Origin: Terebella lapidaria
Lineage: Eukaryota > Annelida > Polychaeta > Terebellida > Terebellidae
Length of the DNA stretch: 64,000 bases
Direction of reading: 5' to 3'
Assembly: GCA_949152475.1 (NCBI GenBank)
Contig: OX424570.1
Location: 3,584,181 to 3,648,180, forward strand
A program made the position numbers and the translations under genes. Below are positions 1 to 64,000 of this stretch, in pieces; within the stretch, counting starts at the first letter, position 1, and each line of letters opens with the position of its first letter. The notes below the pieces were generated by a model. It did no database searches. It was not told the origin of the DNA and saw only the letters and a list, made by a program, of their open reading frames with translations.

Positions 1-1090
1 GCTTTTTTCTCAATTTTCAAGATTAATTGTGTTCTAATGTCGTTGGAATATGCGCAAAAAAAGTGTGGTTACTGTTAACAGTTCAGAAAAAAATCCAAGT
101 ATATGTCGCTTTTCTCTTTCCGTAGTATCACGTTCATGACGGTTTTTAGATGAAATCGATGACAGGAAGTTGTCCGAACAAGTTCCATCGTCTGCAAACT
201 GACAAAAACCTGTCAAATCTGTCACTGGTTTATGTTATTTGATTAACAGCCACGACACTATGTATTAGACAAACTAGCTGTGTAAGAAGTAGAATAGTGG
301 ATGTATTGTAATGCGAACCACTGTGACTGTCGTCCCCCAAACGCCCTGGCTGAGGCTCAGTGAGTGTGACCCGACACCCGGGCCCCTGACTCAGTCATTG
401 AGTGATTGACTGAGTGATTGACTCAATCACAGCTGACTACAGAATAACTAAGGACAGCACAAGTAGAAGTCTACTCGAGTACTCGTCAACGAGTCGAGTC
501 ACAGCAAGAACCGAGTTTTAAATTGATGACCGAGTTGAACGAAACTAAGTCTTAGTCTCAGACATTTATTTCAGTACGAGCCATCCATCCTAAATTCGCC
601 GCATTCCCAAATTCGCCAACAGCATTTTTGGGTTCTTTTATGTCCTTCAAAACTCCCATTAAAATCGTTATTCGATAGTCCGGTATCAGGACTATTTACC
701 ATCATTTTGTTTTTCACAAAGACAGCTTCTTTGCGTTGCTAATATGCAGTTGGCGAACTTAGGGACGCAGCGAATTTAGGACAGATGGCTCATACATATC
801 ATGACATGAGCGCTCAAAATCATGACAAAACGTTGAAAAAAGATTCTTATATAGATTCTAGTGAATTTCTGGTGAAATTAGCCTTGGACCGCTGCCAACC
901 TCCGTTAACATTCATATAGCGCTAGATAAAGTTTTTTCTTATTCTGTTATAATAAGCCAAATGGGCTATCTTTTTTGTTTACTGTCCAATCTTTCTGAAA
1001 TTTTGTACCAAATTAGGCCGATAAGAATTATGGAAGCTGTGAAAATTCGAACTTTAATAAACTCTTGGAGTGTTCCGAGCCACACATTTA
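1..1090. other. Gene-free 5' flank
   Basis: I see no supported gene here. The stretch is AT-rich, and positions 345-440 contain short degenerate repeats of a TGACTGAGTGATTGACT type. Short open frames such as the one antisense at 34-225 show no recognisable protein features. It is probably intergenic or an upstream intron. Confidence 0.5.
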
Positions 1091-1496
1091 AAAATTTTTA
1101 GGGCCCGGACGAGTCGGAAATTTCCGACCCGGGTACCTGTGTGGTCTGACCCGACCCGCCCCGGTTAACCCGTCCAAATATAGATCAAATTTGAAAGGAA
1201 ATAACTGAAACAATTTGTAACACTTAAACGCCAGTCACCGATCTCTGACACTTATTATTTGTTTGGTCGGTGTTTATTTACAAGTTTGAAAGAGATCACA
1301 TGACCTCATAAAACTACTTCCGATTTTTTCCCGATTTTTTTCTTGTCATTCTTGTTATTTTACTAGCGTTTATCGCAATTTTTCAAGACAAAAACTATAT
1401 CTTTATTCGTTCTCGGGTACGGGTAATCAAATTCCGACCCGGGTAATTGTATGTCCCACCCCGAATTCGGGTACGCGTCGACTCGTCCGGGCCCTA
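1091..1496. mobile_element. MITE with GC-rich terminal inverted repeats (hAT-like?)
   Basis: The terminal inverted repeats TAGGGCCCGGACGAGTCG (from 1099) and CGACTCGTCCGGGCCCTA (to 1496) are perfect complements over 18 bases. The 9-mer ACACATTTA occurs at 1082-1090 and again at 1497-1505, so it could be a target-site duplication. If it is, eight extra bases (AAAATTTT) lie between it and the left repeat. The inside has short repeats of CCGACCCGGGTA and no coding potential. The TAGGG start suggests a hAT-type non-autonomous element, but that assignment is an inference. Confidence 0.55.
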
Positions 1497-1700
1497 ACAC
1501 ATTTATGTTATTTGAATCATAATAAAGGGATTTGATTCAGGTGTATTATTCAGCGATTTTCTTCAATTTGACCTCAATTTTGTGCATGTTGCTGCAATAG
1601 GTCTTGCTTCGACCTGCCGTGCTACTATTAGGACCAAGACGGTATGAATGATGGTGTTATGAATTACCACAATATTCACTTGTTCCTCAGTATTAATATT

Positions 1701-1928
1701 AACTCGTAAGCGACCTTACGAGTTACATTTTATGAGTTACAACTCTTATGATTTATGAGTTATGTTTACTGATAGTTATATCTTCTGAACAAAATTTGGT
1801 GGATATTATGGAGCAGGAGTTGCATCTGTCACACCGCACAACGAATCATAAGTCGACGAATAAAACTCATAACCGTAAGTTGTAAAGCGTAACTCGTAAA
1901 ACGTAACTCATAAAACGTAACTCGTACG
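1701..1928. repeat. Foldback of GAGTTA/TAACTC-type repeats
   Basis: The left arm, about 1701-1770, is built from ACGAGTTAC and TATGAGTTAC words. The right arm, about 1863-1928, has their complements (GTAACTCGTA, GTAACTCATA), so the segment can fold back on itself. Between the arms, near 1795-1822, lies a stretch resembling the heads of family 2 elements (GGTGGATATTATGG against GGCGGATACTATGG). It may be an old relative of those elements or a composite foldback. Confidence 0.4.
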
Positions 1929-2776
1929 TTTCAGTCACACTCACAATTCACAAGCCCCTTTGTCACGTGACTGCCTGTTACCTGGTTACAGTAGTAGACT
2001 TGATTTTAGATGATTTATCAGATTTTAGAGGATTTATCATTTAATTGATCATTTTGTCAGTGTAGACAAACAATTAATATAATTGTATCCCCCGAACAAA
2101 GTTCGGCGGATACTATGGATTTGGCTTCGTCGTCCGCGTCCGCGTCCGTGTCCGCGTCCGCAGAGATTTTCTTGTGAACGCGCTACAGGCCGCAATTCTC
2201 ACCCGATCACCATTATTTTTTGCAGGCACATATATAATGGTAAGATCCCGACACCAATCGATTTTGGTTGCCATGGCAACTGAATTGGTCGTTTGAGGAC
2301 ACATTTTGCATTGAAAACAGTCTGTTTGAGAAACATGGCTTGTGAACGCGCTACAGGCCGCAATTCTCACCCGATCACCATTATTTTTTACAGGCACATA
2401 TGTTATGGTAAGATCCCGGCACCAATCGATTTTGGTTGCCGTGGCAACTGAATTGGTCGTTTGGGGACACATTTTGCATTGAAAACAGCCTGTTTGAGAC
2501 ACATGGCTTGTGAACGCTCTACTGATGGCAATTTTTGACGAATCTCGATAATATTTGGAAGTTTTGTTGGGAAGGGCTGTCATACGAAACCAATCGTTTT
2601 TTAGAATGATCATATAAATAATAATATGTTAACAGCCTAACTTATTACAGAATTTGGAAATATCCATTTTGACATGTGAGATCATTCCAATAGCCTGTAC
2701 AATGGAAGGTAATGACACTGGTATCTTGTTCAGAATGGAGAACTGATGTTTTCAGTGAAAACAGGACAATATTACT

Positions 2777-3650
2777 GAATAAGTTAACATTAGTTTTACT
2801 AGTTAAGTCTATTATTGTCCACAATAAAAATAGTTAAGACGAGAAACGTTTATTATTAGGCTCAACAAGGTAAAGGTTTTGTCCAGTACAGATTTCATGG
2901 GTGTAACTGAATAAGTTAATATTATTTTTAATAGTTAAGTCTATTATTGACCACAATAAAAATAGTTAAGACAAGAAATATTTATTATTAACCTCAACAA
3001 GGTAAATGTTTTGTCCAGTACAAATTTCATTGGTGTAACCGAATAAGTTAACATTATTTTCACTAGTTAAGTCTATTATTGACCACAATTAAAATAGTTA
3101 AGTCTATTATAGACCACAATAAAAATAGTTAAGAGGAGAAATATTTATTATTAAGATCAACAAGGTGAAAGTATGTCCAGTACAGATTTCATGGGTGTAC
3201 TGAATAAGTTAACATTATTTTCACTAGTTAAGTCTATTATTGACCACAATAAAAATAGTTAAGACAAGAAATATTTATTATTGGGCTCAACAAGGTAAAG
3301 ATTCTGTCCAGTAGACATTATATGTCTGTAACCAAATAAGTTAACATTTTTTTTGCTAGTTAAGTCTATTATTGACCTCAATAAAAATAGTTAAGATGAG
3401 AAACAATTATTATTGAGCTCAGCAAGGTTAAGGTTTTGTCCGGTCGAAATTTCTGGGTGTAACCAAATAAGTTAACATCATTTTTACAAGTTAAGTCTAT
3501 TATTGACCATAATGAAAATAGTTAAGACAAGAAATATTTATTATTGGGCTCAACAAGGTGAAGGCTTTGTCCAGTAGAGATTTTATGGCTGTGACCAAAT
3601 AAGTTAACATTATTTCTTGCTAGTTAAGTCTATTAATAATTACAATAGCT
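2777..3650 (+). repeat. 132-bp tandem array inside family 2 copy 1
   Basis: Successive units start at about 2777, 2909, 3041, 3202 and 3334, spaced 132 bp apart apart from one 161-bp step. That step holds an extra 29-bp partial copy of the segment AGTTAAGTCTATTATTGACC. Each unit has AAGTTAACATTA and two AGTTAAG words. The same array, with the same partial duplication, recurs in the copies at 27.9 kb and 38.0 kb. Confidence 0.8.
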
Positions 3651-3659
3651 TTTCATGAA

Positions 3660-4620
3660 AACATTGATCAACTTTTACTTTGAATTTCAACTTGAGACCA
3701 TGTTTGGCACAAATTATGAGTTAAAATATAACTTATGGTGAAAAATTTGATCTGGCTTCAATTTCTTCATCTTGAAATGCAGTTTTGGTCAACTTTTACT
3801 TTGAATTTCAACTTGAAAGCATGTTTGGCACATATTATGAGTCGAAATATAACTCATGGTGAAAAGTTCGATCTGGCTCCAATTTCGTCATCTTGAAATG
3901 CAGTTTTGGTCAATTTTTAGTTTGAATTTCAACTTGAAACCAAGTTTGGCACATATTATGAGTTAAAATATAACTTATGATGAAAAGTTCGATCTGGCTC
4001 CAATTTCTTCATCTTGAAATGCAGTTTTGGTAAACTTTTAGCTTGAATTTCAACATGAAACCAAGTTTGGCACATATTATGAGTTAAAATATAACTTATG
4101 ACAAAAAGTTCTATCTGGCTCCAATTTCTTCATCTTGAAATGCAGTTTTGGTCAACTTTTACATTGAATTTCAACTTAATACCAAGTTTGGCACATATTA
4201 TGAGTTGAAATATAACTCATGGCAAAAAGTTTGATCTGGCTCCAATTTCGTCATCTTGAAATGCAGTTTTGATCAACTTTTAGTTTGATTTTCAACTTGA
4301 AACCAAGTTGGGCAGGTATTATGAGTTAAAATATAACTTATGAGGAAAAGTTCGATCTGGCTCCAATTTTGTCATCTTGAAATGCAGTTTTGGTTAACTT
4401 TTACTTTGAATGTCAACTTGAAACCATGTTTGGCACATACATGTACATGTATTATGAGTCGAAATATAACTTATGGTGAGAAGTTCGATCTGGCTCCAAT
4501 TTCGTTATCTTGAAATGCAGTTTTGGTCAACTTTTACTTTGAATTTCAACTTGGAACCATGTGAGTAAAATATTCTGAGTTGAAATATAAATAGGTGAAA
4601 AGATTGATCTATCTGTATTT
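3660..4620 (+). repeat. 121-bp tandem array inside family 2 copy 1
   Basis: The phrase TGAAATGCAGTTTTGGT recurs at 121-bp spacing (for example near 3773, 3894, 4015 and 4136). Each unit also carries ATTATGAGTTAAAATATAAC and GATCTGGCTCCAATTTC. No protein is encoded. The array is shared with copies 2 and 3, which differ in unit number. Confidence 0.8.
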
Positions 4621-4937
4621 TCGTTATTTTATCAAACATGTTGAAATGGAAATTCATATAAAGAGATTTCAGTGGTGATTTTGAATTCGACCTTCGATAA
4701 CCTCGGAAGATCAGTGCAGCAATTTTGGTGGGGAAAAGAAAACAGTTGTGACTTGAGATTTAACATTTCTCTGGTAATCTTTTTGAGCCCTTGCTCTAGT
4801 TTTTCACACTTGACAGTGATATATTTGGGGCAACAGAGATGATAGGGCTACGGGGGATACACCCAAGCGGTCGTAGGCGACCGGAAGCGTCTAGTTGTTT
4901 ATGTCTTCTCAATATTATCGATATTTTCAATATTCAG

Positions 4938-5382
4938 AATTACGAAGACGAAATGCCTCCGATGTCAAAACTCAGCTGAAATTCAAGTCTGTTCTAACTG
5001 GTTAAAAATCAGGAATGGTACTCACATCCTTGGTCAGAGGTGGCTCACGATGTCGATACTTCCTAAATCCAACGGAATATCCACTTGTTATCATATTTAT
5101 CCTCACAATTTACTGTTTTGATGCCAGGGTACTTTTTCAAACAAATTTTCTGACATCTTTGCCTGCCAAGTGACGTCCCACACGCATGCACTCGAGCGAA
5201 TCCTGAGGAATCCGGCAAGGCTAAGGCAAGACAAATGGCACAGGCTTCCACGCGAGTGCACGTGTGTGATGTCACTTGACAGGCAAATATGTCAGAAAAT
5301 TTGTCTGAAAAAGTACTCTGGCCGACTTTTATTTTTGTCAGAAATTCAGCTGATTTTTGACACAGAAGGCATTTCGTCTTCA
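4938..5382. mobile_element. Foldback element with two nested inverted repeats
   Basis: The outer arms pair 4938-4985 (GAAGACGAAATGCC, then CAGCTGAAATTC) with 5338-5382 (GAAATTCAGCTG, then GGCATTTCGTCTTC). The inner arms pair about 5122-5198 with 5252-5326: GTACTTTTTCAAACAAATTT against AAATTTGTCTGAAAAAGTAC, and GCCTGCCAAGTGACGTC against GATGTCACTTGACAGGC. The arms are imperfect, and the two open frames here (5063-5275 antisense, 5170-5421) are their mirror-image shadows. I found no clear target-site duplication. Confidence 0.5.
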
Positions 5383-5968
5383 GGGCTTGGCTCCTCAGAG
5401 AAGATGATGTTGTTTTTCTAGTGTCAGTGAGTCAGTCCTGAATAGGAAAAATACCCATATTCTGACAGCACATTTACATGTAGAATCTAATGTATTTATC
5501 AGGGGTGTTAAAATTAGCAATTTTAATGATTAAATATTTACGTGTTTTTGGTTTTGAACTGTTGATTAATTGTTAAATTATTATGTACAGTTGTGCAAAC
5601 ATTTTCCATGTATTCGAGAAATTTATTTACATGTAGAATGTTTGTGTTTATCGTCGATGTTGAAGTAGTCTGCTCCAAACAGTGAGGTGATGAAGGGTAA
5701 AAATCTAAGAGTTATTTCTTGAATGTGATCTCTTCAAAATGAACTATTTTAGAGTGAGTGATCAGCATCCTAATACTGGGGGTCACCGAATCCGTTCGCA
5801 GCAGTTTGCATCCAATAAAATTCCCAATTTTGTTCGAACCATTAATGGGCTTACAGGTTCGCTTCCGTAATTTAATCATATCAATGGAACAGTGGAAATA
5901 TTCCTAATGTATACTTATATCATCACTATCACTGAACTTGAATGTTTTTAATGATTTTGCTTGAATAG

Positions 5969-6115
5969 GTCTCCGAAGAAATTGAGTTGAAGTTCGGGAG
6001 TACAAGGATTGAAAAGCGTCAGCGAAAGCCAGTGTTATGATAAAGTTTCAGACATTATGCTCATGATGATATTCTGATTGGTCCATCATTTCAACACAAA
6101 CCAGTATTCGTCAGG
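5969..6115 (+). other. Possible 5' UTR part of hyccin exon 1
   Basis: A possible 3' splice site lies at 5967-5968 (TTTTGCTTGAATAG). It would start an exon running into the ATG at 6116. The ATG has A at -3 and G at -1, a favourable context. No TATA box or CpG-rich promoter was identified, so the transcription start may lie upstream in another exon. Confidence 0.3.
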
Positions 6116-6157
6116 ATGCCTGCGAGAGTGGTCAAGGACTGGCTGGCGGAATACAAG
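6116..6157 (+). CDS. FAM126: Hyccin coding exon 1
   Basis: This encodes MPARVVKDWLAEYK, matching the start of hyccin (a short leader, then a VxxWLxEFK-like helix). It ends AAG followed by the donor GTATGT, phase 0. The chosen ATG is the one immediately before the conserved helix. Confidence 0.8.
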
Positions 6158-9139
6158 GTATGTACTATAGATGCCAAATACAAGTAAGTATTATTCATAT
6201 CAAGTTCCTATGGAAGTGACTTGTTTAATATAAGACACTGATAAATCATATTGCCTGGATTTTTAGGTTACCGGACCTATGGTCCGATAACCTATTGGCA
6301 TGGCGTTGCGTCCGTCGTCGTCCGTCGTCGTCGTCGTCGTCGTCCACATTTTTATCTTTTTTGTTTACGGGCGAATTTTTCTGAAATTTTGCACAAAAAT
6401 ACTTAAAAATAATTCAAGAAGGAGGTATTTTTAGGTTACCGGACCTATGGTCCGATAACCTATTGGCATGGCGTTGCGTCCGTCGTCCGTCGTCCGTCGT
6501 CGTCCGTCGTCCACATTTTTATCTTTTTTGTTTACGGGCGAATTTTTCTGAAATTTTGCACAAAAATACTTAAAAATAATTCGAGAAGGAGGTATTTTTT
6601 AGTTTTTTGATTTTCGCATTTTTTTCAAAATGGCGGCCGTTTTCGACGAAAAATGCCTGATTTTGGACTTTGGCGGCCATTTTCTCAAAATCTGTTCAGT
6701 AACTTTTTTTCTTTTTGATACATAAGACTCCTCGTATGTACTTCTATGATGTCTATAAATTTCGTTGCGCTTGAATCGCTTGAAGTGGGCCATTTTGGCC
6801 CAAACTCGGCCCGAATGGGACTTTCCCATGTTAAATTCTCCTATGCTTTATAATGGGACACATTAAAGCCTAATATCTCACTTAATATTGAGATTAGAGA
6901 CTAGGAATCAATTGTGGACATATAGGAAATGATATATGCTGAATATTGTCGTGACCTTGAATTTGACCTCTGACCTTGGTTTCAAGGTCAGAGCGACCGT
7001 TTTCGTCGAAAAATGGCCAATTTTGGACTTCGACGGTCGTTTTCTCAAAATCTGTTCAGTAACTTTTTTTCTTATTGATGCATGACACTCCTCCTATGTA
7101 CCCCTGTGACATGTATAAATTTCGTTGCCCTTGAATCGCTCGAAGTGGACCATTTTGGGCCCAAACTCAGCCCAAATGGGACTTTCCCATGTTAAATTCT
7201 CCTATGCTTTATAATGGGACACATTAAGCCTAATATCTCACTTAATATTGAAATTAGAGACTAGGAATGAATTGTGGACATATAGGAAATGATATATGCT
7301 GAATATTCTCGTGACCTTGAATTTGACTTTTGACCTCATTTTCAAGGTCACAGGACAAAATGGCTAATTTCTCGCTTATTATCGACTTTACAGCTTAGGA
7401 ATCAGTTGTGAACATATAGGAAATGATATATGCTGAATATTCTTGTGACCTTGAATTTGACCTTTGACCTCATTTTCAAGGTCACATGACAAAATGGCTA
7501 ATATCTCGCTTATTATCGACCTTACAGTTTAGGAATCAATTGTGAACATATAGGAAATGATATATGCTGAAAATTCTCGTGACCTTGAATTTGACCTTTG
7601 ACCTCATTTTCAAGGTCACAGGACAAAATGGCTAATATCTCGCTTATTATCGACTTTACAGCTTAGGAATCAGTTGTGAACATATAGGAAATGATATATG
7701 CTGAATATTCTCGTGACCTTGAATTTGACCTTTGACCTCATTTTCAAGGTCACATGACAAAATGGCTAATATCTCGCTTATTATCGACTTTACAGTTTAG
7801 GAATCAATTGTGAACATATAGGAAATGATATATGCTGAATATTCTCATGACCTTGAATTTGACCTTTGACCTCATTTTCAAGGTCACAGGACAAATTGGC
7901 CAATATCTTGCTTATTAGCGACTTTACAGCTTAGGAATCAATTGTGAACATATAGGAAATGATATATGCTGAAACTTCTTGTGACCTTGAATTTGACCTT
8001 TGACCTCATTTTCAAGGTCACAGGACAAAATGGCCAATATCTTGCTTATCAGCGACTTAACAGCTTAGAAATCAATTGTGAACATATAGGAAATGATATA
8101 TGCTGAAAATTCTCATGACCTTGAATTTGACCTTTGACCTCATTTTGAAGGTCACATGACAAAATGGCTAAAATCTCGCTTATTATCGACTTTACAGCTT
8201 AGGAATCAATTGTGAACATATAGGAAATGATATACGCAGAATATTCTCATGACCTTGAATTTGACCTTTGACCTCATTTCCAAGGTCACAGGACAAAATT
8301 GCTGGTATCTCGCTTATTATCGACTTTACAGCTTAGGAATCAATTGTGAACATATGAGTAATGATATATGTTGAATATTCTCGTGACCTTGAATTTGACC
8401 TTTGACCTCATTTTCAAGGTCACAGGACAAAATGGCCAATATCTTGCTTATTAGCGACTTTACAGCTTAGGAATCAATTGTGAACATATAGGAAATGATA
8501 TATGCTGAAAATGCTCGAGACCTTGAATTTGACCTTTGACCTATTTTCAAGGTCACAGGACAAAATGGCCAATATCTTGCTTATTAGCGACTTTACAGCT
8601 TAGGAATTAATTGTGAACATATAGGAAATGATATATGCTGAAAATTCTCATGATCTTGAATTTGACCTTTGACCTCATTTTCAAGGTCAACAGGACAAAA
8701 TGGCTAATATCTTGCTTATTATCGACTTTACAGCTTAGGAATCAATTGTGAACATATAGGAAATGATATATTCTGAATATTTTAATGATAGGAAATAGGA
8801 AATGATGTATGCTGAATAGTTTGGTGATCTAGAATTTAACCTTTGATCCCAATTTCACGGTTAGAGATATGGCGATTTAAGTGGTCACCTTGAATTTGAC
8901 TTTCAACTTTCTCGGCTTAACTCTGTATATTTCTCCGGTAACCTTACTAGCCCATTGGGCTAATTTTTAGTTTTTTGATTTTCGCATTTTTTTCAAAATG
9001 GCGGCCATTTTCGACGAAAAATGCCTGATTTTGGACTTTGGCGGCCATTTTCTCAAAATCTGTTCAGTAACTTTTTAGGTTACCGGACCTATGGTCCGAT
9101 AACCTACTGCCGTGGCGTTGCGTCCGTCGTCCGTCCGTC

Positions 9140-9170
<31 letters not shown>

Positions 9171-12100
9171 TGTCCACATTTTTATCTTTAAAGTTTACCG
9201 TCCAATCTTTCTGAAAATTTGGGAAAAGATACCTTAAAATAGTTTGAGAAGGAGGTATTTTTTAGTTTTTAGGTTACCGGACCTATGGTCCGATAACCTA
9301 TTGCCATGGCGTTGCGTCCGGCGTCCGTCCGTCCGTCGTCGTCGTCGGCGTCGTCATCGTCCGTCCACATTTTTATCTTTAAAGTTTACGGTCCAATCTT
9401 TCTGAAAATTTGGGAAAAGATACCTTAAAATAATTTGAGAAGGAGGTATTTTTTAGTTTTTTAGGTTACCGGACCTATGGTCCGATAACCTATTGGCATG
9501 GCGTTGCGTCCGTCGTCCGTCGTCCGTCGTCCGTCGTCGTCCGTCGGCGTCCGTCGTCGTCCGTCGTCGTCCGTCGTCGTCGTCGTCCACATTTTTATCT
9601 TTTTTGTTTACAGGCGAATATTTCTGAAATTTTGCACGAAAATACTTAAAAATAATTCAAGAAGGAGATATTTTTTAGTTTTTTGATTTTCGCATTTTTT
9701 TCAAAATGGCGGCCGTTTTCGACGAAAAATGCCTGATTTTGGACTTTGGCGGCCATTTTCTCAAAATCTGTTCAGTAACTTTTTTTCTTTTTGATAAATA
9801 ACACTCCTCATATGTACTCCTATGATGTCTATAAATTTCGTTGCGCTTGAATCGCTCGAAGTGGTCCATTTTGGCCCAAACTCGGCTCAAATGGGACTTT
9901 CCCATGTTAAATTCTCCTATGCTTTATAATGGGACACATTATGCCTAATATCTCACTTGATATTGAGATTAGAGACTAGGAGTCAATTGTGGACCTATAG
10001 GAAATGATATATGCTGAATATTCTCGTGACCTTGAATTTGACCTCTGACCTCACTTTCAAGGTCAGAGCACAAAATGGCTTATATCTCGCTTATTATCGA
10101 CTCTACAGCTTAGGAATCAATTGTGGACATATAGGAAATGATATATTCTGAATATTCTCGTGACCTTGAATTTGACTTCTGACCTCAGTTTCAAGGTCAG
10201 AGCACAAAATGGCTTATATCTCGCTTATTATCGACTCTACAGCTTAGGAATCAATTGTGGACATATAGGAAATGATATATGCTGAATATTCTGATGACCT
10301 TGAATTTGACCTTCGACCTCATTTTCAAGGTCACAGGACAAAATGGCTAATATCTCGCTTGTTATCGACTTTACAGCTTAGCAATCAATTATGAACATAT
10401 AGGAAATGATATATGCAGATTATTGTCATGACCTTGAATTTGACCTTTGACCTCATTTTCAAGGTCACAGGACAAAATGGCTAATATCTCACTTATTATC
10501 GATTTTACAGCTTAGGAATCAATTGTGGACATATAGGAAATGATATATGCTGAATATTCTCGTGACCTTGAACTTGACCTCTGACCTCATTTCTAAGGTC
10601 CAAGGACAAACTGGCTCATATCTTGCTCCTCTATTGACTGTATGGCTTGGGAATCAATTGTGGACATGATATACATGATATAGAAAATGATATACACTGA
10701 ATATTTTGATGACCTTGAATTTGACCTTTGCCCCTTCATTTTCAAGGCTACAGCATAAAATTGCTAATCTCTCTCTGATTATTGAACTTACAGCTTAGCA
10801 ATCAACTGTGGACATGATATATGCTTAATGTTATATATGCTGAATATTCTCTTGACCTTGAATTCAACCAGTGACCTGGCTAATACCTAAAATATTAAAC
10901 ATTGTCCGGTAACCTATCTTTGGCCCTTGGCCTAATTTTGATTTTTTAATTTTTTTCAAAATGGCGGCCGTTTTCGTCGAAAAACGGTCAAATTTGAACT
11001 TTGGCGGCCATTTTCTCAAAAACTGTCTGATCAGATTTGAGATTTTTGTTTCAAAAGATTCTTGTTATGTACCTCTGTGAAGTGTATAAGTTTGGTTGCC
11101 CTTGAATCGCCGGTCTGCATATGGCGGCCATTTTGAATTTTCGACGGGTCGACGAAAAAAACATTTTTCGGCCCAAATCGCATTACTATCCATTTTGGGC
11201 CATTTCTAGGCAAAAAAAATTTTTCACCCTTTGAAAAAAATTTTGGACTTAGAAAATTTTCGTCACTTTTTTCCTTCATAATGGGAGCTGCCAGGAATGT
11301 ACTCATAGAACGCTTGAAGATAGAGCTTAGAAATTGGCACTTTCAAATGGGAAGTCATATATGGCGACTTGTGTGGTGACCTTGAATTTGACCTTTGATG
11401 ACCTTGAAAGGTCAAAACAGCCATTTTGGGGTAAAAAAATTCCCAGATTTGCCTCTACACATGAAATGCTTGTAGATAGAGCTTAAGTTTGCATTATGAG
11501 CATATAGGAAGTCATATATGGAACAACTGATGATGACCTTGACCTTGACCTCAGATGACCTTGAGTGCTAAATGTCCGATGTGAAATGTGTAAATAAGCC
11601 ACCGAGGCTTAAACACTTGCACATACAGGTTAGGATTGTGTATAAGCTTACAAGAAGTCATGTATTTATAGCACATCTCTTGGAGACCTTGAATTTGACT
11701 TTATATATGACCTTGAAATCCAAATCTCACAACCTTGCCTGACCTGACATGTGTAAATTGTTGATAGAGCTTATATGTTTGTATTATGAACATATATGAA
11801 GTCATATGCAGCATACCTAATGGTGATATTGCAGTTCACGAAGATGATCTTGATTGGAAAATCTCAAAGTCATATGTCACTTGCAATGCTTAAAGTGATG
11901 TTGGCAGGAAAACTATTTTTTCCAAATCAATTACATATATGCCTGTGGTCTCAGAATAATAGGTTACAAAACAAACTTTGCTTGATCAAATGGATAAATC
12001 AAGCATATGACAGTACTAGCAGCCGCTTTTTAGGTTACCGGACCTATGGTCCGATAACCTATTGGCATGGCGTTGCGTCCGTCGTCCGGCGTCCGTCGTC

Positions 12101-15100
12101 GTCCGTCGTCGTCGTCGTCGTCGTCCACATTTTTATCTTTTTTGTTTACGGGCGAATTTTTCTGAAAATTTGCACAAAAATACTTAAAAATAATTCAAGA
12201 AGGAGGTATTTTTTAGTTTTTTGATTTTCACATTTTTTTCAAAATGGCGGCCGTTTTCGATGAAAAATGCCTGATTTTGGACTTTGGCGGCCATTTTCTC
12301 AAAATCTGTTCAGTAACTTTTTTTCTTTTTGATACATAACACTCCTCATATGTACTCCTATGATGTCTATGAATTTCGTTGCGCTTGAATCGCTCGAAGT
12401 GGGCCATTTTGGGCCCAAACTCGGCCCAAATTGGACTTTCCCATGTTAAATTCTCCTATGCTTTATAATGGGACACATTAAAGCCTAATATCTCACTTAA
12501 TATTGAGATTAGAGACTAGGAATCAATTGTGGACATATAGGAAATGATATATGCTGAATATTCTCGTGACCTTGAATTTGACCTTTGACCTCATTTTCAA
12601 GGTCACAGGACAAAATGACTAATATCTCGCTTATTATCGACTTTACAGCTTAGGAATCAATTGTGAACATATAGGAAATGATATATGCTGAATATTCTCG
12701 TGACCTTGAATTTGACCTTTGACATCATTTTCAAGGTCACATGACAAAATGGCTAATATCTCGCTTATTATCGACTTTACAGGTTAGGAATCAATTGTGA
12801 ACATATAGGAAATGATATATGCTGAATATTTTCGTGACCTTGAATTTGACCTTTGACCTCATTTCCAAGGTCACAGGACAAAATTGCTAATATCTCGCTT
12901 ATTATCGACTTTACAGCTTAGGAATCAATTGTGAACATATAGGAAATGATATATGCTGAATATTCTCGTGACCTTGAATTTGACCTTTGACCTCATTTTC
13001 AAGGTCACAGGACAAAATGGCCAATATCTTGCTTATTAGCGACTTTACAGCTTAGGAATCAATTGTGAACATATAGGAAATGATATATGCTGAAAATTCT
13101 CATGACCCTGAATTTGACCTTTGATTTCATTTTCAAGGTCACATGACAAAATGGCTAATATCTTGCTTATTATCGACTTTACAGCTTAGGAATCAATTGT
13201 GAACATATAGGAAATGATATATGCTGAAAATTCTCATGACCCTGAATTTGACCTTTGACCCCATTTTCAAGGTCACATGACAAAATGGCTAATATCTTGC
13301 TTATTATCGACTTTACAGCTTAGGAATCAATTGTGAACATATAGGAAATGATATATGCTGAATATTCTCATGACCTTGAATTTGACCTTTGACCTCATTT
13401 CCAAGGTCACAGGACAAAATTGCTAATATCTCGCTTATTATCGACTTTACAGCTTAGGAATCAATTGTGAACATATAGGAAATGATATATGCTGAATATT
13501 CTCGTGACCTTGAATTTGACCTTTGACCTCATTTTCAAGGTCACAGGACAAAATGGCGAATATCTTGCTTGTTAGCGACTTTACAGCTTAGGAATCAATT
13601 GTGAACATATTGGAAATGATATATGCTGAATATTCTAGTGACCTTGAATTTGACTTTTGACCTCATTTTCAAGGTCAACAGGACAAAATGGCTAATATCT
13701 TGCTTATTATCGACTTTACAGCTTAGGAATCAATTGTGAACATATAGGAAATGATATATGCTGAATATTCTAGTGACCTTGAATTTGACTTTTGACCTCA
13801 TTTTCAAGGTCAACAGGACAAAATGGCTAATATCTTGCTTATTATCGACTTTACAGCTTAGGAATCAATTGTGAACATATAGGAAATGATATATTCTGAA
13901 TATTTTAATGATATTGAATTTGACCTTTGACCTAAATTTCAAGGTCAGTCATTTTATTTTCAAAGTCAGATTACAAAATGGCTTATATCGCGCTTATTAT
14001 CAAATTTACAGCTTAGGGGTCCATAGTGAACATATAGGAAATGATGTATGCTGAATAGTTTGGTGATCTAGAATTTAACCTGTGATCCCATTTTCACGGT
14101 TAGAGATATGGCGATTTCAGTGGTCACCTTGAATTTGACCTTCAACTTTCTCGGCTTAACTCTGTATATTTCTCCGGTAACCTTTCTAGCCCATTGGGCT
14201 AATTTTTTTGTTTTGTGTGCCACTCAGAGTTACCTCTGACTTAACCTAGTTCACGCTCGATTGGCTCGAACATACCCGAGTAAGCTGGAATCGTACTGTG
14301 TCACGGTATACAAAGCACCGAGAATGGCGGTAATGTAAACAAACTCAAAATATCTCCACCAGAAGCTCGAAACGAAATCTATTAGAAAGGGGCGTCTGTT
14401 TGGGCATACAAGTGCAGATATATAACTGTTATGTTTTCTTCGTTCGATCAGAAAGATATGGAAAAATCCATATCTTACTGCCAATATCACTTTAAAGCCA
14501 AAATTGTCCGGTAACCTATCTTAGCCCTTGGGCTAATTTTTGATTTTTCAATTTTTTTCAAAATGGCGGCCGTTTTCGTCGAAAAACGGTCAATTTTGAA
14601 CTTTGGCGGCCATTTTCTCAAAAACTGTCTGATCAGATTTGAGATTTTTGTTCCAAAAGATTCTCAATATGTACCTCTGTGATGTGTATAAGTTTGGTTG
14701 CCCTTGAATCGCCGGCCTGCGTATGGCGGCCATTTTGAATTTTCGACGGGTCGGCGAAAAAAAAAATTTCGGCCCAAATTGCATTACTATACATTTTGGG
14801 CCATTTCTAGACAAAAAAAAAATTTTCACCCTTTGAAAAAAATTTTGGACTTAGAAAATTTTCGACACTTTTTTCCTTCATAATGGGAGCTGCCAGGATT
14901 GTACTCACAGAACGCTTGAAGATAGAGTTTCGAAATTGGCTTATTATCAAATTTACAGCTTAGGGGTCCATAGTGAACATATAGGAAATGATGTATGCTG
15001 AATAGTTTGGTGATCTAGAATTTAACCTGTGATCCCATTTTCACGGTTAGAGATATGGCGATTTCAGTGGTCACCTTGAATTTGACCTTCAACTTTCTCG

Positions 15101-18100
15101 GCTTAACTCTGTATATTTCTCCGGTAACCTTTCTAGCCCATTGGGCTAATTTTTTTGTTTTGTGTGCCACTCAGAGTTACCTCTGACTTAACCTAGTTCA
15201 CGCTCGATTGGCTCGAACATACCCGAGTAAGCTGGAATCGTACTGTGTCACGGTATACAAAGCACCGAGAATGGCGGTAATGTAAACAAACTCAAAATAT
15301 CTCCACCAGAAGCTCGAAACGAAATCTATTAGAAAGGGGCGTCTGTTTGGGCATACAAGTGCAGATATATAACTGTTATGTTTTCTTCGTTCGATCAGAA
15401 AGATATGGAAAAATCCATATCTTACTGCCAATATCACTTTAAAGCCAAAATTGTCCGGTAACCTATCTTAGCCCTTGGGCTAATTTTTGATTTTTCAATT
15501 TTTTTCAAAATGGCGGCCGTTTTCGTCGAAAAACGGTCAATTTTGAACTTTGGCGGCCATTTTCTCAAAAACTGTCTGATCAGATTTGAGATTTTTGTTC
15601 CAAAAGATTCTCAATATGTACCTCTGTGATGTGTATAAGTTTGGTTGCCCTTGAATCGCCGGCCTGCGTATGGCGGCCATTTTGAATTTTCGACGGGTCG
15701 GCGAAAAAAAAAATTTCGGCCCAAATTGCATTACTATACATTTTGGGCCATTTCTAGACAAAAAAAAAATTTTCACCCTTTGAAAAAAATTTTGGACTTA
15801 GAAAATTTTCGACACTTTTTTCCTTCATAATGGGAGCTGCCAGGATTGTACTCACAGAACGCTTGAAGATAGAGTTTCGAAATTGGCACTTTCAAATGGG
15901 AAGTCATATATGGCGACTTGTGTGGTGACCTTGAATTTGACCTTGGATGACCTTGAAAGGTCAAAACAGCCATTTTTTGGTCGAAAAATGCCCAAATTTG
16001 CACCTTGTCTGTCTTTTCTCGAAAACTGTTTGATCAGTTTTGAGATTTTTGTATCAAAAGATTCCCCTTATGTACCTTTATGATGTGTATAAGTTTTGTT
16101 GCCCTTGAATCGCCGGTCTCCATGTGGCGGCCATTTTGAATTTTTGACGAGTCGCCGAAAAAAAAATTGTTTCGCCCCAAATCGCATTACTATCCATTTT
16201 GGGCCATTTCTAGGCAAACAAAATTTTTTCACCCTTTGAAAAATTTTTTGGACTTCGAAAATTGTCGGCACTGTTTTCCTCCATAATGGGAGCTGTCAGG
16301 ACTGTACTCATAGAACACTTGAAGATACAGCTTAGAAATTGGCACTTTCAAATGGGAAGTCATATATGGCGACTTGTGTGGTGACCTTGAATTTGACCTT
16401 GGATGACCTTGAAAGGTCAAAACAGCCATTTTAGGGTAAAAAAATGCCCAGATTTGCCTCTATAGATGAAATGCTTGCAGATAGAGCTCATGTTTGCATT
16501 ATGAACATATAGCAAGACATATATGGCACAACTAATGATGACCTTGAACTTGACGTCAGATGACCTTGAGTGCCAAATGTTTGACTCGTAATGTGTAAAT
16601 TGACCTGAGCGGCCTAAACGATTCCACCCAGATATATCTTTGTATTATGAACATATGGAATATCAAATGCCGCACACATACATGTAATGGTGACATCGAA
16701 GTTCACACGAATAACCTTGATTGGTAAATCTCAAGGTCATTTGTTCACACTGCGAACCTTGATTGGTAAATCTCAAGGTCTGTTACCTGCCAATGCTGCC
16801 ATGGCCAAACCAAAATTGTCCGGTAACCTGTCTTAGCCTTTGGGCTAATTTTTAGGTTACCGGACCTTTGGTCCGATAACCTATTGCCGTGGCGTTGCGT
16901 CCGTCGTCCGTCGTCCGTCCGTCCGTCCACATTTTTATCATTAAAGTTTACAGTCGAATATTTCTGAAATTTTGCACAAAAATACCTAAAAATATTTCCA
17001 GGAAAGGTTTTTTTTTAGTTTTTTGATTTTCGCATTTTTTTCAAAATGGCGGCTGTTTTCGTCGAAAAATGGCCAATTTTGGACTTTGACGGTTGTTTTC
17101 CCAAAATCTGTTCAGTAACTTTTTTTCTTATTGATGCATGACACTCCTCCTATGTACCCCTGTGACATGTATAAATTTCGTTGCCCTTGAATCGCTCGAA
17201 GTGGGCCATTTTGGGCCCAAACTCGGCCCAAATGGGACTTTCCCATGTTAAATTCTCCTATGCTTTATAATGGGACACATTAAGCCTAATATCTCACTTA
17301 AAATTGAAATTAGAGACTAAGAATCAATTGTGGACATATAGGAAATTATATATGCTGAATATTCTTGTGACCTTGAATTTGACCTCTGACCTCGGTTTCA
17401 AGGTCAGAGTGGCCGTTTTCGTCTAAAAATGGCCAATTTTGGACTTTGACGGTCGTTTTCTCAAAATCTGTTCAGTAACTTTTTTTCTTATTGATGCATA
17501 ACACTCCTCATATGTACCCCTGTGACATGCATAAATTTCGTTGCGCTTGAATCGCTCGAAGTTGGCCATTTTGGGCCCAAACTCGGCCCAAATGGGACTT
17601 TCCCATGTTAAACACTCAGCCTAATATCTCACTTAATATTGAGATTAGAGACTAGGAGTCAATTGTGGACATATAGGAAATGATATATGCTGGATATTCT
17701 CGTGACCTTGAATTTGACCTCTGACCTCGGTTTCAAGGTCAGAGCGGCCATTTTCGTGAAAAATTGGCCAATTTTGGACTTTGTCGGTCCTTTTCTCAAA
17801 ATCTGTTCAGTAACTTTTGTTTCTTATTGATGCATGACACTCCTCATATGTACCCCTCTGACATGAATAAATTTCGTTGCTTTTGAATCACTTAGAAAGG
17901 GCCATTTTGGGCCCAAACACGGCCCAAATGGGACTTGCCATGTTAAATTCTCCTATGCTTTATAATGGGACACATTAAGCCTAATATCTCACTTAATATT
18001 GAGGTTAGAGACTAGGAATCAATTGTGGACATATAGGAAATGATATATGCCGAATATTCTTGTGAACTTGAAGTTGACCTCTGACCTCGGTTTCAAGGTC

Positions 18101-21100
18101 AGAGCACAAAATGGCTAACATCTCATTCATTATCGACTTTACAGCTTAGGAATCAATTGTGGACATATAGGAAATGATATATGCTGAATATTCTGATAAC
18201 CTTGAATTTGACCTTTGACCTAATTTTCAAGGTCACAGGACAAAATGGCTAATATCTCACTTATTATCGATTTTACAGGTTAGGGATTAATTGTGGACAT
18301 ATAGGAAATGATATATGCTGAATATTCTCGTGACCTCGAATTTGACCTCTGACCTCAGTTTCAAGGTCAGAGCACAAAATGGCTAATATCTCGCTTATTA
18401 TCGACTTTACAGCTTAGGAATCAATTGTGGACATATAGGAAATGATATATGCCGAATATTCTGATAACCTTGAATTTGACCTTTGACCTCATTTTCAAGG
18501 ACACAGGACAATGGCTAATATCTCACTTATTATCGATGTCACAGCTTAGGGATCAATTTTGGGCATATAGGAAATGATATATGCCGAATATTCTTGTGAC
18601 CTTGAAGTTGACCTCTGACCTCGGTTTCAAGGTCAGAGCACAAACTGGCTAATATCTCGTTCATTATCGACTTTACAGCTTTGGAATCAATTGTGGACAT
18701 ATAGGAAATGATATATGCTGAATATTCTGATAACCTTAAATTTGACCTTTGACCTCATTTTCAAGGTCACAGGACAAAATGGCTAATATCTCACTTATTA
18801 TCGATTTTACAGCTTAGGGATTAATTGTGGACATATAGGAAATGATATATGCTGAATATTCTCGTGACCTTGAATTTGACCTCTGACTTCAGTTTCAAGG
18901 TCAGAGCACAAAATGGCTAATATCTCGCTTATTATCGACTTTACAGCATAGGAATCAATTGTGGACATTAGGAAATGATATATGTCGAATATTCTGATAA
19001 CCTTGAATTTGACCTTTGACCTCATTTTCAAGGACACCGGACAAAATGGCTAATATCTCACTTATTATCGATTTTACAGCTAAGGGATCAATTGTGGGCA
19101 TATAGGAAATGATATATGCTGAATATTCTTGTGACCTTGAATTTGACCTCTGACCTCGGTTTCAAGGTCAGAGTACAAAATGTCTAATATCGCGCTTATT
19201 ATCGACTTTACAGCTTAGGAATCAATTGTGGACATATAGGAAATGATAAATGCCAAATATTCTGATGACGTTGGTTTTGACCTTTGACCTCTTTATCAAA
19301 GTCACATGACAAAATGGCTAATATCTCACTTATTATCGATTTTACAACTAAGGGATCAATTGTGGACATATAGGAAATGATATATGCTGAATATTATCAT
19401 GATCTTGAATTTGACCTCTGACCTCATTTTCAGGATCACCGGACAAAATGGCTAATATCTCGCTTATTATCGACTTTACAGCTTAGAAATCAGTTGTGGA
19501 CATATAGAAAATGATATATTCTGAACATTGTCATGACCTTGAACTTGACGTTTGACCTCATTTTCAAGGTCACAGGACATAATGGCTAATATCTCGCTTT
19601 TTGTTGACTTTACAGCTTAAGAATCAGTTGTGGACATACTAGAAATGACATATGCCGAATATTATCGTGTCCTTGAATTAACCAATGACCTTATTTTCAA
19701 GGTCACGGGACAAACTACTAATATCTAAAATATGTATTGTCCGGTAACCTTTCTTAGCCCTTGGGCTAATTTTTTTCTTTCTGATACATAAGACTCTTCA
19801 TATGTACTCCTATGACGTCTATAAATTTCGTTGCGCTTGAATAGCTCGAAGTGGGCCATTTTGGCCCAAACTCGGCCCAAATGGGACTTTCCCATGTTAA
19901 ATTCTCCTATGCTTTATAATGGGACACATTATGCCTAATATCTCACTTAATATTGAGATTAGAGACTAGGAATCAATTGTGGACATATAGGAAATGATAT
20001 ATGCTGAATATTCTCGTGACCTTGAATTTGACCTCTGACTTCAGTTTCAAGGTCAGAGCACAAAATGGCTTATATCTGGCTTATTATTGACTCTACAGCT
20101 TAGGAATCAATTGTGGACATATAGGAAATAATATATGCTGAATATTCTCGTGACCTTGAATTTGACCTTCGACCTCATGTTCAAGGTCACAGGACAAAAT
20201 GGCTAATATCTCGCTTGTTATCGACTTTACAGCTTAGCAATCAATTATGAACATATAGGAAATGATATATGCAGATTATTGTCATGACCTTGAATTTGAC
20301 CTTTGACTTCATTTTCAAGGTCACAGGACAAACAGGCAAATATCTTACTTATTATCGATTTTACAGCTTAGGAATCAATTGTGGACATATAGGAAATGAT
20401 ATATGCTGAATATTCTCGTGACCTTGAATTTGACCTCTGACCTCATTTTCAAGGTCCAAGGACAAACTGGCTCATATCTCTATTGACTGTATGGCTTGGG
20501 AATCAATTGTGGACATGATATAGAAAATGATCTACATTGAATATTTTGATGACCTTAAATTTGACCTTTGCCCCTTCATTTTCAAGGCCACAGCACAAAA
20601 TTGCTAATATCTCTCTGATTATTGAATTTACAGCTTAGCAATCAACTGTGGACATGATATATACTTAATGTTATATATGCTGAATATTCTCTTGACCTTG
20701 AATTCAACCAGTGACCTGGCTAACATCTAAAATATTAAACATTGTCCGGTAACCTATCTTCGGCCCTTGGCCTAATTTTTAGGTTACCGGACCTATGGTC
20801 CGATAACCTATTGCCGTCACGTTGCGTCCGTCGTCCGTCCGTCGTCCGGCGTCCCTCGTCCGTCCACATTTTTAGGTTACCGGACCTATGGTCCGATAAC
20901 CTATTGGCATGGCGTTGCGTCCGTCGTCCGGCGTCCGTCGTCTGTCGTCGTCCGTCGTCGTCGTCGTCGTCGTCGTCGTCCACATTTTTATCTTTTTTGT
21001 TTACGGGCGAATTTTTCTGAAATTTTGCACAAAAATACTTAAAAATAATTCAAGGAGGAGGTATTTTTTAGTTTTTTCATTTTCGCTTTTTCTTCAAAAT

Positions 21101-24100
21101 GGCGGCCGTTTTCGACGAAAAAGGCCTGATTTTGGACTTTGGCGGCCATTTTCTCAAAATCTGTTCAGTAACTTTTTTTCTTTTTGATACATAAGACTCG
21201 TCATATGTACTTCTATGATATCTATAAATTTCGTTGCGCTTGAATCGCTCGAAGTGGGCCATTTTGGCCCAAACTCGGCCCAAATGAGACTTTCCCCATG
21301 TTAAATTCTCCTATGCTTTATAATGGGACACATTATGCCTAATATCTCACTTAATATTGATATCAGAGACTAGAAATCAATTGTGGACATATAGGAAATG
21401 ATATATGCTGAATATTCTCGTGACCTTGAATTTGACCTCTGACCTCAGTTTCAAGGTCAGAGCACAAAATGGCTTATATCTCGCTTATTATCGACTCTAC
21501 AGCTTTGGAATCAATTGTGGACATATAGGAAATAATATATGCTGAATATTCTCGAGACCTTGAATTTTGACCTCTGACCTCAGTTTCAAGGTCAGAGCAC
21601 AAAATGGCTTATATCTCGCTTATTATCGACTCTACAGCTTAGGAATCAATTGTGGACATATAGGAAATGATATATGCTGAATATTCTGATGACCTTGAAT
21701 TTGACCTTCGAACTCATTTTCAAGGTCACAAGACAAAATGGCTAATATCTCGCTTGTTATCGTCTTTACAGCTTAGCAATCAATTATGAACATATAGGAA
21801 ATGATATATGCAGATTATTGTCATGACCTTGAATTTGGCCTTTGACCTCATTTTCAAGCTCACAGGACAAAATGGCTAATATCTCACTTATTATTGATTT
21901 TACAGCTTAGGAATCAATTGTGGACATATAGGAAATGATATATGCTGAATATTCTCGTGACCTTGAATTTGACCTCTGACCTCATTTTCAAGGTCCAAGG
22001 ACAAACTGGCTCATATCTAGCTCCTCTATTGATTGTATGGCTTGGGAATCGATTGTGGATATGATATACAAAATGATATACATTGAATATTTTGATGATC
22101 TTGAATTTGACCTTTGCCCCTTCATTTTCAAGGCCACAGCACAAAATTGCTAATATCTCTCTGATTATTGAATTTACAGCTTAGCAATCAACTGTGGACA
22201 TGATATATGCTTAATGTTATATATGCTGAATATTCTCTTGACCTTGAAATCAACCAGTGACCTGGCTAACATCTAAAATATTAAACATTGTCCGGTAACC
22301 TATCTTCGGCCCTTGGCCTAATTTTATCTTTAAAGTTTAAAGGCGGATTTTCCTGAAATTTTGCACAAAGTTGCCTAAAAATATTTCAAGAGGGGGTTAT
22401 TTTTTAGTTTTTTGATTTTCGCATTTTTCTCAAAATGGCGGCCATTTTTGACGAAAAATGGCCAATTTTGGACTTTGGCGGCCATTTTCTCAAAAACTGT
22501 CTGATCAGTTTTGAGATTTTTGTTTCAAAAGATTCCCCTTATGTACCTTTATGGTGTGTATAAGTTTTGTTGCCCTTGAATCGCCGGTCTCCGTGTGGCG
22601 GCCATTTTGAATTTTTGACGGGTTGGCGAAAAAAAATTTATTTGTCCCAAATCGCGTTACTATCCATTTTGGGTCATTTCTAGACAAAAAATTTTTTTTC
22701 ACCCTTTGTAAAAAATTTTGGACTTAGAAAATTTTCGGCACTTTTTTCTTTCATAATGAGAGCTGCAGGGACTGTACTCATAGAACGCTTGAAGATAGAG
22801 CTTAGATAATGGCACTTTCAAATGGAAAGTCATATATGGCGACTTGTGTGGTGACCTTGAATTTGACCTTGGATGACCTTGAAAGGTCAAAACAGCCATT
22901 TTTGGGTCAAGAAATGCTCAAATTTGCACCTGGCCTGTCTTTTCTCGAAAACTGTCTGATCAGTTTTGAGATTATTGTTTCAAAATATTCCCCTTATGTA
23001 CCTTTATGATGTTTATAAGTTTTGTTGCCCTTGAATCGCCAGTCTCCGTGTGGCGGCCATTTTGAATTTTTGACGGGTCGGCGAAAAAAATTTTGTTTGC
23101 CCCAAATCGCGTTACTATTCATTTTGGGTCATTTCTAGACAAAAAAAAAATTTTCACCCTTTGAAAAAAATTTTGGACTTACAAAATTTTCGGCACTTTT
23201 TTCCTTCATAATGGGAGCTGCCAGGACTGTACTCATAGTACGCTTGAAGATAGAGCTTAGATATTGGCACTTTCAAATAGGAAGTCATATATAGCGAGTT
23301 GGGAGGTGACCTTGAATTTGACCTTTGATGACCTTGAAAGGTCAAAACAGCCATTTTTGGGTGAAAAAATGCCCAAATTTGCCTCTACAGATGAAATGTA
23401 TGTAGATAGAGCTTCAGTTTGCATTATGAACATATAGGAAGTCATATATGAAACAACTGATGATGACCTTGATTTTGACCTTGGATGACCTTGAGTGCTA
23501 AATGTCTGACTTGAAATCTTGAAAGTGGCCTCTGAAGCATAAACTTTTGCACATACAGGTTAGGATTGTGTATAAGCCTGTAAAAGGGTCATGTATAAAT
23601 GGGACTTTCCCATGTTAAATTCTCCTATGCTTTATAATGGGACACATTAAAGCCTAATATCTCACTTAATATTGAGATTAGAGACTAGGATTCAATTGTG
23701 GACATATAGGAAATGATATATGCTGAATATTGTCGTGACCTTGAATTTGACCTCTGACCTTGGTTTCAAGGTCAGAGCGGCCTTTTTCTTCGAAAAATGG
23801 CCAATTTTGGACTTCGACGGTCGTTTTCTCAAAATCTGTTCAGTAACTTTTTTTTCTTATTGATGAAAAACACTCCTCATATGTACCCCTGTGACATTAT
23901 AAATTTCGTTGCGCTTGAATCGCTTGAAGTGGGCCATTTTGGGCCCAAACTCGGCCCAAATGTGACTTTCCCATGTTAAATTTTCCTATGCTTTATAATG
24001 GCACACATTAAGCCTAATATCTCACTTAATATTGAAATTAGAGACTAGGAATGAATTGTGGACATATAGGAAATGATATATGCTGAATATTCTCGTGACC

Positions 24101-27100
24101 TTGAATTTGACTTTTGACCTGATTTTCAAGGTCACAGGACAAAATGGCTAATATCTCGCTTATTATCGACTTTACAGCTTAGGAATCAGTTGTGAACATA
24201 TAGGAAATGATATATGCTGAATATTCTTGTGACCTTGAATTTGACCTTTGACCTCATTTTCAAGGTCACATGACAAAATGGCTAATATCTCGCTTATTAT
24301 CGACTTTACAGTTTAGGAATCAATTGTGAACATATGGGAAATGATATATGCTGAATATTTTCGTGACCTTGAATTTGACCTTTGACCTCATTTCCAAGGT
24401 CGCAGGAGAAAATTGCTAATATCTCGCTTATTATCGACTTTACAGCTTAGGAATCAATTGTGAACATATAGGAAATGATATATGCTGAATATTCTCGTGG
24501 CCTTGAATTTGAGCTTTGACCTCATTTTCAAGGTCACAGGACAAAATGGCCAATATCTTGCTTATTAGCGACTTTACAGCTTAGGAATCGATTGTGAACA
24601 TATAGGAAATGATATATGCTGAAAATTCTCGTGACCTTGAATTTGTGCTTTGACCTCATTTTCAAGGTCACAGGACAAAACGGCCAATATCTTGATAATT
24701 AGCGACTTTACAGCTTAGGAATCAATTGTGAACATATAGGAAATGATATATGCTGAAAATTCTCATGACCTTGAATTTGACCTCATTTTCAAGGTCACAT
24801 GACAAAATGGCTAATATGTCGCTTATTATCGACTTTACAGCTTAGGAATCAATTGTGAACATATAGGAAATGATATATGCTGAATATTCTAATGACCTTG
24901 AATTTGACCTTTGGATTTGAAAATTTAACATGGGAAAGTCACATTTGGGCCAAGTTTGGGCCCAAAATGGCCCACTTCAAGCGATTCAAGCGCAACGAAA
25001 TTTATAATGTCACAGGGGTACATATGAGGAGTGTTTTTCATCAATAAGAAAAAAAAGTTACTGAACAGATTTTGAGAAAACGACCGTCGAAGTCCAAAGT
25101 TGCACAAAAATCCACACAAACAAAGATATATTTCAGGTTCAGCATCATGTTCTACCAAAGCCCTTTCTAAAATATTAACTACTATATTGTCTAAAATTAA
25201 ACAGGGTCTCCAAAAGTACTCTGAAACCATCTATTCTAGAAGTGGTATAAACCAAATGTGGATATTAAAAAATTCCAAATCTTTATTGGAATATCTACAT
25301 GCGCACACACTTTCAAAAGTAACGTCTATCAAAACATTTGATTTCTCCACTTTGTACACAACTATACCTCATTCTGAACTGAAATCTCAGCTTAAAAAAC
25401 TAATCAATAATTCATTTTTCTCTAAAAAGGGACAACGTCGGTACCACTATATTGTAGTTAAATATAATACCGCTTATTTTGTTAAAGGCGACTCTGATGC
25501 CCCATACAAATATACTGAAATAGATGTGGTAAATATGGTTAATTTTCTGATTGATAATATTTTTGTGGAATTTGGTGGTCGAATATTTCAACAAACTATT
25601 GGTATTCCCATGGGTACAAACTGTGCACCATTATTGGCAGACCTGTTTTTATACTCATATGAATCAGATTTTATCCAACATTTACAAAGAGGAGGTTCTA
25701 AGAAACTAACATTTATTTTTAATTTCACTTTCCGATACATAGATGATGTATTGTCGCTAAATAATCCCAAGTTTGGTGATTATTTGGATATCATATATCC
25801 TAAGGAACTTGAAATTAAGGATACTACAGAATCCGCTACTTTTTCCAACTATCTAGACCTGAGGTTGGAGATTGATAATGATTCTAACCTGTCAACTAGA
25901 TTATATGACAAACGTGATGATTTCAATTTTTCCATAGTCAATTTCCCTTTTCTAAGCAGCAACATTCCTATGTCACCGGCATATGGTGTGTTTGTTTCTC
26001 AACTTATACGCTATTCCAGAGCTAGTTGCAAATATGAGGACTTTGTCTATCGAAGTGCCCAGCTAGTCTCTAAACTGCTACGACAAGGATATGTTTTACC
26101 AAGACTTATCGCTGCGTTTAAGAAATTCTATGGACGTCATCATGATCTGGTTGATAAATACAGCAAATCCATGTCTGCCATGCAACTAGATCTATTTTCA
26201 TGTTAATTTTGGGGAATTCATGACGGGTGCCACTAGTGGGGCAGGAAATGCTCACTCTTTCCGGAACACCTGATTTCACCTCCTGATGGCCATTTACGGG
26301 GGTTCATGAGTTTCCCTGTCATTTTTGTTTTCTCTCACTTCGTATGCCTGATATGACTTTCTGTCCCCGGACTATGAGATTGGATAACGGACCCTGTTTT
26401 GTTTGCTCGGAATACTTGATACTGGGTATTGATTCCACGTCTTTGACCTCATTTCCAAGGTCACAGGACAAAATTGCTAATATCTCAGTTATTATCGACT
26501 TTACAGCTTAGGAATCAATTGTGAACATATAGGAAATGATATATGCTGAATATTCTCATGACCTTGAATTTGACCTTTGACCTCATTTTCAAGGTCAAAG
26601 GACAAAATGGCCAATATCTTGCTTATTAGCGCCTTTACATCTTAGAAATCAATTGTGAACATATAGGAAATGATATATGCTGAATATTCTAGTGACCTTG
26701 AATTTGACTTTTGACCTCATTTTCAAGGTCAACAGGACAAAATGGCTAATATCTCGCTTATTATCGACTTTACAGCTTAGGAATCAATTATGAACATATA
26801 GGAAATGATATATTCTGAATATTTTAATGATATTGAATTTGACTTTTGACCTAAATTTCAAGGTCAGTCATTTTATTTTCAAAGTCAGATTACAAAATGG
26901 CTTATATCTCGCTTATTATCAAATTTACAGCTTAGGGGTCCATAGTGAACATATAGGAAATGATGTATGCTGAATAGTTTGGTGATCTAGAATTTAACCT
27001 TTGATCCCATTTTCAAGGTTAGAGATATGGCGATTTCAGTGGTCACCTTGAATTGACCTTCAACTTTCTCGGCTTAAATTTGTATATTTCTCAGGTAACC

Positions 27101-30100
27101 TTTCTAGCCCATTGGGCTAATTGTATCCCCCGAACAAAGTTCGGCGGATACTATGGATTTGGCTTCGTCGTCCGCGTCCGCGTCCGCGCCCGCGTCCGCG
27201 TCCGTGTCCGCGTCCGTGTCCGCGTCCGTGTCCGCGTCCGCAGAGATTTTCTTGTGAACGCGCTACAGGCCGCAATTCTCACCCGATCACCATTATTTTT
27301 TGCAGGCACATATATAATGGTAAGATCCCGACACCAATCGATTTTGGTTGCCGTGGCAACTGAATTGGTCGTTTGGGGACACATTTTGCATTGAAAACAG
27401 CCTGTTTGAGACACATGGCTTGTGAACGCGCTACAGGCCGCAATTCTCACCCGATCACCATTATTTTTTGCAGGCACATATATTATGGTAAGATCCCGAC
27501 ACCAATCGATTTTGGTTGCCGTGGCAACTGAATTGGTCGTTTGGGGACACATTTTGCATTGAAAACAGCCTGTTTGAGACACATGGCTTGTGAACGCTCT
27601 ACAGATGGCAATTTTTGACGAATCTCGATAATATTTGGAAGTGTTGTTGGGAAGGGCTGTCACACGAAACCAATCGTTTTTTAGAATGATCATATAAATA
27701 TTAATATGTTAACAGCCTAACTTATTACAGAATTTTGAAATATCCATTTTGACATGTACGATCATTCCAATAGCCTGTACAGTGGAAGGTAATGACACTG
27801 GTTTCTTGTTCAGAATGGAGAACTGAAGTTTTCAGTGAAAACAGGACAATATTACTGAATAAGTTAACATTAGTTTTATTAGTTAAGTCTATTATTGTCC
27901 ACAATAAAAATAGTTAAGACGAGAAACGTTTATTATTGAGCTCAACAAGGTAAAGGTTTTGTCCAGTACAAATTTCATGGGTGTAACTGAATAAGTTAAC
28001 ATTATTTTTAATAGTTAAGTCTATTATTGACCACAATAAAAATAGTTAAGACAAGAAATATTTATTATTAACCTCAACAAGGTAAATGTTCTGTCCAGTA
28101 CAAATTTCATTGGTGTAACCGAATAAGTTAACATTATTTTCACTAGTTAAGTCTATTATTGACCACAATAAAAATAGTTAAGTCTATTATTGACCACAAT
28201 AAAAATAGTTAAGATGAGAAATATTTATTATTAAGCTCAACAAGGTGAAAGTATGTCCAGTACAGATTTCATGGGTGTACTGAATAAGTTAACATTATTT
28301 TTACTAGTTTAGTCTATTATTGACCACAATAAAAATAGTTAAGACAAGAAATATTTATTATTGGGCTCAACAAGGTAAAGATTCTGTCCAGTAGACATTT
28401 TATGTCTGTAACCAAATAAGTTAACATTTTTTTTGCTAGTTAAGTCTATTATTGACATCAATAAAAATAGTTAAGATGAGAAACAATTATTATTGAGCTC
28501 AACAAGGTTAAGGTTTTGTCCGGTAGAAATTTCTGGGTGTAACCGAATAAGTTAACTTTATTTTTACATGTTAAGTCTATTATTGACCACAATGAAAATA
28601 GTTAAGACAAGAAATATTTATTATTGGGCTCAACAAGGTGAAGGCTTTGTCCAGTAGAGATTTTATGTTGGTGACCAAATAAGTTAACATTATTTTTTTG
28701 CTAGTTAAGTCTATTATTGATCACAATAGCTTTTTATGAAAACATTGATCAACTTTTACTTTGAATTTCAACTTGAGACCATGTTTGGCACAAATTATGA
28801 GTTAAAATATAACTTTATATGGTGAAAAATTCGATCTGGCTCCAATTTCGTCATCTTGAAATGCAGTTTTGGTCAACTTTTACTTTGAATTTCAACTTGA
28901 AAGCATGTTTGGCATATATTATAAGTCGAAATATAACTTATGACGAAAAGTTCTATCTGGCTCCAATTTCGTCATCTTGAAATGCAGTTTTGGTCAACTT
29001 TTACCTTGAATTTCAACTTAATACCATGTTTGGCACATATTATGAGTTGAAATATAACTCAAGGCAAATTGTTTGATCTGGGTCCAATTTCGTCATCTTG
29101 AAATGCAGTTTTGGTCAACTTTTAGTTTGAATTTCAACTGGAAATCAAGTTGGGCAGGTATTATGAGTTAAAATATAACTCATGACGAAAAGTTTGATCT
29201 GGCTCCAATTTTGTCATCTTGAAATGCAGTTTTGATTAACTTTTACTTTGAATTTCAACTTGAAACCATGTTTGGCACATACATGTACATGTATTATGAA
29301 TCGAAATATAACTTATGGTGAGAAGTTCAATCTAGCTCCAATTTCGTCATCTTGAAATGCATTTTTGGTCAAATTTTACTTTGAATTTCAACTTGGAACC
29401 AAGTTTGTAAAATATTCTGAGTTGAAATATAAATAGGTGAAAAGATTGATCTATCTGTATTTTCGTTATTTTATCAAACATGTCGAATGGAAATTCATAT
29501 AAAGAGATTTCAGTGGTGATTTTGAATTCGACCTTCAATAACCTCGGAAAATCAGTGCAGCAGTTTTGGTGGGGAAAAGAAAACAGTTGTGACTTGGGAT
29601 TTAACATTTCTCTGGTAATCTTTTTTAGCCCTTGCTCTAGTTTTTCACACTTGACAGTGATATATTTGGGGCAACAGAGATGATAGGGCTACGGGGGATA
29701 CACCCAAGCGGTCGTAGGCGACCGGAAGCGTCTAGTTTGTTTATTCCTCCCAAAAAGTCATCATACACATGTCCCTGTAATATCAATAACACACCTCCGA
29801 CTTTCATGGCTGTAAAGACTTTTTATATTCCCCAAAAATCAATTTAAATGAACATGTAAAATAAGACTTCCTGTAAGATTTAACACCTCATTTTACCTGC
29901 AAATCGTGAGGTCTTTTCTCACAGGGACCACTGTATATGTAACAGTATTGATAACTGTGGAAGCCTGAATCCTATTGGTTGTGATGTTCATAATGTATAA
30001 TCATGGTATTCGTATGATTTATTTGTATTTATCGATATGAATTACAGGATTTTTGTTTGTGCCAATACTCTATTCAGATGGTTTTGATCTTGATACTAGT

Positions 30101-33100
30101 ACTGATCATGCTGAAAGTATCACTCGCTTGTGGCAGATACACTTATTTTGCACAAGTTTCGTAAAAAGACTTACTTGGGCAGCTATTAAATTTGGCAGTT
30201 ATGAGTCCGACGTAATTTGGCAAAGATTCGATTTGGTGGTTTCAAAACCACATATATTTCTTAACATATCCAGTTAATTTGGCGGAAGATTTAATTGGGT
30301 GTTTTTTCCCCTACCACCAAATCTGCGAAATAAATCGTCCTCCAAAATTAGTCGTTTTACAGTAATGCCTGTTGGACAAGAGATGTGCAGATCGATTGAT
30401 AGATAGTAGAGGGAAGGAAATATGCTAGTTTCCACCCATCGATCTATCGAACATTTAAATGCGCAATTCAAAATTGAACTATAAATAGTATTTTAGGGTG
30501 AGATGTTGCTGGGATGATCTTGCCCAGCAGGCCTTGCCAAGGACAGAGACAATTATAAATGATAAATTTATCAACCCTCAGTGAGTGTCTCTACCTGTAA
30601 TCCCACGTCAGGACTCGTATCTACCTCAGACTACCAAACCCTTGGGCCCGCGCATTCCTAATCCCCTAGGAACCACGCCCAAACCCCTGGGCAGCATCTG
30701 CACACGTGTCCACCCAATGTCCACCAAGCCAGGGACAAAACAATAGAATGGCATGATCTGGAGAGTCTACCCATGTACCCTTACCCCAGCCTGACACCTA
30801 CACTTGTATATACTGTAGCTTACAGAGGCTCGTAGAAAGGTGTATGTAATGCCTGACCCTATCGCATGGCTCAGCCCAGTTCGTCTGCTGATGTGTTCGG
30901 ACTTCGGGTGGGGTGTCTAGATATTGATTTTGGGTGAGGTGTAACCAGAACTGTTGTTAATTTGTCAAGGTTTAATGTCTGCCGAAGTTTGGGTCTGGAT
31001 TGGTTTTCTATTGACCTGTGTCTAATCATAGACTCATAGTCATTTACTGGTATTGTTTTATTGTCTCTGAAACAGGTCACATTTTGAGCCTAATATGGCA
31101 CATTATTTTCCCTTGATATTACCAGTAGTTGCTCACTTGGAATTCATTTCCAATTTTCATGTATAGTAGCTATCGGTAGTCGTCATTTAAAAAAATGCCT
31201 TTGTTCAATAGTATGTCATGTTCAAATAAAATATGAATTGATTGACACATTAAAAGTGATTACTTCAAACACATAGCCACAGGTCCAATATTGGAAGTTT
31301 CAGAAAATTAAAAAGAAAGGGAAGTGTACCATATAAATCAGGGAAAGAAATTAACTTGAACAAATGAACAAAATTAGGTACACCAAGATACATGTTTGAT
31401 TGAACAGTAACGAACCTACTTCCATCAATGAAGTTAGTATGAGATATGTGTGAAGTACACCAATTGAGTACGAGTAAGTAGAATTCAGGCATTTTGCCCA
31501 TTTTGTAATTTGATTTGTACCTATTGATGTTTGTTGTACGTTGCAGGCCTTGCCAGACAGGGAGATCCACACGTATGCTAACACGGTGCGACAAAATGCG
31601 GAGCTGATTGACGGCCTGTACAGCTTGTTTGAAGATGAATCTTCACAGGAGGTAATACACCTTTATCTTGTAAACTTTACACTTTTTATGAACTTTCGAT
31701 AATTACATGTATTTCCATTTCTGAAAGTTTGAATGAAAATTTAAATCTTATTATCATGATGATCATCATGTTATGATTGCACTAAATGAATACATGGATA
31801 CATGAAGGTGTCACCATGTTGGATCCAGTATATACTTGTGAATTGTGTATTTTCAAAGGTGTTGGATCCAGTTTGCCATCAGCTGTTCAAATTTTACCGC
31901 TGTGGCAACTCAGAGCTCAAGCTGTTCACCTTGGAGGCAATTCCGGTGATGATAGCAGCCTATATGACAGCACACGCTCAAAACGACAAAAAGGTGAGGG
32001 TTTCACAAATTTTCCCGGACAATGTGCCTTTAACCAAGGCATTTTGGCACACTTTTCATGTGTTTCTTTGTTGAGCGCCCAATTCACTGCACGAGCACAT
32101 CATGTCATGTTCATCACCGCATCATATTCTGATGTGGGGACTGGGGATGAGTTTGGTAGGCTGTAGCATGAGTCAAACTGGTATGAGACGATCCTGCATG
32201 TACCATAGATGTAGAATGTACGTACTTGAGGTATCCGTAAATACCTGGACATATTGCCGAAGATTGCCGCCATTAAAGACATAGTAGCAAGGTACCATTA
32301 TATGGTTTTATTCCTGTTCATATCAAGACATTGTGGACATTTAGTGAAAAATCAGGGTGTTTGCGTTAATTGGTAACTAATAACAGTGACATGTAATGGA
32401 GTGTATTGAGCCATTATTGCAATCGCCTTCTCCAGCCGATGTAAAAAATAGCTTCGGCAATTTCCGTAATCGTGACATCAGTTGAGGCAGAAAGTGCTTT
32501 GATGGCTCGCCGAAAACGTAAAATACGTAATTTGGTGGCCAGCTCAAAGACAGAAAATCACTTCAAAATGCATGCGATTCAACAGAAAACACGCAAAAAC
32601 CAGCAAATACTGGATATCTTGCAGTTCAACAAACCTCTGTTCTGGGTGAATAAATAGTACTGATTCTAAATATCAAGACAAGAAATGCCGTATTTCTGCC
32701 ATCTCACCCCTTCACTTGAATTGTCAAACATACATCAGGGGAATGAATATGCAACATGCTGTTTATCTGGCTGGCTACATGTACTTTCAGGTCTGCCTCA
32801 ACTGACGTCACCAACCACGTGACCCACACTAAAATCAGGATCAAAATCTTCGGCAATTTACGGAAGGAGTGCCTATTTGGTTCAATATCTCGAAGCCAAT
32901 TGTTTGTATTTGTAAAATTCGTTCGAATTTTTTGAAAACTATTCAAAATAGACTAAATGAAAAACACTTTCATCGGCATGCTACTACGTCTTTAATGAAG
33001 TTCACTGAAGCAGCAACGATCTGTGATTCAAGCCTTTTTGAAATGGCTGGAAATGATAGGTTCTCATTATAGAGATACAGTGTTGTTCCACTATTTTAGG

Positions 33101-36100
33101 CCCATGTCCCATGCTCTGTGAACCAATTCGTTTTTTCGCTTTGAACACTTGTAAATGTTGTGCCGGGTCTGGTCAGACACATCCTGTCAGGTCAATGATT
33201 ATTAGTCAGCATCATGGTCAGAGGCAATGGTAATATCCGGCTGATATATTTTTATGTGGCAAGATGCTGGATGCAAATTAGCTTAGAGTGTGAGAAAGGT
33301 TTGTTTCTACCATTGAAATCACAAAATGTCAGTATTCCTTTGGATTAAACTATGTTGCCCGGTTTATTTGAGATAATTGCTCCAGTTTATTGGCAGCACA
33401 GGTGCCACATTTGACAGGTATGAAGAGACGGATATTTCCCCTGTGCACACTACATGTAATAAGCAGTGTACGCATTGCACTCCAGGCCCCTCATAATACT
33501 GCTCATTGCAAGTGCAATTTATTTGGCCAGGTTCACTGATGACAAGTATACATCGATAGGTCAGCATTGGTGCAAGTCATCACGCCTTAGATATATAATT
33601 GGAAAAGAATGATCAGCAATTGCCGATGCTTCATTAGTATTTTTTGTTCCAAGTTAGAGCAATTTCCAGTGGATTTGTCGGTCCGGTTGAGAGAGAATCC
33701 TCACATGGCCCTGCATAATGTGATCTGTATGATGGTTAGGTAGGTAAGTCACAGACAGTGATTCAGCCCCATTCTTGTGTATACAGCTACTGTAGGTCAG
33801 GACATTCAGGTGAAACCCAACTGCTTTCACTTCAGCATACGTGTACACCCTTACCTGAACGAAGCGTACAGTGAGATTAGAAAACACATTAGCTAGATTT
33901 ATGTGCTGCCTATAGTTATACCACTCTCTCTCACTCCCACAGTTCCGCCCCGACAAAACCTTTGCATATTTCATATTTTCCATTAGAATACCCGATACAT
34001 GTGTATGCCTACGCACTGCGTTTTGGTCTTTGTTATTGACCGTGATTCGTTCAATCCACGACCATTGTTGTATCTGCATCAAGTGCCCTTAATAGCCAAA
34101 AGCAAACTGCCGGTAACTTCACCCTGGTGCCATACAGGTTCCAGAGTACAGGGGTCCAATGAAATCGTAGCTAACTACCCAGCTTGTGGTGTTTATTTGC
34201 CCCGTATAAACCACTGGATTGATATTAAATATTCATGCAGTGTCATTATTGTTCGCTACATGCATTGTCGTGGAATGTATTGTGACATTTTTGGATGTGT
34301 TCGATGCTCATCAATTCATACATGTTTCGAGTTTTGGTGATCATCATGAAAAAGGAAGGCCATTGTGGCGGGGAAAATGTCATTCATAATTGATCTGTAT
34401 TGACAACATTAATCTCATCGGTCAGTTTCCTTTTGTGTAGTATGTCAGGTCATACCCAGATTCACACGAAAAATGTTGTGTTTTCCTGGATTGTGTATGC
34501 TTTTTTTTTGTTAGACACTAATACTTCGCTTTTACTTATATTTGTGTTTGAAGTAACAATCTTTTCCTTCAGATATTCAGTAAAATGTATCTTTCTGAAA
34601 TTCTGATTTGTTACTTGTACATGTGTGTATACAGCAAAATATACTTTTCTTTTCACGAGATGTTATTTACTTGCTATTCTCCCAAGATAAGTTCATTCCT
34701 CAAAACAAGTAAATTAATCTTCATTTCGGAATATGAAAATTTGGAAGATATTATCGTACTCACCAAGTAAACGTGTTCTTACTACCAAGTAAAAGTTTTC
34801 TTATGTTAGAAAATTTTCACTTTTAATTTTCTGGAAATGAGATTTTCATATCCCCGAAATGAAGATTAATTTTGCTGTATATTGTGTTCGTGTATCTGCT
34901 CATGTCAGCCATTATGTCTATATTTCCAGAGATCCAGTGGAATTGAGGCCTGTCTTCTTGGAGTTTACAACTTGGTAAGAATGCTTGTTAGAAGTGATGA
35001 TTAGTTTAATAAATTGGATGAGAAAATCTCACACAGAACACAAAATGGTGTTTTTGACATGCAACTTTATCTTGTGGAATATATGAAAAGTTAAAAGTTA
35101 CTGAAAGATACACTACTAGTAATCTAGTATATTACATGTATGAACCGAAGGGTGCTAGTATTCAGAGCAGCTGACCGTTTTACTGAAAAAACCTATGCCT
35201 GCAAAGCTTCAAGTACAATATTGATAGCTTGAAATGGTTTCATATATTGGTTTTGATGAGGTGGGGTGTATTGCAGAGAAATATATGGACATTTACCTGT
35301 CACATTTACCTAAGCATGCTGTCGCACATAATGGGGGATACAGCTGTGCAGTAATCTGTAACCGAACTGTCTAGTGCCACCGGCGGTGACATTGTAAACC
35401 AGTGTGATGTAAACAGATTCTGATGCAATGTTAGGTTCAGGCTAAGTAGGTAAATTAGCTCCATTAATAACATTAAATCTGTATTGAAGGAATCAGGACA
35501 AACTACACGTGAATACACGAAGATGCCTTGATGTGAACATGGTAAAAAGCCAAAGATGACCTTCTTCTTTACATTGCCTCATGGGCTTTACTTAATATAT
35601 ATTTAGCTCACTGAGCTTTATTTGTTGCATAGCAGCACTGTAAGTTGGGGAACTATAGGGGGGCAGCTGATAGGGAGTTAGTTATCTCATTACATGAACA
35701 TGATTATGTGCCATCATTGTCATCATTATTCATTAATGCCCACAGCTTGCATTGGTACCTGTACATAAAAACAAGTATAAGGCAAAAAAAAAAGTATTAT
35801 GGTACTGGTTAGGTACGCGTGTCACTTTGAACCCTGCGCATCACTTGTTTTTTAAAAAACGAAAAAAAATTGTGCGCATCATTTTTTGAGAGCAGATTTT
35901 CTGTTTTTGTTGTAGATTGACACCCGTACGCCGATTTTGGTGAGATAGTGATCAAGTATAATGGTCCCGATTGTCTTTGACATTGCAAAATTTGGTGTGT
36001 GACTGACCAAGTTGTCCAAATTCAACCAGGTTAGTTATCAGCAGGCAATCCTAGGGGAAAATGGTTGGCCAAATGGGCAATATTTGGCCGGATCATCACC

Positions 36101-39100
36101 AGCAGCCAATTTTAGGGAATAAAAAAGAAAGAAAATCGGGGACCCCAATAACCAGAACCATAATACTTTTTTTTGGTCATAGGTCTCGCGTACGCCACAG
36201 ATATACATTTACATGTTCATACAAAAGTTGAAAAAAATACACAACTTAAAAAGTTATTTATATTTGTCATCTTTGTATCAATAATATTTAAATAAAAGAA
36301 GAGAATTAATAATTTGAAAGTAAATCTAAATTACATTTTAAAAATCACATGTCATGTACAATACTATGACCATATTGATGATCTTTTGCGTGGGCAGTAT
36401 GGATAGTAAGATGTTGGGCAATTTTGGCTGATGGATGGATACATGTACACCTTTGAGCTGTGACCAAACTTTCTAGTTACGTGCCGTGCCAGTGAATGTC
36501 AAGATCTGATTGGTAACGCAACTCATCCTGGTGTCTGTCTCTCTTTGGTGCCCGCAAGTTTATACAAACATGACCATGATAAAAATGATTCGATTTTAAT
36601 GTCACCTTCACGGAAACTTCTTCAGTTCTACACATTTAGCCTCAAACTCAGAGGCAATCAAGTCCTCGCCTCTTTGCTGGGAAACGGACGGGGAAATCTG
36701 CCTGAAGCAACATGAAAATCACGGAGTATGCTGTTGATTTTTCGCTAATTGTATTGATAACTCTCATACAGGGTGCCCCATTATTGTCATCTATCGCTTC
36801 CCACTGGCATAAAATGTTGTTTCTGCTGGGGTTTGTATATAGATGTCAATATTCAGTAGGTTTTCACCTGGGAGTGAGTGAACCAGGTATCTATGTGGAT
36901 TGTCACCTTGTTATAGAGTGGATAACCAATCCCCCCCCCCCCCCCCCCCTGCACTGTCGGACTGTGCCCCGAGACATAGGTTGTCATACAAGACTATTGC
37001 ATGTGACTGAATCTTAGATGTCAATAGCATTGTGGGGTGGGGATTGAGTGAATTAAAACTGTAACAAGAAATTCTCTGCAAGATTGTCTACATATCCATA
37101 CCGTACACTCTAAACCCTGTAATATTAGCGCTCGTTTAAGTTAGTGTTTTTATCTTGCCTTCATACATTGTATGTTGTGTTTAACAAATTAATATATTAG
37201 CATCCATTAGTATTAGCTGATAGCTACATGTACATGTAAATAAACGAACGTTAATAATTTCCATAGTATACTTGAATATGTTATTTACCTCAGCCTACTG
37301 GCAGTGCCTGATAGTATACATGTCCATTTAGTAATTGTATCCCCCGAACAAAGTTCGGCGGATACTATGGATTTGGCTTCGTCGTCCGCGTCCGCGGCCC
37401 GCGTCCGCGTCCGCGTCCGCAGAGATTTTCTTGTGAACGCACTACAGACCGCAATGCTCACCCGATCACCATTATTTTTTGCAGGCACATATATAATGGT
37501 AAGATCCCGACACCAATCGATTTTGGTTGCCGTGGCAACTGAATTGGTCGTTTGGGGGCACATTTTGCATTGAAAACAGCCTGTTTGAGACACATGGCTT
37601 GTGAACGCGCTACAGGCCGCAATTCTCACCCGATCACCATTATTTTTTACAGGCACATATATTATGGTAAGATCCCGACACCAATCGATTTCGGTTGCCG
37701 TGGCAACTGAATTGGTCGTTTGGGGACACATTTTGCATTGAAAACAGCCTGTTTGAGACACATGGCTTGTGAACGCTCTACTGATGGCAATTTTTGACGA
37801 ATCTCGATAATATTTGGAAGTTTTGTTGGGAAGGGCTGTCACACGAAACCAATCATTTTTTAGAATGATCATAGAAATATTAATATGTTAACAGCCTAAC
37901 TTATTACAGAATTTGGAAATATCCATTTTGACATGTGAGATCATTTCAATAGCCTGTACAATGGAAGGTAATGACACTGGTATCTTGTTCAGAATGGAGA
38001 ACTGATGTTTTCAGTGAAAACAGGACAATATTACTGAATAAGTTAACATTAGTTTTACTAGTTAAGTCTATTATTGTCCACAATAAAAATAGTTAAGACG
38101 AGAATCGTTTATTATTAGGCTCAACAAGGTAAAGGTTTTGTCCAGTACAGATTTCATGGGTGTAACTGAATAAGTTAATATTATTTTTTAATAGTTAAGT
38201 CTATTATTGACCACAATAAAAATAGTTAAGACAAGAAATATTTATTATTAACCTCAACAAGGTAAATGTTTCGTCCAGTACAAACTTCATTGGTGTAACC
38301 GAATAAGTTAACATTATTTTCACTAGTTAAGTCTATTATTGACCACAATAAAAATAGTTAAGTCTATTATTGACCACAATAAAAATAGTTAAGAGGAGAA
38401 ATATTTATTATTAAGCTCAACAAGGTGAAAGTATGTCGTACAGATTTCATGGGTGTACTGAATAAGTTAACATTATTTTTACTAGTTAAGTCTATTATTG
38501 ACCACAATAAAAATAGTTAAGACAAGAAATATTTATTATTGGGCTCAACAAGGTAAAGATTCTGTCCAGAAGACATTTTATGTCTGTAACCAAATAAGTT
38601 AACATTTTTTTTGCTAGTTAAGTCTATTATTGACCTCAATAAAATTAGTTAAGATGAGAAACAATTATTATTGAGCTCAACAAGGTTAAGGTTTTGTCCG
38701 GTAGAAATTTCTGGGTGTAACCAAATAAGTTAACATCATTTTTACATGTTAAGTCTATTATTGACCATAATGAAAATAGTTAAGACAAGAAATATCTATT
38801 ATTGGGCTCAACAAGGTGAAGGCTTTGTCCAGTAGAGATTTTATGGCTGTGACCAAATAAGTTAACATTATTTCTTGCTAGTTAAGTCTATTATTGATCA
38901 CAATAGCTTTTCATGAAAACATTGATCAACTTTTACTTTGAATTTCAACTTGAGACCATGTTTGGCACAAATTATGAGTTAAAATATAACTTATGGTGAA
39001 AAATTCGATCTGGCTCCAATTTCTTCATCTTGAAATGCAGTTTTGGTTAATTTTTATTTTGAATTTCAACTTGAAAGCATGTTTGGCACATATTATGAGT

Positions 39101-42100
39101 CGAAATATAACTCATGGTTAAAAGTTCGATCTGGCTCCAATTTCGTCATCTTGAAATGCAGTTTTGGTCAATTTTTAGTTTGAATTTCAACATATTATGA
39201 GTTAAAATATAACTTATGATGAAAAGTTGGATCTGGCTCCAATTTCTTCATCTTGAAATGCAGTTTTGGTAAACTTTTAGCTTGAATTTCAACACGAAAC
39301 CAAGTTTGGCACATATTATGAGTTAGAATATAACTTATGATGAAAAGTTCTATCTGGCTCCAATTTCTTCATCTTGAAATGCAGTTTTGGTCAACTTTTA
39401 CATTGAATTTCAACTTAATACCAAGTTTGGCACATATTATGAGTTGAAATATAACTCATGGCGAAAAGTTTGATCTGGCTCCAATTTCGTGATCTTGAAA
39501 TGCAGTTTTGGTCAACTTTTAGTTTGAATTTCAACTTGAAACCAAGTTGGGCAGGTATTATGAGTTAAAATATAACTTATGACGAAAAGTTCAATCTGGC
39601 TCCAATTTTGTCATCTTGAAATGCAGTTTTGCTTAACTTTTACTTTGAATGTCAACTTGAAACCATGTTTGGCACATACATGTACATGTATTATGAGTCG
39701 AAATATAACTTATGGTGAGAAGTTCGATCTGGCTCCAATTTCGTCATCTTGAAATGCAGTTTTGGTCAACTTTTACATTGAATTTCAAGTAAGTAAAATA
39801 TTCTGAGTTGAAATATAAATAGGTGAAAAGATTGATCTATCTGTATTTTCGATATTTTATCAAACATGTCGAAATGGAAATTCATATAAAGAGATTTCAG
39901 TGGTGATTTTGAATTCGATCTTCAATAACCTCGGAAGATCAGTGCAGCAATTTTGGTGGGGAAAAGAAAACAGTTGTGACTTGAGATTTAACATTTCTCT
40001 GGTAATCTTTTTTAGCCCTTGCTCTAGTTTTTCACACTTGACAGTCATATATTTGGGGCAACAGAGATGATAGGGCTACGGGGGATACACCCAAGCGGTC
40101 GTAGGCGACCGGAAGCGTCTAGTTGCTGCTTGGACTTGTTTTACTGCCAAAAATGATTTATCCGACCTTACCAGTTTCAAAATTCATTTTTCCCAATAAT
40201 AAGTTCAGTAAGGGATTTTTATGGAATACGATGTACATGTATGCTCCCGGATTTCTTTTAACAGTATCTATGATGGCTGCTGCAATCTGATATTAAAAAA
40301 GCTACGGAGAATATTGTTAGTTTTGATCAATCTCTTCTTTTATTAGATAAACAAATTTTTTTAGCTGCTTTGGAACAAATTGGAGAAAAATGTCAACCAC
40401 AATTCTGTCAATATGATATTTTTTAGTCGCTCGTTGTGATGTGTGACACAAAATTATGTGAGAATTTGCGGAAGGCACAGTTTGTTTTAGTCACCTGAAT
40501 ATGACAATGATGAATATTTATGTATATATATATATATATGTACCTGTGCATCATGATAACATGATAACAATACTTGGGATACATGCCCCCCCCCCCCCCC
40601 ACACACCCCTATCAGCAGGGGATAAGTAATTAACAGTATTCTGCAGTCCCTAGATCTGCATGTAATACTTACAGCCTGGTCGCCTACCAGCAACATCAAA
40701 TTTCCCCAATAATTTGATCAGCGTGGAACAATCCGTCGTCCATTTATGGTTAATCAGGAGTAAAGGAATTAATGTTAGATACATCATAAAATATTAGCAG
40801 GGATTGTCTATTGTCTGCCTCAAGGCTACAATTATATACATGTACATGTGCATGTGCCTCTGATTTTGGGAAAGGTGGGTCGAGGTGGCAGTGGGGTAGG
40901 GGGGGGGGGGGGGTAATGTGTCAGAATAATGGGGGGGGGGGGGGGGGGAACTTACAACCAGCTGGATGGGGAATCCAACCTTACTGTATTTAGGTGTAAT
41001 GAGGACAGGTCCACGTTGGAACTGCAGGAGTCCTATGTTTGCATGTACATGTATTGTCTCTTGACTTGAAAGAAAAAAAAATCAGCTGCGTGCATTATTT
41101 TGTTTTTATCAGAATTAATTTTCTTAACTTAGGCTATGACTTACAAGTTCTATCAGGACCTTTACTGTACCAGAATCTACAATGAAATGACCCGCCTGGG
41201 ATGAAGAGGGATACACCCTTGTGGTAATCTGTGATGACCGGACTGTCTAGTTCGCTGCTACCTTAAGTGCCCGAGCACTGTCACTTTGCAATCAATCATC
41301 AGACATCAATAGTATACACGTAGCTTTACAGTTATTACAAAAATTGTGACAGTTTGTGTCATGTCAATTTGGCATCATATAAAAAAAAATTTAGGGTCGA
41401 AGGGCGAATGTTGTGTCTACAAAGTGTGTGTGTGTGGTGGGGGGGGGGGGGGTGTGAGGAGGAGCAGCCTGGGGTTTAGTGATCAGCTCAGAATGTGCAG
41501 TGTTGTGTAAGCAGTGTACTCTATGAGTAATTGTGTGTGTGTGTTAGGGGTGGAGTGGATGTAACGCGAGCTTTATTGGAGATTACACACATTAGTTCCG
41601 ACAAAAGTGTGCACATGTACCTTTATATTGTGGGAGGAACATGGCTTTGACAATATCGATAATTTGTTCGTCATGTCCCTCTGCTTTGACCAAATCTGTC
41701 GAACTGTCATTTGTACCTGGTTCCTGGGGGTGGGGTGGGGGCAGGGGGGATCAGACGGCCACATGCATCTAAACTGTGGGATGCTACCTGGTGAAGTTGT
41801 CCATGGCTTTGGTGGGGTGGAAGGGTGGGGCACCTGCCGGTCACCTCCTAAGTTACGTGTGCCTCCCTCCCTCCCCACAAACCCATCCCTACACTGCCTG
41901 CTGGCTTGCGTGGCCTGCCAGGGTCTCAGTGAGGCAGCTGCCGGCTTATCCAATGGCGATCCTGCCTCTAACGCCACAGTGCCTGAGGGCCTTGTGGCAG
42001 CCCGGGGGGAGTCACTCAGTAGGCCCCGCGATGCCAGCGAACAGCATAAAAGGCCTGGCACACGCCACTCGGCCTGCTGACCCACCCCATCCTTGCTCCT

Positions 42101-45100
42101 GAGAAGACCTCTGCTCCACCGGAGGAGGCCATTCGACTGAGGGTCATCCAGTCTTAGATTTTGGAAAGGTAGTGACTTGTCTTGGTAGAGCTGACATGGA
42201 CTTCCCTGGACATTGGCCGGCCTGTGAAAAAATGTTACTTTTGCAAGAGAAAGGACGTGATTCGGTGTTGGAACCGGCTTGGAACCAGTGGAGATCACAC
42301 AAACTTTACTTATTGTCAAAAATGAACATTTTGGTTCCTCCTTGGATCGCTCTGGACAAGTGTCCTGATTTTAGGTGCTGAAGGTACGTGAGATCTCTGT
42401 GAAAACATACACATGATACATGTAAGGCTATTTTTGGTGATGTGAATATTTGTAAACATGGAAACGATGGAACTTGTTTCCGTAAATATGTACATGATTT
42501 CAAAATGGTCAGAGAATAAGGTGCAAAATGCACATAATATGCACCATATACAAGTTTGCCATACTGTTTTTGTAATGATTTTGACAGTTTTTATTATTTG
42601 ATAGGTGATAGCTATACTCAAAGGCAAATATAATGTACAAATTGATTCTAAGTTAGTGATGAAAATTGATGTTGCTTCAACTGTAAGTTATTTTAGTGGT
42701 TGATCTTTTGAGTGGTGGAGTGTGGGAGCTGTGACCTGAATGTGTGTCTATGGGGGGTGGCAAGGATGTCTGGGTGGGGTCTGGGGGGAAAAGACCTTTC
42801 CTCCTTGAAATCTCATCGTTGGGATCATTTAAAGCCAGGTTTTGTCTGCCAGGAAACATATTATTGATTTCCTGACAGCCCCCTCATTCGGACAAGTTCT
42901 GAGCTTCCTCGGGGAAACGAAACTCACTGAAGGCCCAGTGATCTCTTGGGACGTTTGTAGTGAAAAAATACAGCATGTCCTGTATTCAGCTTGATTACTG
43001 TGAAATCATTACTAGTACTAGTATGTTATTGTGTTGTGTTCAATTTGTGTCACAAATTTCGTTTTATCTGGAATTCAGTTGGCTGCAAAGTAGGCAAAAA
43101 ATACAAGTATTACTGGTACATATAAAATTTATTGTACATCATAATCACTGATATCTACAATATATTGGGATGTCATTGTTTCCGAGGCAGAATGTCGTTG
43201 TTATACAAACAACAATTTTTATTCCGCAAAATAATGAACCTACCGGGGTACAAATATGTAGTAGTTACATCAAAAACATTTTTTAATTCCATCAGAACTT
43301 TTTTCCAGGAAGTTTTCAAACAGGATGCAATCTGCATTAATCGAAGCCTGCTTATTTCATGCTTCATTCATATTGACGTGAAAAAAAAAATAGCAGGATT
43401 TTGACATTCATATTGTAATATAAAAATAATACAGGGGAAATTAAAACTGTGCGATTTCCGTGTGGGATTTTGTGCGGATCCCCAATTATCGGCATACATT
43501 GTGCAAATGCGTGCAAACTTAGTGAACTAGCATTTGATATACGTTACGTGTACATTATATTATGGTGTAGTATTGTTACAGAGTCTTTACTTGAATTAAA
43601 GGAAGGTCTATAAAATTGATACTCATTACTAGTAGATTCAATGAAATTGGGGGGAATTATACCGCATATCCCATTCGGGGAATTATTACCTCATATACCA
43701 TATAACCAATGTAAATTACTAAATTAATATGTCAAAATTTAAATGCATTTAAGGAGTCAAGAGGGACCGATATAGTGATGATCATGAAAAATTCAGTAAT
43801 ATTTTGTTCAGTGTCCTGAGTATGTACATCTATCTTTGGTCCATTAATTAAAGTAAGCGCTTGCCCTAACGTGACTGGCCTGGCGGGATTGCATTACAAA
43901 ATGTACAGGGCATATTTGAAAGTAGTGAATCACCCGTACCTGTGGAATGTCATGTACCAGCCTTACACTGCTGCAAAAAAAAAAGTCTAGTTATAAATTG
44001 GGGGTAATCTGGCAGTGAATGTAGGAAGGCACTGCTGTGCAGAAAAGACAGACAGACTTGCAGACAGGCGGGCGGACGGGGACTGTGCTCTCTCTGTGAC
44101 TAGCGTTTTTTTCCCGTGCCAACATGCGTTCAACGGTGAGGGAAAAGAACAATATTTTCGTTTACCTGGATGTCCCTTTTCTGAACCTCTCGGGCTTAAA
44201 GAGAAACTATTTCATAACGCCTTGTGTTCTGTGCAGCTACATGCAGCAACTTCTACAAAGGAATTTCTCTGGAAGAAAATTTTTTGGTCCAAGAAGCTAG
44301 CAGACCTTTTAGGCTATTGCACTGGTGTTTAATTTACATGATGTTTAAAAGGATGGGGCAACATTTTTCTGGTCGTGCGGAACGTTTTCTGCAGAATTTC
44401 GTTACTTTGACTATATAATTTTGCGAAGTAAATTGACGAATATGGCTAAGTCAAATTGTGTATCAACCTAGTCTGTACAGTTATAAGTTCAAATTACGCC
44501 CCCTGACCTAGCATCATGTGCAATCATGGTTCTATGTAAACAAAAATTTGATTTTGTATCTGGGCAGTTGACTGGTACAACTTGTAACAGGAAGATTATT
44601 GGTAACAAAAACTGGCTTGATCACATGCCATGCATTGTCAGATAGAATGTCCACATCAAGGAAACTACTGATATTTCCCAATTTCATTTCCCAATTTCAA
44701 ATCATTTCCATGTGCTCTAATTATTATGTCCTATCTCCTGTGGATTCATTTCCCGACAAACCAATTACAAACGGTGCCCAAGTTTCCTTCATTAGAGACT
44801 GCCTTCCCTGGAAACTGGACATAAAATGTCAGAAATTTTTGGTCATAGTCATTCCGCATGAAAACATCTGATTCGTAGAAGTAACTGGAGTCACTGTTTG
44901 TTCTGGATTACATGCGAAGATGACCAGGTTGATGCAAGGTACACCTGTATACATGGACTAAAATAATATGCCTTTACACAAATATATTATACCATACTTA
45001 TGGTGTTCTGGTATCACGGTTAGAAAGTTTAGAAAAAAGTTAAGAAATTTTCAATACTGAAAATATTTTCTCATCAATAATTTTTTTTTATAGTTGTCAC

Positions 45101-48100
45101 AAGGAATGCGCATCTATAGACTACTACTGTGTATAATGTAGGCTCATTCCATCAACTAATTGGGTTCCAAGTACAAATAATCCAGAGTAAAAATTTCATC
45201 AAATAAAAACAATTAAAATCTGCAGTCAAAACAGAGTGAATCTGTAGATATTGCAGTTTACTTGTAGCAGCAAACACAGTTCATTGGCGGGATACCTGAT
45301 ATCCTTGGGAAAGTTATGAGAATGCCGCATAAAATATCTGGAAAATGAACTTTGTAGTTTATTTTGGCCAGTTAATTCTTCAGTACATGTGGTCCTCTGA
45401 AAATGTTTTTATCTGCTTACTCACTGCAATTCTGCAAACTAAATGATAATTATACTCGGTTGAACTTTAGGCTCAGATGTTCCATGTACATGTAAGTATG
45501 CATAACCTCTATGCAGAAAGTATGTTGGACCGTCAGTATGCAAAAAGTATGTTGGAATGTCAATCGTTTACATGTCTGTGTTAAAGACGAGAGAAAATGC
45601 ATTCATACAAAATGGTTTGTGTACAGTATATGCTTTGTACGAAATTTATACTCATCGAAAGGGCACAGAAAGAGTCTCTGCTACACGCGAACAGCCAAAT
45701 GTTGGATTTTATTTAATCAACTTTGAAAAAAAAGGAGAAAACTTGAATCTATTGCCAGTGATGATGGTACAGTCATGTACTAGTAATACCTTCAGAAATA
45801 ATAATAATAATAATAGTAATGAATACAGCAAGTATGTTGTTTAAACAAATTTACATGTATCATCATGATGATATGTTCATTAAAATTTTAAATTATATTT
45901 TCAAGTCCACCTGGATATCTATGCATGTAAGTGTGGCGACAGTTTCTTCTTCGAGTACCTAAACAATACAATTTCATGTACAAAAATATCCCCATACATA
46001 ATATTACATGAGTAACTGCAGGTGGATATGCATGATATAGCTAATGTGCTATATTATGGTCATAATCTAATATGGATAAGTTGCCAAGGTTACATAGACC
46101 TTGTTGTGCCTCGTAAGCATACGGGACAAATCTCTCCACATTGCTTGCCACTCACAGTACGTTACCCTAATGATGGCAAGCTATTCAGATCAATAGGTTT
46201 GTGGATCTGGTCGCCATGGAAACTGTTTTGGGGACCACACCTTCTTCTGTACAGTGTGTCCCTTCACCCCCCCCCCCCCCCTCTCCCTTCCCGTCCCTCG
46301 TTTCTATTACGAGTATTAGTTGTGGAAAACTGTCCCTACTCTCTGAATAATGGTTAGTCTATTATACCCCAAGTAATATAAGGTTCCAGACGTTGATGTG
46401 CCTGCGTCGTGCGTCGTTGATGTGCGTGTGCTGTGCGTACCTGCGTGCATGTGGGAAGGGTGTGGACTCGCTTACATATTGATGGGCACCTGGTGTACGG
46501 AGTAGAGTGATTTATCTCTAAAAGGGTGGGTTACTAGCTTCACTGGTTCCAGAGTTGATTTCATCCCTTGGGCGGGGCTTGGGGGTGGGGGGGGGGGGAA
46601 TGGTTGGTTAGGTCGTTGGAGTGATAGGGCTAGAACATAAATCTATTAATGGCTTTAGGAAATGATTCTACATGTACCTGGAATGGTGTTATTGCCTGGC
46701 ATAATTAGGACAAAAAGGAGGAAATAGTGGTACTACAAGTGTACATGTATGTAGTGGAGATATGTACGATAGGTAGATAACCAAGGGCTGATTTCAAGTC
46801 TAGTGGGTGAAGGGGGGCGACCACTGGACACAGGGTAATATCATTTCTGTACAGCAGTACTTTTAACATGAATGACCCCCTGACAGACAATGTCAGACAT
46901 GATAAAGCAGACTGTCTGACACAGGTGGGGAGACCTTTAAAGGCAATAATAATTCTTTTTCGCTGGATCAAATCACATACATGTAGTGTCAGGGTCTTGC
47001 GACTGATTACGTTCTCATTATTGTGATCCTGATGATGTTCCTCCCTGTGGGGTATTTAGGTAATAAAACTGCTGCCTTCAATGATTCAATCCTTGCGGGG
47101 AAATACACGATTCACAGAAGCATACATGTCATACCTTTATGTGGCATTAAACAAATTTGAAGAATTGCAGAGGAGTTGATGGCTAGACATTACATTTCCT
47201 GTCTCCTTTGGTTTTTTTTTTGCCATGATAATACATCTCCACAATGTATTGTGAGCTTGGTGAGGCTTCAGAAATTTCTGCCATAGCTGGAAATTGGAGA
47301 GAAGATTTTATGCAGTCTTAGAGCTGATTCGATGTCGCAGATTTCGCTGCCTGTATCTCGTCAGTGTACGGTTGTTGGTAGTCGGTATTTAGTGACTCTA
47401 TCAGCAGTTGTACCACTGATGTGATACGGGTTGCCATGACAACAGAACGACTTATTGATCCATTGTAATCTTTACCTGTTAATAGCAACTCTTCACGGAT
47501 AGATGTCTGAAAATCGGAAAAAAATCCAGTGGAAAAATATGAATATGATTTTTCCCCCCCAATTAGGAGCAAATTACGTATTTTGAAAGTGTTTTGCAAT
47601 GAATTAGTCCTGGATAATTCGCGTTGGCCTAACCTACTAGTGAAGCTGATGCAGCGAATATGTCTGAGAATAAATGTTTGTATTCCAAACAACGGGAACA
47701 TTTCAAAATTGTATAACTTCGTAAAGAATTTGTGGAAAGTTCTACCTTGTTGATTTACAGATGGTTTTGTGCAAGATATATTGTTTTATTGATACAGGAG
47801 GTGGTCGGGGATGATGGGAGACCTATTGTCAAGACCTACACAATACCAACATTGGCCGTACCTTCCGTGTACCATGAGGTGAGTCTATTTGTATTTACCC
47901 TAGAGATATTATAAATGTACCATATTTTGTTATTATTGAAGAAAAAAATATCACTTGTAATTGGGGTGTTCATCGATACTGTTCAAATTCAGATTTGAAA
48001 AAATATTTATTTTTTTGAGGAAATTGTTTCTTGGATTTTATTTATACAACAAAAATAGGACAGCTCTGTGTTTATGGTTTCTCTTGCATAATTGGAATAA

Positions 48101-51100
48101 TTGGTGTTTTCGAACTTAATTTCTCCATAAAATGAAGGCTTAATCCTCATACATGTGTCATTCAGAATACCTACTTCAACTTTGTCAAGTTTAGTTTCAT
48201 AAAGTGATTCCTGCCAATAGCTGTGACACATTTTCAAGCGAAGGGCTGAGATAAAACCTTTACCAGGATAAAACAGTAAAAAAGCACCAAATGAGAAAAT
48301 TTAATAAACCAAATAAAAGCCACATGCTTGCTGCCATTGCGTGTATAAGGTGTTTTTGTATTGTCATACCGACAGCCCCCCAGCCTGGCAACCCTGGCTC
48401 TGACAGAGTCAGCCCTCCTGAAACACCACAGCGAGGAGCATGTCAAGATCACCGTTGGACCACTTCCGCAAGTCGAGCGCATCAACTCACAAAACAGGTT
48501 CGTCCTCGCCAAATATGTGATATATCTCATAAATTGAAATACCGAGAGAAAAATCAAATTCTACCTGTTGATAGAATATCTCTTATATTGAAAATGTGCA
48601 ACTGTGTGATTATGGTTGTCATGACAACCAATTTGCAGGTTGATGACTTTGACGAACATTTTGAACTTATACAACGCAGACATCGGAAATTTGTCGGCTC
48701 GATCTCACCACGCCCTCTGCAAGCTCACTTCCAGGTAATATACGTCTTTATTGACACACATTTCTGCGTAGCTTGAGCTGGTCAATTTCAAATATTTGGT
48801 ATATCATAGTGCTTAATATATCTGGTAAACTCATCAAATCATCATGAGGTCCACCAATGTTTTAAACGTCTCCAACAGGGTCTTAATTAAATCATTTCTG
48901 TAAAATCTCTACTGAGTTGATCCTTGACATGAACGATAGGGAAGACAGCAGTTTTAATTTAGCTGAATAAATACTTTGGATTAATCCAATTAAAATATTT
49001 GATAAAATAGAAAATATTCTCCAGTGGATTATCCACTGTCTTGTTTATTCAGTTGGAGAGAGAAATTCCAGATAAATTGATAACTCTATACTGTAGTATA
49101 ATATGCCATGTTTTCCCTTTCGGATATTTCATGGAATATGGTTGGGATTATTCAAAGGTTGAACCATGTTTGCCAAACAATCCACAGAAATCAGCTATCT
49201 GATTACATAATAGGATTAGAACCCAATCCTTACTTGACCTTGGCTGTCCAATCAGCGATCACCCCCCCCCTCCCCCACCTAACACTTACTACCTGTAAGG
49301 GTAGCCAAATTCTTGCGCAATGCTCAACTGCTCGAGTGTGGGCTGAATATCTATTGGTAATTTCTTCGTTTCCTACCAGTTTTCCCTCAATCCCATGTAT
49401 CATGGACTTGTAACTGCCTTGAATCGATGCAGAAATTCATCGCAACTTTATCAGTGAAGATTTCTGTATTGCCAAGCAGTAAACACCAAAGTACAGGTGC
49501 AATGGTTTATGTGTGGTTCAGGAATGCACACAGCTCCGTACACTTTTTATAACAGACATTTCAGGCATAACAATTTTTTTTCTGAAATCACTGACTGCGT
49601 CTTTATGACCATTGATGAAAAGTTCCAATAAAAAGTTTATGCCCTAATCAGTGAAACTATTTCAAATAGATTTTATATCGCAATACTGGCATCAAAGATA
49701 AAATACTTTACGCTAAAGACTTGCGTGGGGCACCGATTGATTAAGATATCAATAAAATATCGAAGATTTGACATTCTTGATGATAACATTGATAACAGTA
49801 TTCATGCTGCCTTCAAGAATTTACAGTCTGACTTCTCATACCTGTGTTGATACATTTACGAAGAGCTGTTTGTTCATCAGTGTTTGAATTGAATTGTCTT
49901 TGCAAATGACTCACTGCCAGAAATATCCAAATTTCAAGATAATAATACCATTTACCGTTAAACAATCTCTCAATATTTGTTTCACTATTCTATGTTTCAA
50001 TATTTCTTCTTCTCTAAGTCTGTTAGTCTCAGGCTGTGCACAATAATAAATGAAATTTAATCATCTCAACAGCATAGCTTGATACTAGCAAATTTCTAAA
50101 ATCAGTGATGTGTAAAACATGGAAAAACAGTATGAGAATTCAAGTAAATCGAGTTAAATCCTTTTCTTTACATGTTAATACATATATACATGAGCCTAAA
50201 TTGTCATATTTCCTTCCCGACAGAGTGTGTAAGAGTGGCTTTGACAACCTGACTGACAATGAGAACTCCCCATCAAGCCTCGGGGATTCCGGATCCAGCT
50301 CTAACCTGCGGAGTCGCCGCGGAATTCAGTTCCGGAATGACCCACGGATCCCCCTCAGCTCCGCGTTCCTTGTGGAGCTACTCAATGGAGTCTACTTCAC
50401 CATGTAAGTGGCCGTGTTCAAAGTGATATTTTTGGATCAATGCATTTTGGTAAAAAGTATTTGGGTATACTAGTTAGTATTCAAGTATGGGAATTTAAAA
50501 AATTAGCCCAATGGGCTAGTAAGGTTACCGGAGAAATATACAGAGTTAAGCCGAGAAAGTTGAAAGTCAAATTCAAGGTGACCACTGAAATCGCCATATC
50601 TCTAACCGTGAAAATGGGATCAAAGGTTAAATTCTAGATCACCAAACTATTCAGCATACATCATTTCCTATATGTTCACTATGGACCCCTAAGCTGTAAA
50701 TTTGATAATAAGCGAGATATAAGCCATTTCGTAATCTGACTTTGAAAATAAAATGACTGACCTTGAAATTTAGGTCAGAGGTCAAATTCAATATCATTAA
50801 AATATTCAGAATATATCATTTCCTATATGTTCACAATTGATTCCTAAGCTGTAAAGTCGATAATAAGCGAGATATAAGCCATTTCGTAATCTGACTTTGA
50901 AAATAAAATGACTGACCTTGAAATTTAGGTCAAAGGTCAAATTCAATATCATTAAAATATTCAGAATATATCATTTCCTATATGTTCACAATTGATTCCT
51001 AAGCTGTAAAGTCGATAATAAGCAAGATATTAGCCATTTTGTCCTGTTGACCTTGAAAATGAGGTCAAAGGTCAAATTCAAGGTCATGAGAATTTTCAGC

Positions 51101-54100
51101 ATTTATCATTTCCTATATGTTCACAATTAATTCCTAAGCTGTAAAGTCGCTAATAAGCAAGATATTGGCCATTTTGTCCTGTGACCTTGAAAATAAGTCA
51201 AAGGTCAAATTCAAGGTCACGAGGATTTTCAGCATATATCATTTCCTATATGTTCACAATTGATTCCTAAGCTGTAAAGTCGCTAATAAGCAAGATATTG
51301 GCCATTTTGTCCTGTGACCTTGGAAATAGGTCAAAGGTCAAATTCAAGGTCACGAGCATTTTCAGCATATATCATTTCCTATATGTTCACAATTGATTCC
51401 TAAGCTGTAAAGTCGCTAATAAGCAAGATACTAGCCATTTTGTCCGGTGACCTTGAAAATGAGGTCAAAGGTCAAATTCAAGGTCACGAGAATTTTCAGC
51501 ATATATCATTTCCTATATGTTCACAATTGATTCCTAAGCTGTAAAGTCGCTAATAAGCAAGATATTGGCCAATTTGTCCTGTGACCTTGAAAATGAGGTC
51601 AAAGGTCAAATTCAAGGTCATGAGAATATTCAGCATATATCATTTCCTATATGTTCACAATTGATGCCTAAGCTGTAAAGTCGATAATAAGCGAGATATT
51701 AGCAATTTTGTCCTGTGACCTTGGAAATGAGGTCAGGGTCAAATTCAAGGTCATGAAAATATTCAGCATATCTCATTTCTTATATGTTCACAATTGATTC
51801 CTAAACTGTAAAGTCGATAATAAGCGAGATATTAGCCATTTTGTCATGTGACCTTGAAAATGAGGTCAAAGGTCAAATTCAAGGTCACGAGAATATTCAG
51901 CATATATCATTTCTTATATGTTCACAATTGATTCCTAAGCTGTAAAGTCGATAATAAGCGAGATATTAGCCATTTTGTCCTGTGACCTTGAAAATGAGGT
52001 CAAAGGTCAAATTCAAGGTCACGAGAATTTTCAGCATATATCATTTCCTATATGTTCACAATCGATTCCTCAGCTGTAAAGTCGCTAATAAGCAAGATAT
52101 TGGCCATTTTGTCCTGTGACCTTGAAAATGAGGTCAAAGCTCAAATTCAAGGCCACGAGAATATTCAGCATATATCATTTCCTCTATGTTCACAATTGAT
52201 TCCTAAGCTGTAAAGTCGATAATAAGCGAGATATTAGCAATTTTGTCCTGCGACCTTGGAAATGAGGTCAAAGGTCAAATTCAAGGTCACGAAAATATTC
52301 AGCATATATCATTTCCTATATGTTCACAATTGATTCCTAAACTGTAAAGTCGATAATAAGTGAGATATTAGCCATTTTGTCAAGTGACTTTGAAAATGAG
52401 GTCAAAGGTCAAATTCAAGGTCACAAGAATATTCAGCATATATCATTTCCTATATGTTCACAACTAATTCCTAAGCTGTAAAGTCGATAATAAGCGAGAT
52501 ATTAGCCATTTTGTAATATGACCTTGAAAATGAGGTCAAAGGTCAAATTCAAGGTCACAAGAATATTCAGCATATATCATTTCCTATATGTTCACAATTG
52601 ATTCCTAAGCTGTAAAGTCGATAATAAGCGAGATATTAGCAATTTTGTCCTGCGACCTTGGAAATGAGGTCAAAGGTCAAATTCAAGGTCACGAAAATAT
52701 TCAGCATATATCATTTCCTATTTGTTCACAATTGATTCCTAAACTGTAAAGTCGATAATAAGCGAGATATTAGCCATTTTGTCATGTGACCTGTATTCAG
52801 CATATATCATTTCCTATATGTCCACAATTCATTCCTAGTCTCTAATTTCAATATTAAGTGAGATATTAGGCTTAATGTGTCCCATTATAAAGCATAGGAG
52901 AATTTAACATGGGAAAGTCCCATTTGGGCTGAGTTTGGGCCCAAAATGGCCCACTTCGAGCGATTCAAGGGCAACGAAATTTATACATGTCACAGGGGTA
53001 CATAGGAGGAGTGTCATGCATCAATAAGAAAAAAAGTTACTGAACAGATTTTGAGAAAACCACCGTCGAAGTCCAAAATTGGCCATTTTTCGACGAAAAC
53101 GGCCGCTCTGACCTTGAAACCAAGGTCAAAGGTCAAATTCAAGGTCACGACAATATTCAGCATATATCATTTCCTATATGTCCACAATTGATTCCTAGTC
53201 TCTAATCTCAATATTAAGTGAGATATTAGGCTTAAAAGGTACCATTATAAAGCATAGGAGAATTTAACATGGGAAAGTCCCATTTGGGCCGAGTTTGGGC
53301 CAAAATGGCCCACTTCGAGCGATTCAAGCGCAACGAAATTTATAGACATCATAGAAGTACATATGAGGAGTCTTATGTATCAAAGAGAAAAAAAGTTACT
53401 GAACAGATTTTGAGAAAATGGCCGCCAAAGTCCAAACTCAGGCCTTTTTCGTCGAAAACGGTCGCCATTTTGAAGAAAAAGCGAAAATCAAAAAACTAAA
53501 AAATACCTCCTTCTTGAATTATTTTTAAGTATTTTTCTGCAAAATTTCAGAAAAATTCGCCCGTAAACAAAAAAGATAAAAATGTGGACGACGACGACGA
53601 CGACGACGACGGACGACGACGGACGACGGACGACGGACGCAACGCCATGCCAATAGGTTATCGGACCATAGGTCCGGTAACCTAATTATGTTATTTGTGG
53701 TGAAAGTTCTACTCTTTATTCGACATTTGTTCGATTCATATTTATTTAATATATTTATTTAATCCTTGAAGACAGTTACATGTGCATGTATCATAATGCA
53801 CTTCCATCATAACGTTCAAATGTTCAGTCACTGATTGTTGTTGCAGGTTCAATGGTCAAGCGAGAGAAGGTATCAAGGCCTTGGAAGACATTCACCAGAG
53901 GGCGCTGTATGAACTGTATCCCGATGTACTCCTGGTGAGTGAGCCTATCATTGGAATTCAAACATTTGTATGCTAAACTGTGATAAAGTATACTTTAAAG
54001 TATACTTTGTATTAACAGCTTGATAAATTAGTTTATAATTTCCAATATATATCTTGGTTATTAATTGTGATATTTCTGATGTTAGTTTCAAAGTGTTGTT

Positions 54101-56578
54101 GAATGAAAAAAATGGAACATTTATGACTCCAAGAATATCTTTCATCAGGTGACAAATGCGATCAAGAACTCGCTGATGTTTAACCCGTCAGGACAACCCC
54201 ACGATGGGCCGATGGGCATTAGCATCGCACTCTCACCCAGCCAAAACAGCCCGGCCTTCTCGAAAAGTGCCATCACAAATGCGTCATTCCGTACCAAGAA
54301 ACTCCCAGGTTTGTAGTCTTGTGAGGTCCTGTTATATCAAACATCTCCCACACTGACTTTATGATGATATATTCTGTACTTTGTTTTCAGCTTTACAAGT
54401 TTTGGTTTCAGAAAAAATAAAATGCATACATTGGTCATATTCAGTTTATCTCTTTATGGCAGTATGTGTTATTTTAGTGTTCCACCATTGAAAGCCTCTA
54501 AATAAATTTCACTGAAAACAAACACAAAGAAAACAACAGCAGAACAAGACTAGCCAAATATTGCAGACGACATAGACGCATTATCTGATGACGACGACGG
54601 TGTGCGATCCTCACACCGCCCGCCTTCGTACCCCGGCTCCCCGACCCACGCGCCCCTCTCCCGCGAGGAAACCCTCCTCTTAGACCTTCACCTGGGCCAC
54701 AATGAGGTCCTCGACTACTGCGACCGTGAGCTGTCCGAGCAGCAGGCCCTGCTTGCCCGTCTGGAGGCGGAGAGAGAGACGGCCAGCCGGGCCACCTCAG
54801 GGGAGAGGTCAAAGGTCAGACGGTCCTCATCCAGGGAGTCCGGCGGGAAAGGGAGGTCAAAGGTGAACCGGTCCACATCGCGTGACTCCGACAAGGGGCG
54901 GGGGTCACTTCGCAGGGAGAGGGGGAGAGGTTCCCGGCGCAAGAAGAGTGGTAACCATGGCAAATTATAGGATAGGGCCAAGGGGTGCTAGAAGTTTGAT
55001 TGGAAACAAATCAATGAATAGAATATTTGATTCATTACTTTCTATAGAACAGTTCATATGTCATTATATAATACATATCATAATATGGTGATGGGTATTG
55101 CAGAATCCTACAATTGAAATCAACTGAATTGAAACAGAAACCATGATTACATGTATTTAGATTAGCTATACAGCTGTACATGTATCTAAGGGTACTGGGC
55201 AATGATAAAAATAACAATCGATTCTCAACGTGAAAGTTTAAAAAAGTTATGTGAATCGTTTGCCATGTATGACATTACATAATATGTTAAGTTTGTTGTT
55301 CCCTTAAACTTAAGTATACATGTATGTTACGTAAGCTATACATTTCAATCCAATCATGCTTGATTTGGATTTCAGTTATTACTAGACTTTGTTTGCATTG
55401 AAGTGCCTTGTTTGTTACGCCATGACAATGATTAATTTGTCATTTCTCTACTTGATGCAACTTCTACAGAATAAGCCAGCAGGAAAATCAAACTTAATTC
55501 TGATACAGCTTTTCAGAATGTTTTGTTTGAATACCCGGTAAAATCAGTTCCTTGTTTCTGATGATTTGAACACAATAATTCTGCTTGCACTCTTTGTTTA
55601 TACATGAATGTATTTTAGTTTCAACAACAAATTACCAACAACGAATTGTTTGAATACAAAATATTTTCAAAAACTGATATATATGTTTTTCTCATGTTTC
55701 GCATTTTCGATATTTTAACTTCGTTGATTTGTTTTACTGCTCAATATGATGACCGAGATAAATTCACAATTGTGAATACTTAGTATGTCTTGTGTGATTG
55801 TTTCATTATACAGGTCTGATGTACACATTTATATTTATACATTTTTTACACTGACCTTACCCCCCCCACCCCCCCCCCCCCCCCCCCACCCCCCTAAACA
55901 GAGGACATTGACGTCCCCGATGATGACACTTCCGGCTCCAAGCCCCCGTCTGCCGGTGTGACTGACCACCCTCCACATTATGATGATGTCGTCCAACAGA
56001 ACGGCCCTGAAGACAAGGCCACATCTTCCAAAATCAGTGCGGCCAAACTCGGCAAGCCGCTGAAGTCCATCATGAAAAAAGGCAGTACGGCGAGCGAGAA
56101 ACAAGACAAGGCTGAGAAAACCAAGAAGAAAGATGCAGACGGGAAGAAGGAGCGTAAAGCGGGATCTCTGATTGTCACATCGACTTCCGGAGTTGACCAC
56201 CAAGATTCACACAGCCCCAAGAACCCCAAACATTCCATATCCGTGTCGACGGGTCTGGGGAACTCCGCCAGCCAGAACGGAGTCTCGTCAGGCGACGCCG
56301 CGGACCCCTCGATGGTCGGAGTCTCCGTGATCCGAAGCTCGTCCTCCGCGACTGGCCGCACCTTCCAGATGGTCGACTACATCGACTTGAAGAACAGCAA
56401 CCAGGCGCCCAGTCACAAGCGAGCGTCCAGCCTATCAGAGGACAGCACCGGGTCGTCAGCCAATCAGAACAAGACGAGCCAATCGCGGGAAGTCAGCGTT
56501 ACTAGTAACCACGACTTGGATGGGCTGGAGTATGAGTTCGCAGAACAAGACGAGGACAGTATAGATACAGCTCTGTGA
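6116..56578 (+). CDS. FAM126: Hyccin (FAM126 family), 12 coding exons, 704 codons
   Basis: Hyccin is a cytosolic scaffold that binds TTC7 and stabilises the PI4KA complex, which EFR3 anchors at the plasma membrane to make PI4P. The twelve exons join in frame with GT/AG introns. The N-terminal helical domain (about residues 1-350) aligns with vertebrate hyccin from memory of the family. Markers are VCHQLFKFYRCG, LLGVYNL, PSVYHE, TESALLKHH, LLNGVYFTM and YELYPDVLL. After residue 351 comes a long low-complexity tail with an acidic DDIDALSDDDDG, an Arg/Ser/Lys-rich stretch and the terminus DTAL, which fits a class I PDZ ligand. At 704 residues it is longer than vertebrate FAM126A or B (about 520-530), with the extra length in the tail. 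Exon assembly is direct, but tail splicing is less certain because no transcript is available. Confidence 0.88.
6433..8963 (+). mobile_element. Family 1 element H2 (2.5 kb, nested in H1)
   Basis: The head AGGTTACCGGACC-TAT-GGTCCGATAACCT forms a near-perfect hairpin and is followed by a CGTCCGTCGTC tract. The body has repeated AAAATGGCGGCC segments, then a long 134-bp tandem array. The end has TCCGGTAACCT, the inverted complement of the head, and the tail hairpin TAGCCCATTGGGCTA-A. It is inserted in the T-run of H1's GGAGGTATTTTTTAG. Confidence 0.75.
6890..8790 (+). repeat. 134-bp tandem array with nuclear-receptor-type motifs (H2)
   Basis: The phrase GTGACCTTGAATTTGACC recurs with 134-bp spacing (7311, 7445, 7579, 7713 and on). 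In each unit, TGACCTTGA, TGACCTTTGACCT and TCAAGGTCA occur in that order within about 40 bases. TGACCTTTGACCT is the complement of the DR1 consensus AGGTCAAAGGTCA. About a dozen units are present, with a few diverged ones at the right end. Confidence 0.85.
9463..10935 (+). mobile_element. Family 1 element H5 (1.5 kb, nested in H4)
   Basis: A complete short-subfamily copy: hairpin head, long CGTCGTCCG tract, body, about seven 134-bp units and tail CCTTGGCCTAA. Its array mostly has TGACCTCTGACCTC, a DR1 with a G spacer on the other strand. It closely resembles H9 and the reconstructed H1, so the three form one subfamily. Confidence 0.72.
12032..14202 (+). mobile_element. Family 1 element H6 (2.2 kb, nested in H4)
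   Basis: The head at 12032 follows a CTTTTT run, and the tail ends CCCATTGGGCTAA at 14202. The array (about 12540-14110) has roughly eleven 134-bp units, most with perfect TGACCTTTGACCT. The last 210 bases are included in the downstream 947-bp duplication. Confidence 0.73.
13993..14939 (+). repeat. 947-bp direct tandem duplication, unit 1
   Basis: The sequence from 13993 to 14939 recurs at 14940-15886 with an offset of exactly 947 bases. Three predicted translations inside it are identical in both copies. The unit spans the end of H6, the end of H4 and the first part of H3's body, so it arose after those insertions. I saw no differences between the two copies. Confidence 0.85.
14940..15886 (+). 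repeat. 947-bp direct tandem duplication, unit 2
   Basis: This is the second copy of the unit. After it, the subfamily 1b body continues normally (AATTGGCACTTTCAAATGGG), whereas the first copy jumps at AATTGGC to the start of the repeat. The breakpoint shares only the bases GC or GGC. Confidence 0.85.
16854..19769 (+). mobile_element. Family 1 element H7 (2.9 kb, nested in H1)
   Basis: The head starts five bases after H3's tail, in the same T-run. The head loop differs slightly (GGACCTTTGGTCC). The body module with GTTTTCGTCGAAAAATGG is repeated about three times before the 134-bp array (about 18000-19700). The tail is CCCTTGGGCTAA at 19769. Immediately after it, H1 resumes (TTTTCTTTCTGATACATAAG). 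Confidence 0.7.
20874..22321 (+). mobile_element. Family 1 element H9 (1.45 kb, nested in H8)
   Basis: A complete short-subfamily copy with hairpin head, CGTCGT tract, body, about seven units and tail CCTTGGCCTAA. It interrupts H8 within CCACATTTTTATCTTT, which is direct evidence of insertion into a T-run. Confidence 0.75.
23806..23985 (+). repeat. 180-bp inverted duplication, left arm
   Basis: This body segment of H8 is repeated in inverted orientation at 24919-25098. Both arms are 180 bases and share private variants such as GTGACATTATAAAT and CAAATGTGACTTTCCC. I saw one mismatch (TCGGCCC against TTGGCCC). Confidence 0.8.
24919..25098 (-). repeat. 180-bp inverted duplication, right arm, at the RT junction
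   Basis: The inverted copy of 23806-23985 ends exactly where the truncated RT sequence begins (AAAGTTGCACAAAAATCC). It looks like filler made when the retroelement inserted, through template switching to nearby DNA, though a separate inversion is possible. Confidence 0.75.
25099..26440 (+). mobile_element. 5'-truncated RT retroelement (Penelope-like?)
   Basis: This 1.34-kb insertion interrupts a family 1 array, which resumes near 26441 with TCTTTGACCTCATTTCC. It holds one open RT frame and a 235-base 3' part beginning TTTTGGGGAATTCATGACGG. That 3' part resembles sequence I associate with abundant bivalve repeats. I see no poly-A tail, LTR or endonuclease domain in the retained part. Confidence 0.65.
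25100..26206 (+). CDS. Reverse transcriptase, 5'-truncated
   Basis: This is a 368-codon open frame to TAA at 26204-26206. RT motifs are clear: motif A FDFSTLYTTIPH, motif B GIPMGTNCAPLLADLF and the catalytic motif C YIDDV. A conserved C-terminal region (DKRDDFNFSIVNFPFL, then SPAYGVFVSQLIRY) follows. The frame begins at the junction with the inverted repeat and its first codon is TTG, so the true N-terminus is missing. The motifs suggest the Penelope-like side of RT diversity, but no GIY-YIG endonuclease is present, so the clade is uncertain. The lack of stop codons suggests a recent insertion. Confidence 0.75.
   Translation: MHKNPHKQRYISGSASCSTKALSKILTTILSKIKQGLQKYSETIYSRSGINQMWILKNSKSLLEYLHAHTLSKVTSIKTFDFSTLYTTIPHSELKSQLKKLINNSFFSKKGQRRYHYIVVKYNTAYFVKGDSDAPYKYTEIDVVNMVNFLIDNIFVEFGGRIFQQTIGIPMGTNCAPLLADLFLYSYESDFIQHLQRGGSKKLTFIFNFTFRYIDDVLSLNNPKFGDYLDIIYPKELEIKDTTESATFSNYLDLRLEIDNDSNLSTRLYDKRDDFNFSIVNFPFLSSNIPMSPAYGVFVSQLIRYSRASCKYEDFVYRSAQLVSKLLRQGYVLPRLIAAFKKFYGRHHDLVDKYSKSMSAMQLDLFSC
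26441..27060 (+). repeat. Resumed 134-bp array of H8
   Basis: About four units with TGACCTTTGACCT or close variants, then the diverged end module (TTTGGTGATCTAGAATTTAACC) and the subterminal repeat before the tail at 27120. The subterminal repeat here reads TCAGGTAACCT, one base off the usual TCCGGTAACCT. Confidence 0.75.
27122..29736 (+). mobile_element. Family 2 HINE-like element, copy 2
   Basis: A 2.6-kb copy inserted directly at the end of H8 (GGGCTAAT-TGTATCCCC). It has the same head, triplet tract (longer here), 168-bp, 132-bp and 121-bp arrays, subterminal inverted repeat, 3' hairpin and TCTAGT terminus as copy 1. Its 121-bp array has fewer units. The flanks are T on both sides. Confidence 0.78.
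29737..31546 (+). other. End of hyccin intron 1, no gene seen
   Basis: Mostly unique AT-rich sequence. I see no supported exon, RNA gene or complete element. The small open frames (for example 30053-30277) have no recognisable features. Confidence 0.5.
31547..31651 (+). CDS. FAM126: Hyccin coding exon 2
   Basis: It follows the acceptor TTGCAG and ends GAG before GTAATA, phase 0 on both sides, 35 codons. It begins ALPDREIHTYANTV and contains LIDGLYSLFEDE, matching the hyccin segment just before the VCHQLF motif. Confidence 0.85.
31859..31993 (+). CDS. FAM126: Hyccin coding exon 3
   Basis: Forty-five codons between TTTCAAAG and GTGAGG, phase 0. It encodes VLDPVCHQLFKFYRCG and a following hydrophobic helix. 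This is the best-conserved hyccin motif (PVCHQLF.FYR) and the strongest single piece of evidence for the family. Confidence 0.92.
31994..34929 (+). other. Hyccin intron 3
   Basis: Unique-looking intronic sequence apart from the small inverted-repeat element at 32472-32811. The open frame at 33654-34082 antisense is not supported as coding. Confidence 0.5.
32472..32811. mobile_element. Small inverted-repeat element (MITE-like)
   Basis: The ends GTGACATCAGTTGAGGCAGA (32472-32491) and TCTGCCTCAACTGACGTCAC (32792-32811) are complementary at 19 of 20 positions. The inside is non-coding. I could not see a target-site duplication, so this could be a chance or old foldback. Confidence 0.45.
34930..34974 (+). 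CDS. FAM126: Hyccin coding exon 4 (15 codons)
   Basis: A very short exon between TTTCCAG and GTAAGA, phase 0. It encodes RSSGIEACLLGVYNL, matching the hyccin GCIEALLLGVYNL segment. Its small size would make it easy for gene predictors to miss. Confidence 0.85.
35333..35375 (+). repeat. Relic of a HINE-like 3' end
   Basis: The stretch GGGGGATACAGCTGTGCAGT ... CTGTCTAGT has the same order as the family 2 terminus (GGGGGATACACCC, a hairpin, GCGTCTAGT) but a different hairpin sequence. A closer relative lies at 41208-41252. Both look like ends of a third, related family whose bodies are absent here. Confidence 0.4.
35784..36174. mobile_element. MITE-like element with poly-A/AGTATTATGGT ends
   Basis: The left end AAAAAAGTATTATGGTACTG pairs with the right end CAGAACCATAATACTTTTTT, with one mismatch. 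About 390 bases, non-coding. The A/T-run ends hide the exact boundary. Confidence 0.5.
37336..40123 (+). mobile_element. Family 2 HINE-like element, copy 3
   Basis: A 2.8-kb copy with the full set of head, short triplet tract, 168-bp, 132-bp and 121-bp arrays, subterminal repeat, hairpin and TCTAGT end. It is flanked by GTAAT on the left and TGCTGC on the right, fitting insertion between two Ts. Its internal order and the 29-bp partial duplication match copy 1 closely. Confidence 0.78.
40124..47797 (+). other. Hyccin intron 4, second part
   Basis: Seven and a half kilobases without a supported exon. It holds a TA microsatellite (about 40520), poly-C or poly-G runs (about 40587, 40900, 40932, 41442, 46268 and 46587), an AAT run (45801) and a relic element end at 41208-41252. 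A relatively GC-rich segment, 41690-42130, has open frames on both strands but no recognisable protein. Confidence 0.5.
41208..41252 (+). repeat. Relic of a HINE-like 3' end
   Basis: AGGGATACACCC is followed by GGTAATCTGTGATGACCGG and CTGTCTAGTT. This mirrors the family 2 end (subterminal repeat, hairpin, TCTAGT) with different hairpin bases. No matching head was found nearby. Confidence 0.4.
47798..47878 (+). CDS. FAM126: Hyccin coding exon 5
   Basis: Twenty-seven codons between GATACAG and GTGAGT, phase 0. It encodes EVVGDDGRPIVKTYTIPTL followed by AVPSVYHE, matching the conserved (F/Y)TIPSL..PSVYHE of hyccin. Confidence 0.9.
47879..48375 (+). other. Hyccin intron 5
   Basis: A short AT-rich intron. 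Nothing else is seen. Confidence 0.6.
48376..48497 (+). CDS. FAM126: Hyccin coding exon 6
   Basis: It starts after ACCGACAG with PPSLATLALTESALLKHH, matching the hyccin MALTESAL region, and ends AACAG before the weak donor GTTCGT, phase 2. That donor is the least canonical in the gene. The frame and the NR junction to exon 7 support it. Confidence 0.82.
48639..48734 (+). CDS. FAM126: Hyccin coding exon 7
   Basis: Ninety-six bases between ATTTGCAG and GTAATA. Read from phase 2 it gives LMTLTNILNLYNADIGNL and ends LCKLTSR, aligning with the hyccin LTFLLLCYN...LCQICSR helix pair. The longer open frame visible in another phase here is a shadow. Confidence 0.85.
48735..50223 (+). other. Hyccin intron 7
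   Basis: AT-rich intron with a poly-C stretch near 49261-49275. No element or RNA gene is recognised. Confidence 0.55.
50224..50403 (+). CDS. FAM126: Hyccin coding exon 8
   Basis: It runs from after CCCGACAG to CACCAT before GTAAGT, 180 bases. It encodes a variable Ser/Asn-rich loop (NLTDNENSPSSLGDSGSSSN), then IPLSSAFLVELLNGVYFTM, which matches the conserved IP(V/L)S..F...LL.G(I/V)YF helix. Confidence 0.9.
50503..53683 (-). mobile_element. Family 1 element on the minus strand, uninterrupted (3.2 kb)
   Basis: This is the cleanest full copy in the window and the best reference for the family. Read on the minus strand it runs from head AGGTTACCGGACC (right end, 53683) through a CGTCGT tract and body to a 134-bp array (about 50760-52790 and further body modules to 53230). 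It ends with the subterminal TCCGGTAACCT and tail hairpin at 50503. It sits in hyccin intron 8, opposite to the gene. Most units have AGGTCAAAGGTCA reading on the + strand. Confidence 0.8.
50760..52790 (-). repeat. 134-bp array with DR1 motifs in hyccin intron 8
   Basis: About fifteen units. On the + strand each unit reads TGACCTTGA, then GAGGTCAAAGGTCA, then TTCAAGGTCA, that is, one direct repeat flanked by two extended half-sites. A few units have lost one motif (for example near 51736 and 52138). Confidence 0.82.
53847..53934 (+). CDS. FAM126: Hyccin coding exon 9
   Basis: Eighty-eight bases between TTGCAG and GTGAGT. It encodes FNGQAREGIKALEDIHQRAL followed by YELYPDVLL, matching hyccin's YNG.W..A..ALDDI..RA..ELYPE.LL. 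Confidence 0.9.
54149..54308 (+). CDS. FAM126: Hyccin coding exon 10
   Basis: It starts VTNAIKNSLMFNPSGQPHDGP, matching the end of the conserved domain (VANAIK.SLP.GP), and continues into a Ser-rich linker. It is 160 bases, phase 0 to phase 1, with the donor GTTTGT. Confidence 0.85.
54567..54950 (+). CDS. FAM126: Hyccin coding exon 11 (charged tail)
   Basis: It follows TATTGCAG and starts with an acidic cluster (DDIDALSDDDDG). A predicted helix (EETLLLDLHLGHNEVLDYCD) and then a long Arg/Ser/Lys-rich stretch follow. It ends AAGAGTG before GTAACC, phase 1, and joins the next exon in frame. The tail is not alignable by eye to vertebrate hyccin. GC content is well above that of the introns, which supports coding. 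Confidence 0.75.
54951..55901 (+). other. Hyccin intron 11
   Basis: AT-rich intron, nothing recognised apart from the poly-C tract at its 3' end. Confidence 0.6.
55859..55896 (+). promoter_or_regulatory. FAM126: Near-pure poly-C tract at the acceptor of exon 12
   Basis: Just upstream of the TAAACAG acceptor is a run of about 35 C residues interrupted by only two A residues. It occupies the position of the polypyrimidine tract. Splicing factors usually prefer U-rich tracts, so this is an unusual acceptor. It is also a likely site of length polymorphism. Confidence 0.6.
55902..56578 (+). CDS. FAM126: Hyccin coding exon 12 with stop codon
   Basis: It starts after CCCCTAAACAG with EDIDVPDDDTSGSKPPSAG and runs 225 codons including TGA at 56576-56578. 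The sequence is Ser/Lys-rich and probably disordered, with an acidic end (EYEFAEQDEDSIDTAL). The last residues, TAL, fit a class I PDZ-binding motif. Confidence 0.82.
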
Positions 56579-57226
56579 TAGGGAGGATAGTGTTTTATCC
56601 ATAATATGCTGTTAAAATATCATGCAATAAATCGACAGTTGTTACTTAGACATTGTACATGTAGATTAAATAGACAGTGATATGTACAGGAGGTAACTAC
56701 ATATTGAATATCTTTTGTTAATTACTTTTTCATTGTCAAATTCAGGAATTGTGTTTACTCATTTACATGTATCGATCCTTCTGTGTACATAGTCGATGAT
56801 AAATTTCATTTTTCGCTGTATACATGCATACAACATGGGCAAAGCCGATCATGACAAAGCCACTGAAATATTGATTCAGACCCATACTCATAATTTAATT
56901 TGTATGTATTCAAAGTTATGTTGCTCTAGTTCAGTTAATTTCACATGGACATTTACTCTATTTCATGGTGTTCCTAAATTAGTGGCTCATGCTGAAAAAT
57001 TTTGTATAATTCCAAGGATCATATGCTTGCATTTGTATTTTGTTTATTGATAACACAATTTTCTTCCCAAAGTTTCATAATTATTGATTTGTCTCTATGA
57101 TAATAAATGTTAGCATGTATTTGATCTGAATACTTCCTGTATATTTCTCCCATTTATAATTTATTGTGTATATATCGAGGAATATTGATGAGGTCTTCTA
57201 CCACATGTAATTCTGTCTTAACGATG
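56579..57226 (+). other. FAM126: Hyccin 3' UTR and downstream flank
   Basis: AATAAA at 56626-56631 is a possible poly(A) signal about 50 bases after the stop. A second lies at 57102-57107. No coding sequence is supported. The DIRS element starts at the right edge, so any 3' UTR longer than about 650 bases would read into it. Confidence 0.55.
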
Positions 57227-57243
57227 CAGTTATATGCCTATAT

Positions 57244-57393
57244 CTTACCTCCAAAACACATTACGGGTTATGGCTTATTAGCCTTACTGACATAGGAGTT
57301 CTCCATAGAGAGAACCCCATTTGGAAAATGGGCTAGACAATGAATTGTCCAAGCCACTAACCCACGTGACCGGATGGTGACGTCATTCTCGTC
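57244..57393 (+). repeat. DIRS left inverted terminal repeat (150 bp)
   Basis: It starts CTTACCTCCAAAACACATTA and ends ATTCTCGTC. It is the reverse complement of 63556-63705 over 150 bases, and I saw no mismatches. About 17 further bases at the outer left end are not part of the repeat but are represented in the internal complementary region. Confidence 0.9.
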
Positions 57394-57484
57394 TCCTATG
57401 GCTGCTCTACCACATTGGATTTGCCTTGCTGACATAACTTTGCGAATATTTTAGTTTTCATCGTCTTACGAACACTTTCTTTGC

Positions 57485-60400
57485 ATGCCTTTTTGGATAT
57501 TTCTTTTCCTCACTCTTTTGGCGTGCTTCGCGTGGATAGTTTCCGCTCCTAGGACTTCGTTTTGTGTTTGGAGCGCGGACTCCCCTCTTGCCGTGATGCG
57601 CCGCTGTGCTCAGTGCGGGCAGCAGCTTCCGTCGTGGGAAGTACACTCAGAGTGTATTGCGTGCCAGGACCCGGTGCATACGGATCAACTTACGTGCGGT
57701 TTGTGTGCGGACCGTTCGCGGGAGGAGTGGGGGCAGGTTCTTGGAGCTGTTCTCGCACGGAGAGACAAGTTGTCCCGTCAAGTGTCTCCAGCCCCGTCCT
57801 CTTCATCTTCCGCGTCGTCGGCCAAGCGTCGCCGCCGTCAGGAAAGGAAGACTTCTGCCCTGCTGGGCAAGCTGGATCGTACCCTGGTTTGCCTAGAAGC
57901 TAAGTTTTCTTCCCCTTCCTCTTTGTTTTGTTCCGCGGGTGATCTGCTGGTGGGAGAGTCGCACTCGACCCACGGTGGCACGCCCCGGGAGTCAATTCAC
58001 TGTGTATTTCATGTACCGTCAGCGGGGATCCTGTTTGCGCGTGTCACCTCCGCTGTTATCGGCGAACAGGTTCCTGCAGCTGCGCCCGCGCCTTTTCTGG
58101 CCAGTTCTCCCGCGTTTTTCGGTTCCCGGCCCTCGGGGTCCGGACCCCGTACGGGGTCCGGCCCCCGGACTTCGGTCCAGGGGCTTTGTGTGGCCCGTCG
58201 TAGCGGTGCTCTGGTTAGTGTGATGGCGCGGAGTCCGGACCCCGTACTTCGGGGGCCGGGCCCCGTGTCACGGGGGCCGGGCTCCGTCCGACGGGGCCCG
58301 GACCCCGTGCCGCGGGGTCCGGGCCCCGGGGTGCGGATCCGGCACTCGACTCTCAGTGCTGCTTCTGCCCTGCCGTTGCCCGCTCGGGGCTCGGCCCCCG
58401 TCCTACGGGGTCCGAGCCTTGAGTGCATGCTGTTGACAGCTGCTTCTATAGAGAAATCTACCGCTTCTTTCTCTTTGCAGAGTTCATCGGCGTTGACTGC
58501 CTCTTCGGCCTCTCTCACCGTGACGACTAGCTCGGCGGCCCAGCCTTCCTTGCCAGGTCCTTCTTCGGTGGTCTCCCGGCCCCCCTCTCCATCTGGAGTT
58601 CCCCCAGCGGCCCCAGCGATGGATGTGGCTAGCCTTGTTACGGCTGTTTTGGCAGCCCTGGACGCCCGCGCGGGTGTGTCCCTTCCCCCCACGTCAGATG
58701 CCTTACGGCGTACTCAGGCCTTGGAGCCTCCCCAGCAGTTGCCTGCGGAGATCTTCGGGGAGGAGTCTGATGAGGACTCTGGGGAGGAGTCGCTTGCGTG
58801 CGGGCAGGATGTGCCTACTCCTTCGGCGCCACTGGCTCCAGTTTCCAGGAAGCGCCCAGCTTCCGTCGTGGCTTCCGTGGCTCCCAGCGACAAGCGCTCT
58901 CGTCTTGACGCCGAGCCGGCCGACAGTGAGGAGGGAGAGGAGGACCTTTCCTTTGATCACAAGCTCGACCTCGTGCGTTCGACCTTGGAGCCCACCCTCT
59001 TTCCAGCTGAGCCGAAGCCAACAGTGTCTAAGCGTCCGACGTCGCTGCTGGCATCCCAGCGCTCCCCGAAACGTCAGCCTCGACGGGGTCTCCCTATCCC
59101 GGACGGGCTCCGCGAGGAGTTTTCCCGGCGCCGCTGTGAGACACTGGACCAGGGGAAAACAGAGTTGGGGAAGTTTCCCCGTCGGCCTCCTTTCCACAAG
59201 AAGGACTACCTCCCGTCCAACCCGGACTACCTGGATAAGCCAGCGGTATTCCCCGAGGCAGCGGCCCAGTACCTTGGCGACAAGGCTCGCCCCGTGACCC
59301 TTCAGCCGGAGACCTTACTCTCCCTGAACCACGCCGTCCGCGCCGCCACCTGTGTGTCCTCCCTGGAGGACTGGTTCCGTACTGCGGCTTACCGCCAACT
59401 ACAGTCTGCCTTGACAGCGCTGGAAGACCTGGAATCCCCACCGTCTCAGCTAGTGTCCCTGGGGGACCACCTCCGTTCGGCGTCCCAACTCCTGGAGTCT
59501 TGTGACTTGGCGTCAGCCCACCGGATGGAGCAGTCCACGTACGTGGAGTGGGTCCTCCACTTACTGAGGAGAGACGATTTTCTAAGCCAAGCTAGGTTCA
59601 AGCTTCCCCCGGCCTTGGTGACGGAGCTTCGCTGTGCCCCGCTCGTAGATCCAGAGGCAGGGGCTGCTCTTACCTCTCCTCCACCTCTCTTCGCCGGCCT
59701 AGAGTCGAAGCTGCCTGCAGCCCGTGAGCTGGCCCGTCAGGAGGAGTCGGTCTCGACCAGTAAGCGTCTCACGGAGACGATCGCCAAGCGTCTGGCCTCC
59801 CCTCTTCAGGCGTACGCCCCCTCTTCCTCCAAGCCTCCACCGACCAAGTCCAAGGAGAAGAAGGAGAAGAAGCCCTTTCAGAGGGCCCCTGCCGGCAGTA
59901 AAGCGACCAAGAAGTCGAAGCACAAGGGCAAGCCCAAGCCAGCAGGGGAGAAGAAGTCCTCCGCCCCCGCAGCAGGTGAGTACTTCACAGAATCAGCTCC
60001 CTGCGATGGACCCTGCGATACCTCGGGCTGTCCCACCCTCGTTCCAAAATTCAAGCGAGCCTGTGGGCGCCCGTCTAACAAATTATTGGCAAGAGTGGCA
60101 GACACTCGGAGCCAGCCCGTGGATCGTGTCGGTCCTTCGCAGGGGCTTTCGCATCCAGTTCAGTCAGCGTCCTGCACTGGCTACCGAGCCTATTCCCTTT
60201 TCACTTCCCGGAGCTCACGCCAAACGGTTAGCACTCTCGCTCGAGATCGCCGATATGCTGGCCAAAAACGCGCTCGAAAAAGTAGGAATTTCCTCTCCAG
60301 GTTACTACAGTATCCTGTTCTTGACTCCCAAGAGCTCAGGCGGGTGGCGCCCCGTGATCGACCTGTCCGCTCTAAACCGCCATGTCAAGACCCCCAAGTT

Positions 60401-62986
60401 CGCCATGGAGACGGCGGAATCGATCCGCTTGTCCCTTCCAAAGAACTCTTGGGTCGTCTCCCTGGATCTGAAGGACGCGTTCTTTCACATCCCGATTCAT
60501 CCGGTCTCCCGCAAATATCTGCGCTTCGTGCACCGGGGCACCGTGTATCAGTTCCGTGCCCTGCCATTCGGACTGTCCCCGGCTCCATGGATCTTCACAA
60601 TGGTGGTGAAAGAGTTACAGATACTCGCCCACAAGGAGGGCATCCTCCTCTACCAGTACCTAGACGACTGGATTGTCTATCACCAGTCTCCCGAGGTTCT
60701 GACTCGGCACTTACAGTGGGTCCTGGACTTGTGCAAACGCATGGGTTTGCTGGTCAATCTCCAGAAATCAGAGCTAACGCCGGCCCAGGACTTCGTGTTT
60801 GTCGGGTACCGGTACAAGACACAGCTGGGTATGGTTTTTCCCACGGAGGAGCGGCTGTCAAAGATACGGTCCTTACTCCGCAGATTCTTGGACGAGCCCA
60901 GTCAGTCAGCACAGGTCTGGCAGTCGATGCTCGGGTTGCTGGCAGCAACCGAGAAGTTAGTTCCTTACGGTCGACTCCACATGCGGGAGTTACAGATCGA
61001 CCTTCGCTCCCAGTGGATCGCAGCCACGGATTGCCCTCAGCAACCGGTCGTCCTTTCTCCAGCAGGGAAGGCGTCCATACTGTGGTGGATGTCCGCTACC
61101 AACCTCACTCGGGGCTCACCCTTCCGTCAGCCTCCTCCCTCCAAGCATCTATTTACGGATGCCTCTACGGAGGGCTGGGGGGCACACCTGGACTTCAAGG
61201 AAGTGTCTGGGGTGTGGACAGAGCCCGAGAGCTCGTGGCACATCAACCGCTTAGAGTTGGAGGCGGTTTCCCTGGCCCTGGCCCACTGGGAGGAGGAGTG
61301 TGCTGGTCGTGCTGTCCTGGTGTCCACGGACAACTCCACTGTCGTGGCCTACATAAACAAACAGGGGGGTACAAAGTCCGTTACCCTGTGTCGGCAGGCC
61401 ACGACGCTTCTTCTGTGGTGCCGGTCTCGGAACATTCACTTGCGTGCACGTCACATCCCGGGCCGGTTGAATGTGTTGGCGGACCAGCTGTCACGCAGGG
61501 GGCAGATCCAGCCAACAGAGTGGTCTCTCCATCCTCAGGTGTTCAGTTCCCTGTGCCTCAGGTGGGACCGCCCTACAGTGGATCTCTTCGCGACCAGGTG
61601 GAACAACAAGCTTCCAGTGTTTGTCTCTCCGCTTCCGGACCCCCTTGCGATGTCCATCGACGCGTTGTCCACGGATTGGGACGGCCTGTTCGGGTATGCA
61701 TACCCTCCGGCGATTCTGCTGCCCAAGGTTTTGGCCAAGATCAGGTCCCACACATGCCGTATTCTCCTGGTCGCTCCATACCAGCCACAGCGGCCTTGGT
61801 TCCCAGAACTTCTGGGCCTGTTGGTAGATCAACCAGTGGCCCTACCCCCTCGGGACGACCTTCTCAAACAGCCCCGGGCGCAGCTGTTTCACAGCCGACC
61901 TGCGAGCCTGAACCTCCACGCGTGGCTTCTGTCCAGCGATCCCTTCGCGCAAAGGGATTTTCTTCAGAAGTGTCCAGTAGGATCGCCCGCCCTAATAGAA
62001 ACTCATCCTTGGGAGTCTATGAGTCTAAATGGCGAGTCTTCGCTGCTTGGTGCGATGGCAGGCAGGTTGATCCATTCAACGCCTCTGCTCAGACAGTAGC
62101 TGATTTTCTCTTGGAGAAATTCCAAGCGGGTGCGGCCCCTTCGACATTAGCGGGTTATAGGACCGCTCTAGCCAAGACTATTTTGCCTCACACTGGCATC
62201 AATCTCGGCGAGGATCAAGATCTGAGCGCCTTGCTCAATAACTTTAAAGTTGAACGTCCGCTTACCCGTAACTCAGTTCCGGAGTGGGATCTATCCCTGG
62301 TTTTGAACCGTTTGGCGTCTGCTCCCTTTGAACCTATGTCTTCCGCCCCCCTAAAGTTCCTTACTTGGAAGACAGTCTTCCTGCTGGCTCTGGCTTCTGG
62401 ACGTCGCAGGAGCGAAATCCACGCCTTGGATTTCTCAAAAGTTAGATGGCGAGAGGATGGCCTCCAGGTCTCCTTGCAGGTCATCCCTTCTTTCCTGGCG
62501 AAAACCCAGCTGGTGTCGTCTCCCCCGCTGGCCTTCACGATTCCGGCTTTGTCGGCGTCTGTAGGCCCGAATCTCGAGGAAGACTGTCTCCTGTGCCCAT
62601 TGCGGGCTTTGCGCTTGTACCTTAAGCGGACAAAAGGTCTCCGGGCTGGCAAGCGACTGTTGTTCATTTCACATCAGTTGAAATTCCAACGGGACATACG
62701 TTCCGCTACCATCTCATCCTGGATTCAAAAATGTATCCGCACCTGTTACGATTTGGCCGAGCAGGACTCCGCCTGTTCGTTCAAGGTACGCGCCCATGAT
62801 GTTCGGGCCATGGCGGCCTCTCTTGCATATATGGGACGGGTTCCACTTGATCAGGTCATGCAAGCATGTTCATGGCAATCCCATAACACCTTTACGTCTT
62901 TCTACCTTAGAGACCTGACGTGGACGGGGAGTGAGGGCTACCACCTCGGGCCCGTGGTAGCTGCTCGGAGCGTCGTCACCCCTTGA
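57485..62986 (+). CDS. DIRS Gag frame, open through to the tyrosine recombinase
   Basis: An 1833-codon frame. Residues 38-74 carry a Cys/His motif (CAQC, H54, CIAC, H65, CGLC) typical of DIRS Gag, so Met38 (57596) may be the true start rather than Met1 (57485). Residues about 210-310 are a Pro/Gly/Arg-rich repeat. Residues about 500-660 resemble the conserved DIRS Gag core, and a Lys-rich stretch ends near residue 830. Codons of about 830-1490 lie over the RT ORF in another frame and look like a shadow. Residues about 1490-1833 are the recombinase: Arg in SGRRRSE (about 1640-1642), H1771-x-x-R1774, W1797 or H1800 and the nucleophile Y1807. The frame ends at TGA 62984-62986. Confidence 0.8.
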   Translation: MPFWIFLFLTLLACFAWIVSAPRTSFCVWSADSPLAVMRRCAQCGQQLPSWEVHSECIACQDPVHTDQLTCGLCADRSREEWGQVLGAVLARRDKLSRQVSPAPSSSSSASSAKRRRRQERKTSALLGKLDRTLVCLEAKFSSPSSLFCSAGDLLVGESHSTHGGTPRESIHCVFHVPSAGILFARVTSAVIGEQVPAAAPAPFLASSPAFFGSRPSGSGPRTGSGPRTSVQGLCVARRSGALVSVMARSPDPVLRGPGPVSRGPGSVRRGPDPVPRGPGPGVRIRHSTLSAASALPLPARGSAPVLRGPSLECMLLTAASIEKSTASFSLQSSSALTASSASLTVTTSSAAQPSLPGPSSVVSRPPSPSGVPPAAPAMDVASLVTAVLAALDARAGVSLPPTSDALRRTQALEPPQQLPAEIFGEESDEDSGEESLACGQDVPTPSAPLAPVSRKRPASVVASVAPSDKRSRLDAEPADSEEGEEDLSFDHKLDLVRSTLEPTLFPAEPKPTVSKRPTSLLASQRSPKRQPRRGLPIPDGLREEFSRRRCETLDQGKTELGKFPRRPPFHKKDYLPSNPDYLDKPAVFPEAAAQYLGDKARPVTLQPETLLSLNHAVRAATCVSSLEDWFRTAAYRQLQSALTALEDLESPPSQLVSLGDHLRSASQLLESCDLASAHRMEQSTYVEWVLHLLRRDDFLSQARFKLPPALVTELRCAPLVDPEAGAALTSPPPLFAGLESKLPAARELARQEESVSTSKRLTETIAKRLASPLQAYAPSSSKPPPTKSKEKKEKKPFQRAPAGSKATKKSKHKGKPKPAGEKKSSAPAAGEYFTESAPCDGPCDTSGCPTLVPKFKRACGRPSNKLLARVADTRSQPVDRVGPSQGLSHPVQSASCTGYRAYSLFTSRSSRQTVSTLARDRRYAGQKRARKSRNFLSRLLQYPVLDSQELRRVAPRDRPVRSKPPCQDPQVRHGDGGIDPLVPSKELLGRLPGSEGRVLSHPDSSGLPQISALRAPGHRVSVPCPAIRTVPGSMDLHNGGERVTDTRPQGGHPPLPVPRRLDCLSPVSRGSDSALTVGPGLVQTHGFAGQSPEIRANAGPGLRVCRVPVQDTAGYGFSHGGAAVKDTVLTPQILGRAQSVSTGLAVDARVAGSNREVSSLRSTPHAGVTDRPSLPVDRSHGLPSATGRPFSSREGVHTVVDVRYQPHSGLTLPSASSLQASIYGCLYGGLGGTPGLQGSVWGVDRARELVAHQPLRVGGGFPGPGPLGGGVCWSCCPGVHGQLHCRGLHKQTGGYKVRYPVSAGHDASSVVPVSEHSLACTSHPGPVECVGGPAVTQGADPANRVVSPSSGVQFPVPQVGPPYSGSLRDQVEQQASSVCLSASGPPCDVHRRVVHGLGRPVRVCIPSGDSAAQGFGQDQVPHMPYSPGRSIPATAALVPRTSGPVGRSTSGPTPSGRPSQTAPGAAVSQPTCEPEPPRVASVQRSLRAKGFSSEVSSRIARPNRNSSLGVYESKWRVFAAWCDGRQVDPFNASAQTVADFLLEKFQAGAAPSTLAGYRTALAKTILPHTGINLGEDQDLSALLNNFKVERPLTRNSVPEWDLSLVLNRLASAPFEPMSSAPLKFLTWKTVFLLALASGRRRSEIHALDFSKVRWREDGLQVSLQVIPSFLAKTQLVSSPPLAFTIPALSASVGPNLEEDCLLCPLRALRLYLKRTKGLRAGKRLLFISHQLKFQRDIRSATISSWIQKCIRTCYDLAEQDSACSFKVRAHDVRAMAASLAYMGRVPLDQVMQACSWQSHNTFTSFYLRDLTWTGSEGYHLGPVVAARSVVTP
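58118..58350 (+). repeat. GGTCCGGACCCC-type repeats within DIRS Gag
   Basis: Degenerate copies of CGGGGTCCGGACCCCGTAC and relatives encode RGPGPV/RGPDPV repeats. The units are nearly self-complementary and would form strong hairpins. Whether they are part of a functional Gag or a recent expansion cannot be told from one copy. Confidence 0.6.
59724..62099 (+). CDS. DIRS reverse transcriptase - RNase H - methyltransferase ORF
   Basis: An open frame of 791 codons, offset +1 from the Gag frame. The likely functional start is Met at 60006, since upstream residues are an Arg/Ser/Pro-rich shadow of Gag. The DIRS-type RT lead-in (VGARLTNYWQEWQTLGASPW) is followed by motif A LDLKDAFFHIP (D248, D251), motif B LPFGLSPAPWIF and motif C YLDD (D314, D315). 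RNase H motifs follow: FTDAS (D479), LELEAV, STDNST (D536) and NVLADQLSR (D587). Residues about 613-725 (VDLFATRWN ... GYAYPPAILLPK) correspond to the adenine-methyltransferase-like domain of DIRS elements. It copies the element RNA. How its frame is reached is unknown. Confidence 0.88.
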   Translation: MSWPVRRSRSRPVSVSRRRSPSVWPPLFRRTPPLPPSLHRPSPRRRRRRSPFRGPLPAVKRPRSRSTRASPSQQGRRSPPPPQQVSTSQNQLPAMDPAIPRAVPPSFQNSSEPVGARLTNYWQEWQTLGASPWIVSVLRRGFRIQFSQRPALATEPIPFSLPGAHAKRLALSLEIADMLAKNALEKVGISSPGYYSILFLTPKSSGGWRPVIDLSALNRHVKTPKFAMETAESIRLSLPKNSWVVSLDLKDAFFHIPIHPVSRKYLRFVHRGTVYQFRALPFGLSPAPWIFTMVVKELQILAHKEGILLYQYLDDWIVYHQSPEVLTRHLQWVLDLCKRMGLLVNLQKSELTPAQDFVFVGYRYKTQLGMVFPTEERLSKIRSLLRRFLDEPSQSAQVWQSMLGLLAATEKLVPYGRLHMRELQIDLRSQWIAATDCPQQPVVLSPAGKASILWWMSATNLTRGSPFRQPPPSKHLFTDASTEGWGAHLDFKEVSGVWTEPESSWHINRLELEAVSLALAHWEEECAGRAVLVSTDNSTVVAYINKQGGTKSVTLCRQATTLLLWCRSRNIHLRARHIPGRLNVLADQLSRRGQIQPTEWSLHPQVFSSLCLRWDRPTVDLFATRWNNKLPVFVSPLPDPLAMSIDALSTDWDGLFGYAYPPAILLPKVLAKIRSHTCRILLVAPYQPQRPWFPELLGLLVDQPVALPPRDDLLKQPRAQLFHSRPASLNLHAWLLSSDPFAQRDFLQKCPVGSPALIETHPWESMSLNGESSLLGAMAGRLIHSTPLLRQ
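59970..59981 (+). promoter_or_regulatory. Possible 5' splice site in the DIRS Gag
   Basis: AGCAG followed by GTGAGT matches the consensus donor perfectly, with GT at 59976-59977. It lies just before the RT start codon (60006) and leaves the Gag frame after codon position 1. Paired with the acceptor at 61966-61967 it would remove the RT ORF and keep the Gag and recombinase frames joined. Confidence 0.45.
61955..61968 (+). promoter_or_regulatory. Possible 3' splice site before the DIRS recombinase
   Basis: GGATTTTCTTCAG ends with AG at 61966-61967 after a short pyrimidine run. The following base is codon position 2 of the recombinase frame, which matches the donor at 59976. The excised piece would be 1992 bases (664 codons). 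Confidence 0.4.
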
Positions 62987-63402
62987 GGATGACGTGGCCC
63001 ATCTTGTACATACGTTCCTCTTGTACATATGTTGAAGTTCCGTGTTGCGAGTTCCGGTTCCGATTACCGTTAAATTGGTCTCCTATGTCAGTACGGTCGT
63101 ACTCCTTAGTTCGGTATGCATTGTGACTCAGTTGCGTCAGCAAGGCATATCCTCATGTACATACGTTACGTCACTTATGACCGGAAGCCAGTCACTCGAC
63201 ACTCGGAGGTAAGTGGTTTTTTCTACTTACCCTATTGTTAAACCATAAATGTTTTGGTGACCCTGAGGACACCCTCCTCTGGTTCCTCCAATCATTCAGG
63301 GGAAAAGCCCACCCTGTCCCTCACTGAGGCCCTAGGGTTGAGCTTTTGGTTATGTCAGAGTTCTTTTTGGAGCACCCCGCCTCCAATCTTTATTCTGATT
63401 TT

Positions 63403-63501
63403 ACCCGTAATGTGTTTTGGAGGTAAGATATAGGCATATAACTGGCTGTTTTATGTTAATAAAACTAGTGTTATATACTATACTTACCTCCAAAACACAT
63501 T
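63403..63501 (+). repeat. DIRS internal complementary region
   Basis: Bases 63403-63444 are the reverse complement of the left terminus (57227-57268). Bases 63443-63501 are the reverse complement of the right terminus (63687-63745). The two halves share TG at 63443-63444, the complement of the CA at both element ends. In the DIRS replication model this region templates the joining of the ends into a circle. Confidence 0.9.
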
Positions 63502-63555
63502 CAGAGTGCCCACCCGGCCGGCCCCGCGTACTCCTTCTGGTTGGTTCCTAGAATC

Positions 63556-63705
63556 GACGAGAATGACGTCACCATCCGGTCACGTGGGTTAGTGGCTTGG
63601 ACAATTCATTGTCTAGCCCATTTTCCAAATGGGGTTCTCTCTATGGAGAACTCCTATGTCAGTAAGGCTAATAAGCCATAACCCGTAATGTGTTTTGGAG
63701 GTAAG
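63556..63705 (-). repeat. DIRS right inverted terminal repeat (150 bp)
   Basis: The reverse complement of 57244-57393. It is followed by 40 bases of unique right terminus ending ACAGCCA at 63745. Confidence 0.9.
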
Positions 63706-63745
63706 TATAGTATATAACACTAGTTTTATTAACATAAAACAGCCA

Positions 63746-64000
63746 ATTTCTGTTACTGTGTAAAGTAAATAAATGTTTGTGATTATAGCACTCGAATAAA
63801 TTATTTTAGATTTGACCATTATTAGTATTTAGTTATATTATACTTCAGTTTTAGTGAACATTTTTTAACACAGTTCACTAGTCCCGTCTTATTGAAATAG
63901 ACTGTTTTTCTTTGTCAAATTGATGAGTATTTGCTCATAGTTTGGTAGCACCCAGTCTGAATAGTTTCATAACTACCGGTATAGAACATTTGAAAAGGGT
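63746..64000 (+). other. Flank right of the DIRS element
   Basis: AT-rich sequence continuing the flank interrupted by the element. No gene is seen. Confidence 0.6.

Follow-up and report, generated by a model that had tools for sequence, protein, structure and literature searches.

Nuclear-receptor consensus sites in hyccin introns probably spread by copying within the tandem repeats of a putative non-autonomous Helentron

Introduction

Among transposons that carry nuclear-receptor sites, Alu is a retroelement. The occurrence of such sites in transposons and the idea that they act as a sink are already published for Alu and HNF4 (PMC3252374), and Alu also carries DR2 retinoic acid receptor sites (PMC1785376). 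A different group of mobile elements, the non-autonomous Helentrons (HINEs), follows a published plan, described for Cg_HINE of Crassostrea gigas (PMC7492417) and for DINE-1 (PMC4067079). The element studied here resembles both, as far as the available parts of those descriptions go, in its 5′ subTIR with a nearby inverted repeat (IR), its GTCC/CGTCC-type microsatellite, its satellite-like repeat array, its 3′ subTIR with a palindrome and, possibly, its T-rich junctions. A literature text search returned no work that linked Helitrons in bivalves with nuclear receptors and transcription factor binding. A search with letters of the repeat unit matched, in the passages retrieved, only unrelated PPAR/SREBP decoy oligonucleotide work (for TTGACCTTTGACCT), and nothing for six other words of the unit. 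The terms nuclear receptor, satellite DNA and AGGTCA were found together in a chromatin review.

We analysed a 64-kb stretch of DNA (the window), in which an initial annotation had described dense DR1 and extended half-site arrays in introns of hyccin.

Results

Element anatomy and abundance

As judged from their letters, the arrays are one 134-bp unit copied many times, the tandem repeat of a HINE; this identity is assigned because subTIRs, IR, microsatellite and palindrome could all be recognized. The 5′ subTIR AGGTTACCGGACC is followed, after 3 bases, by the inverted GGTCCGATAACCT at 6265, 6433, 9077, 9271, 9463, 12032, 16854, 20781 and 20874 on the plus strand and at 53683-53655 on the minus strand. 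CGTCCG/CGTCCGTCGT microsatellite arrays, including CGTCCGT, come after the 5′ end. The window has 11 places at which the 3′ subTIR CCGGTAACCT is followed by a palindrome, for example TAGCCCATTGGGCTA. Between these ends lie the central tandem repeats, with 101 hits of the 134-bp unit in the window, at 6870-27023 (plus strand) and 50601-53229 (minus strand) and none in between. The copies and their relatives are as follows.

6265-8962, plus strand: HINE copy; nested 5′ ends (subTIR and IR at 6265 and 6433), CGTCCGT microsatellites, array 6870-8865, 3′ subTIR 8934, palindrome TAGCCCATTGGGCTA 8948
9077-10932, plus strand: HINE copy; three nested 5′ ends (9077, 9271, 9463), array 9945-10878, 3′ subTIR 10905, palindrome 10922
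10935-11760, plus strand: diverged relative (module of the 456-bp family), TGACCTTGAATTTGACCTTTGATGACCTTGAAAGGTCA
12032-14201, plus strand: HINE copy; 5′ subTIR and IR, microsatellite, array 12485-14105, 3′ subTIR 14173, palindrome 14187
15520-16847, plus strand: diverged 455-456-bp repeat family with box; 3′ subTIR 16819, palindrome 16834
16854-19768, plus strand: HINE copy; 5′ subTIR and IR, array 17286-19715, 3′ subTIR 19740, palindrome 19755
19935-20772, plus strand: further copy; 134-bp array 19935-20720, 3′ subTIR 20745, palindrome 20762
20874-22318, plus strand: HINE copy; 5′ subTIR and IR (outer one 20781), microsatellite, array 21339-22266, 3′ subTIR 22291, palindrome 22308
22485-23490, plus strand: diverged 455-bp family with box
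23654-24914, plus strand: 134-bp array, copy without a recognized 3′ end
26440-27119, plus strand: 134-bp array including 155-bp variants; palindrome TAGCCCATTGGGCTA 27105
50504-53683, minus strand: complete HINE copy in a hyccin intron; 5′ subTIR 53683-53671, IR 53667-53655, array 53229-50601, 3′ subTIR 50522, palindrome 50504

Of 58 raw matches to the 5′ end, 28 have TTTTT ahead of it; overlapping loci are counted repeatedly in this tally, and the matches without TTTTT are mostly opposite-strand readings of the same palindrome. T runs also stand behind many palindromes. Among 53 candidate right ends, reversed left ends included, 21 had stems of at least 6, versus 109 of 2,000 random stretches. 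An Rfam scan of the window gave no match at gathering scores, and a pattern search of viral contigs found no relatives. The genome contains Helitron-type Rep/helicase genes, with 150 scored Helitron_like_N matches among 234 candidates, many of them in open frames of more than 2,000 amino acids. The 25-base head word of the element occurs 13,801 times in the genome with at most one mismatch, and the element accounts for 2,154 of 160,000 bases of a random DNA sample.

Position relative to hyccin

Exons of hyccin were located by Pfam matches, with approximate coordinates, and by a second probe, a vertebrate hyccin sequence.

31853-31996, plus strand: hyccin exon, PF09790 positions 30-77
about 48367-48528: hyccin exon
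53842-53943, plus strand: hyccin exon, 3′ of the minus-strand element
about 54149-54307: hyccin exon

The vertebrate probe added exon matches at 47798 (E 3e-4) and 50303 (E 6e-4), together with weak matches at 31541 (E 0.15), 34930 (E 0.5) and 6128-6160 (E 6.2). The second array is within a later hyccin intron, between exons 50303-50401 and 53848. The first set probably lies in intron 1, a placement weakened by the E value of its exon 1 match, the one at 6128-6160. Of the original assignment to introns 1 and 8, the intronic position of the later array thus holds, and the number eight depends on exons that were not seen.

Receptor-like motifs in the window

Perfect DR1s, in the sequence form given in PMC3252374, and extended half-sites of the kind that make up a nuclear-receptor response element are present in the window, as had been claimed, at counts far above those of dinucleotide shuffles (54 versus 0.00 for perfect TGACCTnTGACCT; 142 versus 0.82 for TCAAGGTCA on both strands). 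Exact counts on the plus and minus strands were 79 and 63 for TGACCTTGA, 25 and 13 for TGACCTTTGACCT, and 15 and 1 for TGACCTCTGACCT. The extended half-site is one that we take to be of the ERR/FTZ-F1 type. Because the comparison with shuffles counts copies of one ancestral unit, it demonstrates repetition and not many independent origins; 53 of the 54 perfect TGACCTnTGACCT fall within hits of the 134-bp unit. By sequence these are consensus nuclear-receptor sites, and a dispersed family of elements carries them, which agrees with the initial annotation. The unit consensus has the order TGACCTTGA, DR1, TCAAGGTCA inside 39 bp, for example:

12969-13007, plus strand: 39-bp receptor-like box, TGACCTTGA ATT TGACCTTTGACCT CATTT TCAAGGTCA

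Among the 85 window units with coverage of 115 or more of the 134 columns, exact TGACCTTGA was found in 59, exact TCAAGGTCA in 60, the T-spacer DR1 in 37 and the C-spacer DR1 in 16. All three motifs stand together in 27 of the 85, so that the description of 'most' units as carrying the full set was overstated. A spacer variant had also been ascribed to a short subfamily (H1, H5, H9). The C spacer is indeed common (16 of 53 intact DR1s in the window), which is a loose check of that ascription, as the subfamily labels were undefined.

Variation within the 134-bp family

The set used to assess constraint comprised 325 units from 34 loci, obtained by reducing 511 hits to those that covered at least 115 of 134 columns. 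Anchored loci were 30 places within the 5.3 Mb at the start of contig C1, among the 100 head-word matches listed, and were chosen through the 25-base head word, which lies outside the repeat. Loci L001-L004, L006, L007 and L032, which repeat others, were excluded beforehand, as were the random loci except L010, L018 and L022; L036, like L032 one of the 30 anchored places, had no unit of sufficient length.

Rare variants occurred at a rate of 2.02% at motif positions, compared with 1.72% for the remaining non-CpG positions; when the motif mask was shifted circularly, 109 of 117 placements gave a rate as low or lower. The ratio was 1.17 (0.97-1.33; bootstrap over the 34 loci). This ratio became 1.16 (0.97-1.32) without L008, which overlaps L009, and 1.25 (1.02-1.47) when the three loci that had been located by way of motif hits, or close to them, were also left out. 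Columns with a common variant numbered 14 of 30 in the motif and 36 of 82 elsewhere, and locus-private variants per column were 0.73 and 0.72, respectively. Exact survival across the genome was likewise similar for 22 specified bases of the box (42,922) and of a motif-free core (43,176). The best-kept 13-mers of the unit are TATAGGAAATGAT and its neighbours, and the DR1 13-mer is surpassed in conservation by 54 of 87 CpG-free windows.

Because rare variants are at least as frequent at the motif as elsewhere and the 22-mers survive equally, no constraint on inserted copies was detected in these averages over copies, which are blind to weak constraint on a minority of them. The constraint expected of a functional response element is thus not seen in rare or private variants. 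The motif set had been said to recur in units that otherwise drift; within the 134-bp family this was not supported, and the comparison that had been named as able to refute the idea gives, as far as sequence allows, a motif that mutates about as fast as its surroundings. When all variants are pooled, however, deviation from consensus is lower in the motif (4.3% versus 6.3% in the rest; 418 variants observed versus 717 expected after base standardization), a deficit equalled by 12 of 117 shifted masks and by 8 to 12 in subsets such as that without L008.

The box in diverged repeat families

Recurrence despite drift does hold between families, although what is kept there is the 22-bp TGACCTTGAATTTGACCTT box and not DR1. 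In nine subunits of the diverged 455/456-bp families, 181 of 198 box positions are kept. The corresponding figures are 98 of 168 for columns 20-48, 42 of 117 for columns 70-82 and 55 of 107 for columns 105-134, and in seven of the nine subunits no other 22-column window surpasses the box. Six of 15 rows, with a box identity of 14-16 of 22, had been dropped as opposite-strand matches inside 134-bp arrays. Furthermore, a 147-bp repeat family carries TGACCTTTGACCTTGACCT, a DR1, with no detectable similarity to the 134-bp unit outside the box, and the word TTTGACCTTGACCT occurs 15,855 times versus 10 for its reverse. Together with the deficit of pooled variants, these observations count against the passenger reading and point to some element-level use of the box.

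The box could accordingly be read as a working part of the element that is kept between families by aiding transcription, replication or amplification, for instance through a germ-line nuclear receptor, while inserted copies decay freely. We consider this unlikely, although it is the best placed of the alternatives. The nine subunits are related to one another, local alignments favour whichever part is best kept, and the subunit at 11623 is a weak match (E 0.029). Columns 49-69 are also well kept (146 of 187), 2 of 16 tandem clusters with a period of 60-300 in sampled DNA have a half-site, and the box could have passed from one array to its neighbours by gene conversion. A more specific version is rather improbable: Helentron satellite repeats would have the AGGTCA-type box as a conserved working part, which otherwise different families retain or re-acquire since a nuclear receptor bound to it (one of the ERR/FTZ-F1 or HNF4/COUP type, for instance) would aid amplification and leave tens of thousands of decaying sites in the host.

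Discussion

We favour, with a probability of roughly 0.75, the reading that the arrays are central repeats of a HINE, and that the box was spread by copying and then decays about as fast as the unit around it, not being kept for receptor binding. This HINE is very abundant and would belong to the non-autonomous rolling-circle transposons of the Helentron group. Its 134-bp unit holds, presumably by descent, a 39-bp box in which two extended half-sites in inverted orientation enclose a perfect DR1, making four AGGTCA-type half-sites in all. Movement, presumably by the Helentrons of this genome and their enzymes, together with tandem amplification would distribute the box over tens of thousands of places, the hyccin introns among them, and after insertion each box would decay about as fast as the remaining unit. 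A box that decays in this way suggests copies that are not kept for receptor binding; with a mutation rate close to that of the remaining repeat, the sites seem to be carried along by the element as passengers, and not to be retained to serve the gene.

That the arrays serve the host as receptor sinks or movable enhancers seems to us very unlikely. The exact consensus sites are very numerous, nuclear-receptor genes are present in the genome (65 exon-level zf-C4 matches), whose products might bind the box, and Alu repeats, which bind HNF4 and for which a sink role has been proposed, offer a precedent (PMC3252374). Nevertheless, constraint on the inserted copies was not detected, and hyccin is one locus among thousands. 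CpG columns 10-11 of the unit, moreover, read CG in 157 cases, CA in 77 and TG in 76, and so much TG/CA suggests germline methylation of the copies.

Least probable of all is a box kept as a DNA hairpin for recombination or rolling-circle replication, with TGACCTTGAA pairing with TTCAAGGTCA over an internal loop: the unit consensus does contain a ten-base perfect inverted repeat, but among 3,219 cells 232 had one-sided and 7 had two-sided changes (3.8 expected by independence), 3 of these 7 still paired, and with hardly any compensation a hairpin role of the inverted extended half-sites was rejected.

The main lesson of HINE-borne arrays is that a striking density of sites can come from copying alone. 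If the arrays did bind receptors, the 42,922 exact boxes of the genome would amount to a large store of sites and offer a case, outside mammals, in which to test the idea of receptor networks driven by transposons. One point stands apart, the retention of the box between repeat families, and further genomes of this group would allow it to be tested.

Compared with known systems, the 134-bp unit is set apart by its DR1-containing box, which is not mentioned in the available parts of the Cg_HINE and DINE-1 descriptions (PMC7492417, PMC4067079). The BIV160/Cg170/HindIII satellites and pearl elements of bivalves, compared here by description only and from part of the source, are alike in that satellite-like repeats reside in mobile elements and in that families share two conserved segments and differ in the rest (PMC5139131). 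Alu is alike as a non-autonomous transposon that spreads nuclear-receptor consensus sites, with a proposed role as an HNF4 sink (PMC3252374). Binding was tested for Alu, whereas the sites described here are sequence matches to the consensus; unlike in Alu, the sites of the present element stand in tandem arrays, several to a unit.

Receptor-like motifs in the 134-bp unit

The motif observation of the initial annotation, which read DR1 and extended half-sites in the 134-bp tandem unit, proved largely right. In the window, the extended half-site TGACCTTGA occurs 79 times on the + strand and 63 times on the − strand, and the DR1 nuclear-receptor consensus occurs 25 and 13 times, respectively, with a T spacer (TGACCTTTGACCT) and 15 times and once with a C spacer (TGACCTCTGACCT). 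Against shuffled windows, 54 sites matching TGACCTnTGACCT were observed versus 0.00 expected, and 142 matching TCAAGGTCA, the half-site in its other orientation, versus 0.82. All but one of the 54 TGACCTnTGACCT sites (53/54) fall within the 101 unit hits, which span 6870-27023 (+) and 50601-53229 (−). The lone perfect DR1 outside unit hits, at 54806-54818, lies in a coding-like stretch near or after the last detected hyccin exon.

The unit consensus carries a 39-bp box, TGACCTTGA-ATT-TGACCTTTGACCT-CATTT-TCAAGGTCA. Counting only the window units that cover 115 or more of the 134 columns (85 in all), exact copies of TGACCTTGA, DR1 (T or C spacer) and TCAAGGTCA are retained in 59, 53 and 60; the statement that most units contain the motif set therefore holds for each motif singly but not for all three exact together (27/85). 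The spacer is the freest DR1 position, changed in 20% of aligned units; among 193 intact pairs it is T in 142, C in 47, G in 1 and a gap in 3.

The arrays, tandem runs of the unit, had been placed in hyccin introns. Exons were located by Pfam and by an additional search with a vertebrate probe.

Hyccin exon matches in the window
6128-6160, weak match to vertebrate probe (VVKDWLAEYKV), E 6.2
31541, weak match to vertebrate probe, E 0.15
~31853, +, hyccin exon, Pfam match (PF09790)
34930, weak match to vertebrate probe, E 0.5
47798, exon match to vertebrate probe, E 3e-4
~48367, +, hyccin exon, Pfam match (PF09790)
50303, exon match to vertebrate probe, E 6e-4
~53842, +, hyccin exon, Pfam match (PF09790)
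~54149, +, hyccin exon, Pfam match (PF09790)

The second array sits between the detected exons at 50303 and 53848, and the first arrays would lie in intron 1 if the weak match at 6128-6160 (E 6.2) is exon 1.

Other elements share the window. A second modular family, with tandem units of 168, 132 and 121 bp in fixed order and no AGGTCA half-site in those units, occurs three times:
2171-4610, second modular family
27251-29432, second modular family
37430-39788, second modular family
An open frame of 376 aa with a reverse transcriptase domain (25076-26206, +) lies next to a 134-bp array. Another, of 798 aa (59703-62099, +), has reverse transcriptase and RNase H domains and, judging by its motifs, appears DIRS-like; an overlapping 1,843-aa frame (57455-62986) had no Pfam match.

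Variation among inserted copies

We aligned 325 units from 34 loci: the window, 2 random loci, 28 chosen by a head word (a 25-base word outside the repeat) and 3 located by motif hits or close to them (L005, L008 and L009, the last two overlapping). With CpG columns set aside, rare variants (<3% frequency) amount to 2.02% in the motif versus 1.72% elsewhere, a ratio of 1.17 (bootstrap over loci, 0.97-1.33). This ratio was 1.16 (0.97-1.32) without L008, 1.25 (1.02-1.47) without all three motif-linked loci and 1.24 (1.07-1.48) when the window was also removed. Single-locus variants per column number 0.73 in the motif and 0.72 elsewhere in the full set (0.73-0.87 and 0.71-0.76 across subsets), and common variants are carried by 14/30 motif and 36/82 other columns. 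In exact survival, 54 of 87 CpG-free windows outdo the DR1 13-mer, and 21 and 31 of 96 outdo TGACCTTGA and TCAAGGTCA. Genome-wide, the box (22 specified bases) survives exactly 42,922 times versus 43,176 for a motif-free unit 22-mer.

One measure is contrary. When all variants are counted, the motif departs less from the consensus than other positions do (4.3% versus 6.3%), with 418 base-standardised differences observed versus 717 expected; a ratio as low was reached by 12 of 117 shifted masks in the full set and by 8 to 10 in subsets. The lower total stems from higher-frequency variants, that is, from differences between subfamilies. The proposal that the motif is kept while the unit drifts is not supported within the 134-bp family by rare and private variants, which are no scarcer in the motif, and conservation of copies lends no support to a role as receptor sinks or movable enhancers. 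The box would instead be a passenger on inserted copies. A hairpin role was also considered, and covariation gives it no backing.

The box in other repeat families

Even with the box set aside, the 134-bp unit and a 455/456-bp family of the window have a common ancestry: the 134-Y1 score was reached by 3/300 and 0/300 shuffles under two settings, and the 134-Y2 score by none of 300 under either. In nine 455/456-bp subunits, one of them a weak match (E 0.029), the 22-bp box TGACCTTGAATTTGACCTTTGA retains 181/198 positions, versus 146/187 in columns 49-69, 98/168 in 20-48, 42/117 in 70-82 and 55/107 in 105-134; six further rows, opposite-strand matches inside arrays, were excluded. In those subunits that were read letter by letter, the second DR1 half-site is missing from its position, so what is kept is not the DR1.

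A 147-bp repeat (20 units; L005, L009, L010, L018 and L041) has a consensus containing a DR1, TGACCTTTGACCTTGACCT. Beyond the box it showed no similarity to the 134-bp unit, whose score was equalled by 30 and 250 of 300 shuffles, and it likewise showed none to the 456-bp subunits (78 to 263 of 300). The word TTTGACCTTGACCT has 15,855 genome matches versus 10 for the reversed word. Across the window and 55 loci (16 random), a half-site is present in 2 of 16 tandem clusters of period 60-300. Once the unit was masked, 160 kb of random DNA still contained 8 copies of TGACCTTGACC (L010, L019, L023 and L025) versus 0.06 expected by a trinucleotide model, 4 in the 147-bp family and 4 outside it, so the excess extends beyond the tandem families observed. 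The box is possibly an element part kept between families, and of these results its sharing among repeats most merits further study.

CpG columns of the unit are rich in TG and CA, an excess that hints at methylated copies. The genome contains nuclear-receptor genes (65 zf-C4 exon matches), and we infer from sequence that the encoded receptors could bind and read the box. For Alu repeats, two reports describe tested HNF4 binding with a proposed sink role (PMC3252374) and DR2 sites (PMC1785376).

A HINE carrying the arrays

In the layout of the copies, a T run precedes AGGTTACCGGACC, which a loop of 3 bases separates from GGTCCGATAACCT; next come a CGTCCGT microsatellite, a spacer and the 134-bp array, and then CCGGTAACCT with a palindrome such as TAGCCCATTGGGCTA; some window copies are nested or lack one end. 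At 14173-15830, an apparent tandem duplication of an element junction repeats open frames, 3′ subTIRs and palindromes at a 947-base shift, as with the palindromes at 14187 and 15134.

In the genome (762 Mb, 438 contigs), exact boxes number 31,314 when the spacer is T and the gap may vary, and 42,922 when the gap is fixed and the spacer is free; head words number 13,801, and unit sequence was found in 4 of 16 random 10-kb stretches (2,154 of 160,000 bases). The load at hyccin is therefore a local concentration of an element that occurs throughout the genome. Helitron-type replication genes are abundant (150 scored matches out of 234 candidates). The copies agree with the plan of the oyster Cg_HINE (PMC7492417) and with the DINE-1/HINE description (PMC4067079), and the element is a further HINE, a non-autonomous Helentron of a class already described.
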